From: Lachnospiraceae bacterium
Lineage (GTDB): Bacteria > Bacillota > Clostridia > Lachnospirales > Lachnospiraceae
Length of the DNA: 59,019 nt
NCBI GenBank assembly: GCA_017437065.1
Contig: JAFSBX010000101.1
Location: 1-59,019 of the forward strand
Reading direction: 5' to 3'
Part shown: piece after piece, positions 1 through 59,019 of the stretch
Layout of the letters: every line of letters begins with the position of its first letter
How positions within the stretch are numbered: the stretch's first letter is position 1
Position numbers and translations under genes: made by a program
The notes under the pieces: model-generated
Database searches by the model: none
What the model was told of the DNA's origin: nothing
The model's input: the letters and a program-made list of their open reading frames with translations, nothing else

Positions 1-47
1 CACCTCTATTATACAGGAAAGGTGATTGTGCTTTAAGCACTTATTGC

Positions 48-68
48 ACCACCCGCATAGCAGGTGGT
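48..68 (+). terminator. Hairpin, likely terminator of an upstream unit
   Basis: ACCACCCGC pairs with GCAGGTGGT around a 3-nt loop, with one mismatch, and TTATTGTTT follows. It reads as a plus-strand intrinsic terminator for something left of the window. A subterminal hairpin of a mobile element is an alternative. No gene is seen in 1-204. Confidence 0.4.
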
Positions 69-142
69 TTATTGTTTCGCGCATCTCCATTTTTCAATTT
101 AGAAAAACTCCGACGCGCTCAACAGACTAAAGTCCATAATCA

Positions 143-183
143 AAAAATCCGCTGGCGGAGATAATTTCCACTAGCGGATTTTT
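143..183. terminator. Intrinsic terminator, probably bidirectional
   Basis: A perfect 11-bp stem, AAAAATCCGCT (143-153) with AGCGGATTTTT (173-183), has A/T runs on both flanks. It lies just beyond the stop of the minus-strand membrane-protein gene at 205 and probably ends that transcript. Confidence 0.75.
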
Positions 184-204
184 ATACAATAACTAATGCC
201 GTAT

Positions 205-813
205 TTAGTTCAACACTCTCTTTTTCCTAAGAAATATTTTCCATTTTAAGTAATAATCTCTTCTTTTTATCATCATTCGAAAACTTACAAAGAAATCTAC
301 TCCCATAATTGTCATAAGTGTTATGCTGAGCACTTTCATCCAGCGTATATCCATCTGCAAAATAAGCTCCATTACCGGTTCAAAGCAAACACCCATAAAA
401 AATGTAATAATAGAGGCAAATGCAATACTGGTAGGAACCGATGTATATTTTGTAATATGAAAAGGAAGATTTTCATAATTCCAATATTCGATTCCACACA
501 GTCTTTCCACAATTTCTCCCAGAATAATTTCTGCAATACACACAACGAAAAAAGCACATAAAAAATAAAATATGTATTTCGCTCTTCTGCTTAATCTTTT
601 TTTTAAATTTTTAGGTAATACCATCTGATTGGGTGTTCCCAAAACAAAGTAAAATACTATTACAAGTAAACCATACCCCAGTAAAAAAGGGGTATTCATA
701 TTTCGATTGTTTATATATCCTTTCGTTATCGCAAGCAATACATTTTCCACCACAAATCCAAGAAATGAAATAATTGCCGCCATAATTCCCAATGCATAAA
801 CATTGTACCTCAA
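205..813 (-). CDS. CmpB-type putative ABC transporter permease, multi-pass membrane protein
   Basis: A 202-residue integral membrane protein with about five hydrophobic segments (residues about 5-30, 42-60, 80-103, 127-150, 158-178) and a basic C-terminus. The N-terminal pattern (FLGFVVEN) and length fit the family annotated as putative ABC-transporter type IV (CmpB-like), whose function is unknown. The start is a TTG at 811-813: AAAGGAGGA lies 8 nt upstream and no ATG fits as well. It stands alone between two terminators, so it is probably monocistronic. The family call is moderate; transport is not shown, and no ATPase partner is adjacent. Confidence 0.6.
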   Translation of the reverse strand: MRYNVYALGIMAAIISFLGFVVENVLLAITKGYINNRNMNTPFLLGYGLLVIVFYFVLGTPNQMVLPKNLKKRLSRRAKYIFYFLCAFFVVCIAEIILGEIVERLCGIEYWNYENLPFHITKYTSVPTSIAFASIITFFMGVCFEPVMELILQMDIRWMKVLSITLMTIMGVDFFVSFRMMIKRRDYYLKWKIFLRKKRVLN

Positions 814-923
814 GGTTTATTCCTCCTTTATAAAAACACAATATGACAATTCTAGCACTTTGTTCTTATAATATCAATTAAACTTTTCTAAAAAATAGTA
901 ACCTTGCCAAAAACCTTTCTCCA

Positions 924-959
924 AAAAAACTGCACTTCAAATACTGAAATGCAGTTTTT
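924..959 (-). terminator. Terminator of htpG
   Basis: AAAACTGCA...TGCAGTTTT stem with an inner TTCA/TGAA pairing and T-runs on both sides, 14 nt past the htpG stop on the minus strand. Confidence 0.75.
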
Positions 960-972
960 CTGATTTTATATT

Positions 973-3045
973 TTATTTTGCAAGTAACATCATAATTTCA
1001 TTGCTTCTTGTAATAAATTTTGTCATGGCTTCTGCGTCAAGCGGTGCATGCTGTAATTTTGCAAGATCATACAACTGCTCTGCAATAATCGGAGTGTTAT
1101 CATTTTCTTTGTTTTCCACAATATACTGTACAAGCGGGTGATTTGCATTCAGGACAAGTGTCTCACCGTCTCCCTCTGCGCCAAACATTCCCATACCGTT
1201 CATGGAATACATTTTCATCATATCCTGCATACGTCTGCTCTCTTCTGACAATGTAATCATGGAAGAAATATTTTTATTTATCAATTTTTCCATTTTTACT
1301 GTGAGATTTTCTTTATTTAAGGCTTTTTTGATAATCTTTCCGATTTCTTCTGCCTGTTCTTCCATCTCTTTTACTTTTTCTTCAGATGTTTCTGTTTTAA
1401 ATGTATCTGTTAAATCTGCATCAATACGCTGGAATTTAATTCCTTCGTTCTTTGCTTCTAACTGGGAAACAAATGGTTGGTCAATGTTGTGTGTCAACAT
1501 AACCGCATCCATTTTTGCCTCTTTGAACATATTGATGTACTGGCTCTGCTGTACAGCGTCTGTTACATAATAGATAATCTTTTCTTTCTTTTCTTCAGCA
1601 TTGTCTGCATCAGCTTCGTTTGCATTTTCATCCACAACTTCTGCTTCTACTTTATTACCCGCTTCATCCACTGCTGCGTTTTTATTCTCATCATTCTGAG
1701 ACTCTTCATTATCTGTTTTGTTTACTTCCAGACACTCCGGTAAAGTCATATATTTACCATCCAGATTTTTGAAAAGAATATAATCTGTCATTTTTTCACA
1801 GAATTTATCATCTTTCAGGCAGCCAAATTTAATGAACGGGCTGATGTCATCCCAGTATTTTTCATATTCTTCTTTTTCAGTTTTGCACATACCGGACAGC
1901 TTGTCTGCCACTTTCTTTGAAATGTATTCGGAAATTTTCTTTACAAATCCATCGTTCTGTAATGCACTTCTGGATACATTAAGCGGTAAATCCGGACAGT
2001 CAATTACACCTTTTAATAAAAGTAAGTATTCCGGAATAACTTCTTTGATATTGTCTGCAATAAATACCTGGTTGTTATATAGCTTAATTGTTCCTTCAAT
2101 GGATTCGTATTCCATGTTGATTTTCGGGAAATACAAAATACCTTTTAAATTGAACGGATAATCCATGTTCAAATGAATCCAGAACAACGGCTCTTTATAA
2201 TCATTAAACACTTTACGGTAAAATTCCTGATACTCTTCCTTTGTACACTCATTCGGATGTTTTACCCAAAGCGGTGTAGTTTCATTTAAAAGCTCAGGTC
2301 TTTTCTTAATCTTTAACTTTTCTTCTTCGTCCTCTTTTTCCGGCTTAATTGTTTCAACTACTTCATCAGTATCTAATTTTTCTTCCAATTTAATAGTTTC
2401 TGTAGCTGTATCATTTGCCTTTGACAAATAAATTTCCGTCGGCATAAAGGAGCAGTATTTCTTGATTACGCTTCTTGCTTCGTACTCGTTACAGAATTTC
2501 AGGCAGTCTTCATTTAAGAATAAAGTAATCTCTGTACCTACTTCTGTACGTGTTCCTTCTTCCATGTCGTATTCTGTGCCGCCGTCACATTCCCAGTGAA
2601 CCGGTTTTGCACCTTCTTTATAAGATAAAGTATCAATATGCACTTCATCTGCAACCATAAATGCAGAGTAGAAACCAAGTCCGAAATGACCGATAATCTG
2701 ATCATCGTTTGTCTTATCTTTATATTTTTCAATAAAATCCGTTGCTCCGGAAAAAGCAATCTGATTGATGTATTCTTCTACTTCATCCTCAGTCATACCA
2801 AGACCGTTATCGATAAATTTCAAAGTCTTTTCTTCCGGATTTACGATTACCTGAATTTTCGCTTTCCAGCCTTCCGGAAGACTGTATTCACCCATCATGT
2901 CCAATTTCTTTAACTTTGTAATCGCATCACAACCGTTAGAAATTAACTCTCTGTAAAAAATATCATGGTCGGAATACAACCACTTTTTAATAATTGGAAA
3001 AATATTGTCACTGTTAATTGATAAGCTGCCTCGTCTAGCTGCCAT
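973..3045 (-). CDS. htpG: Molecular chaperone HtpG (Hsp90 family)
   Basis: A 690-residue cytosolic Hsp90 homologue, a dimeric ATP-dependent chaperone. The N-terminal GHKL ATPase domain (about 1-220) has the ELISNGCDAI helix, the DNGLGM loop and GHFGLGFYSAFMV. The middle domain (about 260-440) includes LNVSRSALQND, and the C-terminal dimerisation domain closes with MTKFITRSNEIM. An acidic low-complexity insert (about 455-505, rich in N, E, D and A) separates the middle from the C-terminal domain. The ATG follows GGAAG. A sigma-A promoter and a CIRCE element lie just upstream, and it ends at its own terminator, so it is probably monocistronic and HrcA-controlled. Some lineages have SNASDA where this protein has SNGCDA. 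Confidence 0.95.
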   Translation of the reverse strand: MAARRGSLSINSDNIFPIIKKWLYSDHDIFYRELISNGCDAITKLKKLDMMGEYSLPEGWKAKIQVIVNPEEKTLKFIDNGLGMTEDEVEEYINQIAFSGATDFIEKYKDKTNDDQIIGHFGLGFYSAFMVADEVHIDTLSYKEGAKPVHWECDGGTEYDMEEGTRTEVGTEITLFLNEDCLKFCNEYEARSVIKKYCSFMPTEIYLSKANDTATETIKLEEKLDTDEVVETIKPEKEDEEEKLKIKKRPELLNETTPLWVKHPNECTKEEYQEFYRKVFNDYKEPLFWIHLNMDYPFNLKGILYFPKINMEYESIEGTIKLYNNQVFIADNIKEVIPEYLLLLKGVIDCPDLPLNVSRSALQNDGFVKKISEYISKKVADKLSGMCKTEKEEYEKYWDDISPFIKFGCLKDDKFCEKMTDYILFKNLDGKYMTLPECLEVNKTDNEESQNDENKNAAVDEAGNKVEAEVVDENANEADADNAEEKKEKIIYYVTDAVQQSQYINMFKEAKMDAVMLTHNIDQPFVSQLEAKNEGIKFQRIDADLTDTFKTETSEEKVKEMEEQAEEIGKIIKKALNKENLTVKMEKLINKNISSMITLSEESRRMQDMMKMYSMNGMGMFGAEGDGETLVLNANHPLVQYIVENKENDNTPIIAEQLYDLAKLQHAPLDAEAMTKFITRSNEIMMLLAK

Positions 3046-3103
3046 TTTCTACACTTCCTTTTTCTTCTTATTTCTTAAATAAAATATTTTAAGCACTAAA
3101 AAC

Positions 3104-3132
3104 ATTTTATTGCGTTCTTTTTTGGAAGTCAA
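3104..3132 (-). promoter_or_regulatory. Sigma-A promoter of htpG
   Basis: On the minus strand, TTGACT (3127-3132), a 17-bp spacer, then TAAAAT (3104-3109), about 60 bp upstream of the htpG ATG and abutting CIRCE. Confidence 0.8.
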
Positions 3133-3139
3133 TATAAAT

Positions 3140-3166
3140 TTAGCACTCAATTCGTCTGAGTGCTAA
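3140..3166. promoter_or_regulatory. CIRCE element (HrcA operator)
   Basis: TTAGCACTC, a 9-nt spacer, then GAGTGCTAA: a perfect match to the CIRCE inverted repeat bound by the heat-shock repressor HrcA. It sits 7 bp upstream of the -35 of the htpG promoter. Nothing else is near, so htpG is the only plausible target. Confidence 0.95.
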
Positions 3167-3274
3167 TAATTCTTGAAAAACGGCGTATTTTAGGGTTTTT
3201 CTGATTTCTTAAATTTTTGTAAACTAATATAATAACATCAAAATCAGCTTATTTTTAATACTCTGTACCGATTT

Positions 3275-4408
3275 TTATTTATGAAAATATTCTTCGTAAA
3301 CATCAAAAAAGTTCTTCGTAGTAACTTCCGAATCATGAATAAAAGCTACACTCTCCCACAATTCTTCATTCAATTTTCTGGTCAGCGAACTTACAAACTG
3401 AGCATATTCCTCTCCGAACACTTCTTCTTTTCGCTGTTCTACAATTTTAATTTTATTGGCATCGGTTTCTTCTTTGTTAAAAGTACTGATACATTTAATA
3501 ATATGATACCCATACTCTGTCTCCACAATATCACTAATCTCATCTGTTCCAAGATTAAATGCTGCCTCTTCAAAAGCAGGATCCATTGTCCCTTTTCCAA
3601 ACGAATATGTGGCATTTACATCCTCGCTGTAAATACCAATCAGAGACGCAAAATCCTTTTCACCTGATTTCACTTCCTGCAAGATTTCCTGCATTTTCTG
3701 ATAAGCTTCCTGTTTGGCACTTTCTGTATATTCTACTTTTTTTCCTGCTCCATCCAGTGTATAAGTCTTAATTAAAATATGTTCCACGGTAATCGTTCTG
3801 GCTTCGTCATCACTTATTTCCGGATTAATATCCTTGATAATATACTCATAAACCTTTTCTGCCAGTGCATACTCTGAATACAAGTTAACTATTGTTTCCT
3901 CGTTAATTCCCATTTTCTCAATCTCTGTTTCATTCAGTCCATTGTAATAATCCACTGCTGCATTGTTTACGTTAGTAAGCTCTTCTTCACTAAGTGTCAC
4001 CTGATGCTGCTTAGCCAAAAGATTCATGGTCTTTACCTGCGCTATTTTGGCAAGTACGGTTTCTTTTACATTTTCTTCTAATGTAATACCTTCTAAATCC
4101 GCTTCCCAAATTTTTTCTCCGTAAACATTTTCATACTGATTCTGCGTAGTTGTCAGATACACCATGATTTCCGGTAATGTACAGGACATTTCTTCAATAC
4201 GGAAGATTTCATCCTTATCAAATCCTGTCGTCAACACAATCTTTGTATCTGTATCCGTTTTGTTCCCACAGCCGGTCAGAGAACTCACCAACAAAGCCAT
4301 AGCAAGCATCAGGGCTTTATAATGCGTTCTGCTCCTCCGTTTCATTCCGGTGTTTTCACTTATCATTCTCTTATCTGTCCTGCTCTTATTTTTCATATAT
4401 TTTTTCAT
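3275..4408 (-). CDS. PpiC/PrsA-type peptidyl-prolyl isomerase lipoprotein
   Basis: An extracytoplasmic foldase anchored by lipid. The hydrophobic signal and lipobox LTGC place the lipidated Cys at residue 47. A SurA/PrsA-like helical region follows, then a parvulin domain at about 205-310 with VEHILIKT, the FGKGTMDPAFEEAAFNL stretch and EYGYHIIK. The first 20 or so residues are unusually long and basic. Internal ATGs at codons 15 and 22 are alternative starts; codon 15 has AGGA about 11 nt upstream, so the true protein may be shorter. It lies 124 nt after sbcC on the same strand. PrsA proteins assist folding of secreted proteins; the substrate here is unknown. Confidence 0.8.
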   Translation of the reverse strand: MKKYMKNKSRTDKRMISENTGMKRRSRTHYKALMLAMALLVSSLTGCGNKTDTDTKIVLTTGFDKDEIFRIEEMSCTLPEIMVYLTTTQNQYENVYGEKIWEADLEGITLEENVKETVLAKIAQVKTMNLLAKQHQVTLSEEELTNVNNAAVDYYNGLNETEIEKMGINEETIVNLYSEYALAEKVYEYIIKDINPEISDDEARTITVEHILIKTYTLDGAGKKVEYTESAKQEAYQKMQEILQEVKSGEKDFASLIGIYSEDVNATYSFGKGTMDPAFEEAAFNLGTDEISDIVETEYGYHIIKCISTFNKEETDANKIKIVEQRKEEVFGEEYAQFVSSLTRKLNEELWESVAFIHDSEVTTKNFFDVYEEYFHK

Positions 4409-4532
4409 ATATTCTTTCTTGTTTCCTTATATTTCTTATTACATATCCTTGCTATATACTCTTATTACATTCTCTTATTATATTCTCCTGCCGGATGCTT
4501 TTACTGTATTCTCCAGTGGCATTTTTTCTTTC

Positions 4533-7214
4533 TTAGCCTACCACATTTTGAATTCTGCTGCCACTATTGGTTTTTCGGATAACAATCTGATTTTCAATCC
4601 TCTCTCGCAATTCCGGCACATGGGAAATAATACCGATTAACCGTTCTTTTTCTACAAGTGACGTCAAAGTTTCGCATGCCTGTTCCAAAGACTCGCTGTC
4701 CAATGCGCCAAAGCCTTCATCGATAAATAAAGTTTCTACTCTTATACCACCATTGGTACGTCCGATAACATCGCTGAGTCCCAGTGCCAGTGCCAAAGAA
4801 GCTTTGAAAGTCTCCCCACCGGAAAGAGTTTTTACCGGACGTGATTTTCCCGTATAATAGTCCATTACACAAATTTCCAGACTGTCCTTGCTTCTTCCAT
4901 CTGCCACTTCTTCACTTCGAAACATTTCATATCTGCCGGCTGTCATTTTATCAAATCTGACATTGGCTGCTTCCAACACTTGTTCAAAATAAACAGCCAG
5001 TACATATTGTTCAAATACAAGCCTCTTTACATTATTTCCACTTGCCAGATTATCTAAATCTTTTACAATTCCGTATTCTTTACTCAGTGTTTCCTGTTTT
5101 TCCTGCTTTTCTTTTAATGCCTGGCGAATTTTTGTTATTTCGGAAATTTTTTGACCTATCTCCATACGCAGTTTTGAAATTTCTTTCTTTTCCGCCTCTG
5201 ACTGCTTTAATTTATCTTCCAGCTCTTTTGTATCCGTCTTTTGTTTCTTGCCATCGCAAACCTGTAATCCGGTACACCCGTTGACTTCCTCTTTTAAGTG
5301 ATTCACTAAATCTGCCATCGATTTCAACTGTTCCTTAAAATGTCTACATTCTTCTGTCAATACTGCTTCTTCACTTTTCCGTTCTATAAGTTCCAGAAAT
5401 GTCTGCTCATCTTTCAAATCATGCTGCAATATTACCTGTTTATAGACTTTTTCTAATTCGGTTACCTTTACCGACAATTCTCCCATTTCCAATCCGGCAT
5501 CATTTGCCGTTGCTTCTTTTTCTGTAAGTAAGGCTTGCGCTTTTACATACGCAGAAGTTTTCTGTTCCAACTGACTTCTCTGTTCATCTGCCGACAGACG
5601 AAACCATACCTCGAAAAATGGCTTATTCTCTTCTGCCTGTATTACGGTCTCTTTTTTATTTCTCACCTCATGCTCGCTTTGTTTCAATGCATCTTCTATA
5701 TTTTCAAGCTCTGCTTTAAGTGACTTTACTTCTGCCTGTACAAACAGTGCCTTTTCATGTGCTTTCAACATTTTTCCGTTTACAAAGTCATATTGTTCTC
5801 TAAGCTCTTTCAACTGCTTTTCGTCCATCAGAACACTTTCTGCCACTGCCGGATTCGGATGCTCCAAAGAACCGCATACCGGGCAGGGCTTTTCAGGCTT
5901 CAGCATCTTTGCAACGATTCCAATTGCAGAACGCTGATATTCCTCTTCTGCTCTTTCCAGACATTCTCTGGCTTCTTTTACTTCCTTTTCGACAAGAAGA
6001 TACTCTGTCTGTTTCTTTTCCAGCTCCGCCTGTTTTTTTTGTAAATCTATAATTTTTTTGTCTTTTTCTGCTTTATACTTTTCACTTTCTTTTTCAGCTT
6101 CTGCTAAATCCGAAAGCAGTTCTTTATTTTCATGGAAGAATCGATTGTTCTCCAGTTTTTCGCGAATTTCTTTCTGCTCAAAACTCAAACGCTCCAACAT
6201 TTCTTTCTGTTTTTCAAGCTGTTCTGTGCTGTTTTTAAATCGGATATAATCCGGCTCTGCAATCTGTGCTTTTCGAATCTGTACGGCTATTCTTTCTTTT
6301 TCCTGATACAAAGGCTCCTGTTCCTTTAATGTTAAAAGCTGTTCTTCCTTTTTCTCCAGCTTCTCCAATAGCACATTTTCCCTGACAATCTCCGCAATTT
6401 CCAAAGAAAGATTTTTTTCTTCTTTCTCTAGTTTTTCATATGCTTTATCCACATCTTTTTTCTGTTTTTTATATTTGGTCTTCACTTCTTCCAGATATTG
6501 GAAAACTTCTTCATAATTCCGGTCAGTTTTTTCTGTCAGTTCTTTCCATTCCTCACTTTCCTCATGAAGTAACTTCATGTCCTCGTCCATTCTGTGACGA
6601 TATTCCATTACCTCCTTGTACAGGCGATTTGCTTTTGCTCTTAAATTCGCCGTAAACTGCTCCAGCATGGACGTCCCGAACAATTCTCTGAATATTTTAA
6701 TTTTTTCATTCGGTGTCTCTGTCAAAAGTCTGGTGAATTCTCCCTGCGCAATCATGGAAACCTGCTTGAACTGACGATAATCCAGTGACAAAATTTCCTG
6801 CATTTTCTTTGTCACCTCTCCTGCACCTTCCATACAAGTTCCGTCAGGCATGGTCAAAATGGCATTTTCTCTTTCTTTTGTATACTCCTGTGTACCTGTT
6901 TTTCTCTTTTTGGGACGCAAATATTCCGGATTTCTATAGATTTCATAAACCTGCCCTTTATGCTGCATTTTTAAACGGACATAAGTTTTCGTATCCCTGT
7001 CTGCAAAATCCGAACGAACACTGTTTTTTTCCCTCATCTGCCCGCTCAAATTGCCATATAATGCAAAACTTATGGCATCAAAAATAGTGGTCTTTCCTGC
7101 CCCGGTAGGTCCGGTTACTAAAAAAAGCCCTCTTTCCCAAAGCTCTGTAAAATCAATTTTTTCCAACTGCTTATACGGTCCCCAGCCGGATATTTCCAGT
7201 TCTATCGGTTTCAT
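4533..7214 (-). CDS. sbcC: SbcC-type exonuclease ATPase subunit (Rad50-like)
   Basis: An 893-residue SMC/Rad50-type ATPase, partner of SbcD in the complex that opens hairpins and processes double-strand ends. Walker A GPTGAGKTT is at 35-43. Long coiled coils (about 190-430 and 460-720) flank a zinc hook CPVC (444-447). The C-terminal lobe has the signature LSGGETFKASLALALG and a Walker B ending LFIDEGFG, followed by the ISHVPELRERI segment. The ATG has GGAGGG 5 nt upstream. It follows sbcD by 74 nt, the usual sbcD-sbcC order. Length is typical for Firmicutes. Confidence 0.93.
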   Translation of the reverse strand: MKPIELEISGWGPYKQLEKIDFTELWERGLFLVTGPTGAGKTTIFDAISFALYGNLSGQMREKNSVRSDFADRDTKTYVRLKMQHKGQVYEIYRNPEYLRPKKRKTGTQEYTKERENAILTMPDGTCMEGAGEVTKKMQEILSLDYRQFKQVSMIAQGEFTRLLTETPNEKIKIFRELFGTSMLEQFTANLRAKANRLYKEVMEYRHRMDEDMKLLHEESEEWKELTEKTDRNYEEVFQYLEEVKTKYKKQKKDVDKAYEKLEKEEKNLSLEIAEIVRENVLLEKLEKKEEQLLTLKEQEPLYQEKERIAVQIRKAQIAEPDYIRFKNSTEQLEKQKEMLERLSFEQKEIREKLENNRFFHENKELLSDLAEAEKESEKYKAEKDKKIIDLQKKQAELEKKQTEYLLVEKEVKEARECLERAEEEYQRSAIGIVAKMLKPEKPCPVCGSLEHPNPAVAESVLMDEKQLKELREQYDFVNGKMLKAHEKALFVQAEVKSLKAELENIEDALKQSEHEVRNKKETVIQAEENKPFFEVWFRLSADEQRSQLEQKTSAYVKAQALLTEKEATANDAGLEMGELSVKVTELEKVYKQVILQHDLKDEQTFLELIERKSEEAVLTEECRHFKEQLKSMADLVNHLKEEVNGCTGLQVCDGKKQKTDTKELEDKLKQSEAEKKEISKLRMEIGQKISEITKIRQALKEKQEKQETLSKEYGIVKDLDNLASGNNVKRLVFEQYVLAVYFEQVLEAANVRFDKMTAGRYEMFRSEEVADGRSKDSLEICVMDYYTGKSRPVKTLSGGETFKASLALALGLSDVIGRTNGGIRVETLFIDEGFGALDSESLEQACETLTSLVEKERLIGIISHVPELRERIENQIVIRKTNSGSRIQNVVG

Positions 7215-7288
7215 ACTTTCCCTCCGGTAACTTTCTCACATATCTTACAATCCATGTCTGCACATTCACGTTTCTTGCAAGCTTCGCC

Positions 7289-8413
7289 TTACTCTTCTAA
7301 CGCCTTCCTTACTTCCTCCCGCCTTGCCTCATCCATCTTTTCACCACGCAAAAGCTCAAAAAACTCTTCAAACAGCTCCAACGCAGACTTCTGACTTATC
7401 TGTTCCGCTCTATTTGTCGTTGTCTTCGTTTTTACTTCATTTTTTTCCAATATAATCTGCATAACATTCGGGTAAACGGTTCGTAGGGTACCAATCGGAT
7501 CAATCAGTTCTTCTTTATCTGTCAGCACAGCTTGAATATAATCGTTGGTATCCGCCAATGCCGTTATCTCCGGTTTCATCAACTCTTGCAGGCTGCCTCG
7601 GATTTTCCGCATGTCACGAAGAGGTTTTAACGGAATACGTTTCACGCTCTGTTCTTCTTTTCCTATCTCTATAAGAACAACACTTTTTTCCTGTGCAGCC
7701 TCTGAAAAGGAATATTTTAAGGGCGTTCCGGCATAGTACACTTCCCTTTCTCCTATTTTCTGAGGTTTATGAATATGTCCCAAAGCCACATAATCAAAAA
7801 AAGAAAATGCAGATGCTTCCACGTTATCAATGCCTCCCACATGCACCGGGCTTTCCGAATCTGATAATTCCGGTGTTTTTCCTCCATCCGTTACAAAAAA
7901 ATGCGTAATCAACACGTATTTATGGTCTTTTTCTTTATTTTCTCCGCTTAGCCCTTCCCTCTCCAAAACGAGACGGACTGCCTCATCACTGCTTTTCGCC
8001 CCCACTTGTGCAGGTTTTATAAACGGGAATAAGACAAAGGTAATCTGTTCACCGTCTTTTTTCCATTCAATCTTTGACAGATTTTCTGTACTGTTTCCTG
8101 CAATAAATATTTTCTGTTTTTCCAAAACCGTATTCATAAAGGAAAGTCTTTCCCCGGAATCATGATTTCCACTGATTATCAGCACCATGATATTCCGCTC
8201 TGATAAATCCGTCAGAAATTCATCTAAAAGAGACACTGCTTCCACTGCCGGAATGCTTCTGTCATACACATCTCCCGCAACAACAACTGCGTCAACTTTT
8301 TCCTGCTCTGCAATTTTTACAATTTCTTTCAATATATATTTTTGGTCTTCCAATAGAGACATTTCATGTAACACTTTTCCGATATGCAAATCCCCTGTAT
8401 GCAAAAACTTCAT
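7289..8413 (-). CDS. sbcD: SbcD-type exonuclease subunit (Mre11-like)
   Basis: A 374-residue metallophosphoesterase nuclease, partner of SbcC. Motifs: GDLHIG, AGDVYDRS, SGNHDSGER, and GHIHKPQ with the later His ligands. The C-terminal capping and SbcC-binding region is acidic and ends in a helix rich in E and R. The start is the ATG at 8411-8413, with AGGAG 5 nt upstream; an upstream in-frame ATG at 8449 has no good site and adds 12 residues the family lacks. Probably co-transcribed with sbcC. Confidence 0.93.
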   Translation of the reverse strand: MKFLHTGDLHIGKVLHEMSLLEDQKYILKEIVKIAEQEKVDAVVVAGDVYDRSIPAVEAVSLLDEFLTDLSERNIMVLIISGNHDSGERLSFMNTVLEKQKIFIAGNSTENLSKIEWKKDGEQITFVLFPFIKPAQVGAKSSDEAVRLVLEREGLSGENKEKDHKYVLITHFFVTDGGKTPELSDSESPVHVGGIDNVEASAFSFFDYVALGHIHKPQKIGEREVYYAGTPLKYSFSEAAQEKSVVLIEIGKEEQSVKRIPLKPLRDMRKIRGSLQELMKPEITALADTNDYIQAVLTDKEELIDPIGTLRTVYPNVMQIILEKNEVKTKTTTNRAEQISQKSALELFEEFFELLRGEKMDEARREEVRKALEE

Positions 8414-8518
8414 GTATTCTCCTATCCTCGTATTCCTTTTCACATGCAACCATATTTATCTTCCACAAATCCTATTCACTTTTTCATGCATGCTCGCCGT
8501 TAAATCAACTACTTCTCT

Positions 8519-9274
8519 TTATACAAGTTCGTTTCCATGACAATCATACCATTTTTCACCATTTGTCACTACATAGTCTTTCCCCGACTTTATTCTTTTT
8601 ACATAGTCTTCTATGCCATTTAAGCGAGTCTTAAACGCCACCCCTGCTCCAAACAGGTTAGTTGTGTGCATATCCGAACCTGCCGTTATTGGTTTTGCAA
8701 TTTTTCCTGCATATGCAATTGCTTTTCTGTCATATTCAGGGTCGTTATGCGATGTACTTCCGGTATTGGAATGTGTCGCGTTGATTCCTTCTACTCCGTC
8801 CACATACTCAGGATAAAGCAAAATTTCAGGAATATACCATTCCTCCCTATACGGATGTGCATGAATCACCAGTCCGCCGCTCTCACTTACAAGACGATAC
8901 TGTTCTTTTACGGTCGCAGTCTTAAGTTCCGGGTGTGCCAGCATCCATTCTTTATCCAACCCATAAATAAGAAATTCCGTGCCTCTGAATCCTGCTTCCC
9001 AGCCAAAATAAACATCCAGACCAATTTTATCGCCTTCTTTTTTGGCTTCTTCGTAGCCTTTTACGAAATTTTCTACCCAGTCTTTCCACGGCATGGCATT
9101 GTTGATTCTTGTATTGCCGCCCCAGTTATGGTCGGTAATGATAATGCCTGCATATCCGGCTTCTTTGTAGGCTCTTGCCATTTCTCTGCCACTGCACTGA
9201 GCACATGCACTTGCTTCACTTGTGTGCATGTGGGTTTCATATAAAAATGGAAATTTGTCTTGTATTTTGCTCAT
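8519..9274 (-). CDS. PHP-domain metal-dependent phosphoesterase
   Basis: A 251-residue cytosolic protein of the polymerase-and-histidinol-phosphatase fold. The metal ligands are visible in order: THMHT near the N-terminus (His15, His17), TDHNW, GWEAGF, VIHAHPY, GINATHSNTG and AGSDMHT. A CAQC pair near residue 24 is unusual and could bind metal. GGAGG lies 6 nt before the ATG. It precedes sbcD by 105 nt; no functional link to repair can be claimed. The substrate is unknown; family members hydrolyse nucleotides or sugar phosphates. Confidence 0.8.
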   Translation of the reverse strand: MSKIQDKFPFLYETHMHTSEASACAQCSGREMARAYKEAGYAGIIITDHNWGGNTRINNAMPWKDWVENFVKGYEEAKKEGDKIGLDVYFGWEAGFRGTEFLIYGLDKEWMLAHPELKTATVKEQYRLVSESGGLVIHAHPYREEWYIPEILLYPEYVDGVEGINATHSNTGSTSHNDPEYDRKAIAYAGKIAKPITAGSDMHTTNLFGAGVAFKTRLNGIEDYVKRIKSGKDYVVTNGEKWYDCHGNELV

Positions 9275-9444
9275 AAATGTCCTCCAAAAAACGCACTCTT
9301 CTTATTCCCTCACATAATATCATTGTACCACAAACAGTCATTTCTTACATTATAATACCACTACTAAGTATTGGATTTTCTCACCTCTAAACTTAGAAAG
9401 CAACCCTTGCTTTTGTGAATACCTGTTAAGAACAATTAAAAAAA

Positions 9445-9482
9445 ACTGAGAGAATTATAGCATTTCCGCTATATATCTCTCA
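9445..9482 (-). terminator. Terminator, related copy of the one at 10375-10410
   Basis: CTGAGAGA..TATAGC pairs with GCTATA..TCTCTCAG, followed on minus by eight T. It ends whatever was read through the degenerate region. A related hairpin with the same outer stem lies about 930 bp to the right. Confidence 0.7.
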
Positions 9483-9548
9483 GCTATACCTTTCTCTCTA
9501 CCCGGACGCGTTCACAACTTTCACCATTCTCCAGCTTCTTGGCTTCAG
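9483..9548 (-). pseudogene. Short orphan coding tail, unknown
   Basis: Reading minus from 9548, the frame gives a charged tail ending CERVRVERKV and a TAG stop (9483-9485) directly before the terminator. It looks like the C-terminus of a lost gene because it sits at a terminator, but a 22-codon open stretch can arise by chance. No family is recognised. Confidence 0.2.
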
Positions 9549-9567
9549 CAAACTATATAAGAATTAC

Positions 9568-9926
9568 TTAAAACAATGAAAATAATGTAGTTAATGTATT
9601 TATAGTACCATGAATTATCCAACTTGGTAAAATAGAACCATTTGCTTTTTTCTCATTCAAATATGCAAAAGCTACTGCTGGAATCATTGGGTAAATTACA
9701 ATCACAGCCCCTGCAACAATTCCAACTTGTCCCCATACCATTGTCAAATGAATTGCTCCAAATATGAAAGCTTGAATTACATTAGCTGTTACAAAACCAA
9801 ACTTTGCATTAGGCGTTTTAACAAAAATCCCCTAAACAAAATTTCTTCTGATAAACCAGTTTGAATATATGAATACGCTAATAAACTTGGAAATGCTGCA
9901 ATTCCCATTCCTTTGTAGAATGAAGG
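9568..9926 (-). pseudogene. CPBP-family (CAAX/Abi) membrane protease, truncated and frameshifted
   Basis: The minus strand encodes the C-terminal half of a CPBP intramembrane protease: EEILFRG (first motif), FGAIH (second) and a closing WIIHGTIN segment, with several hydrophobic helices. The frame breaks after EEILFRG: FVKTPNAKFGFVTAN continues in another frame, consistent with loss of one base near 9836. Upstream, a TGA (9927-9929) interrupts the frame and the N-terminal helices are missing. Family members process peptides or take part in bacteriocin self-immunity. This copy is very unlikely to be functional. Confidence 0.75.
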
Positions 9927-10007
9927 TCAACCACCCTGAACCGATTGTTCCCATGAATCATATTAACACGTTTTTACATCCATGCAAACTTATATAACGT
10001 TCATAAC

Positions 10008-10354
10008 ACGACAAACGCATGAATATCTATTCTTCACCAAAACCATAATCCCATTTTTTAAATTTGCATCAAATCATCTATGAACTTTCCCGGTGCAAAG
10101 CTTATATTAAACCTTTTCCTTTTTAATGACATTTTCTTTCCTCTGATTTCAAGTAACTTTAACATACTTAAACACCATTTTCGAATAATATTCTGGTTTT
10201 GGTCCGCAATCTTATCTAACGTTGTATTTGCGTCTTCCTTAAATGTTACATCCACTTTCCAGTGCATTGCTTCCACCGCCCAGGTCCACGCACTGCACGA
10301 CTAAATAATTCTATTTATTCTTGTTCATAATTTATTTACTCATGCGTTTGTCGT
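10008..10354. repeat. 15-bp perfect inverted repeat framing a transposase remnant
   Basis: ACGACAAACGCATGA (10008-10022) is the exact reverse complement of TCATGCGTTTGTCGT (10340-10354). The 347-bp interval carries the ISAs1-like transposase fragment. It could be a small non-autonomous element or the collapsed ends of an IS. No target duplication was identified. Confidence 0.5.
10058..10309 (-). pseudogene. ISAs1-family transposase, C-terminal remnant
   Basis: The minus strand reads WAVEAMHWKVDVTFKEDA, then NQNIIRKWCLSMLKLLE and a basic tail. This matches the C-terminal block of ISAs1-type DDE transposases (the HW..xLDVxFxED..N..xxRxxxLxLLK pattern). A TAG stop lies just upstream of the block and no DDE core is present, so only about 80 codons remain. 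Not functional. Confidence 0.7.
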
Positions 10355-10374
10355 TGTGCTCACATATACCAAAA

Positions 10375-10410
10375 TGAGAGAAATATAACATATCTGCTAT
10401 ACTTCTCTCA
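10375..10410 (-). terminator. Terminator after the chemoreceptor, probable end of the rhamnoside unit
   Basis: TGAGAGA...TCTCTCA hairpin followed on minus by TTTT, 47 nt past the stop of the chemoreceptor gene. Its outer stem matches the hairpin at 9445-9482. The T-run is short, so it may be leaky. Confidence 0.55.
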
Positions 10411-10456
10411 CATAAATTGACTTCCTTATACCTTACCTGACTCTTCACCGTTTTAC

Positions 10457-12220
10457 TCATTCAATTATAAATGCATCTGAAATTTCTTTCATGCTTTGAG
10501 AAGTTTTCAAATTTCTTTCAGCCTCTTCATTAACTTCTTCAACTACATGACTTAACTCAACTACATTTTCGGTTGTCATGGTGATTCCCTGTGCTCTTTC
10601 TTCAATTGAACATGATATGTCTTTAATACTTTCTACAACCATAACCATTTCATGACTCAAATGATTTATTTTCCCTGAAATGCTGTTTATCATATTTCCT
10701 ACTTCATAAGCATCTTCATTATAACGTCCGGACAGCATTTCAAATCCTTTGTAATCTTCCAGCACATCATCATTTATAAACTGAATCATTTCTGCTGCTT
10801 TATCCGATAACTCAGTAACTGATTTAATTACCTGTTCATTCAAAGCCTGAATAGCATTCGCATTATCTTTACTATCATCTGCCAACTTTCTGATTTCATC
10901 TGCCACAACAGCAAATCCCTTTCCGGCTTCTCCCGCTCGGGCTGCCTCAATTGCAGCATTTAATGCTAATAAATTAGTCTGATTCGCTATGTTTAATATA
11001 GCATCTGTAAACTCACCAATTTTTACTACACTTTTACATTCCTCTATGCTCTGTGCCAAAGAAGCTTTCATCTCACTTGCCATATAAATGGTTTTATTTT
11101 GTCCATCCAGTGTTCTTTTAGAAATGTACGATGCTCGTTCTTTGAAACTATCTGTAAACTCTATTCCTTTCTTTATTTCGTCAGCGATGGCCTTTGTATC
11201 CTCATCCACTTCATTTGTTTTACGCATAATCTGAGTAGTCACCGCCGCAATTTCTTCTGTACCTGCTGAAATTTCTTCCATAACAGCTGATATATTAAGA
11301 ATCTTACTGTTCGCCTGATCAATTTGCTCACCGATTAATTTAGCAGAGCTTTGTACAGCATTTGCATTATTTTGAATCTGACTAATAATCCAACGAAATG
11401 TCTTAAGCAATTTATTCTCATTCTCTAACATCTGCCCGATTTCATCATTAAATCCTTTAGGAAGAACTTCCGTCAAATCTCCATGTCCATTTTCCATATC
11501 TACAGCAATTTTTCTTATCTTTTTACTTGCATTGTTAACAGGTTTAATAATAGTAATATAAATAACCACCAGAACCAGAACACTTACCACCGTAAAAATA
11601 ACAATAATATTGATGACAAGTTGGTATACTCTTGTAACACTTTTATCAACTTTTTTTCCTGCCTCATTTACTGCTGTATCAATGACACTATCAAGCTGAT
11701 TACATACTTTTTCCTGTGCAAGAATAACTGCCAGTAGTTCTCCACCTAATATTTCTTTTGCCTTTAGAATTCCTTCTTCTTTTCGTGCAGTACTGCAAGC
11801 CACAATCTGTTTCACTAATTGCTGATTTCCCTTCTTATATGCATTGAAAGCGGTCTCCAATTCCGGATTTTTGGCAGTAATACACAATTGCTCCATTGTC
11901 TGCATAAGCTCAGATACTTGTCCACTTTCCATCTCAAGAAGCCCATACATATCTCCTGCTATTACCAACTCTTCATCCGTACTTCCAGCTAGAATATTAG
12001 CATACTTCTGCATGGTTTCTACTTTTTTACTTATAGTTCCATATGTTTTTTCAATCTGAAGATATGTATCACTTACATTTTTTGCAGCGGTATTAATATT
12101 ATCTACCATTACCTTCATATAAAGCATGCTAAACAGCATTAGTACAAGCAACACTGCCAACATTCCTGTTATTTTTACCCCTATAGAAATGCCTTTTTTC
12201 TTTTTTTCCTTCATAATCAT
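10457..12220 (-). CDS. Methyl-accepting chemotaxis protein
   Basis: A membrane chemoreceptor signalling to CheA/CheW. Basic N-terminus, TM1 (about 14-34), an all-helical extracellular domain of about 165 residues (four-helix-bundle type, no Cache fold seen), TM2 (about 205-228), HAMP, then the coiled signalling domain with the hairpin-tip block [19 protein letters not shown]. No C-terminal receptor-methylation pentapeptide is seen. The start is ambiguous: a GTG at 12223 overlaps the AAAGG site, and ATGs at 12220 and 12214 follow it by 4 and 10 nt. It begins only 31 nt after the fucO stop with no terminator between, so it is probably the last gene of the rhamnoside operon. The ligand is unknown. 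Confidence 0.9.
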
Positions 12221-12251
12221 CACACCTTTCTATATAAGAGCTGCTCACAAT

Positions 12252-13400
12252 TTAGAGCAATGATTCGTATAAAGCTACAATATCTTTAACACTTGTCTCT
12301 TTCGGGTTTCCCGGTCTGCATGCATCATCATATGCAGACTGAGCAAGAAACGGAATATCCTCTTTTTTAACTATTTCTTTTAAATCTGCCGGAATACCTA
12401 CGTCCTGTGACAGCTTTCTTACAGCTTGAACTGCCGCTTTTCTGTATTCCTCTTGTGTCATACTCTCAGTACCTTCTACTCCCATTGCCTGAGCGATATA
12501 CTTATACTTATCTCCGGTTGCTTCTGCATTGTATTCCATAACCGTCGGAAGAATAATTGCATTAGCTACACCGTGTGGGGTGTCATACAAAGCTCCGAGA
12601 GGATGTGCCATAGAATGAACAATCCCAAGTCCTACATTTGAAAATCCCATACCTGCCACATATTGCCCCAATGCCATATCTGATCTTCCTTCCGGCGTAT
12701 TATTCACTGCTCCGCGAAGAGAACGTGCTATAATCTCAATAGCTTTTAAATGAAACATATCGGACAATTCCCATGCACCCGCTGTAATATACCCTTCTAT
12801 TGCATGAGTAAGCGCATCCATTCCTGTTGCTGCCGTCAATCCTTTTGGCATAGTAGACATCATATCCGGATCCACAAAAGCTACTACCGGAATATCTTTT
12901 GGATCTACACAAACCATTTTTCTGTTTTTTTCTACGTCGGTTATCACATAATTAATAGTTACTTCCGCTGCCGTTCCTGCTGTAGTTGGTACTGCAAAAA
13001 TCGGAACTGACTTATTTTTTGTTGCTGCTACTCCTTCTAAACTTCTGATATCTCCAAACTCAGGATTAGCAATTACAATACCGATTCCTTTCGCCGTATC
13101 CATGGACGAACCGCCACCAATTGCAATCAGATAATCAGCCCCTGCTTTTTTGAAAGCTTCCACACCTGTCTGTACATTCTCAATAGTCGGATTTGCTTTG
13201 ATATTGGAATAAATTTCATAGTCCAGACTTGCTTCGTCCAGAATATCCGTAACTTTTTTTGTCACACCGAATCGGATTAAATCAGGATCAGAACAAAGTA
13301 ATGCTTTCTGAAATCCTCTTCCCCTTGCCTCCGTAACAATTTCTTTCATTGCTCCAGAACCATGATAAGATGTTTCATTCAAAATAAATCTGTTTGCCAT
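12252..13400 (-). CDS. fucO: Lactaldehyde reductase (iron-containing alcohol dehydrogenase)
   Basis: A 382-residue cytosolic group III alcohol dehydrogenase reducing L-lactaldehyde to 1,2-propanediol with NADH. It carries the nucleotide loop GGGSSMDTAKG, PTTAGTAAEVT, and the metal-site blocks DALTHAIEGY and HSMAHPLGALYDTPHG. Length matches E. coli FucO. The start is the ATG at 13398-13400 after GGAGGG with 5-nt spacing; the longer frame to 13427 lacks a site. It lies 10 nt after rhaD, which fits disposal of the lactaldehyde made by the aldolase. Confidence 0.92.
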   Translation of the reverse strand: MANRFILNETSYHGSGAMKEIVTEARGRGFQKALLCSDPDLIRFGVTKKVTDILDEASLDYEIYSNIKANPTIENVQTGVEAFKKAGADYLIAIGGGSSMDTAKGIGIVIANPEFGDIRSLEGVAATKNKSVPIFAVPTTAGTAAEVTINYVITDVEKNRKMVCVDPKDIPVVAFVDPDMMSTMPKGLTAATGMDALTHAIEGYITAGAWELSDMFHLKAIEIIARSLRGAVNNTPEGRSDMALGQYVAGMGFSNVGLGIVHSMAHPLGALYDTPHGVANAIILPTVMEYNAEATGDKYKYIAQAMGVEGTESMTQEEYRKAAVQAVRKLSQDVGIPADLKEIVKKEDIPFLAQSAYDDACRPGNPKETSVKDIVALYESLL

Positions 13401-13410
13401 AATTTCCCTC

Positions 13411-14241
13411 CTATTTTTCTTTTTCAAATAAGAATTTTTCCGGTAAAATTACTTTAAAATCTTTTGCCAAATTTCGGAACATATCCGGTGTAATCGTCTG
13501 TCTTTTCTGCGGCTGCATGGATAACATTTTTACTAAAATTTCCGCTGATTTTTCTACCGTGTGCATTAGCCCAAAAGTTAAATCAAAATCTTCACCTGTA
13601 GCAAACAATCCATGGTGTGCCCAAACTGCTACATCATACTCCTTCATCAGTTTACTTGTTTCTACTGCAATTTCTCTTCCTCCCGGAACCATCCAAGGCA
13701 CTACCCCAACTCCTGCCGGAAATACAACCGGACATTCCGTTGCCATTTCCCACAATTCCCTTGTAAAGGTTTCGTCATTCAATGGCAAAACAAATGTCAA
13801 AGCAATCAGATTTGTTGTATGCGCGTGATATACCACTCTGTATTTTCCATTTGTGACCTGCTTTTTTACTTCATGATTCATCAGATGAGACGGAAGTTCA
13901 CTTGTAGGTCTGCCTCCGTTCACAAGCCCCCATACAATACGATAATTTTCTCCCTTGTTATCCAATTCAATCATGCATATAGAATCTTCCGGCTTTAATA
14001 TCACATTACGGAAATATTTACCGCTCCCTGTTACCAGGAAAAATTCTCCCGCCAAATCCGGTACCGTTGTACCAATTGACTGCCATTCTTTTTCTACAAA
14101 ACTTTCTCTTACTTCTTCAACCTCCTCCGGTTTTACACGATAGGACAAGTTTCCTCCGTTTCTTTCATGCCATCCCTGTTCCCATCCGTCGTTCGCCATA
14201 CGAATAAATCCCTGTACAAATTCTGCTTCTAAAAACTGCAT
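13411..14241 (-). CDS. rhaD: Rhamnulose-1-phosphate aldolase
   Basis: A 276-residue class II (zinc) aldolase cleaving L-rhamnulose-1-phosphate to DHAP and L-lactaldehyde. It shows HERNGGNLSYR near the N-terminus, VTGSGKYFRN, the metal-ligand block YHAHTTNLIALTF and WAHHGLFATG. The start is the ATG at 14239-14241, with GAGGG 7 nt upstream. The in-frame extension to 14364 overlaps rhaA and is rejected. Third of the rhaB-rhaA-rhaD-fucO run. Confidence 0.95.
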   Translation of the reverse strand: MQFLEAEFVQGFIRMANDGWEQGWHERNGGNLSYRVKPEEVEEVRESFVEKEWQSIGTTVPDLAGEFFLVTGSGKYFRNVILKPEDSICMIELDNKGENYRIVWGLVNGGRPTSELPSHLMNHEVKKQVTNGKYRVVYHAHTTNLIALTFVLPLNDETFTRELWEMATECPVVFPAGVGVVPWMVPGGREIAVETSKLMKEYDVAVWAHHGLFATGEDFDLTFGLMHTVEKSAEILVKMLSMQPQKRQTITPDMFRNLAKDFKVILPEKFLFEKEK

Positions 14242-14257
14242 CTTATTTCCCTCTTTC

Positions 14258-15517
14258 TTATCTATTACATAAAACTTCTTTTTCATATTTTTCAATTTCC
14301 GCAAACCACTCTCCATCACAAGGCACATTACATTGTCTGCAATACTCTGCCCAAACATCACCAAATGGATAAGTTTTGATTTCTTCCTGTCTTACCATTA
14401 ATTCTGTAAGACGATTTTCGTCCTGCATTTTTTTCCAGTCCTTATTCGGCGTACACAATGCGGATAGCATTGCCTTCTGCCAGTTTCTAAATCCTACCGT
14501 CCATGCTGAAATACGGTTGATTCCTGCATCAAAATAATCCAATGCCATATGTACTCTGTTCAAAGCATCATTACGGACAATTTCCTTTGCCATCTCTCTT
14601 GTTTCATCATCAAATAACACTACATGGTCACTGTCCCAACGAACCGGTCTGGTAATATGAAGTGCAATTTCAGGATAAAAACATAAAAGTGCCGGAATTT
14701 TATCGGAAACTACTTCTGTCGGATGATAATGTCCATTATCCATAAGTGGCATACATTTCTCTCTATGTTCTGCTGCAAAGCTTAATGTAAACTCTGCAGA
14801 ACCTACAGTATAAGACTCTACACCAATTCCAAAAACCTTAGATTCTACACAAGGTTTTACCATCTTAAAATCATATGGCTCTTCCAAAATTTTTTCTATA
14901 GATTCCCTATACCTTTGTCTTGGTCCCATACGGTCTGCCGGAATATCCTTAAAACCGTCTCCTGTCCATATATTCATCACACACGGAATTCCGGTTTCCT
15001 TCGCAAAATAATTTGCAATACGTACACACGCTCTTCCATGCTCAATCCAAAATTCTCTTGTCTCTTGATCCGGACTTGAAAGTGTAAGACCATCTTTTAC
15101 CTTGTCATGTGAAAAGAAAGTAGGATTAAAATCAATTCCTATATTATGTAATTTTGCAAATTCTACCCACTTTTCAAAATGCTTTGGCTCCAGTTTATCT
15201 CTGTCCACCTTTTCTCCCTCTTTAAAGATTGCATAGCAGGCATGGAGATTTAACTTTACTTTTCCCGGACACAGCGAAATGACTTTTTCCATATCCTTCA
15301 TCAGTTCTTCAGGTGTTCTCGCTCTTCCCGGATAATTTCCTGTTGTCTGAATTCCTCCTGTTAATGGTCCATCATGGTCAAATCCAATTACATCATCCCC
15401 CTGCCAGCAATGGAGAGACACCGGCACCTCCTTTAATATTTGTATTGCCTGTTCAGTATCTACTCCAATTTGGGCATACATATTTTTCGCATCTTCATAT
15501 CTCTGCTGAATTGTCAT
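14258..15517 (-). CDS. rhaA: L-rhamnose isomerase
   Basis: A 419-residue metal-dependent aldose-ketose isomerase (TIM barrel) turning L-rhamnose into L-rhamnulose. Family features include VSLHCWQGDDVIGFD near residue 34, NLHACYA, GIDFNPTFFSH and LMDNGHYHPTEVV, containing the metal-binding Glu/Asp/His residues. Length equals that of E. coli RhaA. GGAGG stands 8 nt before the ATG; 12 nt separate it from rhaB. Confidence 0.96.
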   Translation of the reverse strand: MTIQQRYEDAKNMYAQIGVDTEQAIQILKEVPVSLHCWQGDDVIGFDHDGPLTGGIQTTGNYPGRARTPEELMKDMEKVISLCPGKVKLNLHACYAIFKEGEKVDRDKLEPKHFEKWVEFAKLHNIGIDFNPTFFSHDKVKDGLTLSSPDQETREFWIEHGRACVRIANYFAKETGIPCVMNIWTGDGFKDIPADRMGPRQRYRESIEKILEEPYDFKMVKPCVESKVFGIGVESYTVGSAEFTLSFAAEHREKCMPLMDNGHYHPTEVVSDKIPALLCFYPEIALHITRPVRWDSDHVVLFDDETREMAKEIVRNDALNRVHMALDYFDAGINRISAWTVGFRNWQKAMLSALCTPNKDWKKMQDENRLTELMVRQEEIKTYPFGDVWAEYCRQCNVPCDGEWFAEIEKYEKEVLCNR

Positions 15518-15529
15518 TTTTTTATCCTC

Positions 15530-16924
15530 CTAATATTCATTTATTTCAAATGAATTAAAAATACATTCTCTCGCATCTTCCACATTAGTAAGAACACCAT
15601 CTGTCATCATCTGTGCTATAATGTTTCCTGTTGCAGTTGCTTCCGATGGTCCCGCATATACTGTTTTACCGGTCTCTTTTTTCGTCAGCTGGTTTAGATA
15701 TCGCGCATTAGCTCCTCCACCAATCACATAAATACAATCATATTTTTCTTCCGTAACCATTTCAATTTCTTTCAGTGTCTTTGCATAACACTTTGCCAGA
15801 CTATTATAGATAACGGCAGCTATTTGTGCTATCCCTTCCGGAACCTGCTGTCCAGTCTCTTCACATGCCCTCTGTACCTCTCGCACCATACTCTTTGGCG
15901 CAAGAAATCGCTCTTCGTTACAATCTACTATAGATGCAATATCTTCCATAGATGCTTTTGTACAAATTTCTTCAAATCCTAAATCTTCTGCAATCTCTTT
16001 TTTCACAGACTGTATCATCCACAATCCCATAATATTTTTTAGAAAACGGAAACGATATTCATATCCACCTTCATTTGTGAAATTAAGCTGTCTGCTTTGT
16101 TCTGTACAATTCGCCTTTCGTAACTCCGTTCCCATAAGAGACCACGTCCCTGAACTGATATACAGCACGTTCTTTTTTGTAGTAGGTACTGCCAACACAG
16201 CAGATGCCGTATCATGAGTCGGTGGTAAAACAACCTGGCAACTATATCCGATTTCATCTTCCATCTCCTTTGTCAGATTTCCAATCTTTGTACCTGCTTT
16301 TCGGATATTTTGAAAAATCTCTAATGGATACCCCAGTTTCATAATCAGATTTCTGTCCCAGTCCTTTGTAGTAGGATTTACCAATTGCATTGTTGTTGCA
16401 TTTGTATACTCCGTTGCTTTAACACCTGATAACAAAAAATGAAAATAATCCGGAATCATTAATAATGCTTTTGCTTTCTGTAATTGTTCCGGTGCATTTG
16501 TCTTAATTGCCATAAGCTGATAAATAGAATTAAATATTTGTTTTTGTATTCCCGTTCTTGCATACAGTTCTTCTTCTGAAATACATTCATAAACCTTTTG
16601 ATCCATTCCCTTAGTACGACTGTCTCTATATGCAACCGTATCTCCTATAACACAATCTTGTTCATCAAGGAGAACAAAATCCACTGCCCATGTGTCAATT
16701 CCCACACTAACCGGTATTTTATTTAATTGTGCACACTTCTTCATTCCAGTTTTAATTTCTTCAAACAGCCTTTGCAAATCCCAACATAAATGACCATTTT
16801 TTTCTATGACTCCGTTAGAGAAACGATATATTTCTTCCAACACCAGTTTCCCTTTTACTTTCTGTGCTAAAATATGTCTTCCACTGGAAGCTCCTATATC
16901 AATTGCTAAATAATAAGGTCCCAT
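15530..16924 (-). CDS. rhaB: Rhamnulokinase
   Basis: A 464-residue FGGY-family kinase phosphorylating L-rhamnulose at O1. N-terminal AIDIGASSGR phosphate loop, GIDTWAVDFVLLD, the PPTHDTASAVLAVP block and C-terminal VIGGGANARYLNQLT. The ATG follows AAAGG by 4 nt, within one base of the upstream GGDEF gene stop, so the two are translationally close. Pathway context (rhaA, rhaD downstream) supports rhamnulose over other FGGY substrates. Confidence 0.95.
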   Translation of the reverse strand: MGPYYLAIDIGASSGRHILAQKVKGKLVLEEIYRFSNGVIEKNGHLCWDLQRLFEEIKTGMKKCAQLNKIPVSVGIDTWAVDFVLLDEQDCVIGDTVAYRDSRTKGMDQKVYECISEEELYARTGIQKQIFNSIYQLMAIKTNAPEQLQKAKALLMIPDYFHFLLSGVKATEYTNATTMQLVNPTTKDWDRNLIMKLGYPLEIFQNIRKAGTKIGNLTKEMEDEIGYSCQVVLPPTHDTASAVLAVPTTKKNVLYISSGTWSLMGTELRKANCTEQSRQLNFTNEGGYEYRFRFLKNIMGLWMIQSVKKEIAEDLGFEEICTKASMEDIASIVDCNEERFLAPKSMVREVQRACEETGQQVPEGIAQIAAVIYNSLAKCYAKTLKEIEMVTEEKYDCIYVIGGGANARYLNQLTKKETGKTVYAGPSEATATGNIIAQMMTDGVLTNVEDARECIFNSFEINEY

Positions 16925-16925
16925 A

Positions 16926-18815
16926 TTACCTTTTCGCCTTTCTTTTCATTTCATACATTTCCTTATCCGCCTGTTCCAACAATACTTCCAAACTAAAATC
17001 TTCTGTCACTTCTGACAAATAATGACCAATACTTACATCCATTATGTATGGTTTGTCCTTCTCTTTTCTGATATCAATTACTTCTTTTTTTATCCTGTCT
17101 ATCATTTCTAAATAGGTCTCTTTTTTCTTGTAACATTGAAGTATTACAAATTCGTCTCCTCCGTATCGCATAACAATTCCTATCTCGCCGCAATTTTTTT
17201 GTAATACTTGTGCCACACTCTTAATATAAAAATCACCTTCTTCGTGTCCGTAAGAATCATTTACTGTCTTTAATTTGTCTATATCAATAAACAATAACAA
17301 TGCCGGAAACTTCTCTTTTCTACATATTCCAATAACCTCTTCTGCTTTCTGATAAAAACCGGTGCGATTTAGTACTCCTGTCATGCTGTCACAAATCCAC
17401 ATTTTATTAAGCTTTTCTATCATGGACTGCATCAACATTTGTTTTCTGATATTCTCCAAACCATTTCCAAGACTTGTAATCCAAGACTGGAACTGTATTG
17501 TTTCCATCGGAAAATTGCTGTCACCTACTACACAATATCCCATATTATGCAGTCTGAAATGAATCGGCATAATAACAGCTACAACCCCTTTTGCAGACTT
17601 ATAAAAACTTTTCGGAAGTAAATCCTTTGTTTTTATCTGTTCCGGTGTATGAAATTTTCCTTTCGTATAAGCAATCTCGACATTTACATTTTCCGTATAG
17701 TTCTCATTTTCCTGATTTACTATCCGATAACTTCCATCGATAAGTTCTATCTGTTCCGCCGGTTGTTTCTCTTCACAAAGGCAGAGATAAAAGTAAGGAA
17801 ATTTTAATTTCACTATATACATTTTCAGTTTGTCAATAAATTCTGATAAAGTACTGATTTCATTTAAATCTGCCGACATGGCACTTAATATTTCTGCCCA
17901 ATAGATATTGTCGCTTTTTTCTTTTGTTACTTTTCTTTTAAACTCTTTTATATCTTCTGTTGACCGGTGTCTGCACCCGCAACTTTCCGTAAACTTATAG
18001 TTTACCCGAAATCTGCGTTCTTCCGCACTTAAACCACCTGTCATTAATTCTTTACACGCAGTATATCCTATCTCGTAAATCGGCTTCCTGATACTGGTAA
18101 TTCTCGGCTCATGATAACGTGCCTCTTTCGAATCATCAAACCCGGTTACTACTACCTCTTCCGGTATACGTATGCCCATCTCCATTAATTCTTCTATAGC
18201 ACCAATTGCCATATAGTCATTAGCACATACAACCGCTTCCGGCACTTTTGCATGTTCTTTTATGTAGCGACGTAGAACTTGTCTTCCACTATCTGTCCAA
18301 AAATTTCCATGTTTTATGCAGAAATCTTCCTCTTTTTTTAACTGCAACTTTTCCATACATTTCAAAAAACCTCTTTCTCTTTCATTACTTTCCAAATTTT
18401 CCTTAGGTCCTGAAATGTATAAAATCCTTTTGCACTCATGACAAGTTACAATATGTTCTGCCATATCATACATTGCTTTTTCATTATCTACTTCAAAGCT
18501 GACAATATTTTGCATTTTCGCATCTATGGCAACCGTAGGAATATGTAATTTTTTCAGTTTTTTCTCCAGTTCTTTTACAACTTTTATATTTTGAATTGTG
18601 TTTGGTGCAATAATAATACCATCATAAGCACTGAAATCCGGCAGATTATATATCTGAAATTCACCTTTATTATGATTATTTACTTTATAAATATCTCCGC
18701 CACATGTAAAAACAAATACATTTGCCTCATTCTCTTTTGCACAATCCGTAATCCCCGCTACTAACTTTCTTTGACTGTCATACAAAAGCCCACCAATTAA
18801 AACTGCTATATTCAC
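16926..18815 (-). CDS. LacI-type sugar-sensor domain fused to a GGDEF diguanylate cyclase
   Basis: A 629-residue protein with no signal peptide or membrane segment, so probably cytosolic. Residues 1-265 are a type-1 periplasmic-binding fold as in LacI regulators (YISGPKENLESNERERGF, VVCANDYMAIGA, VVVTGFDDS) but start directly at the first beta strand: there is no helix-turn-helix. A linker with CGC follows. Residues about 300-450 are GAF-like by position and pattern. The C-terminal domain is an intact diguanylate cyclase: DSMTGVLNR, FIDIDKLKTVND, and GGDEF at 552-556. No RxxD inhibitory site precedes it. The start is a GTG after AAAGGAG. Placed between GH78 and rhaB, it probably senses rhamnose or a pathway sugar and makes c-di-GMP; ligand and activity are inferred. 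Confidence 0.88.
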   Translation of the reverse strand: MNIAVLIGGLLYDSQRKLVAGITDCAKENEANVFVFTCGGDIYKVNNHNKGEFQIYNLPDFSAYDGIIIAPNTIQNIKVVKELEKKLKKLHIPTVAIDAKMQNIVSFEVDNEKAMYDMAEHIVTCHECKRILYISGPKENLESNERERGFLKCMEKLQLKKEEDFCIKHGNFWTDSGRQVLRRYIKEHAKVPEAVVCANDYMAIGAIEELMEMGIRIPEEVVVTGFDDSKEARYHEPRITSIRKPIYEIGYTACKELMTGGLSAEERRFRVNYKFTESCGCRHRSTEDIKEFKRKVTKEKSDNIYWAEILSAMSADLNEISTLSEFIDKLKMYIVKLKFPYFYLCLCEEKQPAEQIELIDGSYRIVNQENENYTENVNVEIAYTKGKFHTPEQIKTKDLLPKSFYKSAKGVVAVIMPIHFRLHNMGYCVVGDSNFPMETIQFQSWITSLGNGLENIRKQMLMQSMIEKLNKMWICDSMTGVLNRTGFYQKAEEVIGICRKEKFPALLLFIDIDKLKTVNDSYGHEEGDFYIKSVAQVLQKNCGEIGIVMRYGGDEFVILQCYKKKETYLEMIDRIKKEVIDIRKEKDKPYIMDVSIGHYLSEVTEDFSLEVLLEQADKEMYEMKRKAKR

Positions 18816-18833
18816 ACGCTTCTCCTTTATACC

Positions 18834-21356
18834 CTAAAAGAAATAAATCCCTGCCTCCAACAACCTTTCTTCTCCTCCCGGTAAAATTACCTTTAGCTTT
18901 GCCTGGAAGGGAATTTGAACCATCATTTTAAACTCTCCCGTTTCCTGATAATTCCACGATACAACACATTCTCCGTATACCATACGATATTTTCCTGTAA
19001 CTTTCGAAAAGCGGCTATCCGGCATAGGTGAAATATAAAACTCACCTTTTTCATTCCATGAAAAACCACACATCACCTCATATAACCAACCTGCTACACA
19101 TCCATATGCATAATGATTCAGACTGTTCATATCATGACCATCAATTGTACCGTCATCATCCATGGAATTCCAACGCTCCCACATGGTAGTCGCACCTAAA
19201 TTGACCTCTCTCAACCAGCTCGGATAATCTTCCTGCAAAAGAAGTCCATAAGCTTCTTCTAACAGACCACATTTGGAAAGTGCCTGCATCAGCATACCTG
19301 TTCCTACAAATCCGGTACTTATATGGTTATCATACTCCTGCAAAGCACTCTTTAATCCTTCTGCTAAAGCTTTTTCCTGCTCTTCTCTATATAACCCCAT
19401 ATATAATAAAATGGCATATGCTGTCTGTGTCTTTTCTGTTCTCAGATTACCTTCTTTATCCAGATATTCCTGAATAAAAGCTTCTTTTATGTTTGCAGCC
19501 TGTTTTCTCCATTTCACACTGTCTTCTGTTTTTCCAAGCACCTCTGCTGCCTTACTGCAAAGAATGGTAGAATAATAGTAATATGCTGAAGCAATCATTC
19601 CCATATCAGTTTTTCCGATAGGATTATGTATATTCCCATTATCCAGTGCCAACCAGTCGCCCAAGTGTCTGTCATTCTGCCACAAGTACTTTTTTTCGTT
19701 TTCCAATGTTCTACTTGTAATATACTCTACCCATGCACACATCATCGGATAATGCTGTGTTAACATATTTTTATCCTGATAATGCAAGTAAAGCTCCCAT
19801 GGAATAATCGTTGCTGCATCTCCCCATGCACATGCACCTGCTGTTACAAAAAACGGATTAATACCTTCATGTGGTATAGGCTTTGGCTTTGGAATAAAAA
19901 ATGGTACTGCTCCTTTCCAAAGCTTCTGCTCTTCTTTCAAATTCATCATATAATGATGCAGAAACGCGGGAGTATACATATGAAAACTCGCAGTTCTTGC
20001 AAAAACGGCAATATCGCCGGTCCACCCCATCCTTTCATCTCTTTGCGGACAATCCATCGGAATATCCAAAAAATTACACTTTTGTGAACGTAATGTATTT
20101 TCTATCAGCTTATTTACTTTCTCATTGGAAGTTTCAATACTGCCTGTAATATCCATGTCTGACATTAAACGGAATGCTTTAAAATCATTTTCTTTTATTT
20201 CTGCAAGCCCGCAGACCTTCACATACCGAAATCCATAATAAGTAAAATGTGGACGCAACCACTCCTTTTCTGCATTTCCTTTAAACTTAAACTCTGATTT
20301 CGCCGTTCTTAAGTTTTCTCTGTATAACTCCCCTCCCTGCATATGTTCAGCATACTGTAAAGCAAAATCCAATTTTCCGTTTCCAAACACTTCGACCCAA
20401 CCGGTAATAGTTTCTCCAAAATCTAATACCATATCTCCAGTAGGAGTCTGAATAATTTCTTTTACTTTAAATTCTTCTACTTTTTTAATTGGTACATTTA
20501 ATCTCGGCATCAATCGGTTTGTAGGTCCATTTACTACTTCCACAGAAAGTGTTTCCGTTTTTCTATTTCTATCTATAACTTCTCCATCATAAATATTATT
20601 ACTTAAAATTTCCGTTTGTACCGCTTTCCATGTCTTATCCGTGTGAATCTGTTCTGTACTTCCATCCACATATGTAATATTTAACATAGCAGTTAACATC
20701 TTTCTGTCACCATAAAGATTTTCATAACCGCCCTCAAACGCAAATCTTCCTTTATACCAGCCTTCTCCCAATATAAATGAAAGTGTATGTTCTCCTTCTT
20801 CGAGCTTCTTTGTCACATCAAATGTCTGATATTGGTTCAACAAATCATAAGAATGATACCCCGGCAACAAATATTCTTTACCTATTTTATCTTGTCCAAG
20901 ATATGCTTCATATAATCCAAGACCACAGCAATACAATCTTGCCGTCTTTACCGGTTTATTTACTGAAAACTTCTTATAAAGACACGGCATGGCTTCTTCT
21001 TCTCTTCCCGCACTAATCCATTCCGCTTTCCAACTTCCTTTTTCAAGTGCCGTTTCAAACCATGCAATTTCACTTCTGACCTGTTCATTTGCATCACTTT
21101 CTATCTCTACATACCAATAGTATCTTGTTTCTGCCTCCGGGATTAATTCCGGCTCATAATAAGGCACTCCATACCGCTCTATTTTTCCACTATCATAAAC
21201 GAGTTCTTGAAATGCTTCATCCTTTGCGATGCAGACACGTGTCCATGCATCTGTCTTTCCCTCGCTTTCTGTCACTTGCCATGAAAAATGTAAATACTCC
21301 ATTTGATACCCAAGCGGATTTACAATATGATTTGTTTTTAAATTACCTATCTTCAT
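18834..21356 (-). CDS. Alpha-L-rhamnosidase, GH78
   Basis: An 840-residue inverting alpha-L-rhamnosidase: N-terminal beta domains (carbohydrate-binding type, about 1-290), the concanavalin-like segment and the (alpha/alpha)6 barrel. Motif DCPQRDERMGWTGD at 435-448 holds the general acid, and MWERW (Glu about 727) carries the likely base. No signal peptide, so it acts on imported rhamnosides in the cytoplasm. Between the GH3 gene (19 nt) and the sensor-GGDEF gene (18 nt). Rhamnose released feeds rhaA. The aglycone side (sugar or polyphenol) cannot be told from sequence. Confidence 0.93.
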   Translation of the reverse strand: MKIGNLKTNHIVNPLGYQMEYLHFSWQVTESEGKTDAWTRVCIAKDEAFQELVYDSGKIERYGVPYYEPELIPEAETRYYWYVEIESDANEQVRSEIAWFETALEKGSWKAEWISAGREEEAMPCLYKKFSVNKPVKTARLYCCGLGLYEAYLGQDKIGKEYLLPGYHSYDLLNQYQTFDVTKKLEEGEHTLSFILGEGWYKGRFAFEGGYENLYGDRKMLTAMLNITYVDGSTEQIHTDKTWKAVQTEILSNNIYDGEVIDRNRKTETLSVEVVNGPTNRLMPRLNVPIKKVEEFKVKEIIQTPTGDMVLDFGETITGWVEVFGNGKLDFALQYAEHMQGGELYRENLRTAKSEFKFKGNAEKEWLRPHFTYYGFRYVKVCGLAEIKENDFKAFRLMSDMDITGSIETSNEKVNKLIENTLRSQKCNFLDIPMDCPQRDERMGWTGDIAVFARTASFHMYTPAFLHHYMMNLKEEQKLWKGAVPFFIPKPKPIPHEGINPFFVTAGACAWGDAATIIPWELYLHYQDKNMLTQHYPMMCAWVEYITSRTLENEKKYLWQNDRHLGDWLALDNGNIHNPIGKTDMGMIASAYYYYSTILCSKAAEVLGKTEDSVKWRKQAANIKEAFIQEYLDKEGNLRTEKTQTAYAILLYMGLYREEQEKALAEGLKSALQEYDNHISTGFVGTGMLMQALSKCGLLEEAYGLLLQEDYPSWLREVNLGATTMWERWNSMDDDGTIDGHDMNSLNHYAYGCVAGWLYEVMCGFSWNEKGEFYISPMPDSRFSKVTGKYRMVYGECVVSWNYQETGEFKMMVQIPFQAKLKVILPGGEERLLEAGIYFF

Positions 21357-21375
21357 TGGCAGTCTCCTACCTTCC

Positions 21376-23061
21376 TTAATACTCTAATTCTTTTCTTCCA
21401 CAGAAAGCATCTACAGGACTTACTCCTTTAAATTCGCTTTCTCCACATATCTTTTTTACTAACTCTTCTAATACGTACTGATTATTGGAATAACAGTTAA
21501 TATATGTCTGCATCATAGGAACATCAAACAAATGATACGGATTCGCTACGCTGGCAAATAATGTTGGAACCTCCTTTACAAACCATGGAACATTATTTCC
21601 CTGTCCAAAAAAGGTATACCAGTTAATTCTGTTCGTTGTTTTATTGCTGGCATTCTCCACATTTCCAAGATAAATTACTAAATCATATTTACTCTTAAAC
21701 ATGGTTACATTGTCCACACCTTTTGAAAAATCTTCTTTTTCATATAGCGTAACAGAAAAACCTCTTTTTTCTAATTCAGCCCGTACTGTATGAATTACTC
21801 TTTCGTCCGAATTACAGTTTCCCAAAACTTCTAACAATACTCTTTTGTGTTTATGAGGTGTAATTGGCAAAAGTTTCTGTGTATCTTTTACAAGAGTAAT
21901 TGCTCTATCCGCTAATTCATACGCCCATGCTACATGCTCTTCACATTTCAGAATACTTAATGCTTCCTCGCCCGGCACTAACCGATTCTCTGCTTTTTTC
22001 TTATGAAGTTTTAAAGCCGCTTTTGTAGCCAGAATGCGATATACTGCTTCCTCTAATCTTTTTGCAGAAAGTAAACCATTCCGATATCCTTCCATCATAA
22101 ATTCATAATCTTCCGCTAAATCTTTATTAAATAAAATCATGTCACATCCGGCTTCAATTGCTACCGGAACCGCTCTGCTTCTTTCCATCGCCGCTGTATA
22201 TCCAACCATAGGTGTAGCATCCGTAATAATCAGACCATTAAATCCCATCTTTTCCCGAAGCAGATTCTTCAATAGTTCTTTAGAAAGCGAAGCCGGAACC
22301 AATTTATCTTTCAACTCCGAATTAAAATACTTTTGATATGCAGGCATAGCAATATGTCCTACCATAACCGTTAAAGCTCCTTTATCAATCATATTCTGAT
22401 ATACATAACCGAAGCTTTCATCCCATTCCTCCACAGATAAAGAGTTTACTGAAGTTAAAATATGCTGATCTCTTTCATCTACTCCATCTCCTGGAAAATG
22501 TTTAATTGAAACAGCCACTTCATTTTCTTTTGCTGCTTTCATATATTCCAATGCATTCGAAAGAACCTTTTCCTTATCTGAACCATACGTTCTTACATTT
22601 GTAATTGGATTTCTAAAATTCATATCAATATCAATAACCGGTGCAAATGCCCAGTTAATACCTAATGCCTTTGCCTCGCTGGTAGCTATTTTTCCCAAAT
22701 GATAAGCATACTTTGTATCATTTGCCGCCGCTACTTCCATCTGCTTTCCATATGGAGTTCCATCAGTCGCAGCACCATCACCACCCGCTTCTAAATTTGA
22801 TGGAATTAATAGTGGTATTTTTGCATAAGCTTGTGCAAATGCAAATGTAGAACGCATTTCTTTTCCTACACCATCCCTAAAGAATAAACCTCCAATATGT
22901 TTATCCAATAAATCCTTTTTTAAATAATCCGGGTCTGTGGAATAACCTATCGGGCAAAACAACTGCCCTATCTTTTCTTCTAAACTCATGGATTGATATG
23001 TCTTCTCTACCCATGCTATATCTTCATCATTTAAATAAAATGGATTTGCCTTAAAGTTCAT
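21376..23061 (-). CDS. GH3-family glycosidase or phosphorylase with an Asp/His dyad
   Basis: A 561-residue GH3 protein without a signal peptide. The barrel carries KHFPGDG (187-193) followed by DQH (Asp198, His200), the dyad typical of the NagZ-type subgroup, and IITDATP with the likely nucleophile Asp281. A second alpha/beta domain (about 370-550) follows. GH3 members with a Glu acid/base do not have this dyad; some His-type members have been reported as glycoside phosphorylases. Substrate unknown: a beta-glucoside or beta-hexosaminide left after rhamnose removal would fit. GGAGG lies 5 nt before the ATG. Upstream (23091-23143) is a terminator-like hairpin separating it from the beta-PGM gene. 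Confidence 0.85.
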   Translation of the reverse strand: MNFKANPFYLNDEDIAWVEKTYQSMSLEEKIGQLFCPIGYSTDPDYLKKDLLDKHIGGLFFRDGVGKEMRSTFAFAQAYAKIPLLIPSNLEAGGDGAATDGTPYGKQMEVAAANDTKYAYHLGKIATSEAKALGINWAFAPVIDIDMNFRNPITNVRTYGSDKEKVLSNALEYMKAAKENEVAVSIKHFPGDGVDERDQHILTSVNSLSVEEWDESFGYVYQNMIDKGALTVMVGHIAMPAYQKYFNSELKDKLVPASLSKELLKNLLREKMGFNGLIITDATPMVGYTAAMERSRAVPVAIEAGCDMILFNKDLAEDYEFMMEGYRNGLLSAKRLEEAVYRILATKAALKLHKKKAENRLVPGEEALSILKCEEHVAWAYELADRAITLVKDTQKLLPITPHKHKRVLLEVLGNCNSDERVIHTVRAELEKRGFSVTLYEKEDFSKGVDNVTMFKSKYDLVIYLGNVENASNKTTNRINWYTFFGQGNNVPWFVKEVPTLFASVANPYHLFDVPMMQTYINCYSNNQYVLEELVKKICGESEFKGVSPVDAFCGRKELEY

Positions 23062-23090
23062 ACTATCCTCCGTTTATCTCTTTTTAAAAA

Positions 23091-23143
23091 CGGTCAAAGT
23101 ACTTCTTCCTTGAATCATACAGATTCATTTATTACTTTGACCG
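23091..23143 (-). terminator. Intercistronic terminator-like hairpin inside the rhamnoside unit
   Basis: CGGTCAAAGTA (23091-23101) pairs perfectly with TACTTTGACCG (23133-23143); the loop holds a smaller TGAATC/GATTCA hairpin. On minus a TTTTT run follows, 30 nt before the GH3 ATG. It would reduce read-through from the transporter and beta-PGM half into the enzyme half, or act as a processing site. Confidence 0.7.
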
Positions 23144-23149
23144 CTTCGT

Positions 23150-23782
23150 TTATATATTCAATAAATCACTGAACGTTTTTAAAGGGTAGGTTACCAGCTC
23201 GCTATCAGCTGCTTCTCCTAAACCGGCACTTTTAAATCCTCCGTTATGTGCTGCAAGAATTCCTGCTTTTGCATCCTCTACTACAAGACACTTGGATTCT
23301 TCCAAACCTAAAAATTCTGCCGCCTTTATAAATACCTCCGGATCCGGTTTGGATCTGGAAATATTCGTTCCATCACTAATCGCATCAAAGTAATCGCCCA
23401 ACCCAAGCTGCCCCAATATAAATTTTGCATTTTTACTGGAAGAACCGATTGCCAGCTTTTTCCCCTGTGCCCGTAATGTATCCAGTGTATTTTTTACTTC
23501 CTCTGTTAAGTCCTTTTCTGACATTTGTTTTAAAAGCTCTTTATAAATATTATTTTTTTCCTCTGCGAGCTTTTCTTTTTTTTCTTCACATAGGCTGCCC
23601 TCATACCGCTCCAGTATGATTTCCAGACTTTCCATACGGCTCACTCCCCGCAATCTGTTATTGATAATCTCATCAAAATACACGCCTAAGTTGTCTGCCA
23701 TTTGTTTCCATGCTATATAATGATATTTATCCGTAGAACAAATGACACCGTCCAAATCGAAAATAACTGCCTTAAATTCCAT
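23150..23782 (-). CDS. pgmB: Beta-phosphoglucomutase-like HAD hydrolase
   Basis: A 210-residue HAD protein: FDLDGVIC (nucleophile Asp at 9 and acid/base Asp at 11), the cap motif RGVSRMESLE typical of beta-PGM, GSSSKNA, SKPDPEVF and VVEDAKAGI. Beta-PGM converts beta-glucose-1-phosphate to glucose-6-phosphate after a phosphorolysis step. GGAGG is 5 nt before the ATG, and the gene sits 19 nt after the second permease. No classical disaccharide phosphorylase (GH65, GH94) is in the window; the GH3 next door is the candidate supplier. A phosphatase role on other sugar phosphates is not excluded. Confidence 0.8.
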   Translation of the reverse strand: MEFKAVIFDLDGVICSTDKYHYIAWKQMADNLGVYFDEIINNRLRGVSRMESLEIILERYEGSLCEEKKEKLAEEKNNIYKELLKQMSEKDLTEEVKNTLDTLRAQGKKLAIGSSSKNAKFILGQLGLGDYFDAISDGTNISRSKPDPEVFIKAAEFLGLEESKCLVVEDAKAGILAAHNGGFKSAGLGEAADSELVTYPLKTFSDLLNI

Positions 23783-23801
23783 TCTTACCTCCTATTCCCG
23801 C

Positions 23802-24767
23802 TTAATTTCTTTGAAACAGCTTCTTTAATTTACCTTCATTATTTAAATAAATTAGGAAACCTACCAAAATTAATGCTGTTGTAATCTGCTGAATAGAAGA
23901 ATCTACGTCTAATCTTGCATACATAAGCGAAATCAACGCTGTTGTCACTGCACCAAGTACATATCCGATTCTTTCATTACAAAATCTTCCAATAAATCCA
24001 CCAATGAACATCGGAAGGAATGCTGTAAACATAACTCCGATAGAACCAAAATTTAATGACATCTGAATGTTTCCTGTGTTAGTTGCACTGATAAATCCAA
24101 CTATCCCCATCAACCCTCCGGTAATAGCATAACAGCCAATCGCATTTCCCACTTCTTTAATACCTGTATTTACAGATACTTTCTGTCCTGACATTAACGC
24201 TTTATAGTTATAACCAAACTTCGTATAATCAAATAAAAGAATAATAACTATCAATCCTACAATAATAAGAATCGAATAATTCAAAACACTCGGGAAACTT
24301 GTAAGTTCTGTATTCGCCACAAAGGATACACCATATCCGTCTGTAATCGCAAATGCAAGACCTTCATAAAATAATGTAATTCCTAATGAAACAATAATTG
24401 GTGGTATTTTAACAATGACATATACCATACCCGATATCGTTCCTAGAACGATACCACTTACTAAAGAAATAATTAGCATAACCGGAGTCGTCAATCCTGT
24501 ATCAATGCATATTTGTGATGCAATAATTGAGGATACAAGGGAGATAGAACCAATGGAAAAGTCAAATCTTCCCGAGTTCAGATTAATGGATAATGCAAAA
24601 GTAGTAAGCATAACCGATGTTACTGACCGAAAGAACGCTATCCAGTTTCCCTGAGTTTCAAATAACAACACACCTTTAGATTCACACAATACTAACATAA
24701 TAAGCAAAGTAACCGCAGGGATTGTTCCTATTCCTAAAATTTTTGTTATAAGCTTTCTGCCTCTCAT
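23802..24767 (-). CDS. Sugar ABC transporter permease (RbsC-type), second copy
   Basis: A 321-residue permease with about nine to ten membrane helices and the BPD_transp_2 pattern (NLNSGRFDFSIGSI, PPIIVSLGITLFYEGLAF). It differs clearly in sequence from the other permease at 26177, so the transporter probably uses a permease heterodimer, not the RbsC homodimer. Ribosome site weak (AAAGG about 11 nt before the ATG). It follows the binding lipoprotein and precedes pgmB. Confidence 0.88.
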   Translation of the reverse strand: MRGRKLITKILGIGTIPAVTLLIMLVLCESKGVLLFETQGNWIAFFRSVTSVMLTTFALSINLNSGRFDFSIGSISLVSSIIASQICIDTGLTTPVMLIISLVSGIVLGTISGMVYVIVKIPPIIVSLGITLFYEGLAFAITDGYGVSFVANTELTSFPSVLNYSILIIVGLIVIILLFDYTKFGYNYKALMSGQKVSVNTGIKEVGNAIGCYAITGGLMGIVGFISATNTGNIQMSLNFGSIGVMFTAFLPMFIGGFIGRFCNERIGYVLGAVTTALISLMYARLDVDSSIQQITTALILVGFLIYLNNEGKLKKLFQRN

Positions 24768-24816
24768 AATTAACCATACCTTTCCATTGGTTCTTATTTA
24801 ATAACTACTATGAAAT

Positions 24817-26100
24817 CTACTGCATCGCTTTGATTTCATCAAAACTGTATTTACTTACAAAATCTGAAAATGTTGCATAATCTGCTCCTAATAAAGTATC
24901 TAACATAGCTTTTGTATAAGCCGGAGCTTCTGTTGAACTGTCAATTGCATAATATTCAGAGAACTGATCGTATGATGTTGCAATCCAATAACCCTGATCC
25001 AATGCTAAGGCATTTCCTTCTTCTGTACGAATCGGCGCACCTAATGTTGCACTGTAAGTTGCTGCAAAGATAGGTCCGATACTTGCAGAAAACTTACCTG
25101 ACAGGTAATCTAACATACCTGCTTCCATTGCTTCGCCATATGCACTTGCATACGCATCTACACTGGCAATCTTAACATCTGTTCCCTGTACACTTGTTCC
25201 AAAGAAATCAGAACCATTACCTACTGCAAGAATAACTTCAAGCCCTTCTGTCTGAGCCATCTGTGCACATTTTGCAAACCATGCATCATCCATGTCATAT
25301 CCGCCTACATAACCTACAAGGTTAATTGTTCCTATTGCACCTGTCTCAACAGTTGCTGTTTCAAAAATCTTTGCAATAATTCCTTCTTTATCTGTTGCAC
25401 CCTGATAATTAGCACCTTCACCACCTGCTTCTACCATAGCTGTCAGCATACCTGCTGCACGATAAATATGCATTTCTGTATAATAAGGAACCGCACCACC
25501 AAAAATTGCAAAATTAGTTTTACCCTGATCCAGATAATACTTAGCCATATCATAGCCTGTCTGATACTCAACATCTAAAGATGGTCCGATTGCACCAATA
25601 TAATATTCATTTGTTTTTACAGATTCATATTCTTCTGTTGTTAAAGTACCTGTAGCAACTGCATAGTATACATTTGCATCTGCACACTGCTTCAGCTGTG
25701 CCATACGGTCAAAAGACGAGAATGAAATTACTGCTTTACAATTGTTTGTAATGAATGTATCAATTGCAGATTTTTCCGCTGCCGCATCTGCAAGCTCATC
25801 AGAGTACATAAGTTCTACATTGTAATTGTTTGCAATATACTCTTTGTAATAACTCTGGAATGCTAAGGATTCTGCTGTTGTAGAATCAGATACTAAAACT
25901 CCGATTTTTACACTCTTACTCATATCCAGATTTGCCGCCGGGCTGCTTTCTGATGTCTCTGTCTGTGCAGACTCGCCATTGTTTTCTGCTGTCTGCGTAG
26001 TTGCTGTTGCTTCTTTTGTCTCTTCTTTAGTGCTTCCACATCCAACAAGAGTTGATACACTAAGTGCAAGACAAAGTACCATTGCTAATACCTTTTTCAT
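24817..26100 (-). CDS. Sugar ABC transporter substrate-binding lipoprotein
   Basis: A 427-residue exported lipoprotein. Signal with lipobox LVGC (Cys21), then a Thr/Ser/Glu-rich linker (about 23-58) and a type-1 periplasmic-binding fold beginning SVKIGVLVSDST. A C-terminal stretch (GYWIATSYDQF) resembles family ligand-cleft segments. It captures the substrate, inferred to be a rhamnosylated sugar from the linked enzymes. Strong GGAGGG site. It lies between the two permease genes, an order seen in two-permease clusters. Confidence 0.9.
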   Translation of the reverse strand: MKKVLAMVLCLALSVSTLVGCGSTKEETKEATATTQTAENNGESAQTETSESSPAANLDMSKSVKIGVLVSDSTTAESLAFQSYYKEYIANNYNVELMYSDELADAAAEKSAIDTFITNNCKAVISFSSFDRMAQLKQCADANVYYAVATGTLTTEEYESVKTNEYYIGAIGPSLDVEYQTGYDMAKYYLDQGKTNFAIFGGAVPYYTEMHIYRAAGMLTAMVEAGGEGANYQGATDKEGIIAKIFETATVETGAIGTINLVGYVGGYDMDDAWFAKCAQMAQTEGLEVILAVGNGSDFFGTSVQGTDVKIASVDAYASAYGEAMEAGMLDYLSGKFSASIGPIFAATYSATLGAPIRTEEGNALALDQGYWIATSYDQFSEYYAIDSSTEAPAYTKAMLDTLLGADYATFSDFVSKYSFDEIKAMQ

Positions 26101-26176
26101 GTTTTACCCTCCTAAAAAATTTAGATTAAAATAGTTTATGTATAAAGCCCTCATGTATATATAAGGCCTGATACCA

Positions 26177-27142
26177 TTATCTCGGTAGCATTTTACCTCT
26201 CTGATTAAATGTTGCTACAAATACTACAATGATAAAGATTACTGCTTTTACCATCTGTCCGATTCCTGAATTTAAATTCAGAATATTCATAATCTGACCT
26301 AAAAAGCTCATCGAAAATGCTCCAATTACTGCTGCTGTAATTTTACTTCTCGCACCACCGGATACAGGCATTCCACCAAACACAATTGCAATAATAACAT
26401 CCATACCTACACTGGAAGCTGTATTCTTTGTAAGTGTCGGTGCATAAATCGTTGTTATAAAAGCTCCTAAACCTACTCCAATTCCTGCCATCACAAATGC
26501 CACAATTGCCATTTTTTTATCTGAAATACCTGTCAGTTTTGCACAAACCGGATTACCGCCCACCATCTTCTGCTTCCGACCAATTTGGGTAAAATTGAAT
26601 ACAAACATACACACTAAGAAAAATGCTACTAATACAAATACCTTAAATCCAATATTGTCAAAGGCTTCTACTGCCGCTGCCGGTACTGCAATCTCAGATC
26701 CGGTTCCATTTGCTTTAATCAATACAAGTACCAATGCATTTAGAAAACTCAGCATCGCAATCGTTGTAACAAACACCGGCAAATTAAACACCGACGCCAG
26801 TACTGAATTAAACAAAGAAATCAATACGGCAATTCCTACATTGACCAAAAGCATACATAGGATACTTTCTGTTTTGTTATAAGTTATCGCCCCTAACAAA
26901 GCACTGACTGCCACGCTGGCGCCAAGACTGATATCAAAGGAACCCAGAGTATAAATAAATATGGCTCCCGTTGCTACAATTGCCACAACAACCGACTGAT
27001 TGATAACAGCTTTCATTCCATACGCGATATTGATATCTTTTACTGTTCCCATAATCATAAATACGGCATATAGGAGCAGTAATCCCACAATTGGAGCCAG
27101 ATTCATAATCTGTTGCCTAATATTTATTTTTTTCTTTTCCAT
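26177..27142 (-). CDS. Sugar ABC transporter permease (RbsC-type), first copy
   Basis: A 321-residue inner-membrane permease with about nine helices and the BPD_transp_2 signature (GSFDISLGASVAVSALLG, then FGGMPVSGGARSKI). AGGAGG precedes the ATG. It is separated from the ATPase gene by 17 nt and from the binding protein by 76 nt. Pairs with the permease at 23802. Confidence 0.9.
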   Translation of the reverse strand: MEKKKINIRQQIMNLAPIVGLLLLYAVFMIMGTVKDINIAYGMKAVINQSVVVAIVATGAIFIYTLGSFDISLGASVAVSALLGAITYNKTESILCMLLVNVGIAVLISLFNSVLASVFNLPVFVTTIAMLSFLNALVLVLIKANGTGSEIAVPAAAVEAFDNIGFKVFVLVAFFLVCMFVFNFTQIGRKQKMVGGNPVCAKLTGISDKKMAIVAFVMAGIGVGLGAFITTIYAPTLTKNTASSVGMDVIIAIVFGGMPVSGGARSKITAAVIGAFSMSFLGQIMNILNLNSGIGQMVKAVIFIIVVFVATFNQRGKMLPR

Positions 27143-27159
27143 ATTTACCTCCTGCCGTT

Positions 27160-28662
27160 TTATATCATATACTTAATAATGTCTGACTCGCCAAGTTCAC
27201 TGCTTCTCTGAAATTCTTTTTCAATTTTTCCATCTTTCATAACAATCAACCGATCAGCCATACCAAGTAGTTCTGCCATTTCTTCCGAAATGATGACGAT
27301 AGATTTTCCTTCCTTTTTCATCTGATACATAAGTTGGTACATCGCCTGCTTTACACCGATGTCTACACCTCTTGTCGGACAATCCAAAATCAGAATTTCA
27401 CTTCCTCGTCCAATCCACTTTCCGAAAACAACTTTTTGTTTATTTCCACCCGAAAGTGCTGATACATATTGATTCATTTCCTGACACTTAATACTCAAAT
27501 CTTCAATCTGCTTCTGCACATATTTTCTTTCTTTACCTGGAAGAACCAAAAATTTCTTTACCGCAAATTCGTCCAATCCACCTACCGCAATGTTATCTTT
27601 GATACTTGCATTCAGACAAAGTGACTCCACATCTCTATCCTTTGCCACATAGCCAATTCGATTTTTCATGGCATGTGCTTCGTTTTTTAATTCCTGTCCA
27701 CGGCAAATCACTTTACCCTTTTCCATTGTTTCTGCCCCGAACAGCACCTTTCCTAACGTATGCATACCACAATGTGAAAGTCCACCAATTCCTAAAATCT
27801 CACCTTTATGTAACTGAAAATTGAAGTCTACTAACTGATTCCCCAAATTTCCATCTTTAATTTCTAACACTACTTCCTCATCATAACTTCCGTCATAATC
27901 ACTTCTGTAATAGTCTCCCTGAAGTTCCCGTCCTATCATGCTGGTTTTTATCAGTTCTTCATCAAATTCTTCCTTTGCAAAAGTAATAATAATCTTTCCG
28001 TCACGAAGTACTGTAAGTGAATCGCAGACATTCATAATTTCATCTAAATCATGAGATATAAATACAACTGCTTTATTTTCATCCTTCATTTTGTTCATAA
28101 TCTTGTAAATAATATCTCGTCCTATTTGAGAAAGTGCCGTGGTTGTTTCATCCACTACAAGCATTTTAGGATTTTTACTCATAACTTTTGCTATTTCAAT
28201 TAATTTTCTATCCTGTAAATCCAACATTCCGGTTATCATGTTCGGATCAATATGCTTCGCACCGATACCATCCAGTATTGCCTTTGCTTCTTTCATCATT
28301 TGTTTCCGATTGATAAGGCTACCTTTTTTAAAGCGACTTACTTCACCAAGGAAAATATTCTCTGCAACCGTAATTCCCGGAACCGTACCGGTTTCCTGTA
28401 CAATCATTCCGATACCTTGATTTAAAGCATCTATCATGCTGCCCGGTTTCCAGTTCTTTCCTTCATACAACATTTCTCCTTCGTCTGCTTTCTGCATCCC
28501 AGAAATAATCGAAGTAACTGTCGATTTTCCGGAACCATTCTCTCCAATCAATCCTAAAATCTCCCCAGTTCTTACAGTAATACTTACATCATTCAATGCT
28601 ATCGTAGAACCAAACCGCTTATTCATATGCTTTACTTCCACGAGAACTTCTTTCTTTTCCAT
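27160..28662 (-). CDS. Sugar ABC transporter ATPase (RbsA/MglA-type, two ATP domains)
   Basis: A 500-residue double ATP-binding protein driving uptake. First domain: Walker A GENGSGKST, degenerate signature LLDLQDRKLIEIAK and Walker B MLVVDETTTAL. The second domain lacks a canonical Walker A (GGLSHCGMHTLGK), typical of the degenerate RbsA half, and has signature ALSGGNKQKVVF with LILDCPTRGVD. The start is the ATG at 28660-28662 after GGAAAG; the extension to 28701 is rejected. It follows the HPr-like gene by 64 nt. Confidence 0.92.
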   Translation of the reverse strand: MEKKEVLVEVKHMNKRFGSTIALNDVSITVRTGEILGLIGENGSGKSTVTSIISGMQKADEGEMLYEGKNWKPGSMIDALNQGIGMIVQETGTVPGITVAENIFLGEVSRFKKGSLINRKQMMKEAKAILDGIGAKHIDPNMITGMLDLQDRKLIEIAKVMSKNPKMLVVDETTTALSQIGRDIIYKIMNKMKDENKAVVFISHDLDEIMNVCDSLTVLRDGKIIITFAKEEFDEELIKTSMIGRELQGDYYRSDYDGSYDEEVVLEIKDGNLGNQLVDFNFQLHKGEILGIGGLSHCGMHTLGKVLFGAETMEKGKVICRGQELKNEAHAMKNRIGYVAKDRDVESLCLNASIKDNIAVGGLDEFAVKKFLVLPGKERKYVQKQIEDLSIKCQEMNQYVSALSGGNKQKVVFGKWIGRGSEILILDCPTRGVDIGVKQAMYQLMYQMKKEGKSIVIISEEMAELLGMADRLIVMKDGKIEKEFQRSSELGESDIIKYMI

Positions 28663-28726
28663 AAGCTTTCCTTTCCCTGCATACCGCAAAACCAACTGCA
28701 ATATTGCATCAATCCGTCAATTGAAA

Positions 28727-28960
28727 TTATTGTTTACCCATAAATTCTATAATTTTAAGAGTGTCTTCCTGTTCATATGCTATCAATTCCATTTCCGGAA
28801 TTTCTGAACTGTTAAGTACACCAGCCAAAGCAACATATTGACACAATTTAGATTTTAAATTCAGTCTGTCACCTTCTCCCGTTATCAGTTCTACTTTTCC
28901 TTTACAACTGTCTATCATTTGAAAAAGTGCATTAACATTTTTTACATTTTGAATTTTCAT
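28727..28960 (-). CDS. HPr-like small protein without the catalytic His
   Basis: 77 residues. The middle (KVELITGEGDRLNLKSKL followed by CQYVALAG) lines up with the HPr segment around regulatory Ser46 (VNLKSIMGVMSL), and the C-terminal EMELIAYEQED matches the closing strand and helix. The N-terminus is shorter, and the position of the phosphocarrier His15 is Val/Asn here. It cannot be a normal phosphocarrier; it could bind HPr-kinase, CcpA or an ABC component. This is my alignment by eye. The start is the ATG with GAGAGG 5 nt upstream; the GTG 6 nt earlier is less likely. It is the first gene of the operon. Confidence 0.6.
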   Translation of the reverse strand: MKIQNVKNVNALFQMIDSCKGKVELITGEGDRLNLKSKLCQYVALAGVLNSSEIPEMELIAYEQEDTLKIIEFMGKQ

Positions 28961-29022
28961 GTACACCTCTCTATTTTACCTCTATATATTTTGCTTTGTT
29001 GCTTTTATTTTGCTATAATGCA

Positions 29023-29051
29023 ATTATATAGAAATCAAACCCAAGTCACAA
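29023..29051 (-). promoter_or_regulatory. Promoter of the rhamnoside operon
   Basis: On minus, TTGTGA (29046-29051), 17-bp spacer, TATAAT (29023-29028), ending 63 bp upstream of the HPr-like gene. Inverted AATTG/CAATT half-sites lie just upstream and could serve the AraC regulator. Confidence 0.7.
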
Positions 29052-29073
29052 TTGTTTGTTTTAATCAATTCTA

Positions 29074-29102
29074 TTGACTTTTTTTAAACTGAATATTAAA
29101 AT
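29074..29102 (+). promoter_or_regulatory. Promoter of the araC-type regulator gene
   Basis: TTGACT (29074-29079), 17-bp spacer, TAAAAT (29097-29102), facing away from the operon promoter. A partly palindromic ATTAAAATCAT...ATGATACTTTTTAAT stretch overlaps its -10 and start region. Confidence 0.75.
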
Positions 29103-29160
29103 CATCATATTAAAATGATACTTTTTAATATTTTCGAAAGGAGATTCAAATACTTTTTAT

Positions 29161-30234
29161 TTGGATTTGAAACAGATTATGGATTTATCTACTTTGCAGA
29201 AGATGCTCTATGAATTAAACAGCGAAGAATTATTTTACCAAAAGTATTATTATGCCAAACAACAGGAATATTCCTATAAAAAATTTCTTGCTACTTTAGA
29301 CATGGATTTTGTATTGAAACACTTCCTAATTATTCCAGAATTTCCAGAAACAGTTCCGCCTGTTTATGAAGATTATTGGATTTTTGATGTTGGACAACCC
29401 ATCACCGCCCTCAAACACAATTGCTATACACCAGCAATTGTTCATGATCATACCTTTTTTGAATTAACGTATGTATATGATGGCACCTGTGAACAAAACA
29501 TCAATGAACAAATTGTTAAATTGCGTACCGGTGACTTTTTGGTAATGCCTCCCGGGGTCAGACACTCCATTTCTGTATTTGATAAAAGTATTATTATACA
29601 AATTCCGGTAAAGAAAGCTACATTACAATATATTTTTTTCAATTTTCTAAGAACAGATAATATTTTATCCATGTTCTTTATTAACAGTATTTATGCACAA
29701 CACATCAACGACTATATTATTTTTCATTCCGGTAATGATTTCGAAATAAAAAATGCTATTGCCTCTCTATTACTGGAAAGTATAAATCGTGAAGATTATT
29801 GGCAAACTATAATGGTTAATACAACCATGAATATATTCAGTCTGTTATTACGAAACTATGAAAATAGTGTAGAACTTCCTTCCATTGTGAAAAAAACCGA
29901 CGTACAGCGTTTTGGTCTGGTACGCTTTATTCAGGAAAACTATACAGATATAACTTTAAATAAAATTGCCGAAAAATTTCACTACACACCAGAATATACT
30001 TCTAAGCTGATTAAAGAAACTACGGGGATGAATTTTAAACAGATTTTACAAAAAATAAGAATTGAACGAGCAGAATTTTTACTGCTAGATACTTCACTTA
30101 CTGTTACAAATGTAGGAATTGAAGTAGGATATGACAATACTGAACACTTTATCCGAACTTTCAAAAAAATAAACGGAATGACTCCAAGTGCTTACCGTAA
30201 AAAATATGGTGACACAAAGGCAACAGGTTTATAA
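29161..30234 (+). CDS. AraC-family regulator with cupin sensor domain
   Basis: A 357-residue DNA-binding regulator. An N-terminal cupin-like sensor (about 75-160, with DHTFFELTYV and GDFLVMPPGVRHSI) precedes the AraC double helix-turn-helix at about 255-350 (ITLNKIAEKFHYTPEYTSKL and VTNVGIEVGYDNTEHFIRTF). GMTPSAYRKKYG closes the domain. The only plus gene in the locus, transcribed away from the operon, so it likely activates it in response to rhamnose. The start is uncertain: GGAG at 29140 is 17 nt from the TTG at 29161 and no ATG stands closer until 29179. Its own terminator overlaps the stop. Confidence 0.85.
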   Translation: MDLKQIMDLSTLQKMLYELNSEELFYQKYYYAKQQEYSYKKFLATLDMDFVLKHFLIIPEFPETVPPVYEDYWIFDVGQPITALKHNCYTPAIVHDHTFFELTYVYDGTCEQNINEQIVKLRTGDFLVMPPGVRHSISVFDKSIIIQIPVKKATLQYIFFNFLRTDNILSMFFINSIYAQHINDYIIFHSGNDFEIKNAIASLLLESINREDYWQTIMVNTTMNIFSLLLRNYENSVELPSIVKKTDVQRFGLVRFIQENYTDITLNKIAEKFHYTPEYTSKLIKETTGMNFKQILQKIRIERAEFLLLDTSLTVTNVGIEVGYDNTEHFIRTFKKINGMTPSAYRKKYGDTKATGL

Positions 30235-30263
30235 TCGGAATGATTATAAACCTGTTACTTTTT
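30222..30263 (+). terminator. Terminator of the araC-type gene
   Basis: A perfect 15-bp stem (30222-30236 with 30242-30256), a 5-nt loop and CTTTTT downstream. It includes the stop codon. Confidence 0.9.
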
Positions 30264-30271
30264 GTATTTTC

Positions 30272-32542
30272 TTATTTCAACTTCCAAATATCTCTATTGT
30301 ATTCAGCAATAGTTCTGTCAGATGAGAAGAATCCGGCCTTAGCAATATTCACAAGCATCATCTTCTTCCATTTCTGAGTATCTTCGTAATCTTTAAACAT
30401 CTTATCTTTTGTTGCAATATAATCTTCTAAGTCAAGAAGAGTCATGAACCAGTCTTTGTTCAGAAGCTCATTGTAAAGTCTTTCCAGATTTTCTTTATGT
30501 CCAACCTTTAATGCTTCTTTACTTACGATAAAGTCAACAGCCTCTTTAATTACCGGACTCTTCTTATAGTAGTCCTTAGAAACATAATCGGCTTTTTCGT
30601 AATGTTCAATAACCTGCTCAGATTTCTCACCGAAGATGTAAATATTATCTTCTCCTACAAGTTCACCGATTTCAACGTTTGCACCATCAGATGTACCAAG
30701 TGTTACAGCACCATTTAACATGAATTTCATGTTACCTGTTCCGGATGCTTCTTTGGAAGCTAAGGAAATCTGCTCGGAAATATCACATGCAGGGATTAAT
30801 TTTTCTGCATAGCTTACGTTGTAGTTTTCTACCATAAGCAGTTTCATATATGGGCTTACTTCTGGATCATTGTTGATAATTTCCTGCATAACAAGTAATA
30901 AATGGATAATATCCTGTGCAATTACGTAAGCCGGAGCTGCTTTCGCACCAAAGATGAATGTAAGCGGTGTAGAAGGTTTCTTACCTGCTTTGATTTCCAA
31001 ATATTTGTGGATAATGTATAAAGCATTCATCTGCTGGCGTTTGTACTCATGAAGTCTCTTAACCTGAATATCGAAAATAGAATCCGGATTAAGTTCTACG
31101 CCTTCCACTTCTTTTACATATTCAACAAGTTCTTTCTTCTTGTTTTTCTTAATTGCTTTGATTTCATCAAGCACTGCCTGATCATCTTTGAACTCTAATA
31201 ATTTTTCTAATTTATCAGCATCTTTCTTGTATTCTTCACCAATTGTTTTTGTCAAGAAAGCAGCAAGCTCTCTGTTACAGGAAAGAAGCCATCTTCTGAA
31301 TGTAATACCGTTTGTTTTGTTGTTAAATTTCTCAGGATAAATCTTGTAGAAATGATTTAATTCTGTATCCTTCAAAATTTCTGTATGAATAGCAGCAACA
31401 CCATTTACGGAATAACCATAGTGAATATCAATATGAGCCATATGAACTCTGTCATCTTTGTCGATAATCTGTACTTTTTCATCTTTGTATTTTGCTGCAA
31501 CACGTTTATCTAATTCTTTGATAATCGGAACTAATGCCGGTACAACCTTCTCTAAGTATTTCAGAGGCCATTTTTCAAGAGCTTCTGCTAAGATGGTATG
31601 GTTTGTGTATGCACAGGTTTTGCTTACAACTTCAATTGCTTCATCCATCGTAAATCCTTCTTTTTTCGTTAAGATACGGATTAATTCAGGAATAACCATA
31701 GTTGGGTGTGTATCATTAATCTGAATTACTGCATGGTCATATAATTTGTGTAAATCATAACCATTTGCTTTCATCTCTTTTAATATTAACTGCGCACCGT
31801 TGGAAACCATGAAGTACTGCTGATAAATACGAAGAAGGTTTCCTGCTTCATCGGAATCATCCGGATATAAGAATAAAGTAAGGTTTTTCTCAATTTCTTC
31901 TTTATCAAAATCAATTCCTTTTTTCACAAGGCTTTCATCAATTGTTTCAATATCAAATAAGTGTAATTTGTTTACACCCTGGTCGTAACCGATAACATCG
32001 ATATCAAATAATCTTGATTTCACAGTTCTGTCGCCAAACTCGATATCAAAAGATACATCTGTTTTATTTAACCATGACTGAGCTTCAATCCAGTCATTTT
32101 TCTCAGCACACTGTAATTTATCATTGAACACCTGTTTAAATAAACCAAAATGGTAATTTAAACCAATACCGTCACCAGGAAGTCCTAAAGATGCAATAGA
32201 ATCAAGGAAGCAGGCTGCAAGTCTTCCTAAACCACCATTACCTAAAGATGGTTCCGGCTCGATTTCTTCGATTTTACTTAACGCCTTACCATTTGCTTTT
32301 AATACTTCTTCTAATTCATCGTATACACCTAAGTTGATTAAGTTATTGGATAAAAGTTTACCAATCAGAAATTCTGCGGAAATGTAATATACTTTTTTAC
32401 TTCCGCTGATAACCGGTTTTTCACCCATTAACTTTTTGGATAAGTTCAAAATGCTGTAGTACAATTCACTGTCTGTACATGCTTTGATATCTTTTCCATA
32501 ATCTTTTTGTGTAAGTTCCTGTAACTGCTGTTCTAAATTCAT
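30272..32542 (-). CDS. glgP: Glycogen/maltodextrin phosphorylase
   Basis: A 756-residue GT35 PLP enzyme releasing glucose-1-phosphate from alpha-glucans. [21 protein letters not shown] at the substrate site, the PLP Lys block [25 protein letters not shown] and KRLHEYKRQ. The start is the ATG at 32540-32542 after GGAGG at 5 nt. It lies 103 nt downstream of a LacI regulator that may control it. No other glycogen gene is adjacent. Length is somewhat shorter than the E. coli enzymes but normal for Firmicutes. Confidence 0.94.
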
Positions 32543-32645
32543 TTTTTCCTCCATTCCGGCGGTTCTTCCGCTCGTTGAACAAAATTATTATTTTCTACTA
32601 TTTTGATTTTAGTTCTTTATTAACTTTATCTGAAATTTGTCCGTC

Positions 32646-33635
32646 TTAACATATAATATCCAAATACTGCAGACGTTCTATACTATATGGCAGTATAATT
32701 TCCTGCCCTTCTCCACCATTCATCAAACGATAGATTTCCTTAATTGCTTCCGCAGATATATTACTGAAATTCTGCTTTATGGTATTCATCTGTTTACCCA
32801 CATAACCCATCAGCATAATGCCATCAAATCCACAGACCGGACGGAAAATATCCATTTCCGTAAGTGCCTTCATCGCTCCTATCGCCATTAAATCCGATGC
32901 ACAAACAACCACATCTTTATTCTTAGCATATTGAAATGTAATATTCCTTGCCTGAAGCTCTGAAAATTCACCATTTTTGATAAGAATCTGCAACTTTTTG
33001 TCCTCTACTAACTGCTTGATTCCTTCTAAACGTCTGTCCGTAACATATCCGTTTTTCTTTCCGGCTATGTAAAGAACCCGTTTGCAGGTATTTTCTTCAA
33101 TCGTACGCTTTGCTACATCATATTGTGCCTGTCTGTGGTCAATCCATACACATGATGTATTGACATTTACCATCGGTGCATCAATTAGTACAATTTTGAA
33201 GGTTTTGGATGCTATCAGCTCATGTAGCACCTTGTCCTCTTTAGACAAACCGTAAATCACAATACCCGAAATATTTTGCGATTGGAAATATCGTGTAATC
33301 TCCTCTACGCTTTTATCTTTAATCATGGAAAAGAAAACAGTAATAACATCAATTCCCATTTCCTTAGCCTGATAAATTGCTCCGGAAAGATATTGCATAT
33401 CAATTTCATCAATTGCCTGTGTCTGTGTAATCATGTTAATCAGTAAGGCAACTCTGCCGGACTGCTTGGAAGAAAGTGCTGCTGCAATCGAATTTGGTAC
33501 GAAATTCAATTCTTCAATTGCTTCATTTACCTTTCTCTTCGTTTCTTCACTGATATTCGGATAATTGTTTAATACCTTGGATACCGTTGAGATGGCAACA
33601 CCTGCATGCTTTGCCACATCTTTGATTGATACCAT
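32646..33635 (-). CDS. LacI-family transcriptional regulator
   Basis: A 329-residue regulator: N-terminal helix-turn-helix and hinge (about 3-55: SIKDVAKHAGVAISTVSKV) and a sugar-binding core ending in VCGFDGIMLMGYV. GGAGG precedes the ATG. An imperfect 16-bp palindrome (33678-33693) sits 43 bp upstream and is a likely autoregulatory operator. Neighbour glgP suggests alpha-glucan control; the effector is not visible. Confidence 0.88.
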   Translation of the reverse strand: MVSIKDVAKHAGVAISTVSKVLNNYPNISEETKRKVNEAIEELNFVPNSIAAALSSKQSGRVALLINMITQTQAIDEIDMQYLSGAIYQAKEMGIDVITVFFSMIKDKSVEEITRYFQSQNISGIVIYGLSKEDKVLHELIASKTFKIVLIDAPMVNVNTSCVWIDHRQAQYDVAKRTIEENTCKRVLYIAGKKNGYVTDRRLEGIKQLVEDKKLQILIKNGEFSELQARNITFQYAKNKDVVVCASDLMAIGAMKALTEMDIFRPVCGFDGIMLMGYVGKQMNTIKQNFSNISAEAIKEIYRLMNGGEGQEIILPYSIERLQYLDIIC

Positions 33636-33677
33636 CTTATTCCTCCATATCTTAGTGTCTGCAAATCTTTTTTCTTT

Positions 33678-33693
33678 CGGAAAACGTTTTCTG
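33678..33693. promoter_or_regulatory. LacI-type operator palindrome
   Basis: CGGAAAACGTTTTCTG has a central CG and one mismatched pair, the form of LacI-family operators; it is upstream of the LacI gene. Confidence 0.55.
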
Positions 33694-33832
33694 AGATTAT
33701 ATTACAATATCTGCCAGTCGTTGTCAATATCAAATTTTCAATGTGACTTTTGGTTGTTTTGCACAAAAGAATTTTGTATAACATGGAAATTTCCATTTCT
33801 AAAGTACCTTTTTCCCATTAATCATGTAAATG

Positions 33833-33878
33833 AAAAGACGTAAACCTCCTGCATTCCAGAAAACGGTTTACGTCTTTT
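33833..33878 (-). terminator. Terminator of the phosphofructokinase gene
   Basis: AAAAGACGTAAACC (33833-33846) pairs with GGTTTACGTCTTTT (33865-33878), 36 nt past the stop of the minus gene. Confidence 0.75.
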
Positions 33879-33914
33879 TATCCTTTTATATATTCTCTTT
33901 ATTTATCTGTTTAC

Positions 33915-35150
33915 TTATTTGTTTTTTATCACAAGATGTTTTGGCACTCCATTTACCATAAACGGATTCAATTCTCCCATAATTAAAGGCTGTGCATAAT
34001 CCACAAAATCCTGTGTTACGTTTAATCCGTCAGAAGTAATCCATTCAACGGGTACACATTTCTCAAAGTTAGCAATCTCATGAATATCATAAGTACCTGT
34101 TTTACAATGATACGGGAACTGACCGTCTCTAATCAATGTTACCATAATACCTGTTTTTCCTTCACGGGCTGCTTCCACCGCATCACTTCCTGCCATAAAT
34201 GCCTCATCTATATCTGTTAAGGAAGCAATATGTGTTGCTGAACGCTGTACTGTAGAGAATTCAATGGCACGTGTCTTATAACCAAGCTCCTCTGCTATAA
34301 TAGCGGACAATACGTTACCACAACCGGAAAGCTGTTTATGTCCGAATACATCTGTACCTTGATCTGTTTCTGAAAGCTCGCAGACAAACCTGCCGTCTTT
34401 TAATTTTACACCTTCGGAAACTGCCACAACTGCTGCCCTGCGTGTTTCTCCGATTTCTTTCATGTCTTTTACAAACTTTTCAATATCAAAAGTTCTTTCC
34501 GGCAAATAAATAGCTGCCGGTCCGTCACATTCGTCACTTCTGCACAGTGACGCTGCCGCTGTCAGCCAGCCTGCATGACGTCCCATGATTTCTACTACAC
34601 AAATAGACGGTTTGTCCAATCCGAAAGAACCGTTATCACAAATAACTTCTTTTACGGTAGTAGCAATATACTTTGCCGCAGAACCGTATCCCGGACAATG
34701 ATCTGTTACCGGTAAATCGTTATCAACGGTTTTGGGTACTCCTACAAAACGCTGTGGCTTATTATTGGCTCTCGCATAATCAGATAACATTTTAATTGTA
34801 TCCATAGAATCATTTCCACCAATATAAAACAGCGCTTCAATATTATATTTTTCCATAATACGGAAAACTTCTTCATATAATTGCTCATTTCCATCAATTA
34901 CAGGCATCTTGAAACGACATGTTCCAAGAAATGCCGAAGGAGTACGCTTCAAAAGCTCTATCCCCATATCATTTTCTAAATAATCATCCAGATTAATCAT
35001 TTCTTCCTGTAAAAAGCCCTGAATTCCATGCACCATACCATATATCTTTTTGATTCCGGCTCTCTTTGCCGCACTGTAAATACCCGCTACCGAAGAATTA
35101 ATAACGGCTGTAGGTCCGCCTGACTGTCCAACAACAATATTTCCCTGCAT
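33915..35150 (-). CDS. Diphosphate-type 6-phosphofructokinase
   Basis: A 411-residue PFK-family enzyme phosphorylating fructose-6-phosphate. The N-terminal GQSGGPTAVIN loop, the GGNDSMDT box and PKTVDNDL are those of PPi-dependent members: the ATP-type GGDGS is replaced, and the Lys of PKT is the PPi marker. Also MGRHAGWLTAAAS and a C-terminal substrate loop. GGAGAG lies 5 nt before the ATG. Monocistronic, with its own promoter and terminator. The phosphate donor is inferred from these residues. Confidence 0.9.
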   Translation of the reverse strand: MQGNIVVGQSGGPTAVINSSVAGIYSAAKRAGIKKIYGMVHGIQGFLQEEMINLDDYLENDMGIELLKRTPSAFLGTCRFKMPVIDGNEQLYEEVFRIMEKYNIEALFYIGGNDSMDTIKMLSDYARANNKPQRFVGVPKTVDNDLPVTDHCPGYGSAAKYIATTVKEVICDNGSFGLDKPSICVVEIMGRHAGWLTAAASLCRSDECDGPAAIYLPERTFDIEKFVKDMKEIGETRRAAVVAVSEGVKLKDGRFVCELSETDQGTDVFGHKQLSGCGNVLSAIIAEELGYKTRAIEFSTVQRSATHIASLTDIDEAFMAGSDAVEAAREGKTGIMVTLIRDGQFPYHCKTGTYDIHEIANFEKCVPVEWITSDGLNVTQDFVDYAQPLIMGELNPFMVNGVPKHLVIKNK

Positions 35151-35233
35151 AATGCTCTCCCATCTGCTTTATTTCTTAGTATAAACTTTTTTCAACTTCA
35201 TATGACTGTTTTCGTTCATTTTACGACACACCT

Positions 35234-35261
35234 ATCATACCACATTTTTACAACTTGTCAC
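35234..35261 (-). promoter_or_regulatory. Promoter of the phosphofructokinase gene
   Basis: On minus, GTGACA (35256-35261), 16-bp spacer, TATGAT (35234-35239) preceded by TGG as in an extended -10. Confidence 0.6.
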
Positions 35262-35294
35262 GAAGTTTTTTAAAAAGAAAGAAAAAGAGTAAAA

Positions 35295-35321
35295 CGTCGG
35301 ACACTTTCTCGGCGTCCGACG
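35295..35321 (-). terminator. Terminator of the CaCA antiporter gene
   Basis: CGTCGGAC pairs with GTCCGACG (with flanking A:T pairs); TTTT follows on minus. It lies 23 nt past the antiporter stop. Confidence 0.8.
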
Positions 35322-35343
35322 CTTATTTTTCGTATATATATCT

Positions 35344-36294
35344 TTACATATTTACAATCATATATCCAAGATATGCTGCGTAACCTACAAGCATGGTAAT
35401 ACCACTCCAACGTTTCAATTTGTTGTCTTTGTTCAGTACACAGACAAAAAGTAATACTGCTGCCGCAACACACACAATACTGTCAAAAAGGAATGCTGCC
35501 TGATAAGTAACCGGAGTAATCATTGCAGATACACCAATAACTAAAAGAATATTGAAAATATTGCTTCCTACAATATTTCCTATGGCAATATCAGCCTTTC
35601 CTTTCAGTCCGGCAGTAACACTTGTCACAAGCTCCGGTAATGAAGTTCCAAGTGCAACGATAGTAAGTCCGATTAACTTTTCATCCATACCAAAAATTGT
35701 CGCTAACGTTTTAGCTGCGTCTACACTTACATTACTTCCTAACACAATCAATACTACACCGATAACAATTAAGACAATCATTTTAAGAACACTGTCCTGT
35801 TTTCCGTCTTCTTCCACTTCTTCCGTCACTGCCTGTCCTTTTTTTGCCATACGGAATAAATATGCTAAATAAATAATAAACAGCCCCAGTAAAATCAAGC
35901 CATCACCACGAAAAATCTCATTGTCCGTAAGACCCAGTACTGCAAAAATAACAGTTATAATAATCATGAAAGGAATTTCATACTTGACCGTAGATTTTTG
36001 TACGGAAAGTGGAATAATGATTGATGTAATACCCAATATAACAAGAATATTCATAATATTACTTCCCACTACATTACCAACTGCAATATCAGCACTTCCC
36101 TTCAACGCTGCAGATATACTTACCGCAGTCTCCGGTGCACTTGTTCCCATAGCCACAATAGTTAATCCGATAACAAGCTGCGGAATTCCAAGCTTATCCG
36201 CAATTTTTGAGGCTCCTTCCACAAACCAATCCGCACCTTTAATCAGCATCACAAAACCGATTACCAGTAAACCAATTTGTAACAATACTTCCAT
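35344..36294 (-). CDS. CaCA-family cation antiporter (YrbG-like)
   Basis: A 316-residue membrane antiporter with about ten helices and the two inverted alpha-repeats: GTSAPETAVS (near residue 50) and GTSLPELVTSV (near 210), each followed by GNVVGSNI or GNIVGSNI. Family members exchange Ca2+ against Na+ or H+. Its leader carries a yybP-ykoY-type riboswitch, so Mn2+ export or Mn2+-linked Ca2+ handling is likely for this copy. GGAGG is well placed before the ATG. Confidence 0.9.
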   Translation of the reverse strand: MEVLLQIGLLVIGFVMLIKGADWFVEGASKIADKLGIPQLVIGLTIVAMGTSAPETAVSISAALKGSADIAVGNVVGSNIMNILVILGITSIIIPLSVQKSTVKYEIPFMIIITVIFAVLGLTDNEIFRGDGLILLGLFIIYLAYLFRMAKKGQAVTEEVEEDGKQDSVLKMIVLIVIGVVLIVLGSNVSVDAAKTLATIFGMDEKLIGLTIVALGTSLPELVTSVTAGLKGKADIAIGNIVGSNIFNILLVIGVSAMITPVTYQAAFLFDSIVCVAAAVLLFVCVLNKDNKLKRWSGITMLVGYAAYLGYMIVNM

Positions 36295-36385
36295 TTCTTT
36301 TCTCCTCCGTATTCATTATTTATACTCTTTGTCAGGAGCGTCATTGAATTCTCTTTGCAATAACTCATAACGTGTACATATTCCA

Positions 36386-36427
36386 CAAAAAAAGACCTTT
36401 AGCACACAAAATGTATGCTAAAAGTCT
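36386..36427 (-). terminator. Riboswitch expression-platform terminator
   Basis: On minus, AGACTTTTAGCATAC (36413-36427) pairs with GTGTGCTAAAGGTCT (36393-36407), followed by TTTTTTT. Its 5' arm contains the 3' strand of riboswitch P1, so the two folds exclude each other. Confidence 0.85.
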
Positions 36428-36510
36428 CGTACTCTCAACTTATTGAAAGATGCGTAACCATGACTTGTGTCAGGGTGTGTTGATTACGCATAACAACTAC
36501 TCCCTTTTAG
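36418..36510 (-). ncRNA. yybP-ykoY-type manganese riboswitch
   Basis: Read on minus, the leader has P1 CTAAAAG (36504-36510) with CTTTTAG (36418-36424), the conserved GGGAGTAG just inside P1, then P2 ATGCGTAA with TTACGCAT capped by a TGAC/GTCA stem, and a P3 hairpin CTTTCAA/TTGAGAG followed by TACGAGAC before the closing strand. The order of helices and the two conserved loops fit yybP-ykoY RNAs, which sense Mn2+. P1 competes with the terminator, so ligand binding should allow read-through into the antiporter. Confidence 0.75.
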
Positions 36511-36524
36511 AATAAACTTTACTA

Positions 36525-36553
36525 AAAGTAGCATAAATTACTTTTTCTGTCAA
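36525..36553 (-). promoter_or_regulatory. Promoter of the riboswitch-antiporter transcript
   Basis: On minus, TTGACA (36548-36553), 17-bp spacer, TACTTT (36525-36530) with TG one base before the -10. The transcript would begin a few bases before riboswitch P1. A tandem AAGTGGCAT repeat lies just upstream (36570-36587). Confidence 0.65.
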
Positions 36554-36619
36554 GTTCTGTCGAAATTTAATGCCACTTATGCCACTTAACAACAGATTTC
36601 TTAACAAAATGTTAACGCT

Positions 36620-37315
36620 TTATTCCAGACCGGTTCTTTTATAAGCAAATACGAACAAAACCACTGCAACCACCATATTTATTAAAACAACGCCTGTCTG
36701 TTCAAATTTTATCTCCATCTGTTCCAGCTGATTAATCAACAAATGAATCTGCTGTGAATATGTAAATTTAGCAATCTTAGCAATGCTGTCATTAAACATA
36801 GCTAACATTGGAAGAAAAGAAAATACCATCATCACCGGCACCGTAATTGAAGTTGCCATCATCTGATTCCGGCTCCATGTTCCGATTGCGGCACCAATCA
36901 ATATAGACACCAGCATCCCAACACCCATGACACACATAAATTTCCCAAATACACTCCCTGTATACTTACCTGCAATACCAATAACACCGGCACCAATCAT
37001 ACAGATAGTCCATATATAAATTCCTACCCCCATCAAATATTCTGCCGGTTTTACATTGGACATTCGTAATACCCTCAAAGTATTCTTCTCTTTTTCTTCT
37101 GAAATAATAGCCGCCATACTGGTTAACGGTGCCATTCCCATATACATAACCGCAAAGAGTGTGGCAAAAAAATGTTCCTCCATCCCTTCCATTTTTACTG
37201 CATTTTCCATAATAATTGTTAATGCCGGAAACATCACAAACTGAATAAATATTGTTTTATTTTTAAAGGTATCTTTTATCTGCTTCCAAAGAATTGCAAT
37301 CATATGTTTCATCAT
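36620..37315 (-). CDS. ABC-2-type exporter permease
   Basis: A 231-residue membrane protein with about six helices in ABC-2 layout and an EEKEKNTLRVLRMS loop. Its ATG directly follows the ATPase stop (TAA then ATG), so it is translationally coupled. Substrate unknown; such pairs under LytTR control are often implicated in peptide or antibiotic export. Confidence 0.85.
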   Translation of the reverse strand: MMKHMIAILWKQIKDTFKNKTIFIQFVMFPALTIIMENAVKMEGMEEHFFATLFAVMYMGMAPLTSMAAIISEEKEKNTLRVLRMSNVKPAEYLMGVGIYIWTICMIGAGVIGIAGKYTGSVFGKFMCVMGVGMLVSILIGAAIGTWSRNQMMATSITVPVMMVFSFLPMLAMFNDSIAKIAKFTYSQQIHLLINQLEQMEIKFEQTGVVLINMVVAVVLFVFAYKRTGLE

Positions 37316-38164
37316 TTAATCTAACTTCCTTCCTGTCAGCTCCATAAATACAATTTCTAAATTAGGTTCTGTTGAATGAATTGTTTCCAATTCGCCCTTT
37401 TCCAGATAACCTGCTAACTTCTCTATGCTTGATTTATCGTGGACCAGCGTTACTTCCGAACCATCATATAAATGTAGTAAAAATTTCTTTTGGTGATTAT
37501 AATTCCTGCATATCTCCTTAGGATTACCATATTCCACAATTTTCCCTTCATTCAAAAGAGCAACATTATCACACAGTTTTTCCGCTTCTGCCATATTGTG
37601 AGTTGTCAGAAATATAGTAGTTTCTTTCTCTTTTTCCTCTAAAATAAGTTTATGAATTTCTCCTGCGGTTTTTGGATCCAAACCGCTTGTAGGCTCATCC
37701 AGAAAAAGAATTTTCGGTTCATTCAAAATTCCTCTTGCCAATAACAATCTGCTTCTCATACCTTTTGATAAATTCGCCACTATTGTTTTACGTGCATCTT
37801 TCAATCCGACTTTATCCAGAACTTCATCAATTCTTTTTGACGGAATTCCATTTATCATTGTATAAAACTTCAAATTATCATAACAGTTCAATCGCTCATA
37901 CAATCCGAAATTATCCATCATAATTCCGATTTTTCTATAATCATTTCCTGTCATTTTCATGGATACTTTTCCAAACAACATGGATTCTCCCAAGACCGGC
38001 TGAATCTGCCCTGTCAGAATTTTAATTAACGTCGTTTTTCCGGCCCCCGAAGGACCTAATAATCCAAAAATTTCTCCTTTTTTTATTTGAAAGTTTATCT
38101 TGTCCAGTACAACTTTTTCTCCAAAATTGTGTCCGATATCCTGCACATTTACTGCTGCTTTCAT
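37316..38164 (-). CDS. ABC exporter ATP-binding protein
   Basis: A 282-residue ATPase: Walker A GPSGAGKTT, a degenerate signature (LSKGMRSRLLLARG), Walker B ILFLDEPTSGLDP and the switch His in TTHNMAEAEKLCD. The start is the ATG at 38162-38164 after AGGAGG (6 nt); the ATG 6 nt earlier lies against the site. Forms the motor for the permease directly downstream. Confidence 0.92.
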   Translation of the reverse strand: MKAAVNVQDIGHNFGEKVVLDKINFQIKKGEIFGLLGPSGAGKTTLIKILTGQIQPVLGESMLFGKVSMKMTGNDYRKIGIMMDNFGLYERLNCYDNLKFYTMINGIPSKRIDEVLDKVGLKDARKTIVANLSKGMRSRLLLARGILNEPKILFLDEPTSGLDPKTAGEIHKLILEEKEKETTIFLTTHNMAEAEKLCDNVALLNEGKIVEYGNPKEICRNYNHQKKFLLHLYDGSEVTLVHDKSSIEKLAGYLEKGELETIHSTEPNLEIVFMELTGRKLD

Positions 38165-38260
38165 TAACATCCTCCTAGATTTCTCATCATTCTCTTCACA
38201 TTTTCGGTATTTACAACTCTCTGCATGTACAGATTCACTTCTTAAAAATGTCTTTCCACA

Positions 38261-38731
38261 CTATTCTCCACGCTTCAATCTCTCTAATGCTTCTTCCATT
38301 TTCTTATTTTCTATTTTTTCTTTTAATACTGATACAACCGTACTTACACCGGAACTAATCCCAAAACAGACAAAAAACATAACCCATGGCTGCCACATAT
38401 TCACCGGAAACCATCCACACCGGATAATAAGCACTATCATAACCAAAATAATAATAGCAAACATACTTGCAATCCTTACCGCCAAAGGTACTTTCTTTAT
38501 CAGTCCGTCTGTAAAAAATACAAAACGCAACGTGGCAATCACCACAGAAACAAAGAAAAACTGCACCATTGTAGCCACACTAAGTCCATATTTTCCCATT
38601 GCAAAAATAGTAGAATATTCTTTTGCACTTTCACCAAATAAAATACAGAAAATATTCAGGCATATTATCGTAAATCCATAGATTAAAAAAATCTGTCCTA
38701 TATAATCAAACACTGTTTCATGTTTCTTCAT
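38261..38731 (-). CDS. DUF3021-family membrane protein
   Basis: 156 residues with four hydrophobic helices (about 10-30, 52-72, 84-104, 115-135) and a charged C-terminal tail. The sequence and its place directly after a LytTR regulator match DUF3021, a family commonly paired with LytTR proteins and thought to modulate them. Function unproven. 20 nt after the LytTR gene. Confidence 0.75.
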   Translation of the reverse strand: MKKHETVFDYIGQIFLIYGFTIICLNIFCILFGESAKEYSTIFAMGKYGLSVATMVQFFFVSVVIATLRFVFFTDGLIKKVPLAVRIASMFAIIILVMIVLIIRCGWFPVNMWQPWVMFFVCFGISSGVSTVVSVLKEKIENKKMEEALERLKRGE

Positions 38732-38751
38732 CTCTCTACTTTTCTCCTTTC

Positions 38752-39189
38752 CTATACACCAAGTCTTCTTTTTATTTCATCCGCGTATTGTCTGGATACC
38801 ATGATTTGTTCTCCGCTTTCCAACGTAAGACGTAGTTTTCGGTCTACATCGTTTTTCAAAGATTTGATATATCGTAAATGTACCAGACAAGATTTACTTA
38901 CACGGAAAAATCCGCATTCCATAAGTCTTTCTTCCATTTCATACAATTTCAATTTTGACTCGTAATAATCGTCCTGTGTATATACAAAAGTTTTTCGCTC
39001 CATTGCCTCAATGTAAATTATTTTCGTAACATCAAGTATGTAAGTTTCATCGCCTTTCGTAACCATCAGCTGTTGATTTAAAATACGAAGCGTTGCCAGT
39101 ATTTTTTCTATTTCCGGCGTCAGATGCCTGCATGATATTTGAATTTCCGTATCGTTTACAGCCGGATCTATATTAATTGCAATTTTCAA
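38752..39189 (-). CDS. LytTR-family DNA-binding regulator
   Basis: 145 residues: a short N-terminal helical part and a C-terminal LytTR domain (about 50-145: YILDVTKIIYIEAMERKTFV, FFRVSKSCLVHLRYIKSL, VSRQYADEIKRRL). No receiver domain, so it is not a standard response regulator. The start is taken as the TTG at 39187-39189, 8 nt after GGAGGGG; an in-frame GTG three codons earlier overlaps that site. It heads the DUF3021-ABC operon and probably regulates it, perhaps through the tandem repeat at 39238-39267. Confidence 0.85.
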   Translation of the reverse strand: MKIAINIDPAVNDTEIQISCRHLTPEIEKILATLRILNQQLMVTKGDETYILDVTKIIYIEAMERKTFVYTQDDYYESKLKLYEMEERLMECGFFRVSKSCLVHLRYIKSLKNDVDRKLRLTLESGEQIMVSRQYADEIKRRLGV

Positions 39190-39237
39190 GTGGTTCACCC
39201 CTCCCTCTATTAGAACCTTAGCATTTATTTCCGCGCA

Positions 39238-39267
39238 ACACAAGTTGCCGGAACATAAGTTGCCGGA
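39238..39267. repeat. Tandem 15-bp repeat upstream of the LytTR operon
   Basis: ACACAAGTTGCCGGA and ACATAAGTTGCCGGA stand back to back (14 of 15 identical) 49 bp upstream of the LytTR start. Direct repeats are the usual form of LytTR sites, so autoregulation is plausible. The 15-bp period is shorter than the roughly 21-bp spacing of most described LytTR sites. Confidence 0.55.
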
Positions 39268-39290
39268 TTTGTAACATCAAATTCCATATT

Positions 39291-39333
39291 AAAAAAAAAC
39301 AGCTGCCCGTAAACTACGAACAGCTGTTTTTTT
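39291..39333 (-). terminator. Terminator of the V-ATPase operon
   Basis: AAAAACAGCTG pairs with CAGCTGTTTTT; long T-runs on both strands. It overlaps the stop region of subunit D and would also serve as a barrier in the other direction. Confidence 0.9.
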
Positions 39334-39949
39334 ATTTCGCCATATTTCTCTTAATTACCTTCAATCTGGTAAACTCTTCTCTTTCCTTCTCCTCAAGTGC
39401 ATTAGTTATATCTCTAACCCTCTGTGTATAAAGAGGAATCGTAATATTTTTAAGTGCATTGGCTCTCTTCTGGGTCTTACGGATATTCATTGCCAGTCGA
39501 TATGCTGAATTTTCTACCATGGACAGCTTAATTGTCAATTCCTTCACACGCTCAAAATTTGCCTTTGCCTCATCCAGACTTTCCTTCGTGGAAAGAAAAG
39601 AATAGGTCGGTCGGTCCATACTAGGCTCATATTCCACAAGTGGGATTTCCGTTCCCATAATACTTCTCGTCTTTATTCGAATGGAATCTTCCACAGGAAC
39701 TGCATGGGAAAGCTCATCCACATAGTTAATTCCCATTTCAATATTTGCATTCTGCAATGCTCTATATGCCCTTGTAAAAGTCTCATCAATTTCTGTCTGA
39801 ATCGTCTTCGCCTCATCAATCAGATTCATAAGCTCACGTACTAAAATGTTACGTTTCTTATCCATCAGCTCATGTCCCTGTTTCGCAAGCCCAAGCGAAT
39901 TTTTCGCCAAAATCAGATTCCCTTTCGTGGGAAACTCATTCGGATCCAT
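39332..39949 (-). CDS. atpD: V-type ATP synthase subunit D
   Basis: 205 residues, the central-stalk rotor subunit linking the A3B3 head to the membrane ring. Long N- and C-terminal helices (coiled-coil pair) with the family start FPTKGNLILAKNSLGLA. AGGAGG before the ATG. Last gene of the operon, after subunit B, with the terminator overlapping its end. Confidence 0.93.
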   Translation of the reverse strand: MDPNEFPTKGNLILAKNSLGLAKQGHELMDKKRNILVRELMNLIDEAKTIQTEIDETFTRAYRALQNANIEMGINYVDELSHAVPVEDSIRIKTRSIMGTEIPLVEYEPSMDRPTYSFLSTKESLDEAKANFERVKELTIKLSMVENSAYRLAMNIRKTQKRANALKNITIPLYTQRVRDITNALEEKEREEFTRLKVIKRNMAK

Positions 39950-40005
39950 ATCCCCACCTCCTTACGCTTTTCAATACCTATTACATGCCATTTCAAAGTG
40001 TATAC

Positions 40006-41406
40006 TTAATCCGTTTCTGCATTCTCCTCTGTTGACAGAGCATAATATTGATCTAATACTTTCGTATTAATACGATCCAATTCCTCTCTCGGTAAGAGTC
40101 TTAACAGTCTCCATCCAATTTCTAATGTATCAATAATCGTTCGGTTCTCATCAATGCCCTGTCCCACAAATTCTGCTTCAAAAGCCTTACCAAACTGTAA
40201 GTACTTTTTATCCAGCGGTGACAGTTCATCCTCACCGATAACGGAAGCCAACGCTCTTGCTTCTCCCACCTTTGCGTAAGAAGAGAACAACTGGTTTGCC
40301 ACGTCCTGATGATCGCCTCTTGTATATCCCTCACCGATACCGTCCTTCATCAGACGTGAAAGCGAAGGGAGTACATTAATCGGCGGATAAATCGACTGAC
40401 CATTCATTACTCTGTCCAAAACAATCTGTCCTTCTGTAATGTATCCGGTAAGGTCAGGAATCGGGTGGGTAATATCATCATTCGGCATAGTCAGAATCGG
40501 AATCTGTGTTACAGAACCGTTTACTCCCTCCACAATACCTGCACGCTCATAAATCGTAGCAAATTCACTATACAAATATCCCGGGAATCCCTTTCTGGAA
40601 GGAATTTCACCTTTACTGGATGAAACCTCACGCATCGCCTCCGCAAAAGAAGTCATATCCGTAAGGATAACTAAAATATGCATATTCTTTTCAAATGCTA
40701 GATACTCTGCAACTGTCAGTGCAACCTTTGGTGTAATCAAACGTTCTACAACCGGGTCATTTGCCAGATTAAGGAACATGGCAACGTGGTCGGATACGCC
40801 ACTTTCTTCAAAAGTATGACGGAAATATTCCGCAACATCATACTTTACACCCATTGCCGCAAATACAATAGCAAACTGTTCATCTGAATTTTCTCCAAGG
40901 GAAGCCTGTCTTACAATCTGTGCTGCCAGCTGATCATGCGGAAGACCGTTTCCTGAGAAAATAGGCAGCTTCTGACCTCTGATTAAGGTAGTCAGACCAT
41001 CAATTGCCGAAATACCCGTACGAATATAGTTACGCGGATATTCTCTCGTAACCGGATTCAACGGTTTTCCGTTGACATCACGCCTTACCTCTGCAACCAC
41101 TTCACCTAAGTTATCTATCGGCTCACCGATACCGTTAAAAGTACGTCCCAAAATGTCCGTAGAAAGTCCAATTTCCATCGGATGCCCTGTCAGTCTCGTA
41201 TGTGTATTCTGTAAAGAAATATTTTCTGTACTTTCAAACACCTGCACAACTGCCCTGTCATCATAAATTTCTACAATACGTCCTAACTTCTTTTCTTTTC
41301 CTTCTACCGTAATCTCTACGATTTCATCAAATGCAGCACCACGCACACCCTCGATTACAACAAAAGGACCGTTTATTTTACTTAAGCCTAAATATTCTAT
41401 AGCCAT
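40006..41406 (-). CDS. atpB: V-type ATP synthase subunit B
   Basis: 466 residues, the non-catalytic head subunit. The N-terminal beta barrel is followed by the Rossmann core ([14 protein letters not shown] in place of a true Walker A, as normal for B), [15 protein letters not shown] and the C-terminal helical domain. Ribosome site AAGGAG about 11 nt from the ATG. A double hairpin separates it from subunit A upstream. Confidence 0.95.
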
Positions 41407-41439
41407 TTTTATTACTTCTCCTTCCCATTGTCTCTACTC

Positions 41440-41526
41440 GGAAGAATGCCTCCGGCATTCTTCCTGCACGAAACGATAGAAATTCTTAGATGGCGTCCTT
41501 TGCCATCTTAGAATTTCTTTTCGTGC
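41440..41526 (-). repeat. Two adjacent hairpins between the V-ATPase A and B genes
   Basis: Hairpin one: GGAAGAATGCC (41440-41450) with GGCATTCTTCC (41454-41464), perfect 11 bp with a 3-nt loop. Hairpin two: a 17-bp arm (41478-41494 with 41502-41518, one mismatch), extended by GCACGAA with TTCGTGC. No T-run on either strand, so not a terminator; probably an RNA-stability or processing element, or a dispersed repeat. Confidence 0.7.
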
Positions 41527-41528
41527 TG

Positions 41529-43295
41529 TTAGGCATTACGTGCAATTACATCATCGTAGAATTTGTCGATTGCCTTTTTATAATCATCAAATTTGTACAA
41601 TGCTTTATTTTCCACATCATATTTAATAGCAATTACTTTTTCGAAAATATCGTCTTCTTTTAATACTGACATCGGCATTCCCATAGCAATCAATGTTTTT
41701 GCCTTTGTATTCAGGTAAAGAATAGTTTCCATCATTCTAAGCTGCTTTTCAAGCGGTACACATGTATCCTCTTTATGGAATGCATTCTGCTGTAAAAATC
41801 CAAGACGAATCACTCTTGCAATTTCCAATGTCAGCTTCTGGTCATCAGGAAGTACGTCACTACCTATCAATTTTACAATTTCCATCAAGCTGGATTCCTG
41901 ATTCAAAATAGCCACCAGCTGGTTTCTGTAATCTACGAAATCAGAACCTACTTCCTTGGCATACCAGGGAGCTAAATCTGTCAGGTATTCACTATAACTT
42001 GTCAGCCAGTGAATCGCCGGAAAATGTCTTGCATAAGCAAGGGATTTATCCAGTCCCCAGAAACATCTTACGAAACGCTTTGTATTTTGTGTTACCGGTT
42101 CAGAGAAGTCACCACCCTGAGGAGATACTGCACCAATAATCGTAACACTTCCTTCTGTTCCGTTTAAATTCTGCATCATTCCTGCTCGCTCATAGAACGC
42201 AGACAATTTAGATGCCAGATATGCCGGGAAACCTTCCTCGGCAGGCATTTCTTCCAGACGTCCCGAAAGCTCACGCAATGCCTCTGCCCAACGGGATGTG
42301 GAATCTGCCATAATTGCTACATGATATCCCATATCACGATAGTATTCTGCAAGCGTAATTCCTGTATAAATACTTGCCTCACGGGCTGCTACCGGCATGT
42401 TGGAAGTATTGGCAATAAGTACTGTTCTGTCCATCAACGGATTTCCCGATTTCGGGTCAACCAACTCCGAGAAGTCCTCCAATACCTGCGTCATTTCATT
42501 TCCACGCTCACCGCATCCGATATATACAATAATATCCGCATCAGACCACTTTGCTATCTGGTGCTGCGTCATAGTCTTACCTGTACCGAAACCTCCCGGT
42601 ATCGCTGCCGTACCACCTTTTGCAATCGGGAATAAAGTATCCAGAATACGTTGTCCGGTTACAAGTGGTTTTTCAACCGCAAAACGCTTTGCTGTCGGAC
42701 GTGGTACACGGATAGGCCATTTTTGTGTCATGGTCAGTTTCTTTTCTTCTCCGTTCGGAAACTGTAACACGGCAATCGTATCTTCGATTGTATACTGTCC
42801 GTCCTCTTTCACTTCCAATATGTAACCTTCCATATCCGGCGGAACCATAACTTTATGCGTAATGGCTGTTGTTTCTTTTACCTCCGCAATAATTGTTCCA
42901 CCGCTTACATATTCACCTTTTTTTACAACCATGTGAGCATCCCACAGTTTTTCCGTATCCAATGCACTTACACTGATACCTCTGTTAATATATGCCCCCG
43001 AATTTTTGGCAAGCACCCCTAACGGACGCTCAATACCGTCAAAAATATTCGTAATAATTCCCGGTGCCAGTGTAACCGATAATGTACCGTCTGTACCGAC
43101 TACTTCTTCTCCCGGTTTCAATCCTGAGGTTTCCTCAAATACCTGAATTGTAGTCATATCCGTTGTTAAAGAAATAACTTCTCCTACCAGTTTTTCCTCT
43201 CCAACATAAACCATTTCCGACATTTTAAATCCGGTATTTCCTTTGAGGTAAATAACAGGCCCGTTAATTCCATATATATTTCCCTTCTTTTCCAT
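41529..43295 (-). CDS. atpA: V-type ATP synthase catalytic subunit A
   Basis: 588 residues, the ATP-hydrolysing head subunit. Walker A GGFGTGKT at 234-241, the catalytic Glu in GERGNE, a bulge domain typical of V-type A subunits between residues about 110 and 190, and MADSTSRWAEALRE. Follows subunit E by 17 nt. The TAG stop (41529-41531) lies at the edge of the hairpin region before subunit B. Confidence 0.96.
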   Translation of the reverse strand: MEKKGNIYGINGPVIYLKGNTGFKMSEMVYVGEEKLVGEVISLTTDMTTIQVFEETSGLKPGEEVVGTDGTLSVTLAPGIITNIFDGIERPLGVLAKNSGAYINRGISVSALDTEKLWDAHMVVKKGEYVSGGTIIAEVKETTAITHKVMVPPDMEGYILEVKEDGQYTIEDTIAVLQFPNGEEKKLTMTQKWPIRVPRPTAKRFAVEKPLVTGQRILDTLFPIAKGGTAAIPGGFGTGKTMTQHQIAKWSDADIIVYIGCGERGNEMTQVLEDFSELVDPKSGNPLMDRTVLIANTSNMPVAAREASIYTGITLAEYYRDMGYHVAIMADSTSRWAEALRELSGRLEEMPAEEGFPAYLASKLSAFYERAGMMQNLNGTEGSVTIIGAVSPQGGDFSEPVTQNTKRFVRCFWGLDKSLAYARHFPAIHWLTSYSEYLTDLAPWYAKEVGSDFVDYRNQLVAILNQESSLMEIVKLIGSDVLPDDQKLTLEIARVIRLGFLQQNAFHKEDTCVPLEKQLRMMETILYLNTKAKTLIAMGMPMSVLKEDDIFEKVIAIKYDVENKALYKFDDYKKAIDKFYDDVIARNA

Positions 43296-43312
43296 AGGAA
43301 ATTCCTCACTCT

Positions 43313-43888
43313 CTAATCAAAATTAAATGAAAATTCATTTTTTGCTTCGTTCAATCTTGTCTCAAAAGACTGGTCAATTAATATGTTTTTCGAACGAATT
43401 ACCGCACGCATTCCACCATGAAATCCATATTCACTGATAGAAATCTCCATTCCGGTTGCCGCCTCCAGCGCCATCCGTTTTTCTGCATCTGCAGGATCGA
43501 TATAAATCTGAATTTCCTCATTTCCGGCAAATGCCTTTGCCCCTTTAATGTAACTGATTAAATATTTATCATATTCTTTCGTAGACATGTATTCTTCCAG
43601 CTTATTTTCCACCTCATGAAAAAGCAGGCTCTTTAACTCTTCCTGCTTCTTTCCAAGCTCTTTCTTAATTTCCATCTGTTGTTTGGATACTTCTGTATTT
43701 TTTTCTTTCTTTAAATTTTCTTCACTAAGCTTTATCTGAAGTTTCTGTTTTCGCAGAGCATCTTCTTTATGGCTTTCAAATACGGTTTCCAGTCTTTTTC
43801 TATATTCTTCTATCGTTTTAACACTTTTTTCGTTGGCATTTTCTACTGTCACGTCCAGAAAATGTTTCAGCTTCTCCTCCGTTGTCAT
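43313..43888 (-). CDS. atpE: V-type ATP synthase subunit E
   Basis: 191 residues, the peripheral-stalk subunit. The N-terminal half (about 1-100) is a charged coiled coil; the C-terminal half is a mixed fold ending with MEISISEYGFHGGMRAVI. It pairs with subunit H/G to hold the head still. Sequence is weakly conserved in the family; context (between F and A) supports the call. Confidence 0.85.
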   Translation of the reverse strand: MTTEEKLKHFLDVTVENANEKSVKTIEEYRKRLETVFESHKEDALRKQKLQIKLSEENLKKEKNTEVSKQQMEIKKELGKKQEELKSLLFHEVENKLEEYMSTKEYDKYLISYIKGAKAFAGNEEIQIYIDPADAEKRMALEAATGMEISISEYGFHGGMRAVIRSKNILIDQSFETRLNEAKNEFSFNFD

Positions 43889-43909
43889 TACTATTCCTCC
43901 ATCCGTCTG

Positions 43910-44218
43910 CTATAGTTTGATACCAATTGCTTCATTCACATAAGCAGTAATAAAATCCGGTTTTCTTCCGGTTCCGTGCCGGTCAGGCACTTCCACCACT
44001 AACGGCATCTTATAATTTAACTTTACTTCATCAATTATATCCGGAAAATCTCTTCCGAATTTTTCTGTAAGCAACAAAATGCCTATCTCTTTATCCGCTA
44101 AGACCTTTTCTATCTCTGCCTGTACCTCATGCCTTTCATGAACAACGGCACCTTCCACTCCCGCAAGACGCATACCCGTGTATGTATCCACGTTATCACT
44201 GATTAAATACATTTTCAT
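43910..44218 (-). CDS. atpF: V-type ATP synthase subunit F
   Basis: 102 residues, a small Rossmann-like central-stalk subunit (YLISDNVDTYTGMRLAGVEG, then IGILLLTEKF and LPLVVEVPDRHG-type patterns) with a short C-terminal tail. 21 nt upstream of subunit E. Length and pattern typical. Confidence 0.88.
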   Translation of the reverse strand: MKMYLISDNVDTYTGMRLAGVEGAVVHERHEVQAEIEKVLADKEIGILLLTEKFGRDFPDIIDEVKLNYKMPLVVEVPDRHGTGRKPDFITAYVNEAIGIKL

Positions 44219-44252
44219 AAAATAATCTCCAAATCAAAGATTTTTCAATCTC

Positions 44253-44693
44253 TTACAGTTTTCCTAAAATCATGAAAGAAATAATCAAACCATACAGACA
44301 TACACCTTCAGCAAGACCTACGAAAATAAGAGACTTACCAAGAATGGAAGAATCTTCACTGATTGCCCCAAGTGCCGCACTTGCTGCATTTGCTACCGCA
44401 ATACCACCACCAATACAGGAAAGACCTGTAACAAGTGCTGCCGCCAGATATCCCATACCTGTTGCAGATGCAGATGCTGCCACTGTTGCCGCTGCTTCCA
44501 CCTCTGCCGCACTAACGCTTGTACCAAACAACATAAGACTTGCAGTCAACGCAATTCCGAAAAATGCAATACAATTAAATGCCAATGTCACTTTATATCT
44601 TTTCTTTGTAGCTTCGCCTTTAAAATAAACTCTGAATGGAACTAAAATACTTAATACAAGTGCACTGAATAATAAAATTTTTCCTACTGTCAT
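44253..44693 (-). CDS. atpK: V-type ATP synthase subunit K (membrane-ring proteolipid)
   Basis: 146 residues. The C-terminal half (about 78-146) is the classic two-helix hairpin: an Ala/Gly-rich helix with GIAVANAASAALGAI, then LIFVGLAEGVCLYGL containing the ion-binding Glu129. The N-terminal half has two more hydrophobic segments (about 5-22 and 36-57) without a second Glu. The second ends TSVSA before AEVEAAA, which resembles a signal-peptidase site. Either an inactive half hairpin or a signal/leader. H+ or Na+ cannot be told from this alone. Confidence 0.9.
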   Translation of the reverse strand: MTVGKILLFSALVLSILVPFRVYFKGEATKKRYKVTLAFNCIAFFGIALTASLMLFGTSVSAAEVEAAATVAASASATGMGYLAAALVTGLSCIGGGIAVANAASAALGAISEDSSILGKSLIFVGLAEGVCLYGLIISFMILGKL

Positions 44694-44729
44694 GATAATG
44701 ACCTCCTAACATTTAATAACAATTATTTT

Positions 44730-46658
44730 TTACTGCCTTACTTTGCGATAAGGCTGAAATTCTCTTCCGCCGCCTTTATAGAACCGGCTGAAAAATTCAT
44801 AATATTGTAAACGCAAAACCTGAATTCCAACGATAAGTCCTTCCATACCGCACACAAACAGGTTTCCGAGCACAACCACAATCCAATTCGGACTTCCTCC
44901 ATTTTCAGCTCCTGCAAGCATCAACACAACTTCCATCATAGCCGCATGGCTGACTGCAAAAGCTCCGATACGCACAAAAGAAAGAGTATTGGAAAAATAA
45001 CTTAATAACACTTCAAACAATTCGAAAAATGCCTGTACGAAAAACATTCCCTTTTCCTTCGGCATTACTTCGCTCTTCTTTTCCACCAAAGCTGCAAGCG
45101 GCTCTTTCAACGCCATAACTAAAAGCGGCACTACAAACATTACCACAAGTACAATTCCTGCCGGCAGATTATTTCCTGTCATAAACAATGCCACCACTGC
45201 AACTACCGCCGCATAAAATACAAATCCTGCAATTCCATTTGTGTCAAACAATGCGGCTTCCATATCTTTTTGTTTAAAACCGTTGATAATATGAAAAATC
45301 ATCGTCAACAGTACAAGCCCCATACCAAATGCTATGGCAATAACAAAAACCGTATTCAGCTTTCCAATAAACGGTACCGTGGTCATTGCCGTCACCGGAT
45401 GCAGCCACACCGCCTCAATAATATTTTCAAATCCGAAAACACTTCCGAACATAAATCCGAAAAACATCGAAAACAATCCGCATCTTGAAACAATTGCTGC
45501 CAAATCCATCTTTTTGAACTTATAAAGCAATGCTCCACCGACAAACAATAAAAATCCTTGTCCCACATCTCCAAACATGGCTCCAAATATAAAAGAGTAA
45601 GTAATTGCTACAAAAATGGTTGGATCAAATTCATTGTAATCCGGTAATCCATACATTCGGATAAACATTTCAAATGGCTTGAAAAACTTAGGATTTTTCA
45701 GCTTAGTAGGTGGTTTTGATATTTTACTGTCATGTCCCTCTTCTATAATACAGAATACCTTTTCATCCTTTTCCACTTCCTGTTCAAATGCTTCTGCATC
45801 CTTTTTTTCCATCCATCCACACAAAATGAAAAAAGTACTATCCTCTGAATGTGTATATGCCGCCATCCTTCTTATTTCAAAATTTTCAGATAAAACGGCA
45901 AGCTCATCCCTTGCTGCATAAATATCATCCAGACTGTCGAGTAAATCCTGCTCCATCTTTGCTTCTAACTTCGCCATGACATTTTCTGTTTTTTCCATTT
46001 TTTCGGAAAACATTTCATACGCCTCTTCCAGAGTACCTTCATACCCCTCCGGCATATGAAATTTTTCAAAATGCAAAGAAGCATACACTGCATCTACTTT
46101 TTCCGCTTCTGTAGCCGGCACAAAGTAAACACCCCAAATATATTCCTTATTACTCTGACATTTATAAAAAATAGTCGAAAGCTCATCGTATACATAACGT
46201 TCCAGTTTTTCATAATATTCTACAGGAATCTTTCCAAACTGATATTTAATATAATCAAAATGTAAAATATCCCGAATATCGTGATTCACATTTCGATATG
46301 GTTCAATATCCCGTAATGCCTTGGCAATCTGCTGTCTTTTTTCCTCCAGTTCTCCACGCTTTCTACGAAAAGTCTCTCTTTTTTCATCAAGACTTTCCAC
46401 AATTTCCATAGCCTTCTTCGCCCCAACTGTTTTCTTAAGCGGATTTTCATGCTTTGTCATGGCCACCAGTTCTTCTGCTTTTGCAAGACTTTCTTTATAC
46501 GGATTTGCTTCCATACACGGACTTACATTCTGCAGTTCTTTCAACTCTGCCATAGTATTTTCAAGCTGTATTTCATATTTGGATAAATATTTCTCCACCA
46601 CTATATCCAAATCTTCCTTCGGTCCAATCATATTGATGAACTTCATTTTTGCTATCAT
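44730..46658 (-). CDS. atpI: V-type ATP synthase subunit I (membrane stator)
   Basis: 642 residues: a cytoplasmic arm with coiled coils (about 1-320) and a C-terminal membrane domain of seven to eight helices. The membrane half contains FGAMFGDVGQG and LSFVRIGAFAVSHAAMM, with the conserved Arg of the ion half-channels. AGGAGG 9 nt before the first ATG; an ATG at codon 5 is less favoured. Downstream of subunit C. Confidence 0.93.
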   Translation of the reverse strand: MIAKMKFINMIGPKEDLDIVVEKYLSKYEIQLENTMAELKELQNVSPCMEANPYKESLAKAEELVAMTKHENPLKKTVGAKKAMEIVESLDEKRETFRRKRGELEEKRQQIAKALRDIEPYRNVNHDIRDILHFDYIKYQFGKIPVEYYEKLERYVYDELSTIFYKCQSNKEYIWGVYFVPATEAEKVDAVYASLHFEKFHMPEGYEGTLEEAYEMFSEKMEKTENVMAKLEAKMEQDLLDSLDDIYAARDELAVLSENFEIRRMAAYTHSEDSTFFILCGWMEKKDAEAFEQEVEKDEKVFCIIEEGHDSKISKPPTKLKNPKFFKPFEMFIRMYGLPDYNEFDPTIFVAITYSFIFGAMFGDVGQGFLLFVGGALLYKFKKMDLAAIVSRCGLFSMFFGFMFGSVFGFENIIEAVWLHPVTAMTTVPFIGKLNTVFVIAIAFGMGLVLLTMIFHIINGFKQKDMEAALFDTNGIAGFVFYAAVVAVVALFMTGNNLPAGIVLVVMFVVPLLVMALKEPLAALVEKKSEVMPKEKGMFFVQAFFELFEVLLSYFSNTLSFVRIGAFAVSHAAMMEVVLMLAGAENGGSPNWIVVVLGNLFVCGMEGLIVGIQVLRLQYYEFFSRFYKGGGREFQPYRKVRQ

Positions 46659-46671
46659 CTCCGCTCACCTC

Positions 46672-47706
46672 CTACGCAATATAATTTTTTGTATCCTCAA
46701 TACTTAATCCGTATCTCACACATTCAATCAATGTAGTCAGCTTATCGACTTCCTTAGCTTTCTTATAAAGATAGGTTTCAATGCAAATAATAGAATACGG
46801 ATACTTCCTACTGCTGTTTTTGTGTATTTTCTCTATCAGTTCTTCATACATACGTTCAATAGACGTACTATCCATTCTCTCTTTGAATCGTGCATAATAA
46901 CAGTTTGACAACAATTTTCCCATCTCTTCTATCGTTGGTGCTTCTACAATTTGTCTAAACAAATCTATATGCAACTTATAATGAACAGGTACAATAAAGG
47001 CATAAATATCTGCCGGTGACATATGATAGTATTTCTTTGCCCTGTAAATCCATTCCAAGTTCAACAACTCTATTTCACTACCATAAATCTCTCTGATTAC
47101 TTTTAAATCTTTATTTTTCATAACTTTGGCAAATTCATTCCACATCCGCTTAAGATAAAAAAGATTTAAAGCATTTTCATAATCAAATAATGTAGCATCT
47201 GACACTCCTTCCAGCTTTTTTAACGGAGGAAAAAAAATAGAACCTCTGAGGTTTTCCACAAACTCTGTAATACTTTTAGAATCGGCCAACTTCATCACGT
47301 CAAGTGCCGATCTTTTTTCAAAAAAAGTCTGAAACTCCGATAAGTCCAATGTCACATCACGGTGGTCAAAAAGCATACGCAGACAATTTTTTAATATTGC
47401 TATTTCATAACGAATATAGTATATATCCAGAAATTTACGCTGTTCCAAACCGGAAAATGCATAAATCTTAGCAAAATCAGCATAAATTGCTTTTTGGAAC
47501 AACGCTTCCACTCTTCCTCTATGAATATCAAATTCGCTCTCACCTGCAAAGATCTTTTGGTAAGAGGGATACCTTTTTAAATAATTTACAACTTCTGCAA
47601 CACTACCCAATGCAGCCATTTCTTCATATTCCTGTTTCTTTACCAGTCTGCCGGTCATCGCTTTCATTTTCGCTGCTACGGCACTGTATGCAAACATTCC
47701 CTGCAT
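46672..47706 (-). CDS. atpC: V-type ATP synthase subunit C (AC39/d type)
   Basis: 344 residues, an all-helical adaptor joining the rotor ring to the central stalk. Family blocks at FAYSAVAAKMKAM (start), EVVNYLKRYP and YKLHIDLFRQIVEAPT. The start is taken as the ATG at 47704-47706, just after the H/G stop (TGA at 47712), with AAGGATGTGAG upstream. The longer frame to 47751 overlaps H/G and adds a charged extension; an ATG three codons later is also possible. Confidence 0.85.
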   Translation of the reverse strand: MQGMFAYSAVAAKMKAMTGRLVKKQEYEEMAALGSVAEVVNYLKRYPSYQKIFAGESEFDIHRGRVEALFQKAIYADFAKIYAFSGLEQRKFLDIYYIRYEIAILKNCLRMLFDHRDVTLDLSEFQTFFEKRSALDVMKLADSKSITEFVENLRGSIFFPPLKKLEGVSDATLFDYENALNLFYLKRMWNEFAKVMKNKDLKVIREIYGSEIELLNLEWIYRAKKYYHMSPADIYAFIVPVHYKLHIDLFRQIVEAPTIEEMGKLLSNCYYARFKERMDSTSIERMYEELIEKIHKNSSRKYPYSIICIETYLYKKAKEVDKLTTLIECVRYGLSIEDTKNYIA

Positions 47707-47711
47707 CCGTC

Positions 47712-48035
47712 TCACATCCTTACTATAGACTTCATGATACTGTCTGACCATGCTCCATGCTCATTGTCATACTTTTGCTGCATGGCATTGAGTGTTGCGT
47801 CTGTTTCTTCCTTTTGTCTCTGCAACTCCTCATCCTTTTCTCTGTTCAGCTTCTCCTGCACTTGTTTCAGAGCCTCTTGCGTTTCCTTAGAAACCTGTTC
47901 ATCAAACAATCTGGTCTTTTCTTCCATATCCTCTGCCAACTGTTTTTTCTGCAAATCCGTAGCCTCCATAATACGCACGGCTGTCGCTTCTATTTCTGAT
48001 AATTTACCGATTACGTCATCTACTGAATGTTCCAT
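47712..48035 (-). CDS. V-type ATP synthase subunit H/G (peripheral stalk)
   Basis: 107 residues, almost entirely a charged coiled coil (about 5-95) rich in E, K and Q, as in AhaH/NtpF-type stalk subunits that pair with E. First gene of the operon. Similarity is compositional, so the name rests on place and coiled-coil length. Confidence 0.75.
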   Translation of the reverse strand: MEHSVDDVIGKLSEIEATAVRIMEATDLQKKQLAEDMEEKTRLFDEQVSKETQEALKQVQEKLNREKDEELQRQKEETDATLNAMQQKYDNEHGAWSDSIMKSIVRM

Positions 48036-48116
48036 ACACTTCCCGCTCTCCTTTTTATAAAGCTTTTACTAATTTTAAACCCTTTTTTCATAAATTAACA
48101 GTATTATTTATCATTT

Positions 48117-48145
48117 TTTATATATTTTTTCTGACTTCTTAACAA
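48117..48145 (-). promoter_or_regulatory. Candidate promoter of the V-ATPase operon
   Basis: On minus, TTGTTA (48140-48145), 17-bp spacer, TATAAA (48117-48122), 81 bp before the H/G start. Confidence 0.55.
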
Positions 48146-48188
48146 CTTTTTGACATTAACGCTTCTGCTTTATCACTTTATCATAATA

Positions 48189-48228
48189 AAAGCTGCCGTA
48201 CCATTTCCGGCAGACAGCTTCTTTTTAT
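48189..48228 (-). terminator. Terminator of the signalling operon
   Basis: AGCTG..CTGCCG stem with CGGCAGCT, then TTTT, 5 nt past the stop of the lipoprotein gene. Separates that operon from the V-ATPase promoter. Confidence 0.7.
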
Positions 48229-48232
48229 AAAA

Positions 48233-48868
48233 TTATTCAATTCGCATGGTCATCGCACTTTCCTCATATTCATCCATCCAGTCCGCATCTCCCACTTGTG
48301 TATAAGCAATTGTTGTCGTAATATCTGTATTTACAGTGTATTCCAGCCTTGTAAACTTCATACCGTCATGACTATATGTATATACAGCTCTGACTGCATC
48401 ACATCCGTCCACTGTTGTCTTCTCATACTCCTTCAGGGTAATCTCTACTTTTTCCCCTACCTGTGAAGAAATATTTTCATTCATCTCATTTTTATATCCT
48501 TTTTCATCCGGAAGCTCTCCGTACAAAGGTGATGTCACTATATAAATATTCGAACCGTCTTCCGGATATTTACCGGTTACATAAATCCCGGATGGTGCCA
48601 GATATTCTTTAAAACCTTCCGGTATATCAATCACAGCCTTTCCATTCATTTTTGTCTCCTGCTGCGTCTGTGCCTGTTGCACATCCTCCAAAAGATCTTC
48701 TACCGCGGGCTCGTCCATCTCTTCTGTTTCAGTTTCTTCCACATTTTCTTCCCGACTCTCCGTAGAGGTTTCTTCTGTCTTCTTTTCTTCTGTACTACTT
48801 TTTCCACATCCCCACATTGCTGTCACCAAAACAGCTGTCATTCCTAAGCATAGTATCTTTTTTTTCAT
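48233..48868 (-). CDS. Small lipoprotein of unknown function
   Basis: 211 residues. Signal with lipobox MWGC (Cys21), then an acidic Glu/Thr/Ser-rich linker (about 23-70) and a globular domain of about 135 residues without a family I recognise. GGAG before the ATG. Last gene of the kinase-HD-GYP-DegV run, ending at the terminator. Could be a sensor accessory or surface protein; not known. Confidence 0.7.
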   Translation of the reverse strand: MKKKILCLGMTAVLVTAMWGCGKSSTEEKKTEETSTESREENVEETETEEMDEPAVEDLLEDVQQAQTQQETKMNGKAVIDIPEGFKEYLAPSGIYVTGKYPEDGSNIYIVTSPLYGELPDEKGYKNEMNENISSQVGEKVEITLKEYEKTTVDGCDAVRAVYTYSHDGMKFTRLEYTVNTDITTTIAYTQVGDADWMDEYEESAMTMRIE

Positions 48869-48910
48869 AGTCTTTCTCCATTTTATATCTCTTTATCTTT
48901 ATTTTCATTG

Positions 48911-49762
48911 TTACGAAGTAAGAAATAATACTCCGAATGCCCCCGAACCACAATTACATGAAATGGTAGCCGATGCCTGATTTACTATAATTACATCCCA
49001 ATGAACCCACTTTTTTATTTCTTCTTTCAAAAATTCCTGAAACTCATAAGAACACCCTGCCGTAATCAAAAACACAATATCCTTAACAATGTTCTTTTTC
49101 CTTAACGTACGCCGTATATACGCCCTTGCAAACCGCTGCTGACTACCGATGCAGACACCTACCGGTATCATCCTGCTTTCACACAATTGCAAAATCGGAT
49201 GCAGTGAAAACAATTTACAAAAGCTATGAACCTTTTCACTGATTTTTCCTCCACGGTATAAGCACTCCGTAGAATTAACAATAAAACTGGTGGATACTTT
49301 TTCTTTCAGATTATCCAGTTCCTCTAAAATCAACTCCACACATGCTCCCCTCTTTGCCATATCTGCTGCAGCAAGAACCATAATTCCCATGCCTCCTGAC
49401 AAATGTCCGGAATCCACTACATATACTTCTTTAAATCTCTCTGCTGCTTTTGATGCATTTTCATATGCCTCACTTACATATTGTGCCATGCAGATATGTA
49501 CAATTGCACCCTCTGCCTTTTTACCTAAACTTTCAAAATATTGTTCATATTCTTCAACAGATGCACTTTTACTGCTTGCCCGCTGCCTGTCTCCTTCTAT
49601 ATATTCTATCAGTTCATCCGAAGTTATTTCCTTCGTGTCCTGAAAACGTGCTTCTTTCGTACGAATATAATAATACATCATAGGTATCTGATACAGTTCT
49701 TGCAGTTCCTTTGTCAAATCACATACACAATCCGTAGAAACCAATACAATATCCCCCATCAT
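48911..49762 (-). CDS. DegV-family fatty-acid-binding protein
   Basis: 283 residues with the DegV fold: VLVSTDCVCDLT at the start, a YVVDSGHLSGGMG segment and STECLYRGGKI mid-protein. Family members bind fatty acids and some feed fatty-acid kinase (FakB-type). Its start overlaps the end of the upstream histidine kinase by 4 nt, so it is translationally coupled. A kinase partner is not in the window. Confidence 0.88.
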   Translation of the reverse strand: MMGDIVLVSTDCVCDLTKELQELYQIPMMYYYIRTKEARFQDTKEITSDELIEYIEGDRQRASSKSASVEEYEQYFESLGKKAEGAIVHICMAQYVSEAYENASKAAERFKEVYVVDSGHLSGGMGIMVLAAADMAKRGACVELILEELDNLKEKVSTSFIVNSTECLYRGGKISEKVHSFCKLFSLHPILQLCESRMIPVGVCIGSQQRFARAYIRRTLRKKNIVKDIVFLITAGCSYEFQEFLKEEIKKWVHWDVIIVNQASATISCNCGSGAFGVLFLTS

Positions 49763-51888
49763 ATCCGTTTGTCACCTTCTTCCTCATGTTCAATCAATTC
49801 GTCCGGAATCCATTTTCTTAATGTACGCTCCATTGCATTCATTTCAATCGGCTTTGTCACAAAATCCTGAAATCCTTCCCTAAGAAACATCTCTCTTGCT
49901 CCCGTTACCGCATTCGCTGTCAATGCTACAATCGGCACGTTTTTGAAATACTCCTCTTCCATTTCACGTATGATATGTGTTGCTTCCACTCCATCCATAC
50001 CCGGCATCATATGATCCATGAATATAATATGATACTCCTTTGATTTTACCATTTCAATTGCCTGTTCCCCACTTTCGGCTGTTCTTATCAGCATCTTATA
50101 AGGCTTTAGCAACCCAAGCGCTACCTTCAGATTCATTTCATTATCATCTACCACTAATATTTTCGCCTGTTTCGCTGTAAAACGTCCCTTAAATATATCT
50201 TTTGTTCCTGCTACAAATCCGGCTTTTTTTCCATTAAGTATGTTGGCTACTGCCAAAGAATAGAATGGTTTATAAATATTATGTATATTATCCGGCAGTG
50301 TAATATGGTTTTTACGCTCCTGTACCACTGTAATTTCCATCGTTTCCGCCAGACAACTAAAATAGCCTTCTGCTTCCTGATATTCTTCTCTTGCTACAAT
50401 CACATGCGTATAATCCGATTCTTTTACCAGAATCTGTTTCAGTTCATTCAGCGTACGACATACTTTATACTCCAGTTCTAACCCTCTTCCTATATTTGCA
50501 ATAATCTTTTTATAATTAGCCTCGATAAAAGGATGGGTGTACTTTGTAAACCGAATGTAGCAAAGAATTTTTATTTTCCCCGTTTTCTTCACAAGAGCCA
50601 GGGGGGCTTCATTCACTACTTTTTGAGGAATAACAACCGTAAACTCCGTTCCTTTTCCATACTCACTGTCTACATGAATGACTCCGCCCATATTTTTCAC
50701 TAATTGTTTCGAAATTGCAAGTCCCAGTCCGGTTCCTTCTATTGCCCTGTTTTTCTTTGTATCTACCTGACTGAAACTTCTGAATATTTTGCCAAGATTT
50801 TCTCTTTTAATACCGATTCCGCTATCTTTTACACTAAAATATAAATTCACACCGTAGCTTTCTTTCCTTGCACTTACCTTCAGCAGTACACCGCCTTCTT
50901 TTGTAAATTTGACTGCATTAGTTAAAAGATTCACCATAATCTGACGTATGCGTGTTTCATCCCCATAAAGCCTGCGTGGAATATTCGGGTCACAGTCTAC
51001 CATAAACTCAATTTGTGCGTCACCTTTTCTTGCCATGACCATATTAATCACATCATTCAAAGTAGAGGATATATCATAATAGTCACTGACCAGCTCCATT
51101 TTCCCCGATTCAATTTTCGAAAAATCCAGTATATCATTGATAATTCCCAAAAGATTTCTACCGGATACATGAATATTACTACAGTTATCCCTCACATCGT
51201 CTGAAATATTTTCTTCTGCTAAAACCAATTCGCACATTCCCATAATTGCATTCATCGGAGTACGGATTTCATGACTCATATTGGCAAGAAAATCACTCTT
51301 TGCCCTGCTTGCCTCTTCTGCCTTCTTCAAAAGTTCTTTCTGTTCCTGCTTATAACACCACATCTGATAATGAATAATCAGACAGACTGCCGTCTCACAA
51401 AAGTATACAATCGGAAATCGTGTCAAATGTGTCTGACTATAGGAATATCCTAATTCATGCAATGGAGACCACATATAGACTGCTATAAGAATACCCAACC
51501 CCAAACTAAACAGTCCTCCATAATACAGCGTAAAAAAATACATCCCCACAGGCGGAACCAGAAACAGCCATACAAAGCTAAATCCTTCTTCACCTCCACT
51601 TACAACAAAATAAATCATTACAACTGCCATTAACAGCATAACACCCAAAATTCCAACTTTTGTATGCTTTCTGCTTCGAAAAATGAACCAACTGATTATC
51701 ATCCACACACCAATTCCGGCAGTAATTATTGCCATGTAGTAAGAATTTACCATCAGATTCATACCACACATAAACATTCCGACACATGCAAAAGCCAAAC
51801 AAAAAATTTCAAGCAGCTTCCGATCGATATTAATAAGTTCCGTACGCAACTCCCGAAATGTACTTCTTATCCCTTTCCATCTTTTCAT
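49759..51888 (-). CDS. Hybrid sensor histidine kinase (membrane, HK-REC)
   Basis: 709 residues. Six hydrophobic helices (about 30-175) without a large extracellular domain; HisKA with SHEIRTP (His206); HATPase_c with DSGIGIKRENLGKIF and GTGLGLAISKQLV; then a degenerate receiver-like stretch (about 450-560) and a full REC with MDHMMPGMDG (Asp625). No HPt of its own, so phosphotransfer on to a regulator would need another HPt, such as the one on the kinase at 52967. 18 nt after the HD-GYP gene. Confidence 0.92.
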   Translation of the reverse strand: MKRWKGIRSTFRELRTELINIDRKLLEIFCLAFACVGMFMCGMNLMVNSYYMAIITAGIGVWMIISWFIFRSRKHTKVGILGVMLLMAVVMIYFVVSGGEEGFSFVWLFLVPPVGMYFFTLYYGGLFSLGLGILIAVYMWSPLHELGYSYSQTHLTRFPIVYFCETAVCLIIHYQMWCYKQEQKELLKKAEEASRAKSDFLANMSHEIRTPMNAIMGMCELVLAEENISDDVRDNCSNIHVSGRNLLGIINDILDFSKIESGKMELVSDYYDISSTLNDVINMVMARKGDAQIEFMVDCDPNIPRRLYGDETRIRQIMVNLLTNAVKFTKEGGVLLKVSARKESYGVNLYFSVKDSGIGIKRENLGKIFRSFSQVDTKKNRAIEGTGLGLAISKQLVKNMGGVIHVDSEYGKGTEFTVVIPQKVVNEAPLALVKKTGKIKILCYIRFTKYTHPFIEANYKKIIANIGRGLELEYKVCRTLNELKQILVKESDYTHVIVAREEYQEAEGYFSCLAETMEITVVQERKNHITLPDNIHNIYKPFYSLAVANILNGKKAGFVAGTKDIFKGRFTAKQAKILVVDDNEMNLKVALGLLKPYKMLIRTAESGEQAIEMVKSKEYHIIFMDHMMPGMDGVEATHIIREMEEEYFKNVPIVALTANAVTGAREMFLREGFQDFVTKPIEMNAMERTLRKWIPDELIEHEEEGDKRI

Positions 51889-51906
51889 AATAAAACCACG
51901 CCTCTC

Positions 51907-52965
51907 TTACATCTCCTGCATTAACTTTCGCAAGTCACCTTCGGCTTCCATAAAAACATCCAGAATTACCGGTTCAAAACTTTCTCCCCGTTCTTTTCCC
52001 ATAATCTCAAATGCCTGCTCTATTGTCATACCTTCTTTATATTGCCGTTTTGATACCAATGCATCAAAAATATCTGCAACAGCTACAATTCTTGCTGAAA
52101 GTGGAATTTCCTCTCCTTTCAACCCGTCTGGATATCCCTTTCCGTTCCATTTCTCATGATGATGAGCCGCTACATCTACCGCCATATCTACAAACTCTTT
52201 ATCTACAATACGAGACATATTCTCCCGAATCAGCTTTCCGCCTTCCACTGCATGACATTTCATCTTCACATACTCTTCATCATCCAATGCTCCGGGCTTT
52301 TGCAGTATCACATCTGAAACTGTGATTTTTCCTATGTCATGCATCGGAGTTGCTTTATTCAGATAATCCACAAAAGTCGGTGTCAGATACTCCTTATAAA
52401 TTCCTTTCTCCTGCATTTTCCTTACAAGCATATCTGCATAAACCGTCGTTCTTTTAACATGCTCACCGGTAGTACCATCACGGCTTTCAATCAGATTCGC
52501 CATTGTGATAATAATATCCTGCTGTAACTGTGTAATTCTCTGTAGCTGCCTTGCTACCATATCTTCCAGATTTTTTCTGTAATCTTCCAATTCCAACGTT
52601 CTTCTGACTCTCTGCCGCATAATAGCCGGCACAAAAGGCTTACCGATATAATCCACTGCTCCCATTTTAAAGCATGCCTCTTCCGTTTCCGCACTACGGT
52701 CCGCTGTCAGAAAAATAACAGGAATCTTTTTCCATTCCGCATCTGCCTGCATGTTTTCCATGACTTCAAATCCATTCATTCCCGGCATCTGAATATCCAG
52801 CAAAATAAGTTCCGGCTGTTTTTTCTCCAGATACTTCATCGCAAGCTCGCCACTATTCACAACTGCCACATGATATTCTTCCGACAATAGCTTCTGTGCC
52901 ACCATCAGATTGGACTTATCATCATCTACCACTAAAATTACCCTTTTTACTTTTTCATCCGTCAT
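51907..52965 (-). CDS. Response regulator with HD-GYP c-di-GMP phosphodiesterase domain
   Basis: 352 residues. REC domain (about 9-125; phosphoacceptor Asp57 in LLDIQMPG, Lys109) joined by a coiled linker to HD-GYP (about 150-340): HD at 209-210 in MHDIGKI, AHHHEKWNGKGYPDG with GYP at 277-279, and VAVADIFDAL. All HD-GYP catalytic motifs are present, so it should hydrolyse c-di-GMP when phosphorylated or dephosphorylated by the flanking kinases. One base separates it from the upstream kinase. Confidence 0.93.
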   Translation of the reverse strand: MTDEKVKRVILVVDDDKSNLMVAQKLLSEEYHVAVVNSGELAMKYLEKKQPELILLDIQMPGMNGFEVMENMQADAEWKKIPVIFLTADRSAETEEACFKMGAVDYIGKPFVPAIMRQRVRRTLELEDYRKNLEDMVARQLQRITQLQQDIIITMANLIESRDGTTGEHVKRTTVYADMLVRKMQEKGIYKEYLTPTFVDYLNKATPMHDIGKITVSDVILQKPGALDDEEYVKMKCHAVEGGKLIRENMSRIVDKEFVDMAVDVAAHHHEKWNGKGYPDGLKGEEIPLSARIVAVADIFDALVSKRQYKEGMTIEQAFEIMGKERGESFEPVILDVFMEAEGDLRKLMQEM

Positions 52966-52966
52966 T

Positions 52967-55900
52967 TTATTCCGCCTCCTGTTTTTTCAGCCACTCTGTC
53001 AACAGTTCTTCAGCAAGGTCATATTCGAATTCATCTACCGCTGCGCGGATTTTCTCCAAATAAGCAATTTCCTGTTCCCTTTCTTCCTGAGAAACTCCCA
53101 ATTGAAGAAGTTTCTCAATCTGTTCCATTGCCTCTCCCATTTCATAATCTTTAATATATTGCAATAAATTTCGGCATTCTTCCAAATATTCCTCTTTCGA
53201 AAGAATCTGTATCTGTTCCTCTTCTTTGCCCTTACTGTCATTTATTCCAAAAAGCATCTCCACTTCCTGTAAGACCTGCCGGTAATTTTGATAAAATGTT
53301 TCCCATCCCGTTTCCAATATATCCGTTTTTCCTTCTTTTGCTGCCAATTCCTGTACTTTTGCCTCTTCTGACAATACCGTTGCACCGATTGTAAGAGAAG
53401 TACTCTTAATGGCATGTGCAATTACTGCATAATCTTTCCATTCTCCTTTTTCACAAAGCTGCGGTATTGCAGCAACATATTTCATTCCCTGCTGATGATA
53501 TGCTTTTGCAATTTCCCGATACATATCCTCACTTCCACCGCAATAATTCATTCCAATACTTTTATCAATTTGGGAGCTTTCCTGCTCCTTTACCGTTACA
53601 GCTTCTTCCTGAACCTGTTTCGTTGCTTCCTTCCATACAGCCATTCCTTCCGGTAAATGTTCGTATAATATTTTCTCCAGTTTATCAATCTCAACGGGCT
53701 TGGAAATATAATCCTTAAATCCTTCCTCAATATACTGCTCCTTCATACCGGTAATGGCATTTGCCGTCAGCATAATCACTGCAGTATCTGCGTTTGGGTT
53801 ATCCTTTTCCATTTTAAGCATATGTAAAGTTTCCACGCCATCCATTTTCGGCATCATATGATCCATAAAAATCAAGTCATATTTTTTCTTTTTGGATATT
53901 TCCAAGCATTCTTTCCCGCTTAATACGGTATCCAGACATATCTCCGACTGTTTCAGCAGTTCCTTTATCACCGTTAAATTCATATCATTATCGTCCACAA
54001 CGAGTATATTGGCTTTGGGTGCATGTAAAAATTTCTGTCCTGCTAATATTTCATCGCCTGATTTTTCATAGGCATTCTCCATATTTCCTATTGGCTCTTT
54101 ATTCACTACCTTTTGCGGAATCTTTACCGTAAACATGGATCCCTTTCCATAGACACTGTTTACCCGTATCGTTCCACCCATTTTTGTTACCAGCGTTTTA
54201 GTAATGCTGAGTCCAAGACCATTCCCTGCTGCAAACTGGCTGTTATTCCCCTGAAGCTTCGTAAAACTGTTAAACAACCTGTCCATATCTTCCTTCCGAA
54301 TCCCTTCTCCGGTATCTGCTACAGATATTACCAGTTGAAATTCTTCTCTGTCGTTCCAAATTCCCTGCACACTTAAAGTAATGCCACCTTCATGCGTATA
54401 ATTCACGGCATTCTTAATCATGTGAGTCATAATCTGTTTAATTCGCACTACGTCGCCCTGTAGTACTGTCGGAAGCAATTCATCTGTCTGCACTCTGACT
54501 TCTAAACCTTTTTCCTCTGCCTTTGCTTTCAAAGACAATACTTCATCATTAATTAATGATGCCAAATAGTAGGAATTCTCCTCCAGCTCCATGCTTCCCT
54601 GCTCCATCTTGGAAAAATCCAAAACATCACTGATTAAGTTCAGCAACATCTTACTTGCACCATCAATTTTCTGTGCATATTCCTGAATTTTATTTTCCCG
54701 GCTTTCTTTCAATATCATGGTATTCATACCAATGACAACATTAAGTGGTGTTCTGATTTCATGAGACATATGTGCCAGAAATCTGGTTTGCGATACTTTA
54801 TCAAAAACCGCCTTCTGTTTCTCTCTTTCTATACTCATGACATCCTGCCCTGTTTTTATGGCTGTCATAACCAGCAGAAAAACAAGTCCTCCACAAATCA
54901 CAACCCCCGGAATGCGAACCATCAGATTGTATGCTCCCACAATCTCTCCTATGGCAGTTATCATAAGTCCTATAAGCCCCACTGCAACCGCAGTATATTC
55001 CTTTATAAAACCTTTCTTTATATCCTGCACAATACTAATTCCTGTCACAATTACCAACAGAACAATAACACTAACCATAAAAATCATGGTATCTAAAAAG
55101 TCACAAATATTCATGACCTGTAACATAGTACAGACCACAAAATCAACTGTTGCCAGACCACAAATTGCCATATACCATTTTTGATAACGACCTTTTTGCA
55201 CATTATTCACATAAAGTGCAATCGGAAACGGCAACAACATAATCGCCAGAAATGCCATACTCGCAATTACAGTTATATTAGGCAATACTAACTGTCGCAG
55301 TCTGGATTCGGACAACAGCCATACAGATGCAAGAAAAATTCCCCATGCCAGATATTCAATCATAACCGTTCTATGGTAAAATACACGTAACACAATGCTG
55401 ATTATAATACTGATAATTCCCAGAATCATAACGATAATGGCAACCACTGCTGCCGGTCCGTGTTCCTTTATAAAATACTGCCATATCGCAGATTTATCAC
55501 CAATATACACTTCATTCATCACACCACTGTAGTTCGAATCACTTACTGTAGTTATCCAAAGTATTTTTCCTGCATCACCTGTATTGAGCTCTGCAAAAAC
55601 ATATGCGCTTATACTGTTTTTACCAAAAAGTCGTACTTCTTTTGTTGAATAGCTTTGTTTTAATTCAGAACCGACATAAATTTTCATATCCTGCTGGGAA
55701 CTACGAAAACAAACCCATGTTTTTCCCACAATATCTGTCGGCAACCGGGTTACAAACACTACCGGTTCGCCTCTTTCTGCCTTACAATTTGACGGAACCT
55801 CAATGGGAATCTCTGTTCCATCTCCCAAAATTCTATACCATTCTGTATCAAGAAGCTCACATTTGCCATCATTCAAATCATGCTCCCGCGGCAACAAAAG

Positions 55901-55996
55901 TTCACCTAAAATAAAATATAAAAATACTACTGCCACCAATACTCCAAAAATGAAACGAACTATATGCAAAACCTTTTCTTCCTGTATGTTTCTCAC
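52967..55996 (-). CDS. Hybrid histidine kinase with 7TM sensor, REC and HPt
   Basis: 1009 residues. TM1 (about 10-34), an extracellular beta-rich domain (about 35-180), then a bundle of seven helices (about 181-380): the 7TMR-DISM type of layout. HisKA SHEIRTP (His412), HATPase_c (DTGEGIRKEDMDRLF, GLGLSITKTLV), REC with MDHMMPKMDG, and HPt near the end (His861 in HAIKSTS). The start is the GTG at 55994-55996 after GAGGAG; a longer frame to 56161 would begin in tRNA-Leu and is rejected. First gene of the signalling operon. Confidence 0.9.
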   Translation of the reverse strand: MRNIQEEKVLHIVRFIFGVLVAVVFLYFILGELLLPREHDLNDGKCELLDTEWYRILGDGTEIPIEVPSNCKAERGEPVVFVTRLPTDIVGKTWVCFRSSQQDMKIYVGSELKQSYSTKEVRLFGKNSISAYVFAELNTGDAGKILWITTVSDSNYSGVMNEVYIGDKSAIWQYFIKEHGPAAVVAIIVMILGIISIIISIVLRVFYHRTVMIEYLAWGIFLASVWLLSESRLRQLVLPNITVIASMAFLAIMLLPFPIALYVNNVQKGRYQKWYMAICGLATVDFVVCTMLQVMNICDFLDTMIFMVSVIVLLVIVTGISIVQDIKKGFIKEYTAVAVGLIGLMITAIGEIVGAYNLMVRIPGVVICGGLVFLLVMTAIKTGQDVMSIEREKQKAVFDKVSQTRFLAHMSHEIRTPLNVVIGMNTMILKESRENKIQEYAQKIDGASKMLLNLISDVLDFSKMEQGSMELEENSYYLASLINDEVLSLKAKAEEKGLEVRVQTDELLPTVLQGDVVRIKQIMTHMIKNAVNYTHEGGITLSVQGIWNDREEFQLVISVADTGEGIRKEDMDRLFNSFTKLQGNNSQFAAGNGLGLSITKTLVTKMGGTIRVNSVYGKGSMFTVKIPQKVVNKEPIGNMENAYEKSGDEILAGQKFLHAPKANILVVDDNDMNLTVIKELLKQSEICLDTVLSGKECLEISKKKKYDLIFMDHMMPKMDGVETLHMLKMEKDNPNADTAVIMLTANAITGMKEQYIEEGFKDYISKPVEIDKLEKILYEHLPEGMAVWKEATKQVQEEAVTVKEQESSQIDKSIGMNYCGGSEDMYREIAKAYHQQGMKYVAAIPQLCEKGEWKDYAVIAHAIKSTSLTIGATVLSEEAKVQELAAKEGKTDILETGWETFYQNYRQVLQEVEMLFGINDSKGKEEEQIQILSKEEYLEECRNLLQYIKDYEMGEAMEQIEKLLQLGVSQEEREQEIAYLEKIRAAVDEFEYDLAEELLTEWLKKQEAE

Positions 55997-56104
55997 GCTT
56001 ATCTCCTCTTGTATACAGTATACACCATGAATATTTTCGTACCAAATCAATAATATATTCTTTAATTTTATCACATAGCATAGGAAAATGAAACTATTGA
56101 ACAA

Positions 56105-56153
56105 CAAAAAAGAAAGGTCTCCAAGACAGCTCTTCCGTCTTAAAAACCTTTCT
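56105..56153 (-). terminator. Terminator of tRNA-Leu
   Basis: AGAAAGGT pairs with ACCTTTCT, with an inner AAGAC/GTCTT pairing, and TTTTTT on minus. It ends the tRNA transcript before the kinase gene. Confidence 0.8.
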
Positions 56154-56160
56154 TTTATCA

Positions 56161-56241
<81 letters not shown>

Positions 56242-56304
56242 TTATTGCAGAAATATTTTCTGCAACTTTTGTATTTTATCGTACTTTCTTCTTTATGTCA
56301 ATTC

Positions 56305-57708
56305 CTATTCTGCATTGTTTGCATTATTTTGCATTGACACGTTTTTTTCTTCACCAATATGCTTAATTATCTTTCGATAGATACGCACAAGAAATACTGC
56401 CGAAAGCGTAAGTGAAAATACTTCCGCAACCGGAAATGCCAGCCATACATAATTGATTTCTCCAATCTTTGACAACAGATATGCTACCGGAAGAAGCACT
56501 ACCAACTGTCTTGTAATTGACACAACCATACTGTATACCCCATTTCCCAACGCCTGAAATACACTTCCGCATACGATACAAAATCCCGCAAAAAGGAAAC
56601 TGGTGCTGATACTCCTCAACGCAGGAACTCCAATAGAAATCATCGTTTCCGAAGCATCAAATAACAGTAGCAGTTTATCGGGAATCATCTGCATCAGTGC
56701 AAAACCAACCACCATAATCGCTACCGCATACATAATACTCAATTTGATAATCTTAATTACTCTTTCTTTTTTACCGGCACCATAATTATAAGCAATAATC
56801 GGTACCATGCCATTATTCAGACCAAATACCGGCATAAACACAAAACTCTGCAATTTGAAATATACACCGAATACCGCTGTTGCAGTGGAAGTAAATGCAA
56901 TCAGAATCAGATTCATACCATAAACCATCACTGAACCGATAGCCTGTACAACAATTGACGGCGCCCCTACAATATATATTTGTTTAATAATCTGAGCCTT
57001 CGGTCGAATATTTTTCACACTGATTTTAATATATTCGTTATGCTTTGCATTAAAGAAAATGGCAAGAATTGCTGCCACAATCTGACCAATAATTGTTGCT
57101 ACAGCTGCTCCGGCAACTCCCATTTCCGGAAAAATACCCACGCCAAAGATCAAAACCGGATCCAGAATAATATTAATAATTGCTCCGGCTCCCTGGGTAA
57201 ACATTGTAAAAAAAGTTTTTCCGGTTGACTGTAAAAGTCTTTCAAACATGGTCTGAAAGAATATTCCTATGGACCCTATACAAATAATTGTAAGATACTG
57301 CTTTCCAAATTCCAAAATTTCTGCATCCTTCGTCTGTGTTAAATAAAACGGTACAACTGCAAAAATTCCTATCAGAAAGAAAATGCAATAACATACTGCC
57401 GACAAAAAAACTGCATTATCCGCAACCTTCTGTGCCTTTTTATAATCTTTTTCTCCCAATGTTTTTGAAAGTAGTGCATTCACACCTACCGCTGTTCCTA
57501 CACTGATTGCTATCATAAAGTTCTGCACCGGAAATGCCAGTGATACTGCCGTCAACGCATCTTCACTGATTCTGGATACAAAAACACTGTCTACAACATT
57601 GTAAAGTGCCTGCACCAACATAGAAACCATCATCGGCAGAGACATTGACAGTAACAATTTGTTTTCAGGCATGACACCCATCTTATTTTCTTTTTGTACC
57701 TGCTCCAT
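56305..57708 (-). CDS. MATE-family efflux transporter
   Basis: 467 residues with twelve helices in two six-helix halves; MMVSMLVQALYNVVDSVFVSR at the start, GVNALLSKTLGEKDYKKA in loop 2-3, and LNNGMVPIIAYNYGAGK in the second half. A cation-coupled exporter of drugs or metabolites; substrate unknown. GGAGGAG before the ATG. Apparently monocistronic; the short ORF on plus is divergent. Confidence 0.93.
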   Translation of the reverse strand: MEQVQKENKMGVMPENKLLLSMSLPMMVSMLVQALYNVVDSVFVSRISEDALTAVSLAFPVQNFMIAISVGTAVGVNALLSKTLGEKDYKKAQKVADNAVFLSAVCYCIFFLIGIFAVVPFYLTQTKDAEILEFGKQYLTIICIGSIGIFFQTMFERLLQSTGKTFFTMFTQGAGAIINIILDPVLIFGVGIFPEMGVAGAAVATIIGQIVAAILAIFFNAKHNEYIKISVKNIRPKAQIIKQIYIVGAPSIVVQAIGSVMVYGMNLILIAFTSTATAVFGVYFKLQSFVFMPVFGLNNGMVPIIAYNYGAGKKERVIKIIKLSIMYAVAIMVVGFALMQMIPDKLLLLFDASETMISIGVPALRSISTSFLFAGFCIVCGSVFQALGNGVYSMVVSITRQLVVLLPVAYLLSKIGEINYVWLAFPVAEVFSLTLSAVFLVRIYRKIIKHIGEEKNVSMQNNANNAE

Positions 57709-57839
57709 GTTTTCTCCTCCTCTTATCTCATCGTAAAACTTCTCTTACACGGCTTTTTTACATCTTCCTTATGAAAGACATTTTGCCTCAAACCAGACAA
57801 GTTTAGCACAGACTTTGACAAGATACAACCCAAAAACAG

Positions 57840-57864
57840 TTATCCTCTATGCTTATCCTCTATG
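57840..57864. repeat. Two tandem copies of a 13-bp unit
   Basis: TTATCCTCTATG occurs twice with a 13-bp period in the region between the MATE gene and the 51-aa ORF. Possibly a regulator site; function unknown. The rest of 57709-57953 is AT-rich and holds nothing else I can name. Confidence 0.5.
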
Positions 57865-57953
57865 ACAACATACTATCAATATCATATATTTCTCTCGTTT
57901 ATGTATTATTTTTTTTATTTTGTAAATCCTATATAAAGAAAGGATGGTAGCAT

Positions 57954-58109
57954 ATGCAAGATAATAAAATCAAAACTACTCCAAATGGTCAGACACCGGC
58001 TGATGTATATGATGACGGCAACATTCCTGCCGTAGATTTACCTGGAAATGTAATTCCCGATGAAGTTCCAAGAAAAGATGGTCCGGGCGGTGAAGAAGGC
58101 AGAGAGTAA
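57954..58109 (+). CDS. 51-residue acidic small protein, unknown
   Basis: ATG to TAA, 51 codons, with AAAGGA 9 nt upstream. The peptide is acidic, with several Pro and Gly and no membrane segment (PNGQTPADVYDDGNIPAVD near the start, GPGGEEGRE at the end). A hairpin (58098-58119) overlaps the stop and may terminate transcription. Codon use is even and the ribosome site good, so I think it is real. I do not recognise a family. Confidence 0.55.
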   Translation: MQDNKIKTTPNGQTPADVYDDGNIPAVDLPGNVIPDEVPRKDGPGGEEGRE

Positions 58110-58119
58110 TCTCTCTGCC
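58098..58119 (+). terminator. Hairpin at the end of the 51-aa ORF
   Basis: GGCAGAGAG pairs with CTCTCTGCC around TAAT (the stop). The T-run is weak, so termination is uncertain. Confidence 0.45.
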
Positions 58120-58167
58120 TCCAATAATTTCATTCTATTCATTCCAACTGTCTTAACAGTCTGTTTC

Positions 58168-58530
58168 TTATTTTTTCAAAACATCCTCAAGTGCCCGGAT
58201 AAGCCGATGTTCTTCAAATGGTTTCACAATAAAATCCTTTGCTCCATACTGTACCGCCTGTGCAACCATTGCCTGCTGTCCCATCGCCGAGCAGATAATA
58301 ATCTTTGCTTTCGGATCCATCTCCTTTATGAGTCTGAGTGCCTCAATACCATTCATTTCCGGCATTGTAATGTCAAGAAAAACCACCTCCGGTTTCAATG
58401 CTGCAAACTTGCTTACCGCCTCTAAACCATCCGCAGCTTCACCTATCATTGTATGTCCATGAGCCTCCAGCATCTGCTTTATCGTCAATCGCATAAACGC
58501 CGCGTCGTCTACTACCAATACACCTGCCAT
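58168..58530 (-). CDS. CheY-like single-domain response regulator
   Basis: 120 residues, one receiver domain only: acidic pair VVDDAAFM (positions 8-9), phosphoacceptor in FLDITMPEMNG (about 53), the Ser of CSAMG and the Lys in VKPF near residue 103. Typical of stand-alone CheY/Spo0F-type proteins. AAAGGTGG before the ATG. A chemoreceptor at 10457 suggests chemotaxis, but no CheA or flagellar gene is in the window. Confidence 0.85.
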   Translation of the reverse strand: MAGVLVVDDAAFMRLTIKQMLEAHGHTMIGEAADGLEAVSKFAALKPEVVFLDITMPEMNGIEALRLIKEMDPKAKIIICSAMGQQAMVAQAVQYGAKDFIVKPFEEHRLIRALEDVLKK

Positions 58531-58690
58531 AATATTATTTCCACCTTTCGTATCATTTCATTTTATAAATATAAATTTATTTAGTTGTCTAACAAAAAAA
58601 ACTTACATGCATATATTATCATACTTTTTTAGTTTATGGAATATATTATGTGATATTTAATTTTGCAATTTTTATTAATTTGTATAAAAT

Positions 58691-58720
58691 AAAAAAAGAA
58701 GCATTGAATTCAACGCTCCT
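58691..58720 (-). terminator. Terminator of the tRNA cluster
   Basis: AGCGTTG pairs with CAATGCT (one G-U pair) and a TTCTTTTTTT run follows on minus, downstream of tRNA-Lys. Confidence 0.7.
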
Positions 58721-58731
58721 CTTCTTATTAA

Positions 58732-58804
58732 TGAGACATCGGGGATTCGAACCCCGGACAACTTGATTAAAAGTCAAGTGCTCTACCGACTGAGCTAATA
58801 TCCC
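58732..58804 (-). tRNA. tRNA-Lys (anticodon TTT)
   Basis: A 73-nt cloverleaf: acceptor GGGATAT/ATGTCTC with G-U pairs, anticodon stem CTTGA/TCAAG with loop CTTTTAA, T-loop GTTCGAATC. Confidence 0.96.
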
Positions 58805-58822
58805 ATAATTATTAAATTAAAA

Positions 58823-58894
58823 CTGGGCTAGCTGGATTCGAACCAGCGAATGCAGGAGTCAAAGTCCTGTGCCTTACCGCTTGGCGATAGCCCA
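58823..58894 (-). tRNA. tRNA-Gln (anticodon TTG)
   Basis: A 72-nt cloverleaf: acceptor TGGGCTA/TAGCCCA, discriminator G, anticodon stem CAGGA/TCCTG with loop CTTTGAC. Confidence 0.96.
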
Positions 58895-58941
58895 TCATTT
58901 TTCATGAACACCAAGCTGCGCCTGATTGGTTAAAACTTAAG

Positions 58942-59016
58942 GGTGGATAAAGGGATTCGAACCCTTGGCCTCCAGAGCCACAATCTGGCGCGCTAACCAA
59001 CTGCGCTATACCCACC
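58942..59016 (-). tRNA. tRNA-His (anticodon GTG)
   Basis: Cloverleaf with the extra 5' G(-1) opposite C73 typical of tRNA-His; acceptor GTGGGTA/TATCCAC, anticodon stem CCAGA/TCTGG, loop TTGTGGC. It lies at the right edge of the window, so more tRNA genes may follow beyond. Confidence 0.95.
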
Positions 59017-59019
59017 ATA

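Follow-up and report, generated by a model that had tools for sequence, protein, structure and literature searches.

A rhamnoside gene run in a Lachnospiraceae genome that also encodes a predicted diguanylate cyclase, a chemoreceptor and an HPr-fold protein

The window, a 59,019-nt stretch of DNA from a Lachnospiraceae bacterium (genome G000), raises the question whether genes for the use of one sugar, L-rhamnose, are switched on together with genes that control the cell's movement. The answer proposed here, held with slightly more confidence than doubt, is that the locus works as an inducible operon for the breakdown of rhamnosyl-beta-glucosides, with its own behavioural sensors (approach and settle), in which an HPr-like protein is an optional part. 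The preliminary description had outlined a single leftward run from 28960 to 10457, with a complete rhamnose pathway, GH78, GH3, an importer, beta-phosphoglucomutase (beta-PGM), a GGDEF protein and a chemoreceptor, most gaps under 80 nt and a divergent AraC gene. All of this holds: 14 minus-strand genes lie at the positions first given, the identities of most agree with Pfam and NCBIfam matches, and the AraC gene has a clear Pfam match on the plus strand. The 13 intergenic gaps, from 28960 down to 10457, are 64, 17, 76, 49, 19, 88, 19, 18, 1, 12, 16, 10 and 28 nt, so that 12 of 13 are below 80 nt and the largest is 88 nt, assuming the ATG starts chosen for rbsA (28662), rhaD (14241) and fucO (13400). 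Read from its layout, the run is probably one unit. Its features are:

29161..30234, plus strand: AraC-family regulator with a cupin-type ligand domain, divergent (Pfam)
29073..29130, minus strand: predicted AraC-type direct-repeat operator, copies 29130-29115 (positioned by counting along the sequence) and 29089-29073; also in the AraC-rbsA gap of relatives
29023..29051, minus strand: sigma-70-like promoter, TTGTGA-17-TATAAT, 5′ of the HPr-like gene (pattern match)
28727..28960, minus strand: HPr-fold protein without the His15 loop, Ser39 as the Ser46 equivalent; first gene of the run
27160..28662, minus strand: sugar ABC importer ATPase, RbsA-like, with two ABC_tran stretches (Pfam; start codon chosen here)
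26177..27142, minus strand: importer permease 1, BPD_transp_2 (Pfam)
24817..26100, minus strand: importer substrate-binding protein with a lipoprotein-like N-terminus (weak PDB match to ribose-binding protein, E 0.0072; no Pfam match)
23802..24767, minus strand: importer permease 2, BPD_transp_2 (Pfam)
23150..23782, minus strand: beta-PGM (TIGR01990, 237 bits, cut-off 189)
21376..23061, minus strand: putative GH3 of the beta-glucoside phosphorylase type (BglP/BglX), dyad motif KHFPGDGVDERDQH
18834..21356, minus strand: GH78 alpha-L-rhamnosidase (five rhamnosidase-type Pfam matches; no signal peptide seen by eye)
16926..18815, minus strand: LacI-type effector domain without HTH, joined to GGDEF (diguanylate cyclase, DGC), MRYGGDEF intact (Peripla_BP_3 and GGDEF Pfam matches)
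15530..16924, minus strand: rhaB rhamnulokinase (TIGR02627, 547 against a cut-off of 528; below the PRK10640 cut-off)
14258..15517, minus strand: rhaA L-rhamnose isomerase (above the NCBIfam cut-off)
13411..14241, minus strand: rhaD rhamnulose-1-phosphate aldolase (PRK03634, 325.5 against a cut-off of 170; below the TIGR02624 cut-off, 326.8 against 401; start chosen here)
12252..13400, minus strand: fucO lactaldehyde reductase (above the NCBIfam cut-off; start chosen here)
10457..12223, minus strand: membrane chemoreceptor (MCP), helical sensor and MCP signalling domain (MCPsignal Pfam match)
10374..10411, minus strand: terminator-like hairpin of 17 pairs, 3′ of the MCP gene (pattern match only)

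The catabolic part is that of a rhamnose catabolic operon by gene content, as rhaA, rhaB, rhaD and an AraC-type regulator adjoin one gene run, and its importer is of the CUT2 type. The GH3 enzyme matches the beta-glucoside phosphorylase BglX (PDB 5vqd_A) at E 1.1e-142 over residues 6-556 of 561, and carries the His-Asp acid/base dyad motif KHFPGDGxDExDQH, which is present in 9 of 9 relatives inspected; D198 and H200 are the same in all 10 rows. According to the available text of PMC8950772, a His-Asp dyad in place of Glu or Asp marks the phosphorylases among GH3 enzymes. The window's GH3 is thus a putative beta-glucoside phosphorylase, for which the neighbouring beta-PGM is the one sign that beta-glucose-1-phosphate would be released; this assignment would account for the presence of beta-PGM in the run. 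The likeness to BglP/BglX (PDB 5vqd) and Nag3, seen in the full-length match to BglX and the dyad, is a new sequence-based assignment that the preliminary description had missed. BglP was found by a metagenomic activity screen, as the accessible part of PMC8950772 describes, whereas here a role is suggested by the genomic setting, so that an importer, a rhamnosidase and beta-PGM give GH3 phosphorylases a physiological context. Moreover, the part of PMC7779528 that was available leaves open which enzyme cleaves the beta-glucoside in rutin-responding gut Lachnospiraceae, and the locus is a candidate rutin route for such bacteria.

In the proposed route, rhamnose or a rhamnoside would cause AraC to activate one promoter ahead of 28960. 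The importer would take in the glycoside, from which the cytosolic GH78 would release L-rhamnose for conversion to DHAP and propanediol by RhaA, RhaB, RhaD and FucO, while GH3 would convert the remaining beta-glucoside and phosphate to beta-glucose-1-phosphate, and beta-PGM this product to glucose-6-phosphate. The predicted control region fits a single start of this kind. In particular, a 17-mer operator matrix trained on 10 relatives, with the window excluded, finds its top match of the whole 59 kb at 29073 (score 15.0; runner-up 12.5), leaving a single strong operator-like site, ahead of the first gene. The AraC-rbsA gaps of 15 relatives were inspected, with L161 and L173 lacking an anchor. 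In L158 and L188, both from G057 with its different AraC, the matrix has no match; for L158 this covers both the region before rbsA and that before the separate rha operon, including the region upstream of rhaB. L205 has a weak site only, and the operator is therefore not common to all layouts. At the other end of the run, hairpins like that at 10374..10411 number 11 in the region against 8.0 in shuffled sequences.

Known rhamnose regulons under RhaR/RhaS and RhmR, as presented in the available part of PMC3870299, include AraC control in some lineages and unite rha genes, rhamnosidase and transporter; the window differs by having a cyclase and a chemoreceptor inside the unit. The main text of that paper, as far as available, mentions neither GGDEF nor methyl-accepting proteins, and its figure legend names no Clostridia-type lineage. 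A literature search, mostly of papers open without subscription, returned nothing on point for the combination of rhamnoside locus, cyclase and chemoreceptor. Among the papers searched, PMC10308117 alone contains the terms diguanylate cyclase, methyl-accepting chemotaxis and rhamnosidase together.

The cyclase of the window has a GGDEF domain (Pfam, E 1.1e-33) and, its active-site motif being intact, is a predicted c-di-GMP synthase; the motif MRYGGDEF is present in 17 of 18 rows, with GGDEY in L116, and an I-site was not seen in the window's protein. The cyclases of rhamnoside loci form one clade (100/96) when placed among 18 other PBP-GGDEF proteins. In a plasmid search with the cyclase, none of the matches listed covered 80% of it in one place and all were below 60% identity. 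The chemoreceptor is likewise recognisable by its signalling domain (PF00015, E 1.3e-29), and the helices of its sensor are consistent with a four-helix bundle. Out of 29 MCPs searched, its sensor region matches 16 of 17 others from such loci and 0 of 12 from elsewhere. A tree from which 13 MCP-like rows (fragments, soluble types and duplicates) were removed, and to which one full-length row was added, supports a clade of 13, the window's and 12 others (96/99). The tree does not support placing all 18 locus MCPs in a single clade, since two changes are needed on it; the MCPs of L160 and L161 are soluble proteins of 276-278 aa, unlike the window's type, and the 284-aa open reading frame that follows the cyclase in L166 is not an MCP.

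The earlier expectation that the association would recur in relatives was borne out. The same transporter and a long GH78 occur together in 18 of 80 GH3-centred loci, and in these 18, many of them from close relatives so that the counts are not independent, the cyclase is present in 14, an MCP in 16 (14 by score and two soluble ones confirmed by Pfam), the rha genes in 12 and all three in 10; four lack the cyclase, and L162 and L166 lack an MCP. The rha genes are set apart from the transporter run in seven loci, on the upstream side of AraC. The recurrence of much of this gene set in other species is more than chance. A different account, which is rather improbable, is that cyclase and chemoreceptor genes, being abundant, drifted into a catabolic island that species exchange as a block, and that the neighbourhood has no function. 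The genome does contain 35 MCP and 25 GGDEF matches, many sampled loci come from near relatives, and two genomes of the same genus (G001 and G002) have no strong match to the binding protein, suggesting that the locus is easily moved or lost. Drift of this kind would not, however, lead one to expect that the cyclase occurs in 14 of the 18 loci of the GH78 type but in 0 of 17 that have the same transporter and no long GH78, or that it stays inside under both gene orders found (GH3-GH78-DGC and GH3-bPGM-DGC-GH78). The same holds for the locus-specific clade of the cyclase and for the very short gaps of the same-type loci, which are -4 to 47 nt between cyclase and MCP where adjacent and -8 to 45 nt between MCP and rhaB where rhaB comes next.

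Under the preferred reading of a catabolic operon with behavioural sensors, the chemoreceptor would steer a flagellar cell to the substrate. The cytosolic LacI-sensor cyclase would then bind the imported sugar and alter c-di-GMP, most likely upward, and a PilZ protein encoded near che genes may slow the flagella, so that the cell stays. The genome has 4 flagellin, 4 CheW and 5 PilZ matches, and one of the PilZ genes is 2.9 kb away from genes for CheW-domain proteins. Across genomes, the locus includes a cyclase or MCP in 20 of 38 with flagellin against 1 of 10 without (p 0.029), while 18 of the 38 have neither. L171 has both signalling genes and no flagellin was found, and it was counted against the motility link. 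Because the gene grouping recurs in related species, it suggests that the cell may link eating one sugar to swimming there and staying. It is also conceivable, but unlikely, that the signalling genes are co-transcribed with a non-flagellar purpose, with c-di-GMP acting on exopolysaccharide, pili or adhesion and the MCP alone serving taxis. The outputs of c-di-GMP are diverse in general, the GGDEF active-site motif is intact, and only that one of the five PilZ matches is near CheW-domain genes. Genomes without flagellin speak against such a purpose: 9 of 10 have neither gene in the locus, and in a 12-genome set the two that lack flagellin and CheW (G009, which is also one of the 10, and G273) lack both in the stretches fetched.

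Chemoreceptors in catabolic operons are known, for example NahY, where the receptor is co-encoded with degradation of its attractant; to such systems the window adds a diguanylate cyclase and an HPr-fold protein. On the c-di-GMP side, the V. cholerae EIIAGlc-PdeS pair and P. aeruginosa RmcA, covered in the available part of PMC8846402, are alike in coupling nutrient state to c-di-GMP. Direct sugar input to c-di-GMP is poorly documented, and that text lists Peripla_BP-type (LacI-type) sensors on c-di-GMP enzymes only as putative, of unknown function; the window's cyclase differs from those enzymes by its position within the operon that would break down its presumed ligand. For one clade of LacI-sensor cyclases, the locus thereby points to rhamnose or a rhamnosyl glucoside as a hypothetical ligand, and the matched chemoreceptor and candidate inducible promoter make the question directly testable.

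This pairing is not confined to rhamnose, since LacI-sensor cyclases elsewhere in the same genome also have MCP neighbours. Of the 7 PBP-GGDEF genes there, 5 have an MCP gene no more than 6 kb away, against 1 of 17 other GGDEF genes and 1 of 13 LacI-type genes without GGDEF (p 0.0009); for example, L032 (galactose genes) and L034 (GH3 and phosphoketolase) carry such pairs. Outside this genome, L043 and L045 alone, of 13 non-rhamnose PBP-GGDEF loci, have an MCP within 6 kb, and a general pairing was rejected on that count. A broader proposal, which is more tentative, is that Lachnospiraceae wire single sugar operons to behaviour through a portable, locus-specific chemoreceptor and a co-induced cytosolic LacI-sensor cyclase that stops the flagella. 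If true, a portable pair at several sugar loci would give each sugar its own swim-then-stay switch, and some loci would add a Ser46-only HPr-fold gauge of glycolytic state.

Besides the GH3, the HPr-like protein was the one label of the preliminary description that called for closer analysis. Its HPr fold is borne out by fold comparison of an AlphaFold model, the only method that settled the fold, but a sequence match and His15 were not found. Homology to HPr by sequence was sought without success by every method (Pfam, NCBIfam, phmmer, hmmsearch and hhalign): there was no match in Pfam or NCBIfam, nor in PDB sequences with phmmer and hmmsearch, PF00381 is absent from the matches of 24 family members at E 1, and a PF00381 scan of the genome omits the window's protein. 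Comparison with Crh was not significant by hhalign (P 0.063); a local score of 39 against a shuffle mean of 24.5 (3 of 500 as high) came from a best path out of register and was not used as evidence. In the model, strand 2-8 leads into helix 11-20 with no His15 loop, and no His is conserved among the 24 rows, but Ser39 is invariant in all 24, directly before helix 40-49; its equivalence to Ser46 is taken from topology and the NxKS motif rather than a printed structural alignment. As modelled, then, the protein is an HPr fold in which the His15 loop is gone and a serine equivalent to Ser46 remains, which is new here. The lack of His15 excludes a role as an ordinary PTS phosphocarrier.

Crh of B. 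subtilis is an HPr paralogue without His15. The window's protein resembles it in having the HPr fold, no His15 and a serine at the Ser46 place, and differs in that the His15 loop is missing, where Crh has a substitution. We infer a Ser46-only, Crh-like role, in which, here and at a small number of further loci, HprK (present in 9 of 9 genomes tested) would phosphorylate the Ser46 equivalent and the protein would probably report glycolytic state. Carbon control is nevertheless the weakest limb of the earlier claim: the serine is kept, but His15 is not, and the gene occurs, counting the window's own locus, in just 7 of the 81 that are centred on GH3 (the others being L188, L184 and four Butyrivibrio-type loci, L197-L200), and in 1 of the 18 same-type loci. 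A single origin of these locus proteins was not supported, as the tree, itself with little support, needs about four changes.

It is quite plausible, if a little short of an even call, that the gene is a passenger: a paralogue of one often seen next to CvfB, it would have landed behind the rhamnoside promoter by chance. Few GH3-centred loci have it, and by about four arrivals on the tree; the family stands beside CvfB in 10 of 23 other loci (23 of 27 were counted, four being dropped as the gene was absent from the ORF list), and G000 retains a second copy that adjoins CvfB. Chance landing sits less well with the gene's place in the window, first behind the shared promoter, and with its entry into the same kind of locus in all seven cases, which by a rough estimate is more often than one or two copies per genome would predict. 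CvfB-dnaE-pfkA as the family's usual home was rejected, dnaE and pfkA being near in only 5 of the 23 loci, all among the 10 with CvfB. A separate, Crh-like protein, in which Glu occupies the His15 place, is encoded in this genome about 4 kb from hprK.

The minus strand carries the gene run with small intergenic gaps that the preliminary description had observed, from 28960 to 10457; it comprises 14 genes. In particular, taking the likely ATG starts for three genes (rbsA 28662, rhaD 14241 and fucO 13400), one gap measures 88 nt and the other 12 of the 13 are below 80 nt. The run and its surroundings contain the following features.

30272-32554, beside AraC: glycogen phosphorylase-like gene, assigned by eye
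29161-30234, divergent from the run: AraC regulator
29051-29023, minus strand: candidate sigma-70-like promoter before the first gene, pattern match
Run, genes 1-7, minus strand: HPr-fold protein, ABC ATPase, permease, binding protein, permease, beta-phosphoglucomutase (beta-PGM), GH3
Run, genes 8-14, minus strand: GH78, sensor-GGDEF protein, rhaB, rhaA, rhaD, fucO, chemoreceptor
10411-10374, minus strand: terminator-like 17-pair hairpin after the last gene, pattern match
8519-9274, about 1.2 kb downstream of the operon: PHP-domain gene, weak CehA/McbA match
49759-56161: two large hybrid histidine kinases, close together (HisKA, HATPase, receiver)

The run is predicted to be read from one promoter ahead of its first gene, under a putative operator. 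A promoter scan of the whole region found 62 candidates, compared to 71.7 in shuffled sequences; because this count does not exceed the shuffles, it is position that counts for the 29051-29023 promoter. Among 15 relatives compared (L161 and L173 gave no anchor), inspection by eye shows a pair of TATCAAAAAAAGTCAAT-type direct repeats in the AraC-rbsA gap, spaced by about 41 nt, with a TTG.AA/TATAAT-like promoter after them. The window shares this organisation and has the HPr-like gene between promoter and rbsA. An operator matrix trained on 10 relatives, with the window and locus L160 held out, scores highest at 29073 across the whole 59 kb (15.0; next 12.5), and in L160 its top hit falls within the same gap (16.3). 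The matrix finds no site in L158 or L188, both from genome G057, and only a weak one in L205; the candidate operator is therefore restricted to the window's subgroup of loci. In G057, the AraC regulator (cupin and HTH) is fused to a GH39 glycosidase domain, at the divergent regulator's usual place (L158:3535-6024).

The preliminary description had proposed that one rhamnoside gene run joins catabolism, c-di-GMP, carbon control and motility, a proposal that a lack of conservation in relatives would have refuted. A binding-protein search covered 397 genomes of the family, and a GH3-alignment scan of genome contigs retained the best 80 of 262 loci; the two sets overlap (L206=G372, L188=G057, L162=G223, L177=G009, L187=G280, L176=G116, L186=G389 and L175=G186). 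Among these best 80, 18 are same-type loci, with the ATPase, binding protein, GH3 and a long GH78. The predicted diguanylate cyclase (DGC) is present in 14 of them, and a chemoreceptor (MCP) in 14 by score, a count that rises to 16 with the Pfam-identified soluble MCPs of L160 and L161. One or more rha genes are present in 12 (flanks were 10 kb, and some rha genes fall outside), and the HPr-like gene in one. DGC, MCP and rha genes occur together in 10 of the 18, so the association is conserved and the preliminary description is not refuted on this count. In contrast, the 17 loci with the same transporter and no long GH78 contain no DGC (14/18 versus 0/17; Fisher p 1.6e-6, kinship ignored), three MCPs, those of L178 and L179 being of another type, and one HPr-like gene. 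The remaining 45 loci, which have other transporters or are truncated by the end of a contig, include three DGCs, three MCPs and four HPr-like genes. Three proteins from loci lacking the long GH78 (L113, L120 and L116) are of a short GH78 type.

Two layouts recur: the rha genes lie downstream in the same run (window, L160, L161, L171, L172, L173 and L206), or upstream of AraC, with the same orientation (L163, L165, L167, L169, L183, L188 and L205). Adjacent DGC and MCP genes are separated by -4 to 47 nt (12 loci), and MCP and a following rhaB by -8 to 45 nt (6 loci). The overlap between GH78 and DGC is 4 nt in L170, L171, L172 and L206; it is 10 to 80 nt in a further six loci, in which the called ORF starts may be too early. 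L188 and L205 have the order GH3-bPGM-DGC-GH78-bPGM-MCP, with the DGC still inside.

The DGC combines a LacI-type effector domain (PBP), whose closest solved relatives include PurR and CcpA, with a GGDEF domain, and lacks an HTH or signal peptide. Its active-site motif, MRYGGDEF, is unchanged in 17 of 18 aligned rows and reads GGDEY in L116; no RxxD I-site is present in the window protein. The locus DGCs, 18 rows representing 17 distinct genes (L112 and L151 are the same gene), form one clade with support 100/96 against 18 other PBP-GGDEF proteins, which argues that the protein is an old, locus-specific cyclase, by predicted activity, rather than a random neighbour. In the near relative L161, a 483-aa lipoprotein-like protein without a Pfam match occupies the DGC's place (14239-15690).

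The window MCP and 12 other locus MCPs form a clade (96/99); a single clade of all 18 is not supported by the tree. When the sensor region of the window MCP (residues 36-215) is searched, 16 of 17 other locus MCPs match (the exception is L120), compared to none of 12 non-locus MCPs. The AlphaFold model is helical over residues 11-240 (block pLDDT 77-93; the remainder is poor), compatible with a four-helix bundle flanked by two membrane helices. Soluble MCPs of 276-278 aa either replace the membrane MCP or lie next to it at L160:16201-17031, L161:15760-16596 and L037:3926-4759; their N-terminal part is conserved (it reads QICLCDREKTIGVWY in L160 and L161) and has no Pfam match.

Flagellin, CheW and PilZ genes are present in the window's own genome, G000; one PilZ gene, at C60:109205, is 2.9 kb away from a pair of CheW-domain matches, of which one, in a 701-aa frame, is probably CheA. 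Across 48 of the 80 locus genomes, a locus DGC or MCP is found in 20 of 38 with flagellin versus 1 of 10 without (p 0.029). L171, a 2.3-Mb MAG with the locus DGC and MCP, is the one case in which no flagellin was found; 18 of the 38 flagellin-bearing genomes have neither gene in the locus. Within a 12-genome set, G009 and G273, without flagellin, CheW and PilZ, have neither DGC nor MCP in the fetched stretches.

In G000, the pairing extends beyond rhamnose: an MCP lies within 6 kb of 5/7 PBP-GGDEF proteins, versus 1/17 other GGDEF proteins and 1/13 LacI-type proteins without GGDEF (p 0.0009). Four other PBP-GGDEF genes have one within 3 kb: L031 (C142), L032 (C139; a galactose locus with epimerase, GalT and sugar-binding protein), L033 (C9) and L034 (C86; GH3 and phosphoketolase). 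In other genomes, only 2/13 non-rhamnose PBP-GGDEF loci (L043, L045) have an MCP within 6 kb, so the pairing may be special to this lineage. A literature search found no paper on the DGC, MCP and rhamnoside catabolism combination; each single part, whether catabolic operon, chemoreceptor or LacI-type GGDEF protein, is of a known kind, and the novelty is in the combination and its specificity.

The GH3 matches the beta-glucoside phosphorylase BglX/BglP (PDB 5vqd) over its whole length (E 1.1e-142). Its His-Asp dyad motif occurs in the window and 9/9 relatives checked, D198 and H200 being invariant across the 10 aligned rows. PMC8950772 describes GH3 members with such a dyad as retaining phosphorylases yielding beta-glycosyl phosphates, and counts only two characterised. 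A phosphorylase-type GH3 would account for beta-PGM in the operon. Since neither GH78 nor GH3 has a signal peptide visible by eye, cleavage probably takes place inside the cell. The substrate is most likely a rhamnosylated beta-glucoside, such as a rhamnose-containing oligosaccharide or a flavonoid rutinoside; with free rutinose alone, glucose would be left, making the phosphorylase superfluous. PMC7779528 reports that Lachnospiraceae respond to rutin, and identifies no beta-glucoside-cleaving enzyme. For the importer's substrate-binding protein, Pfam gives no match and PDB only a weak one, to a ribose-binding protein (E 0.0072).

The carbon-control element of the original interpretation is its least certain one. 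The HPr-like protein belongs to an HPr-fold family without His15 (L125, L127, L129, L135, L136 and others; L143 in G000), with no Pfam match to PTS-HPr among 24 members and no NCBIfam match for the one member searched. The family gene adjoins CvfB in 10 of 23 loci. As E. coli HPr binds glycogen phosphorylase, according to the title of PDB 9s8k, the 30272-32554 gene could conceivably be linked with the HPr-like protein.
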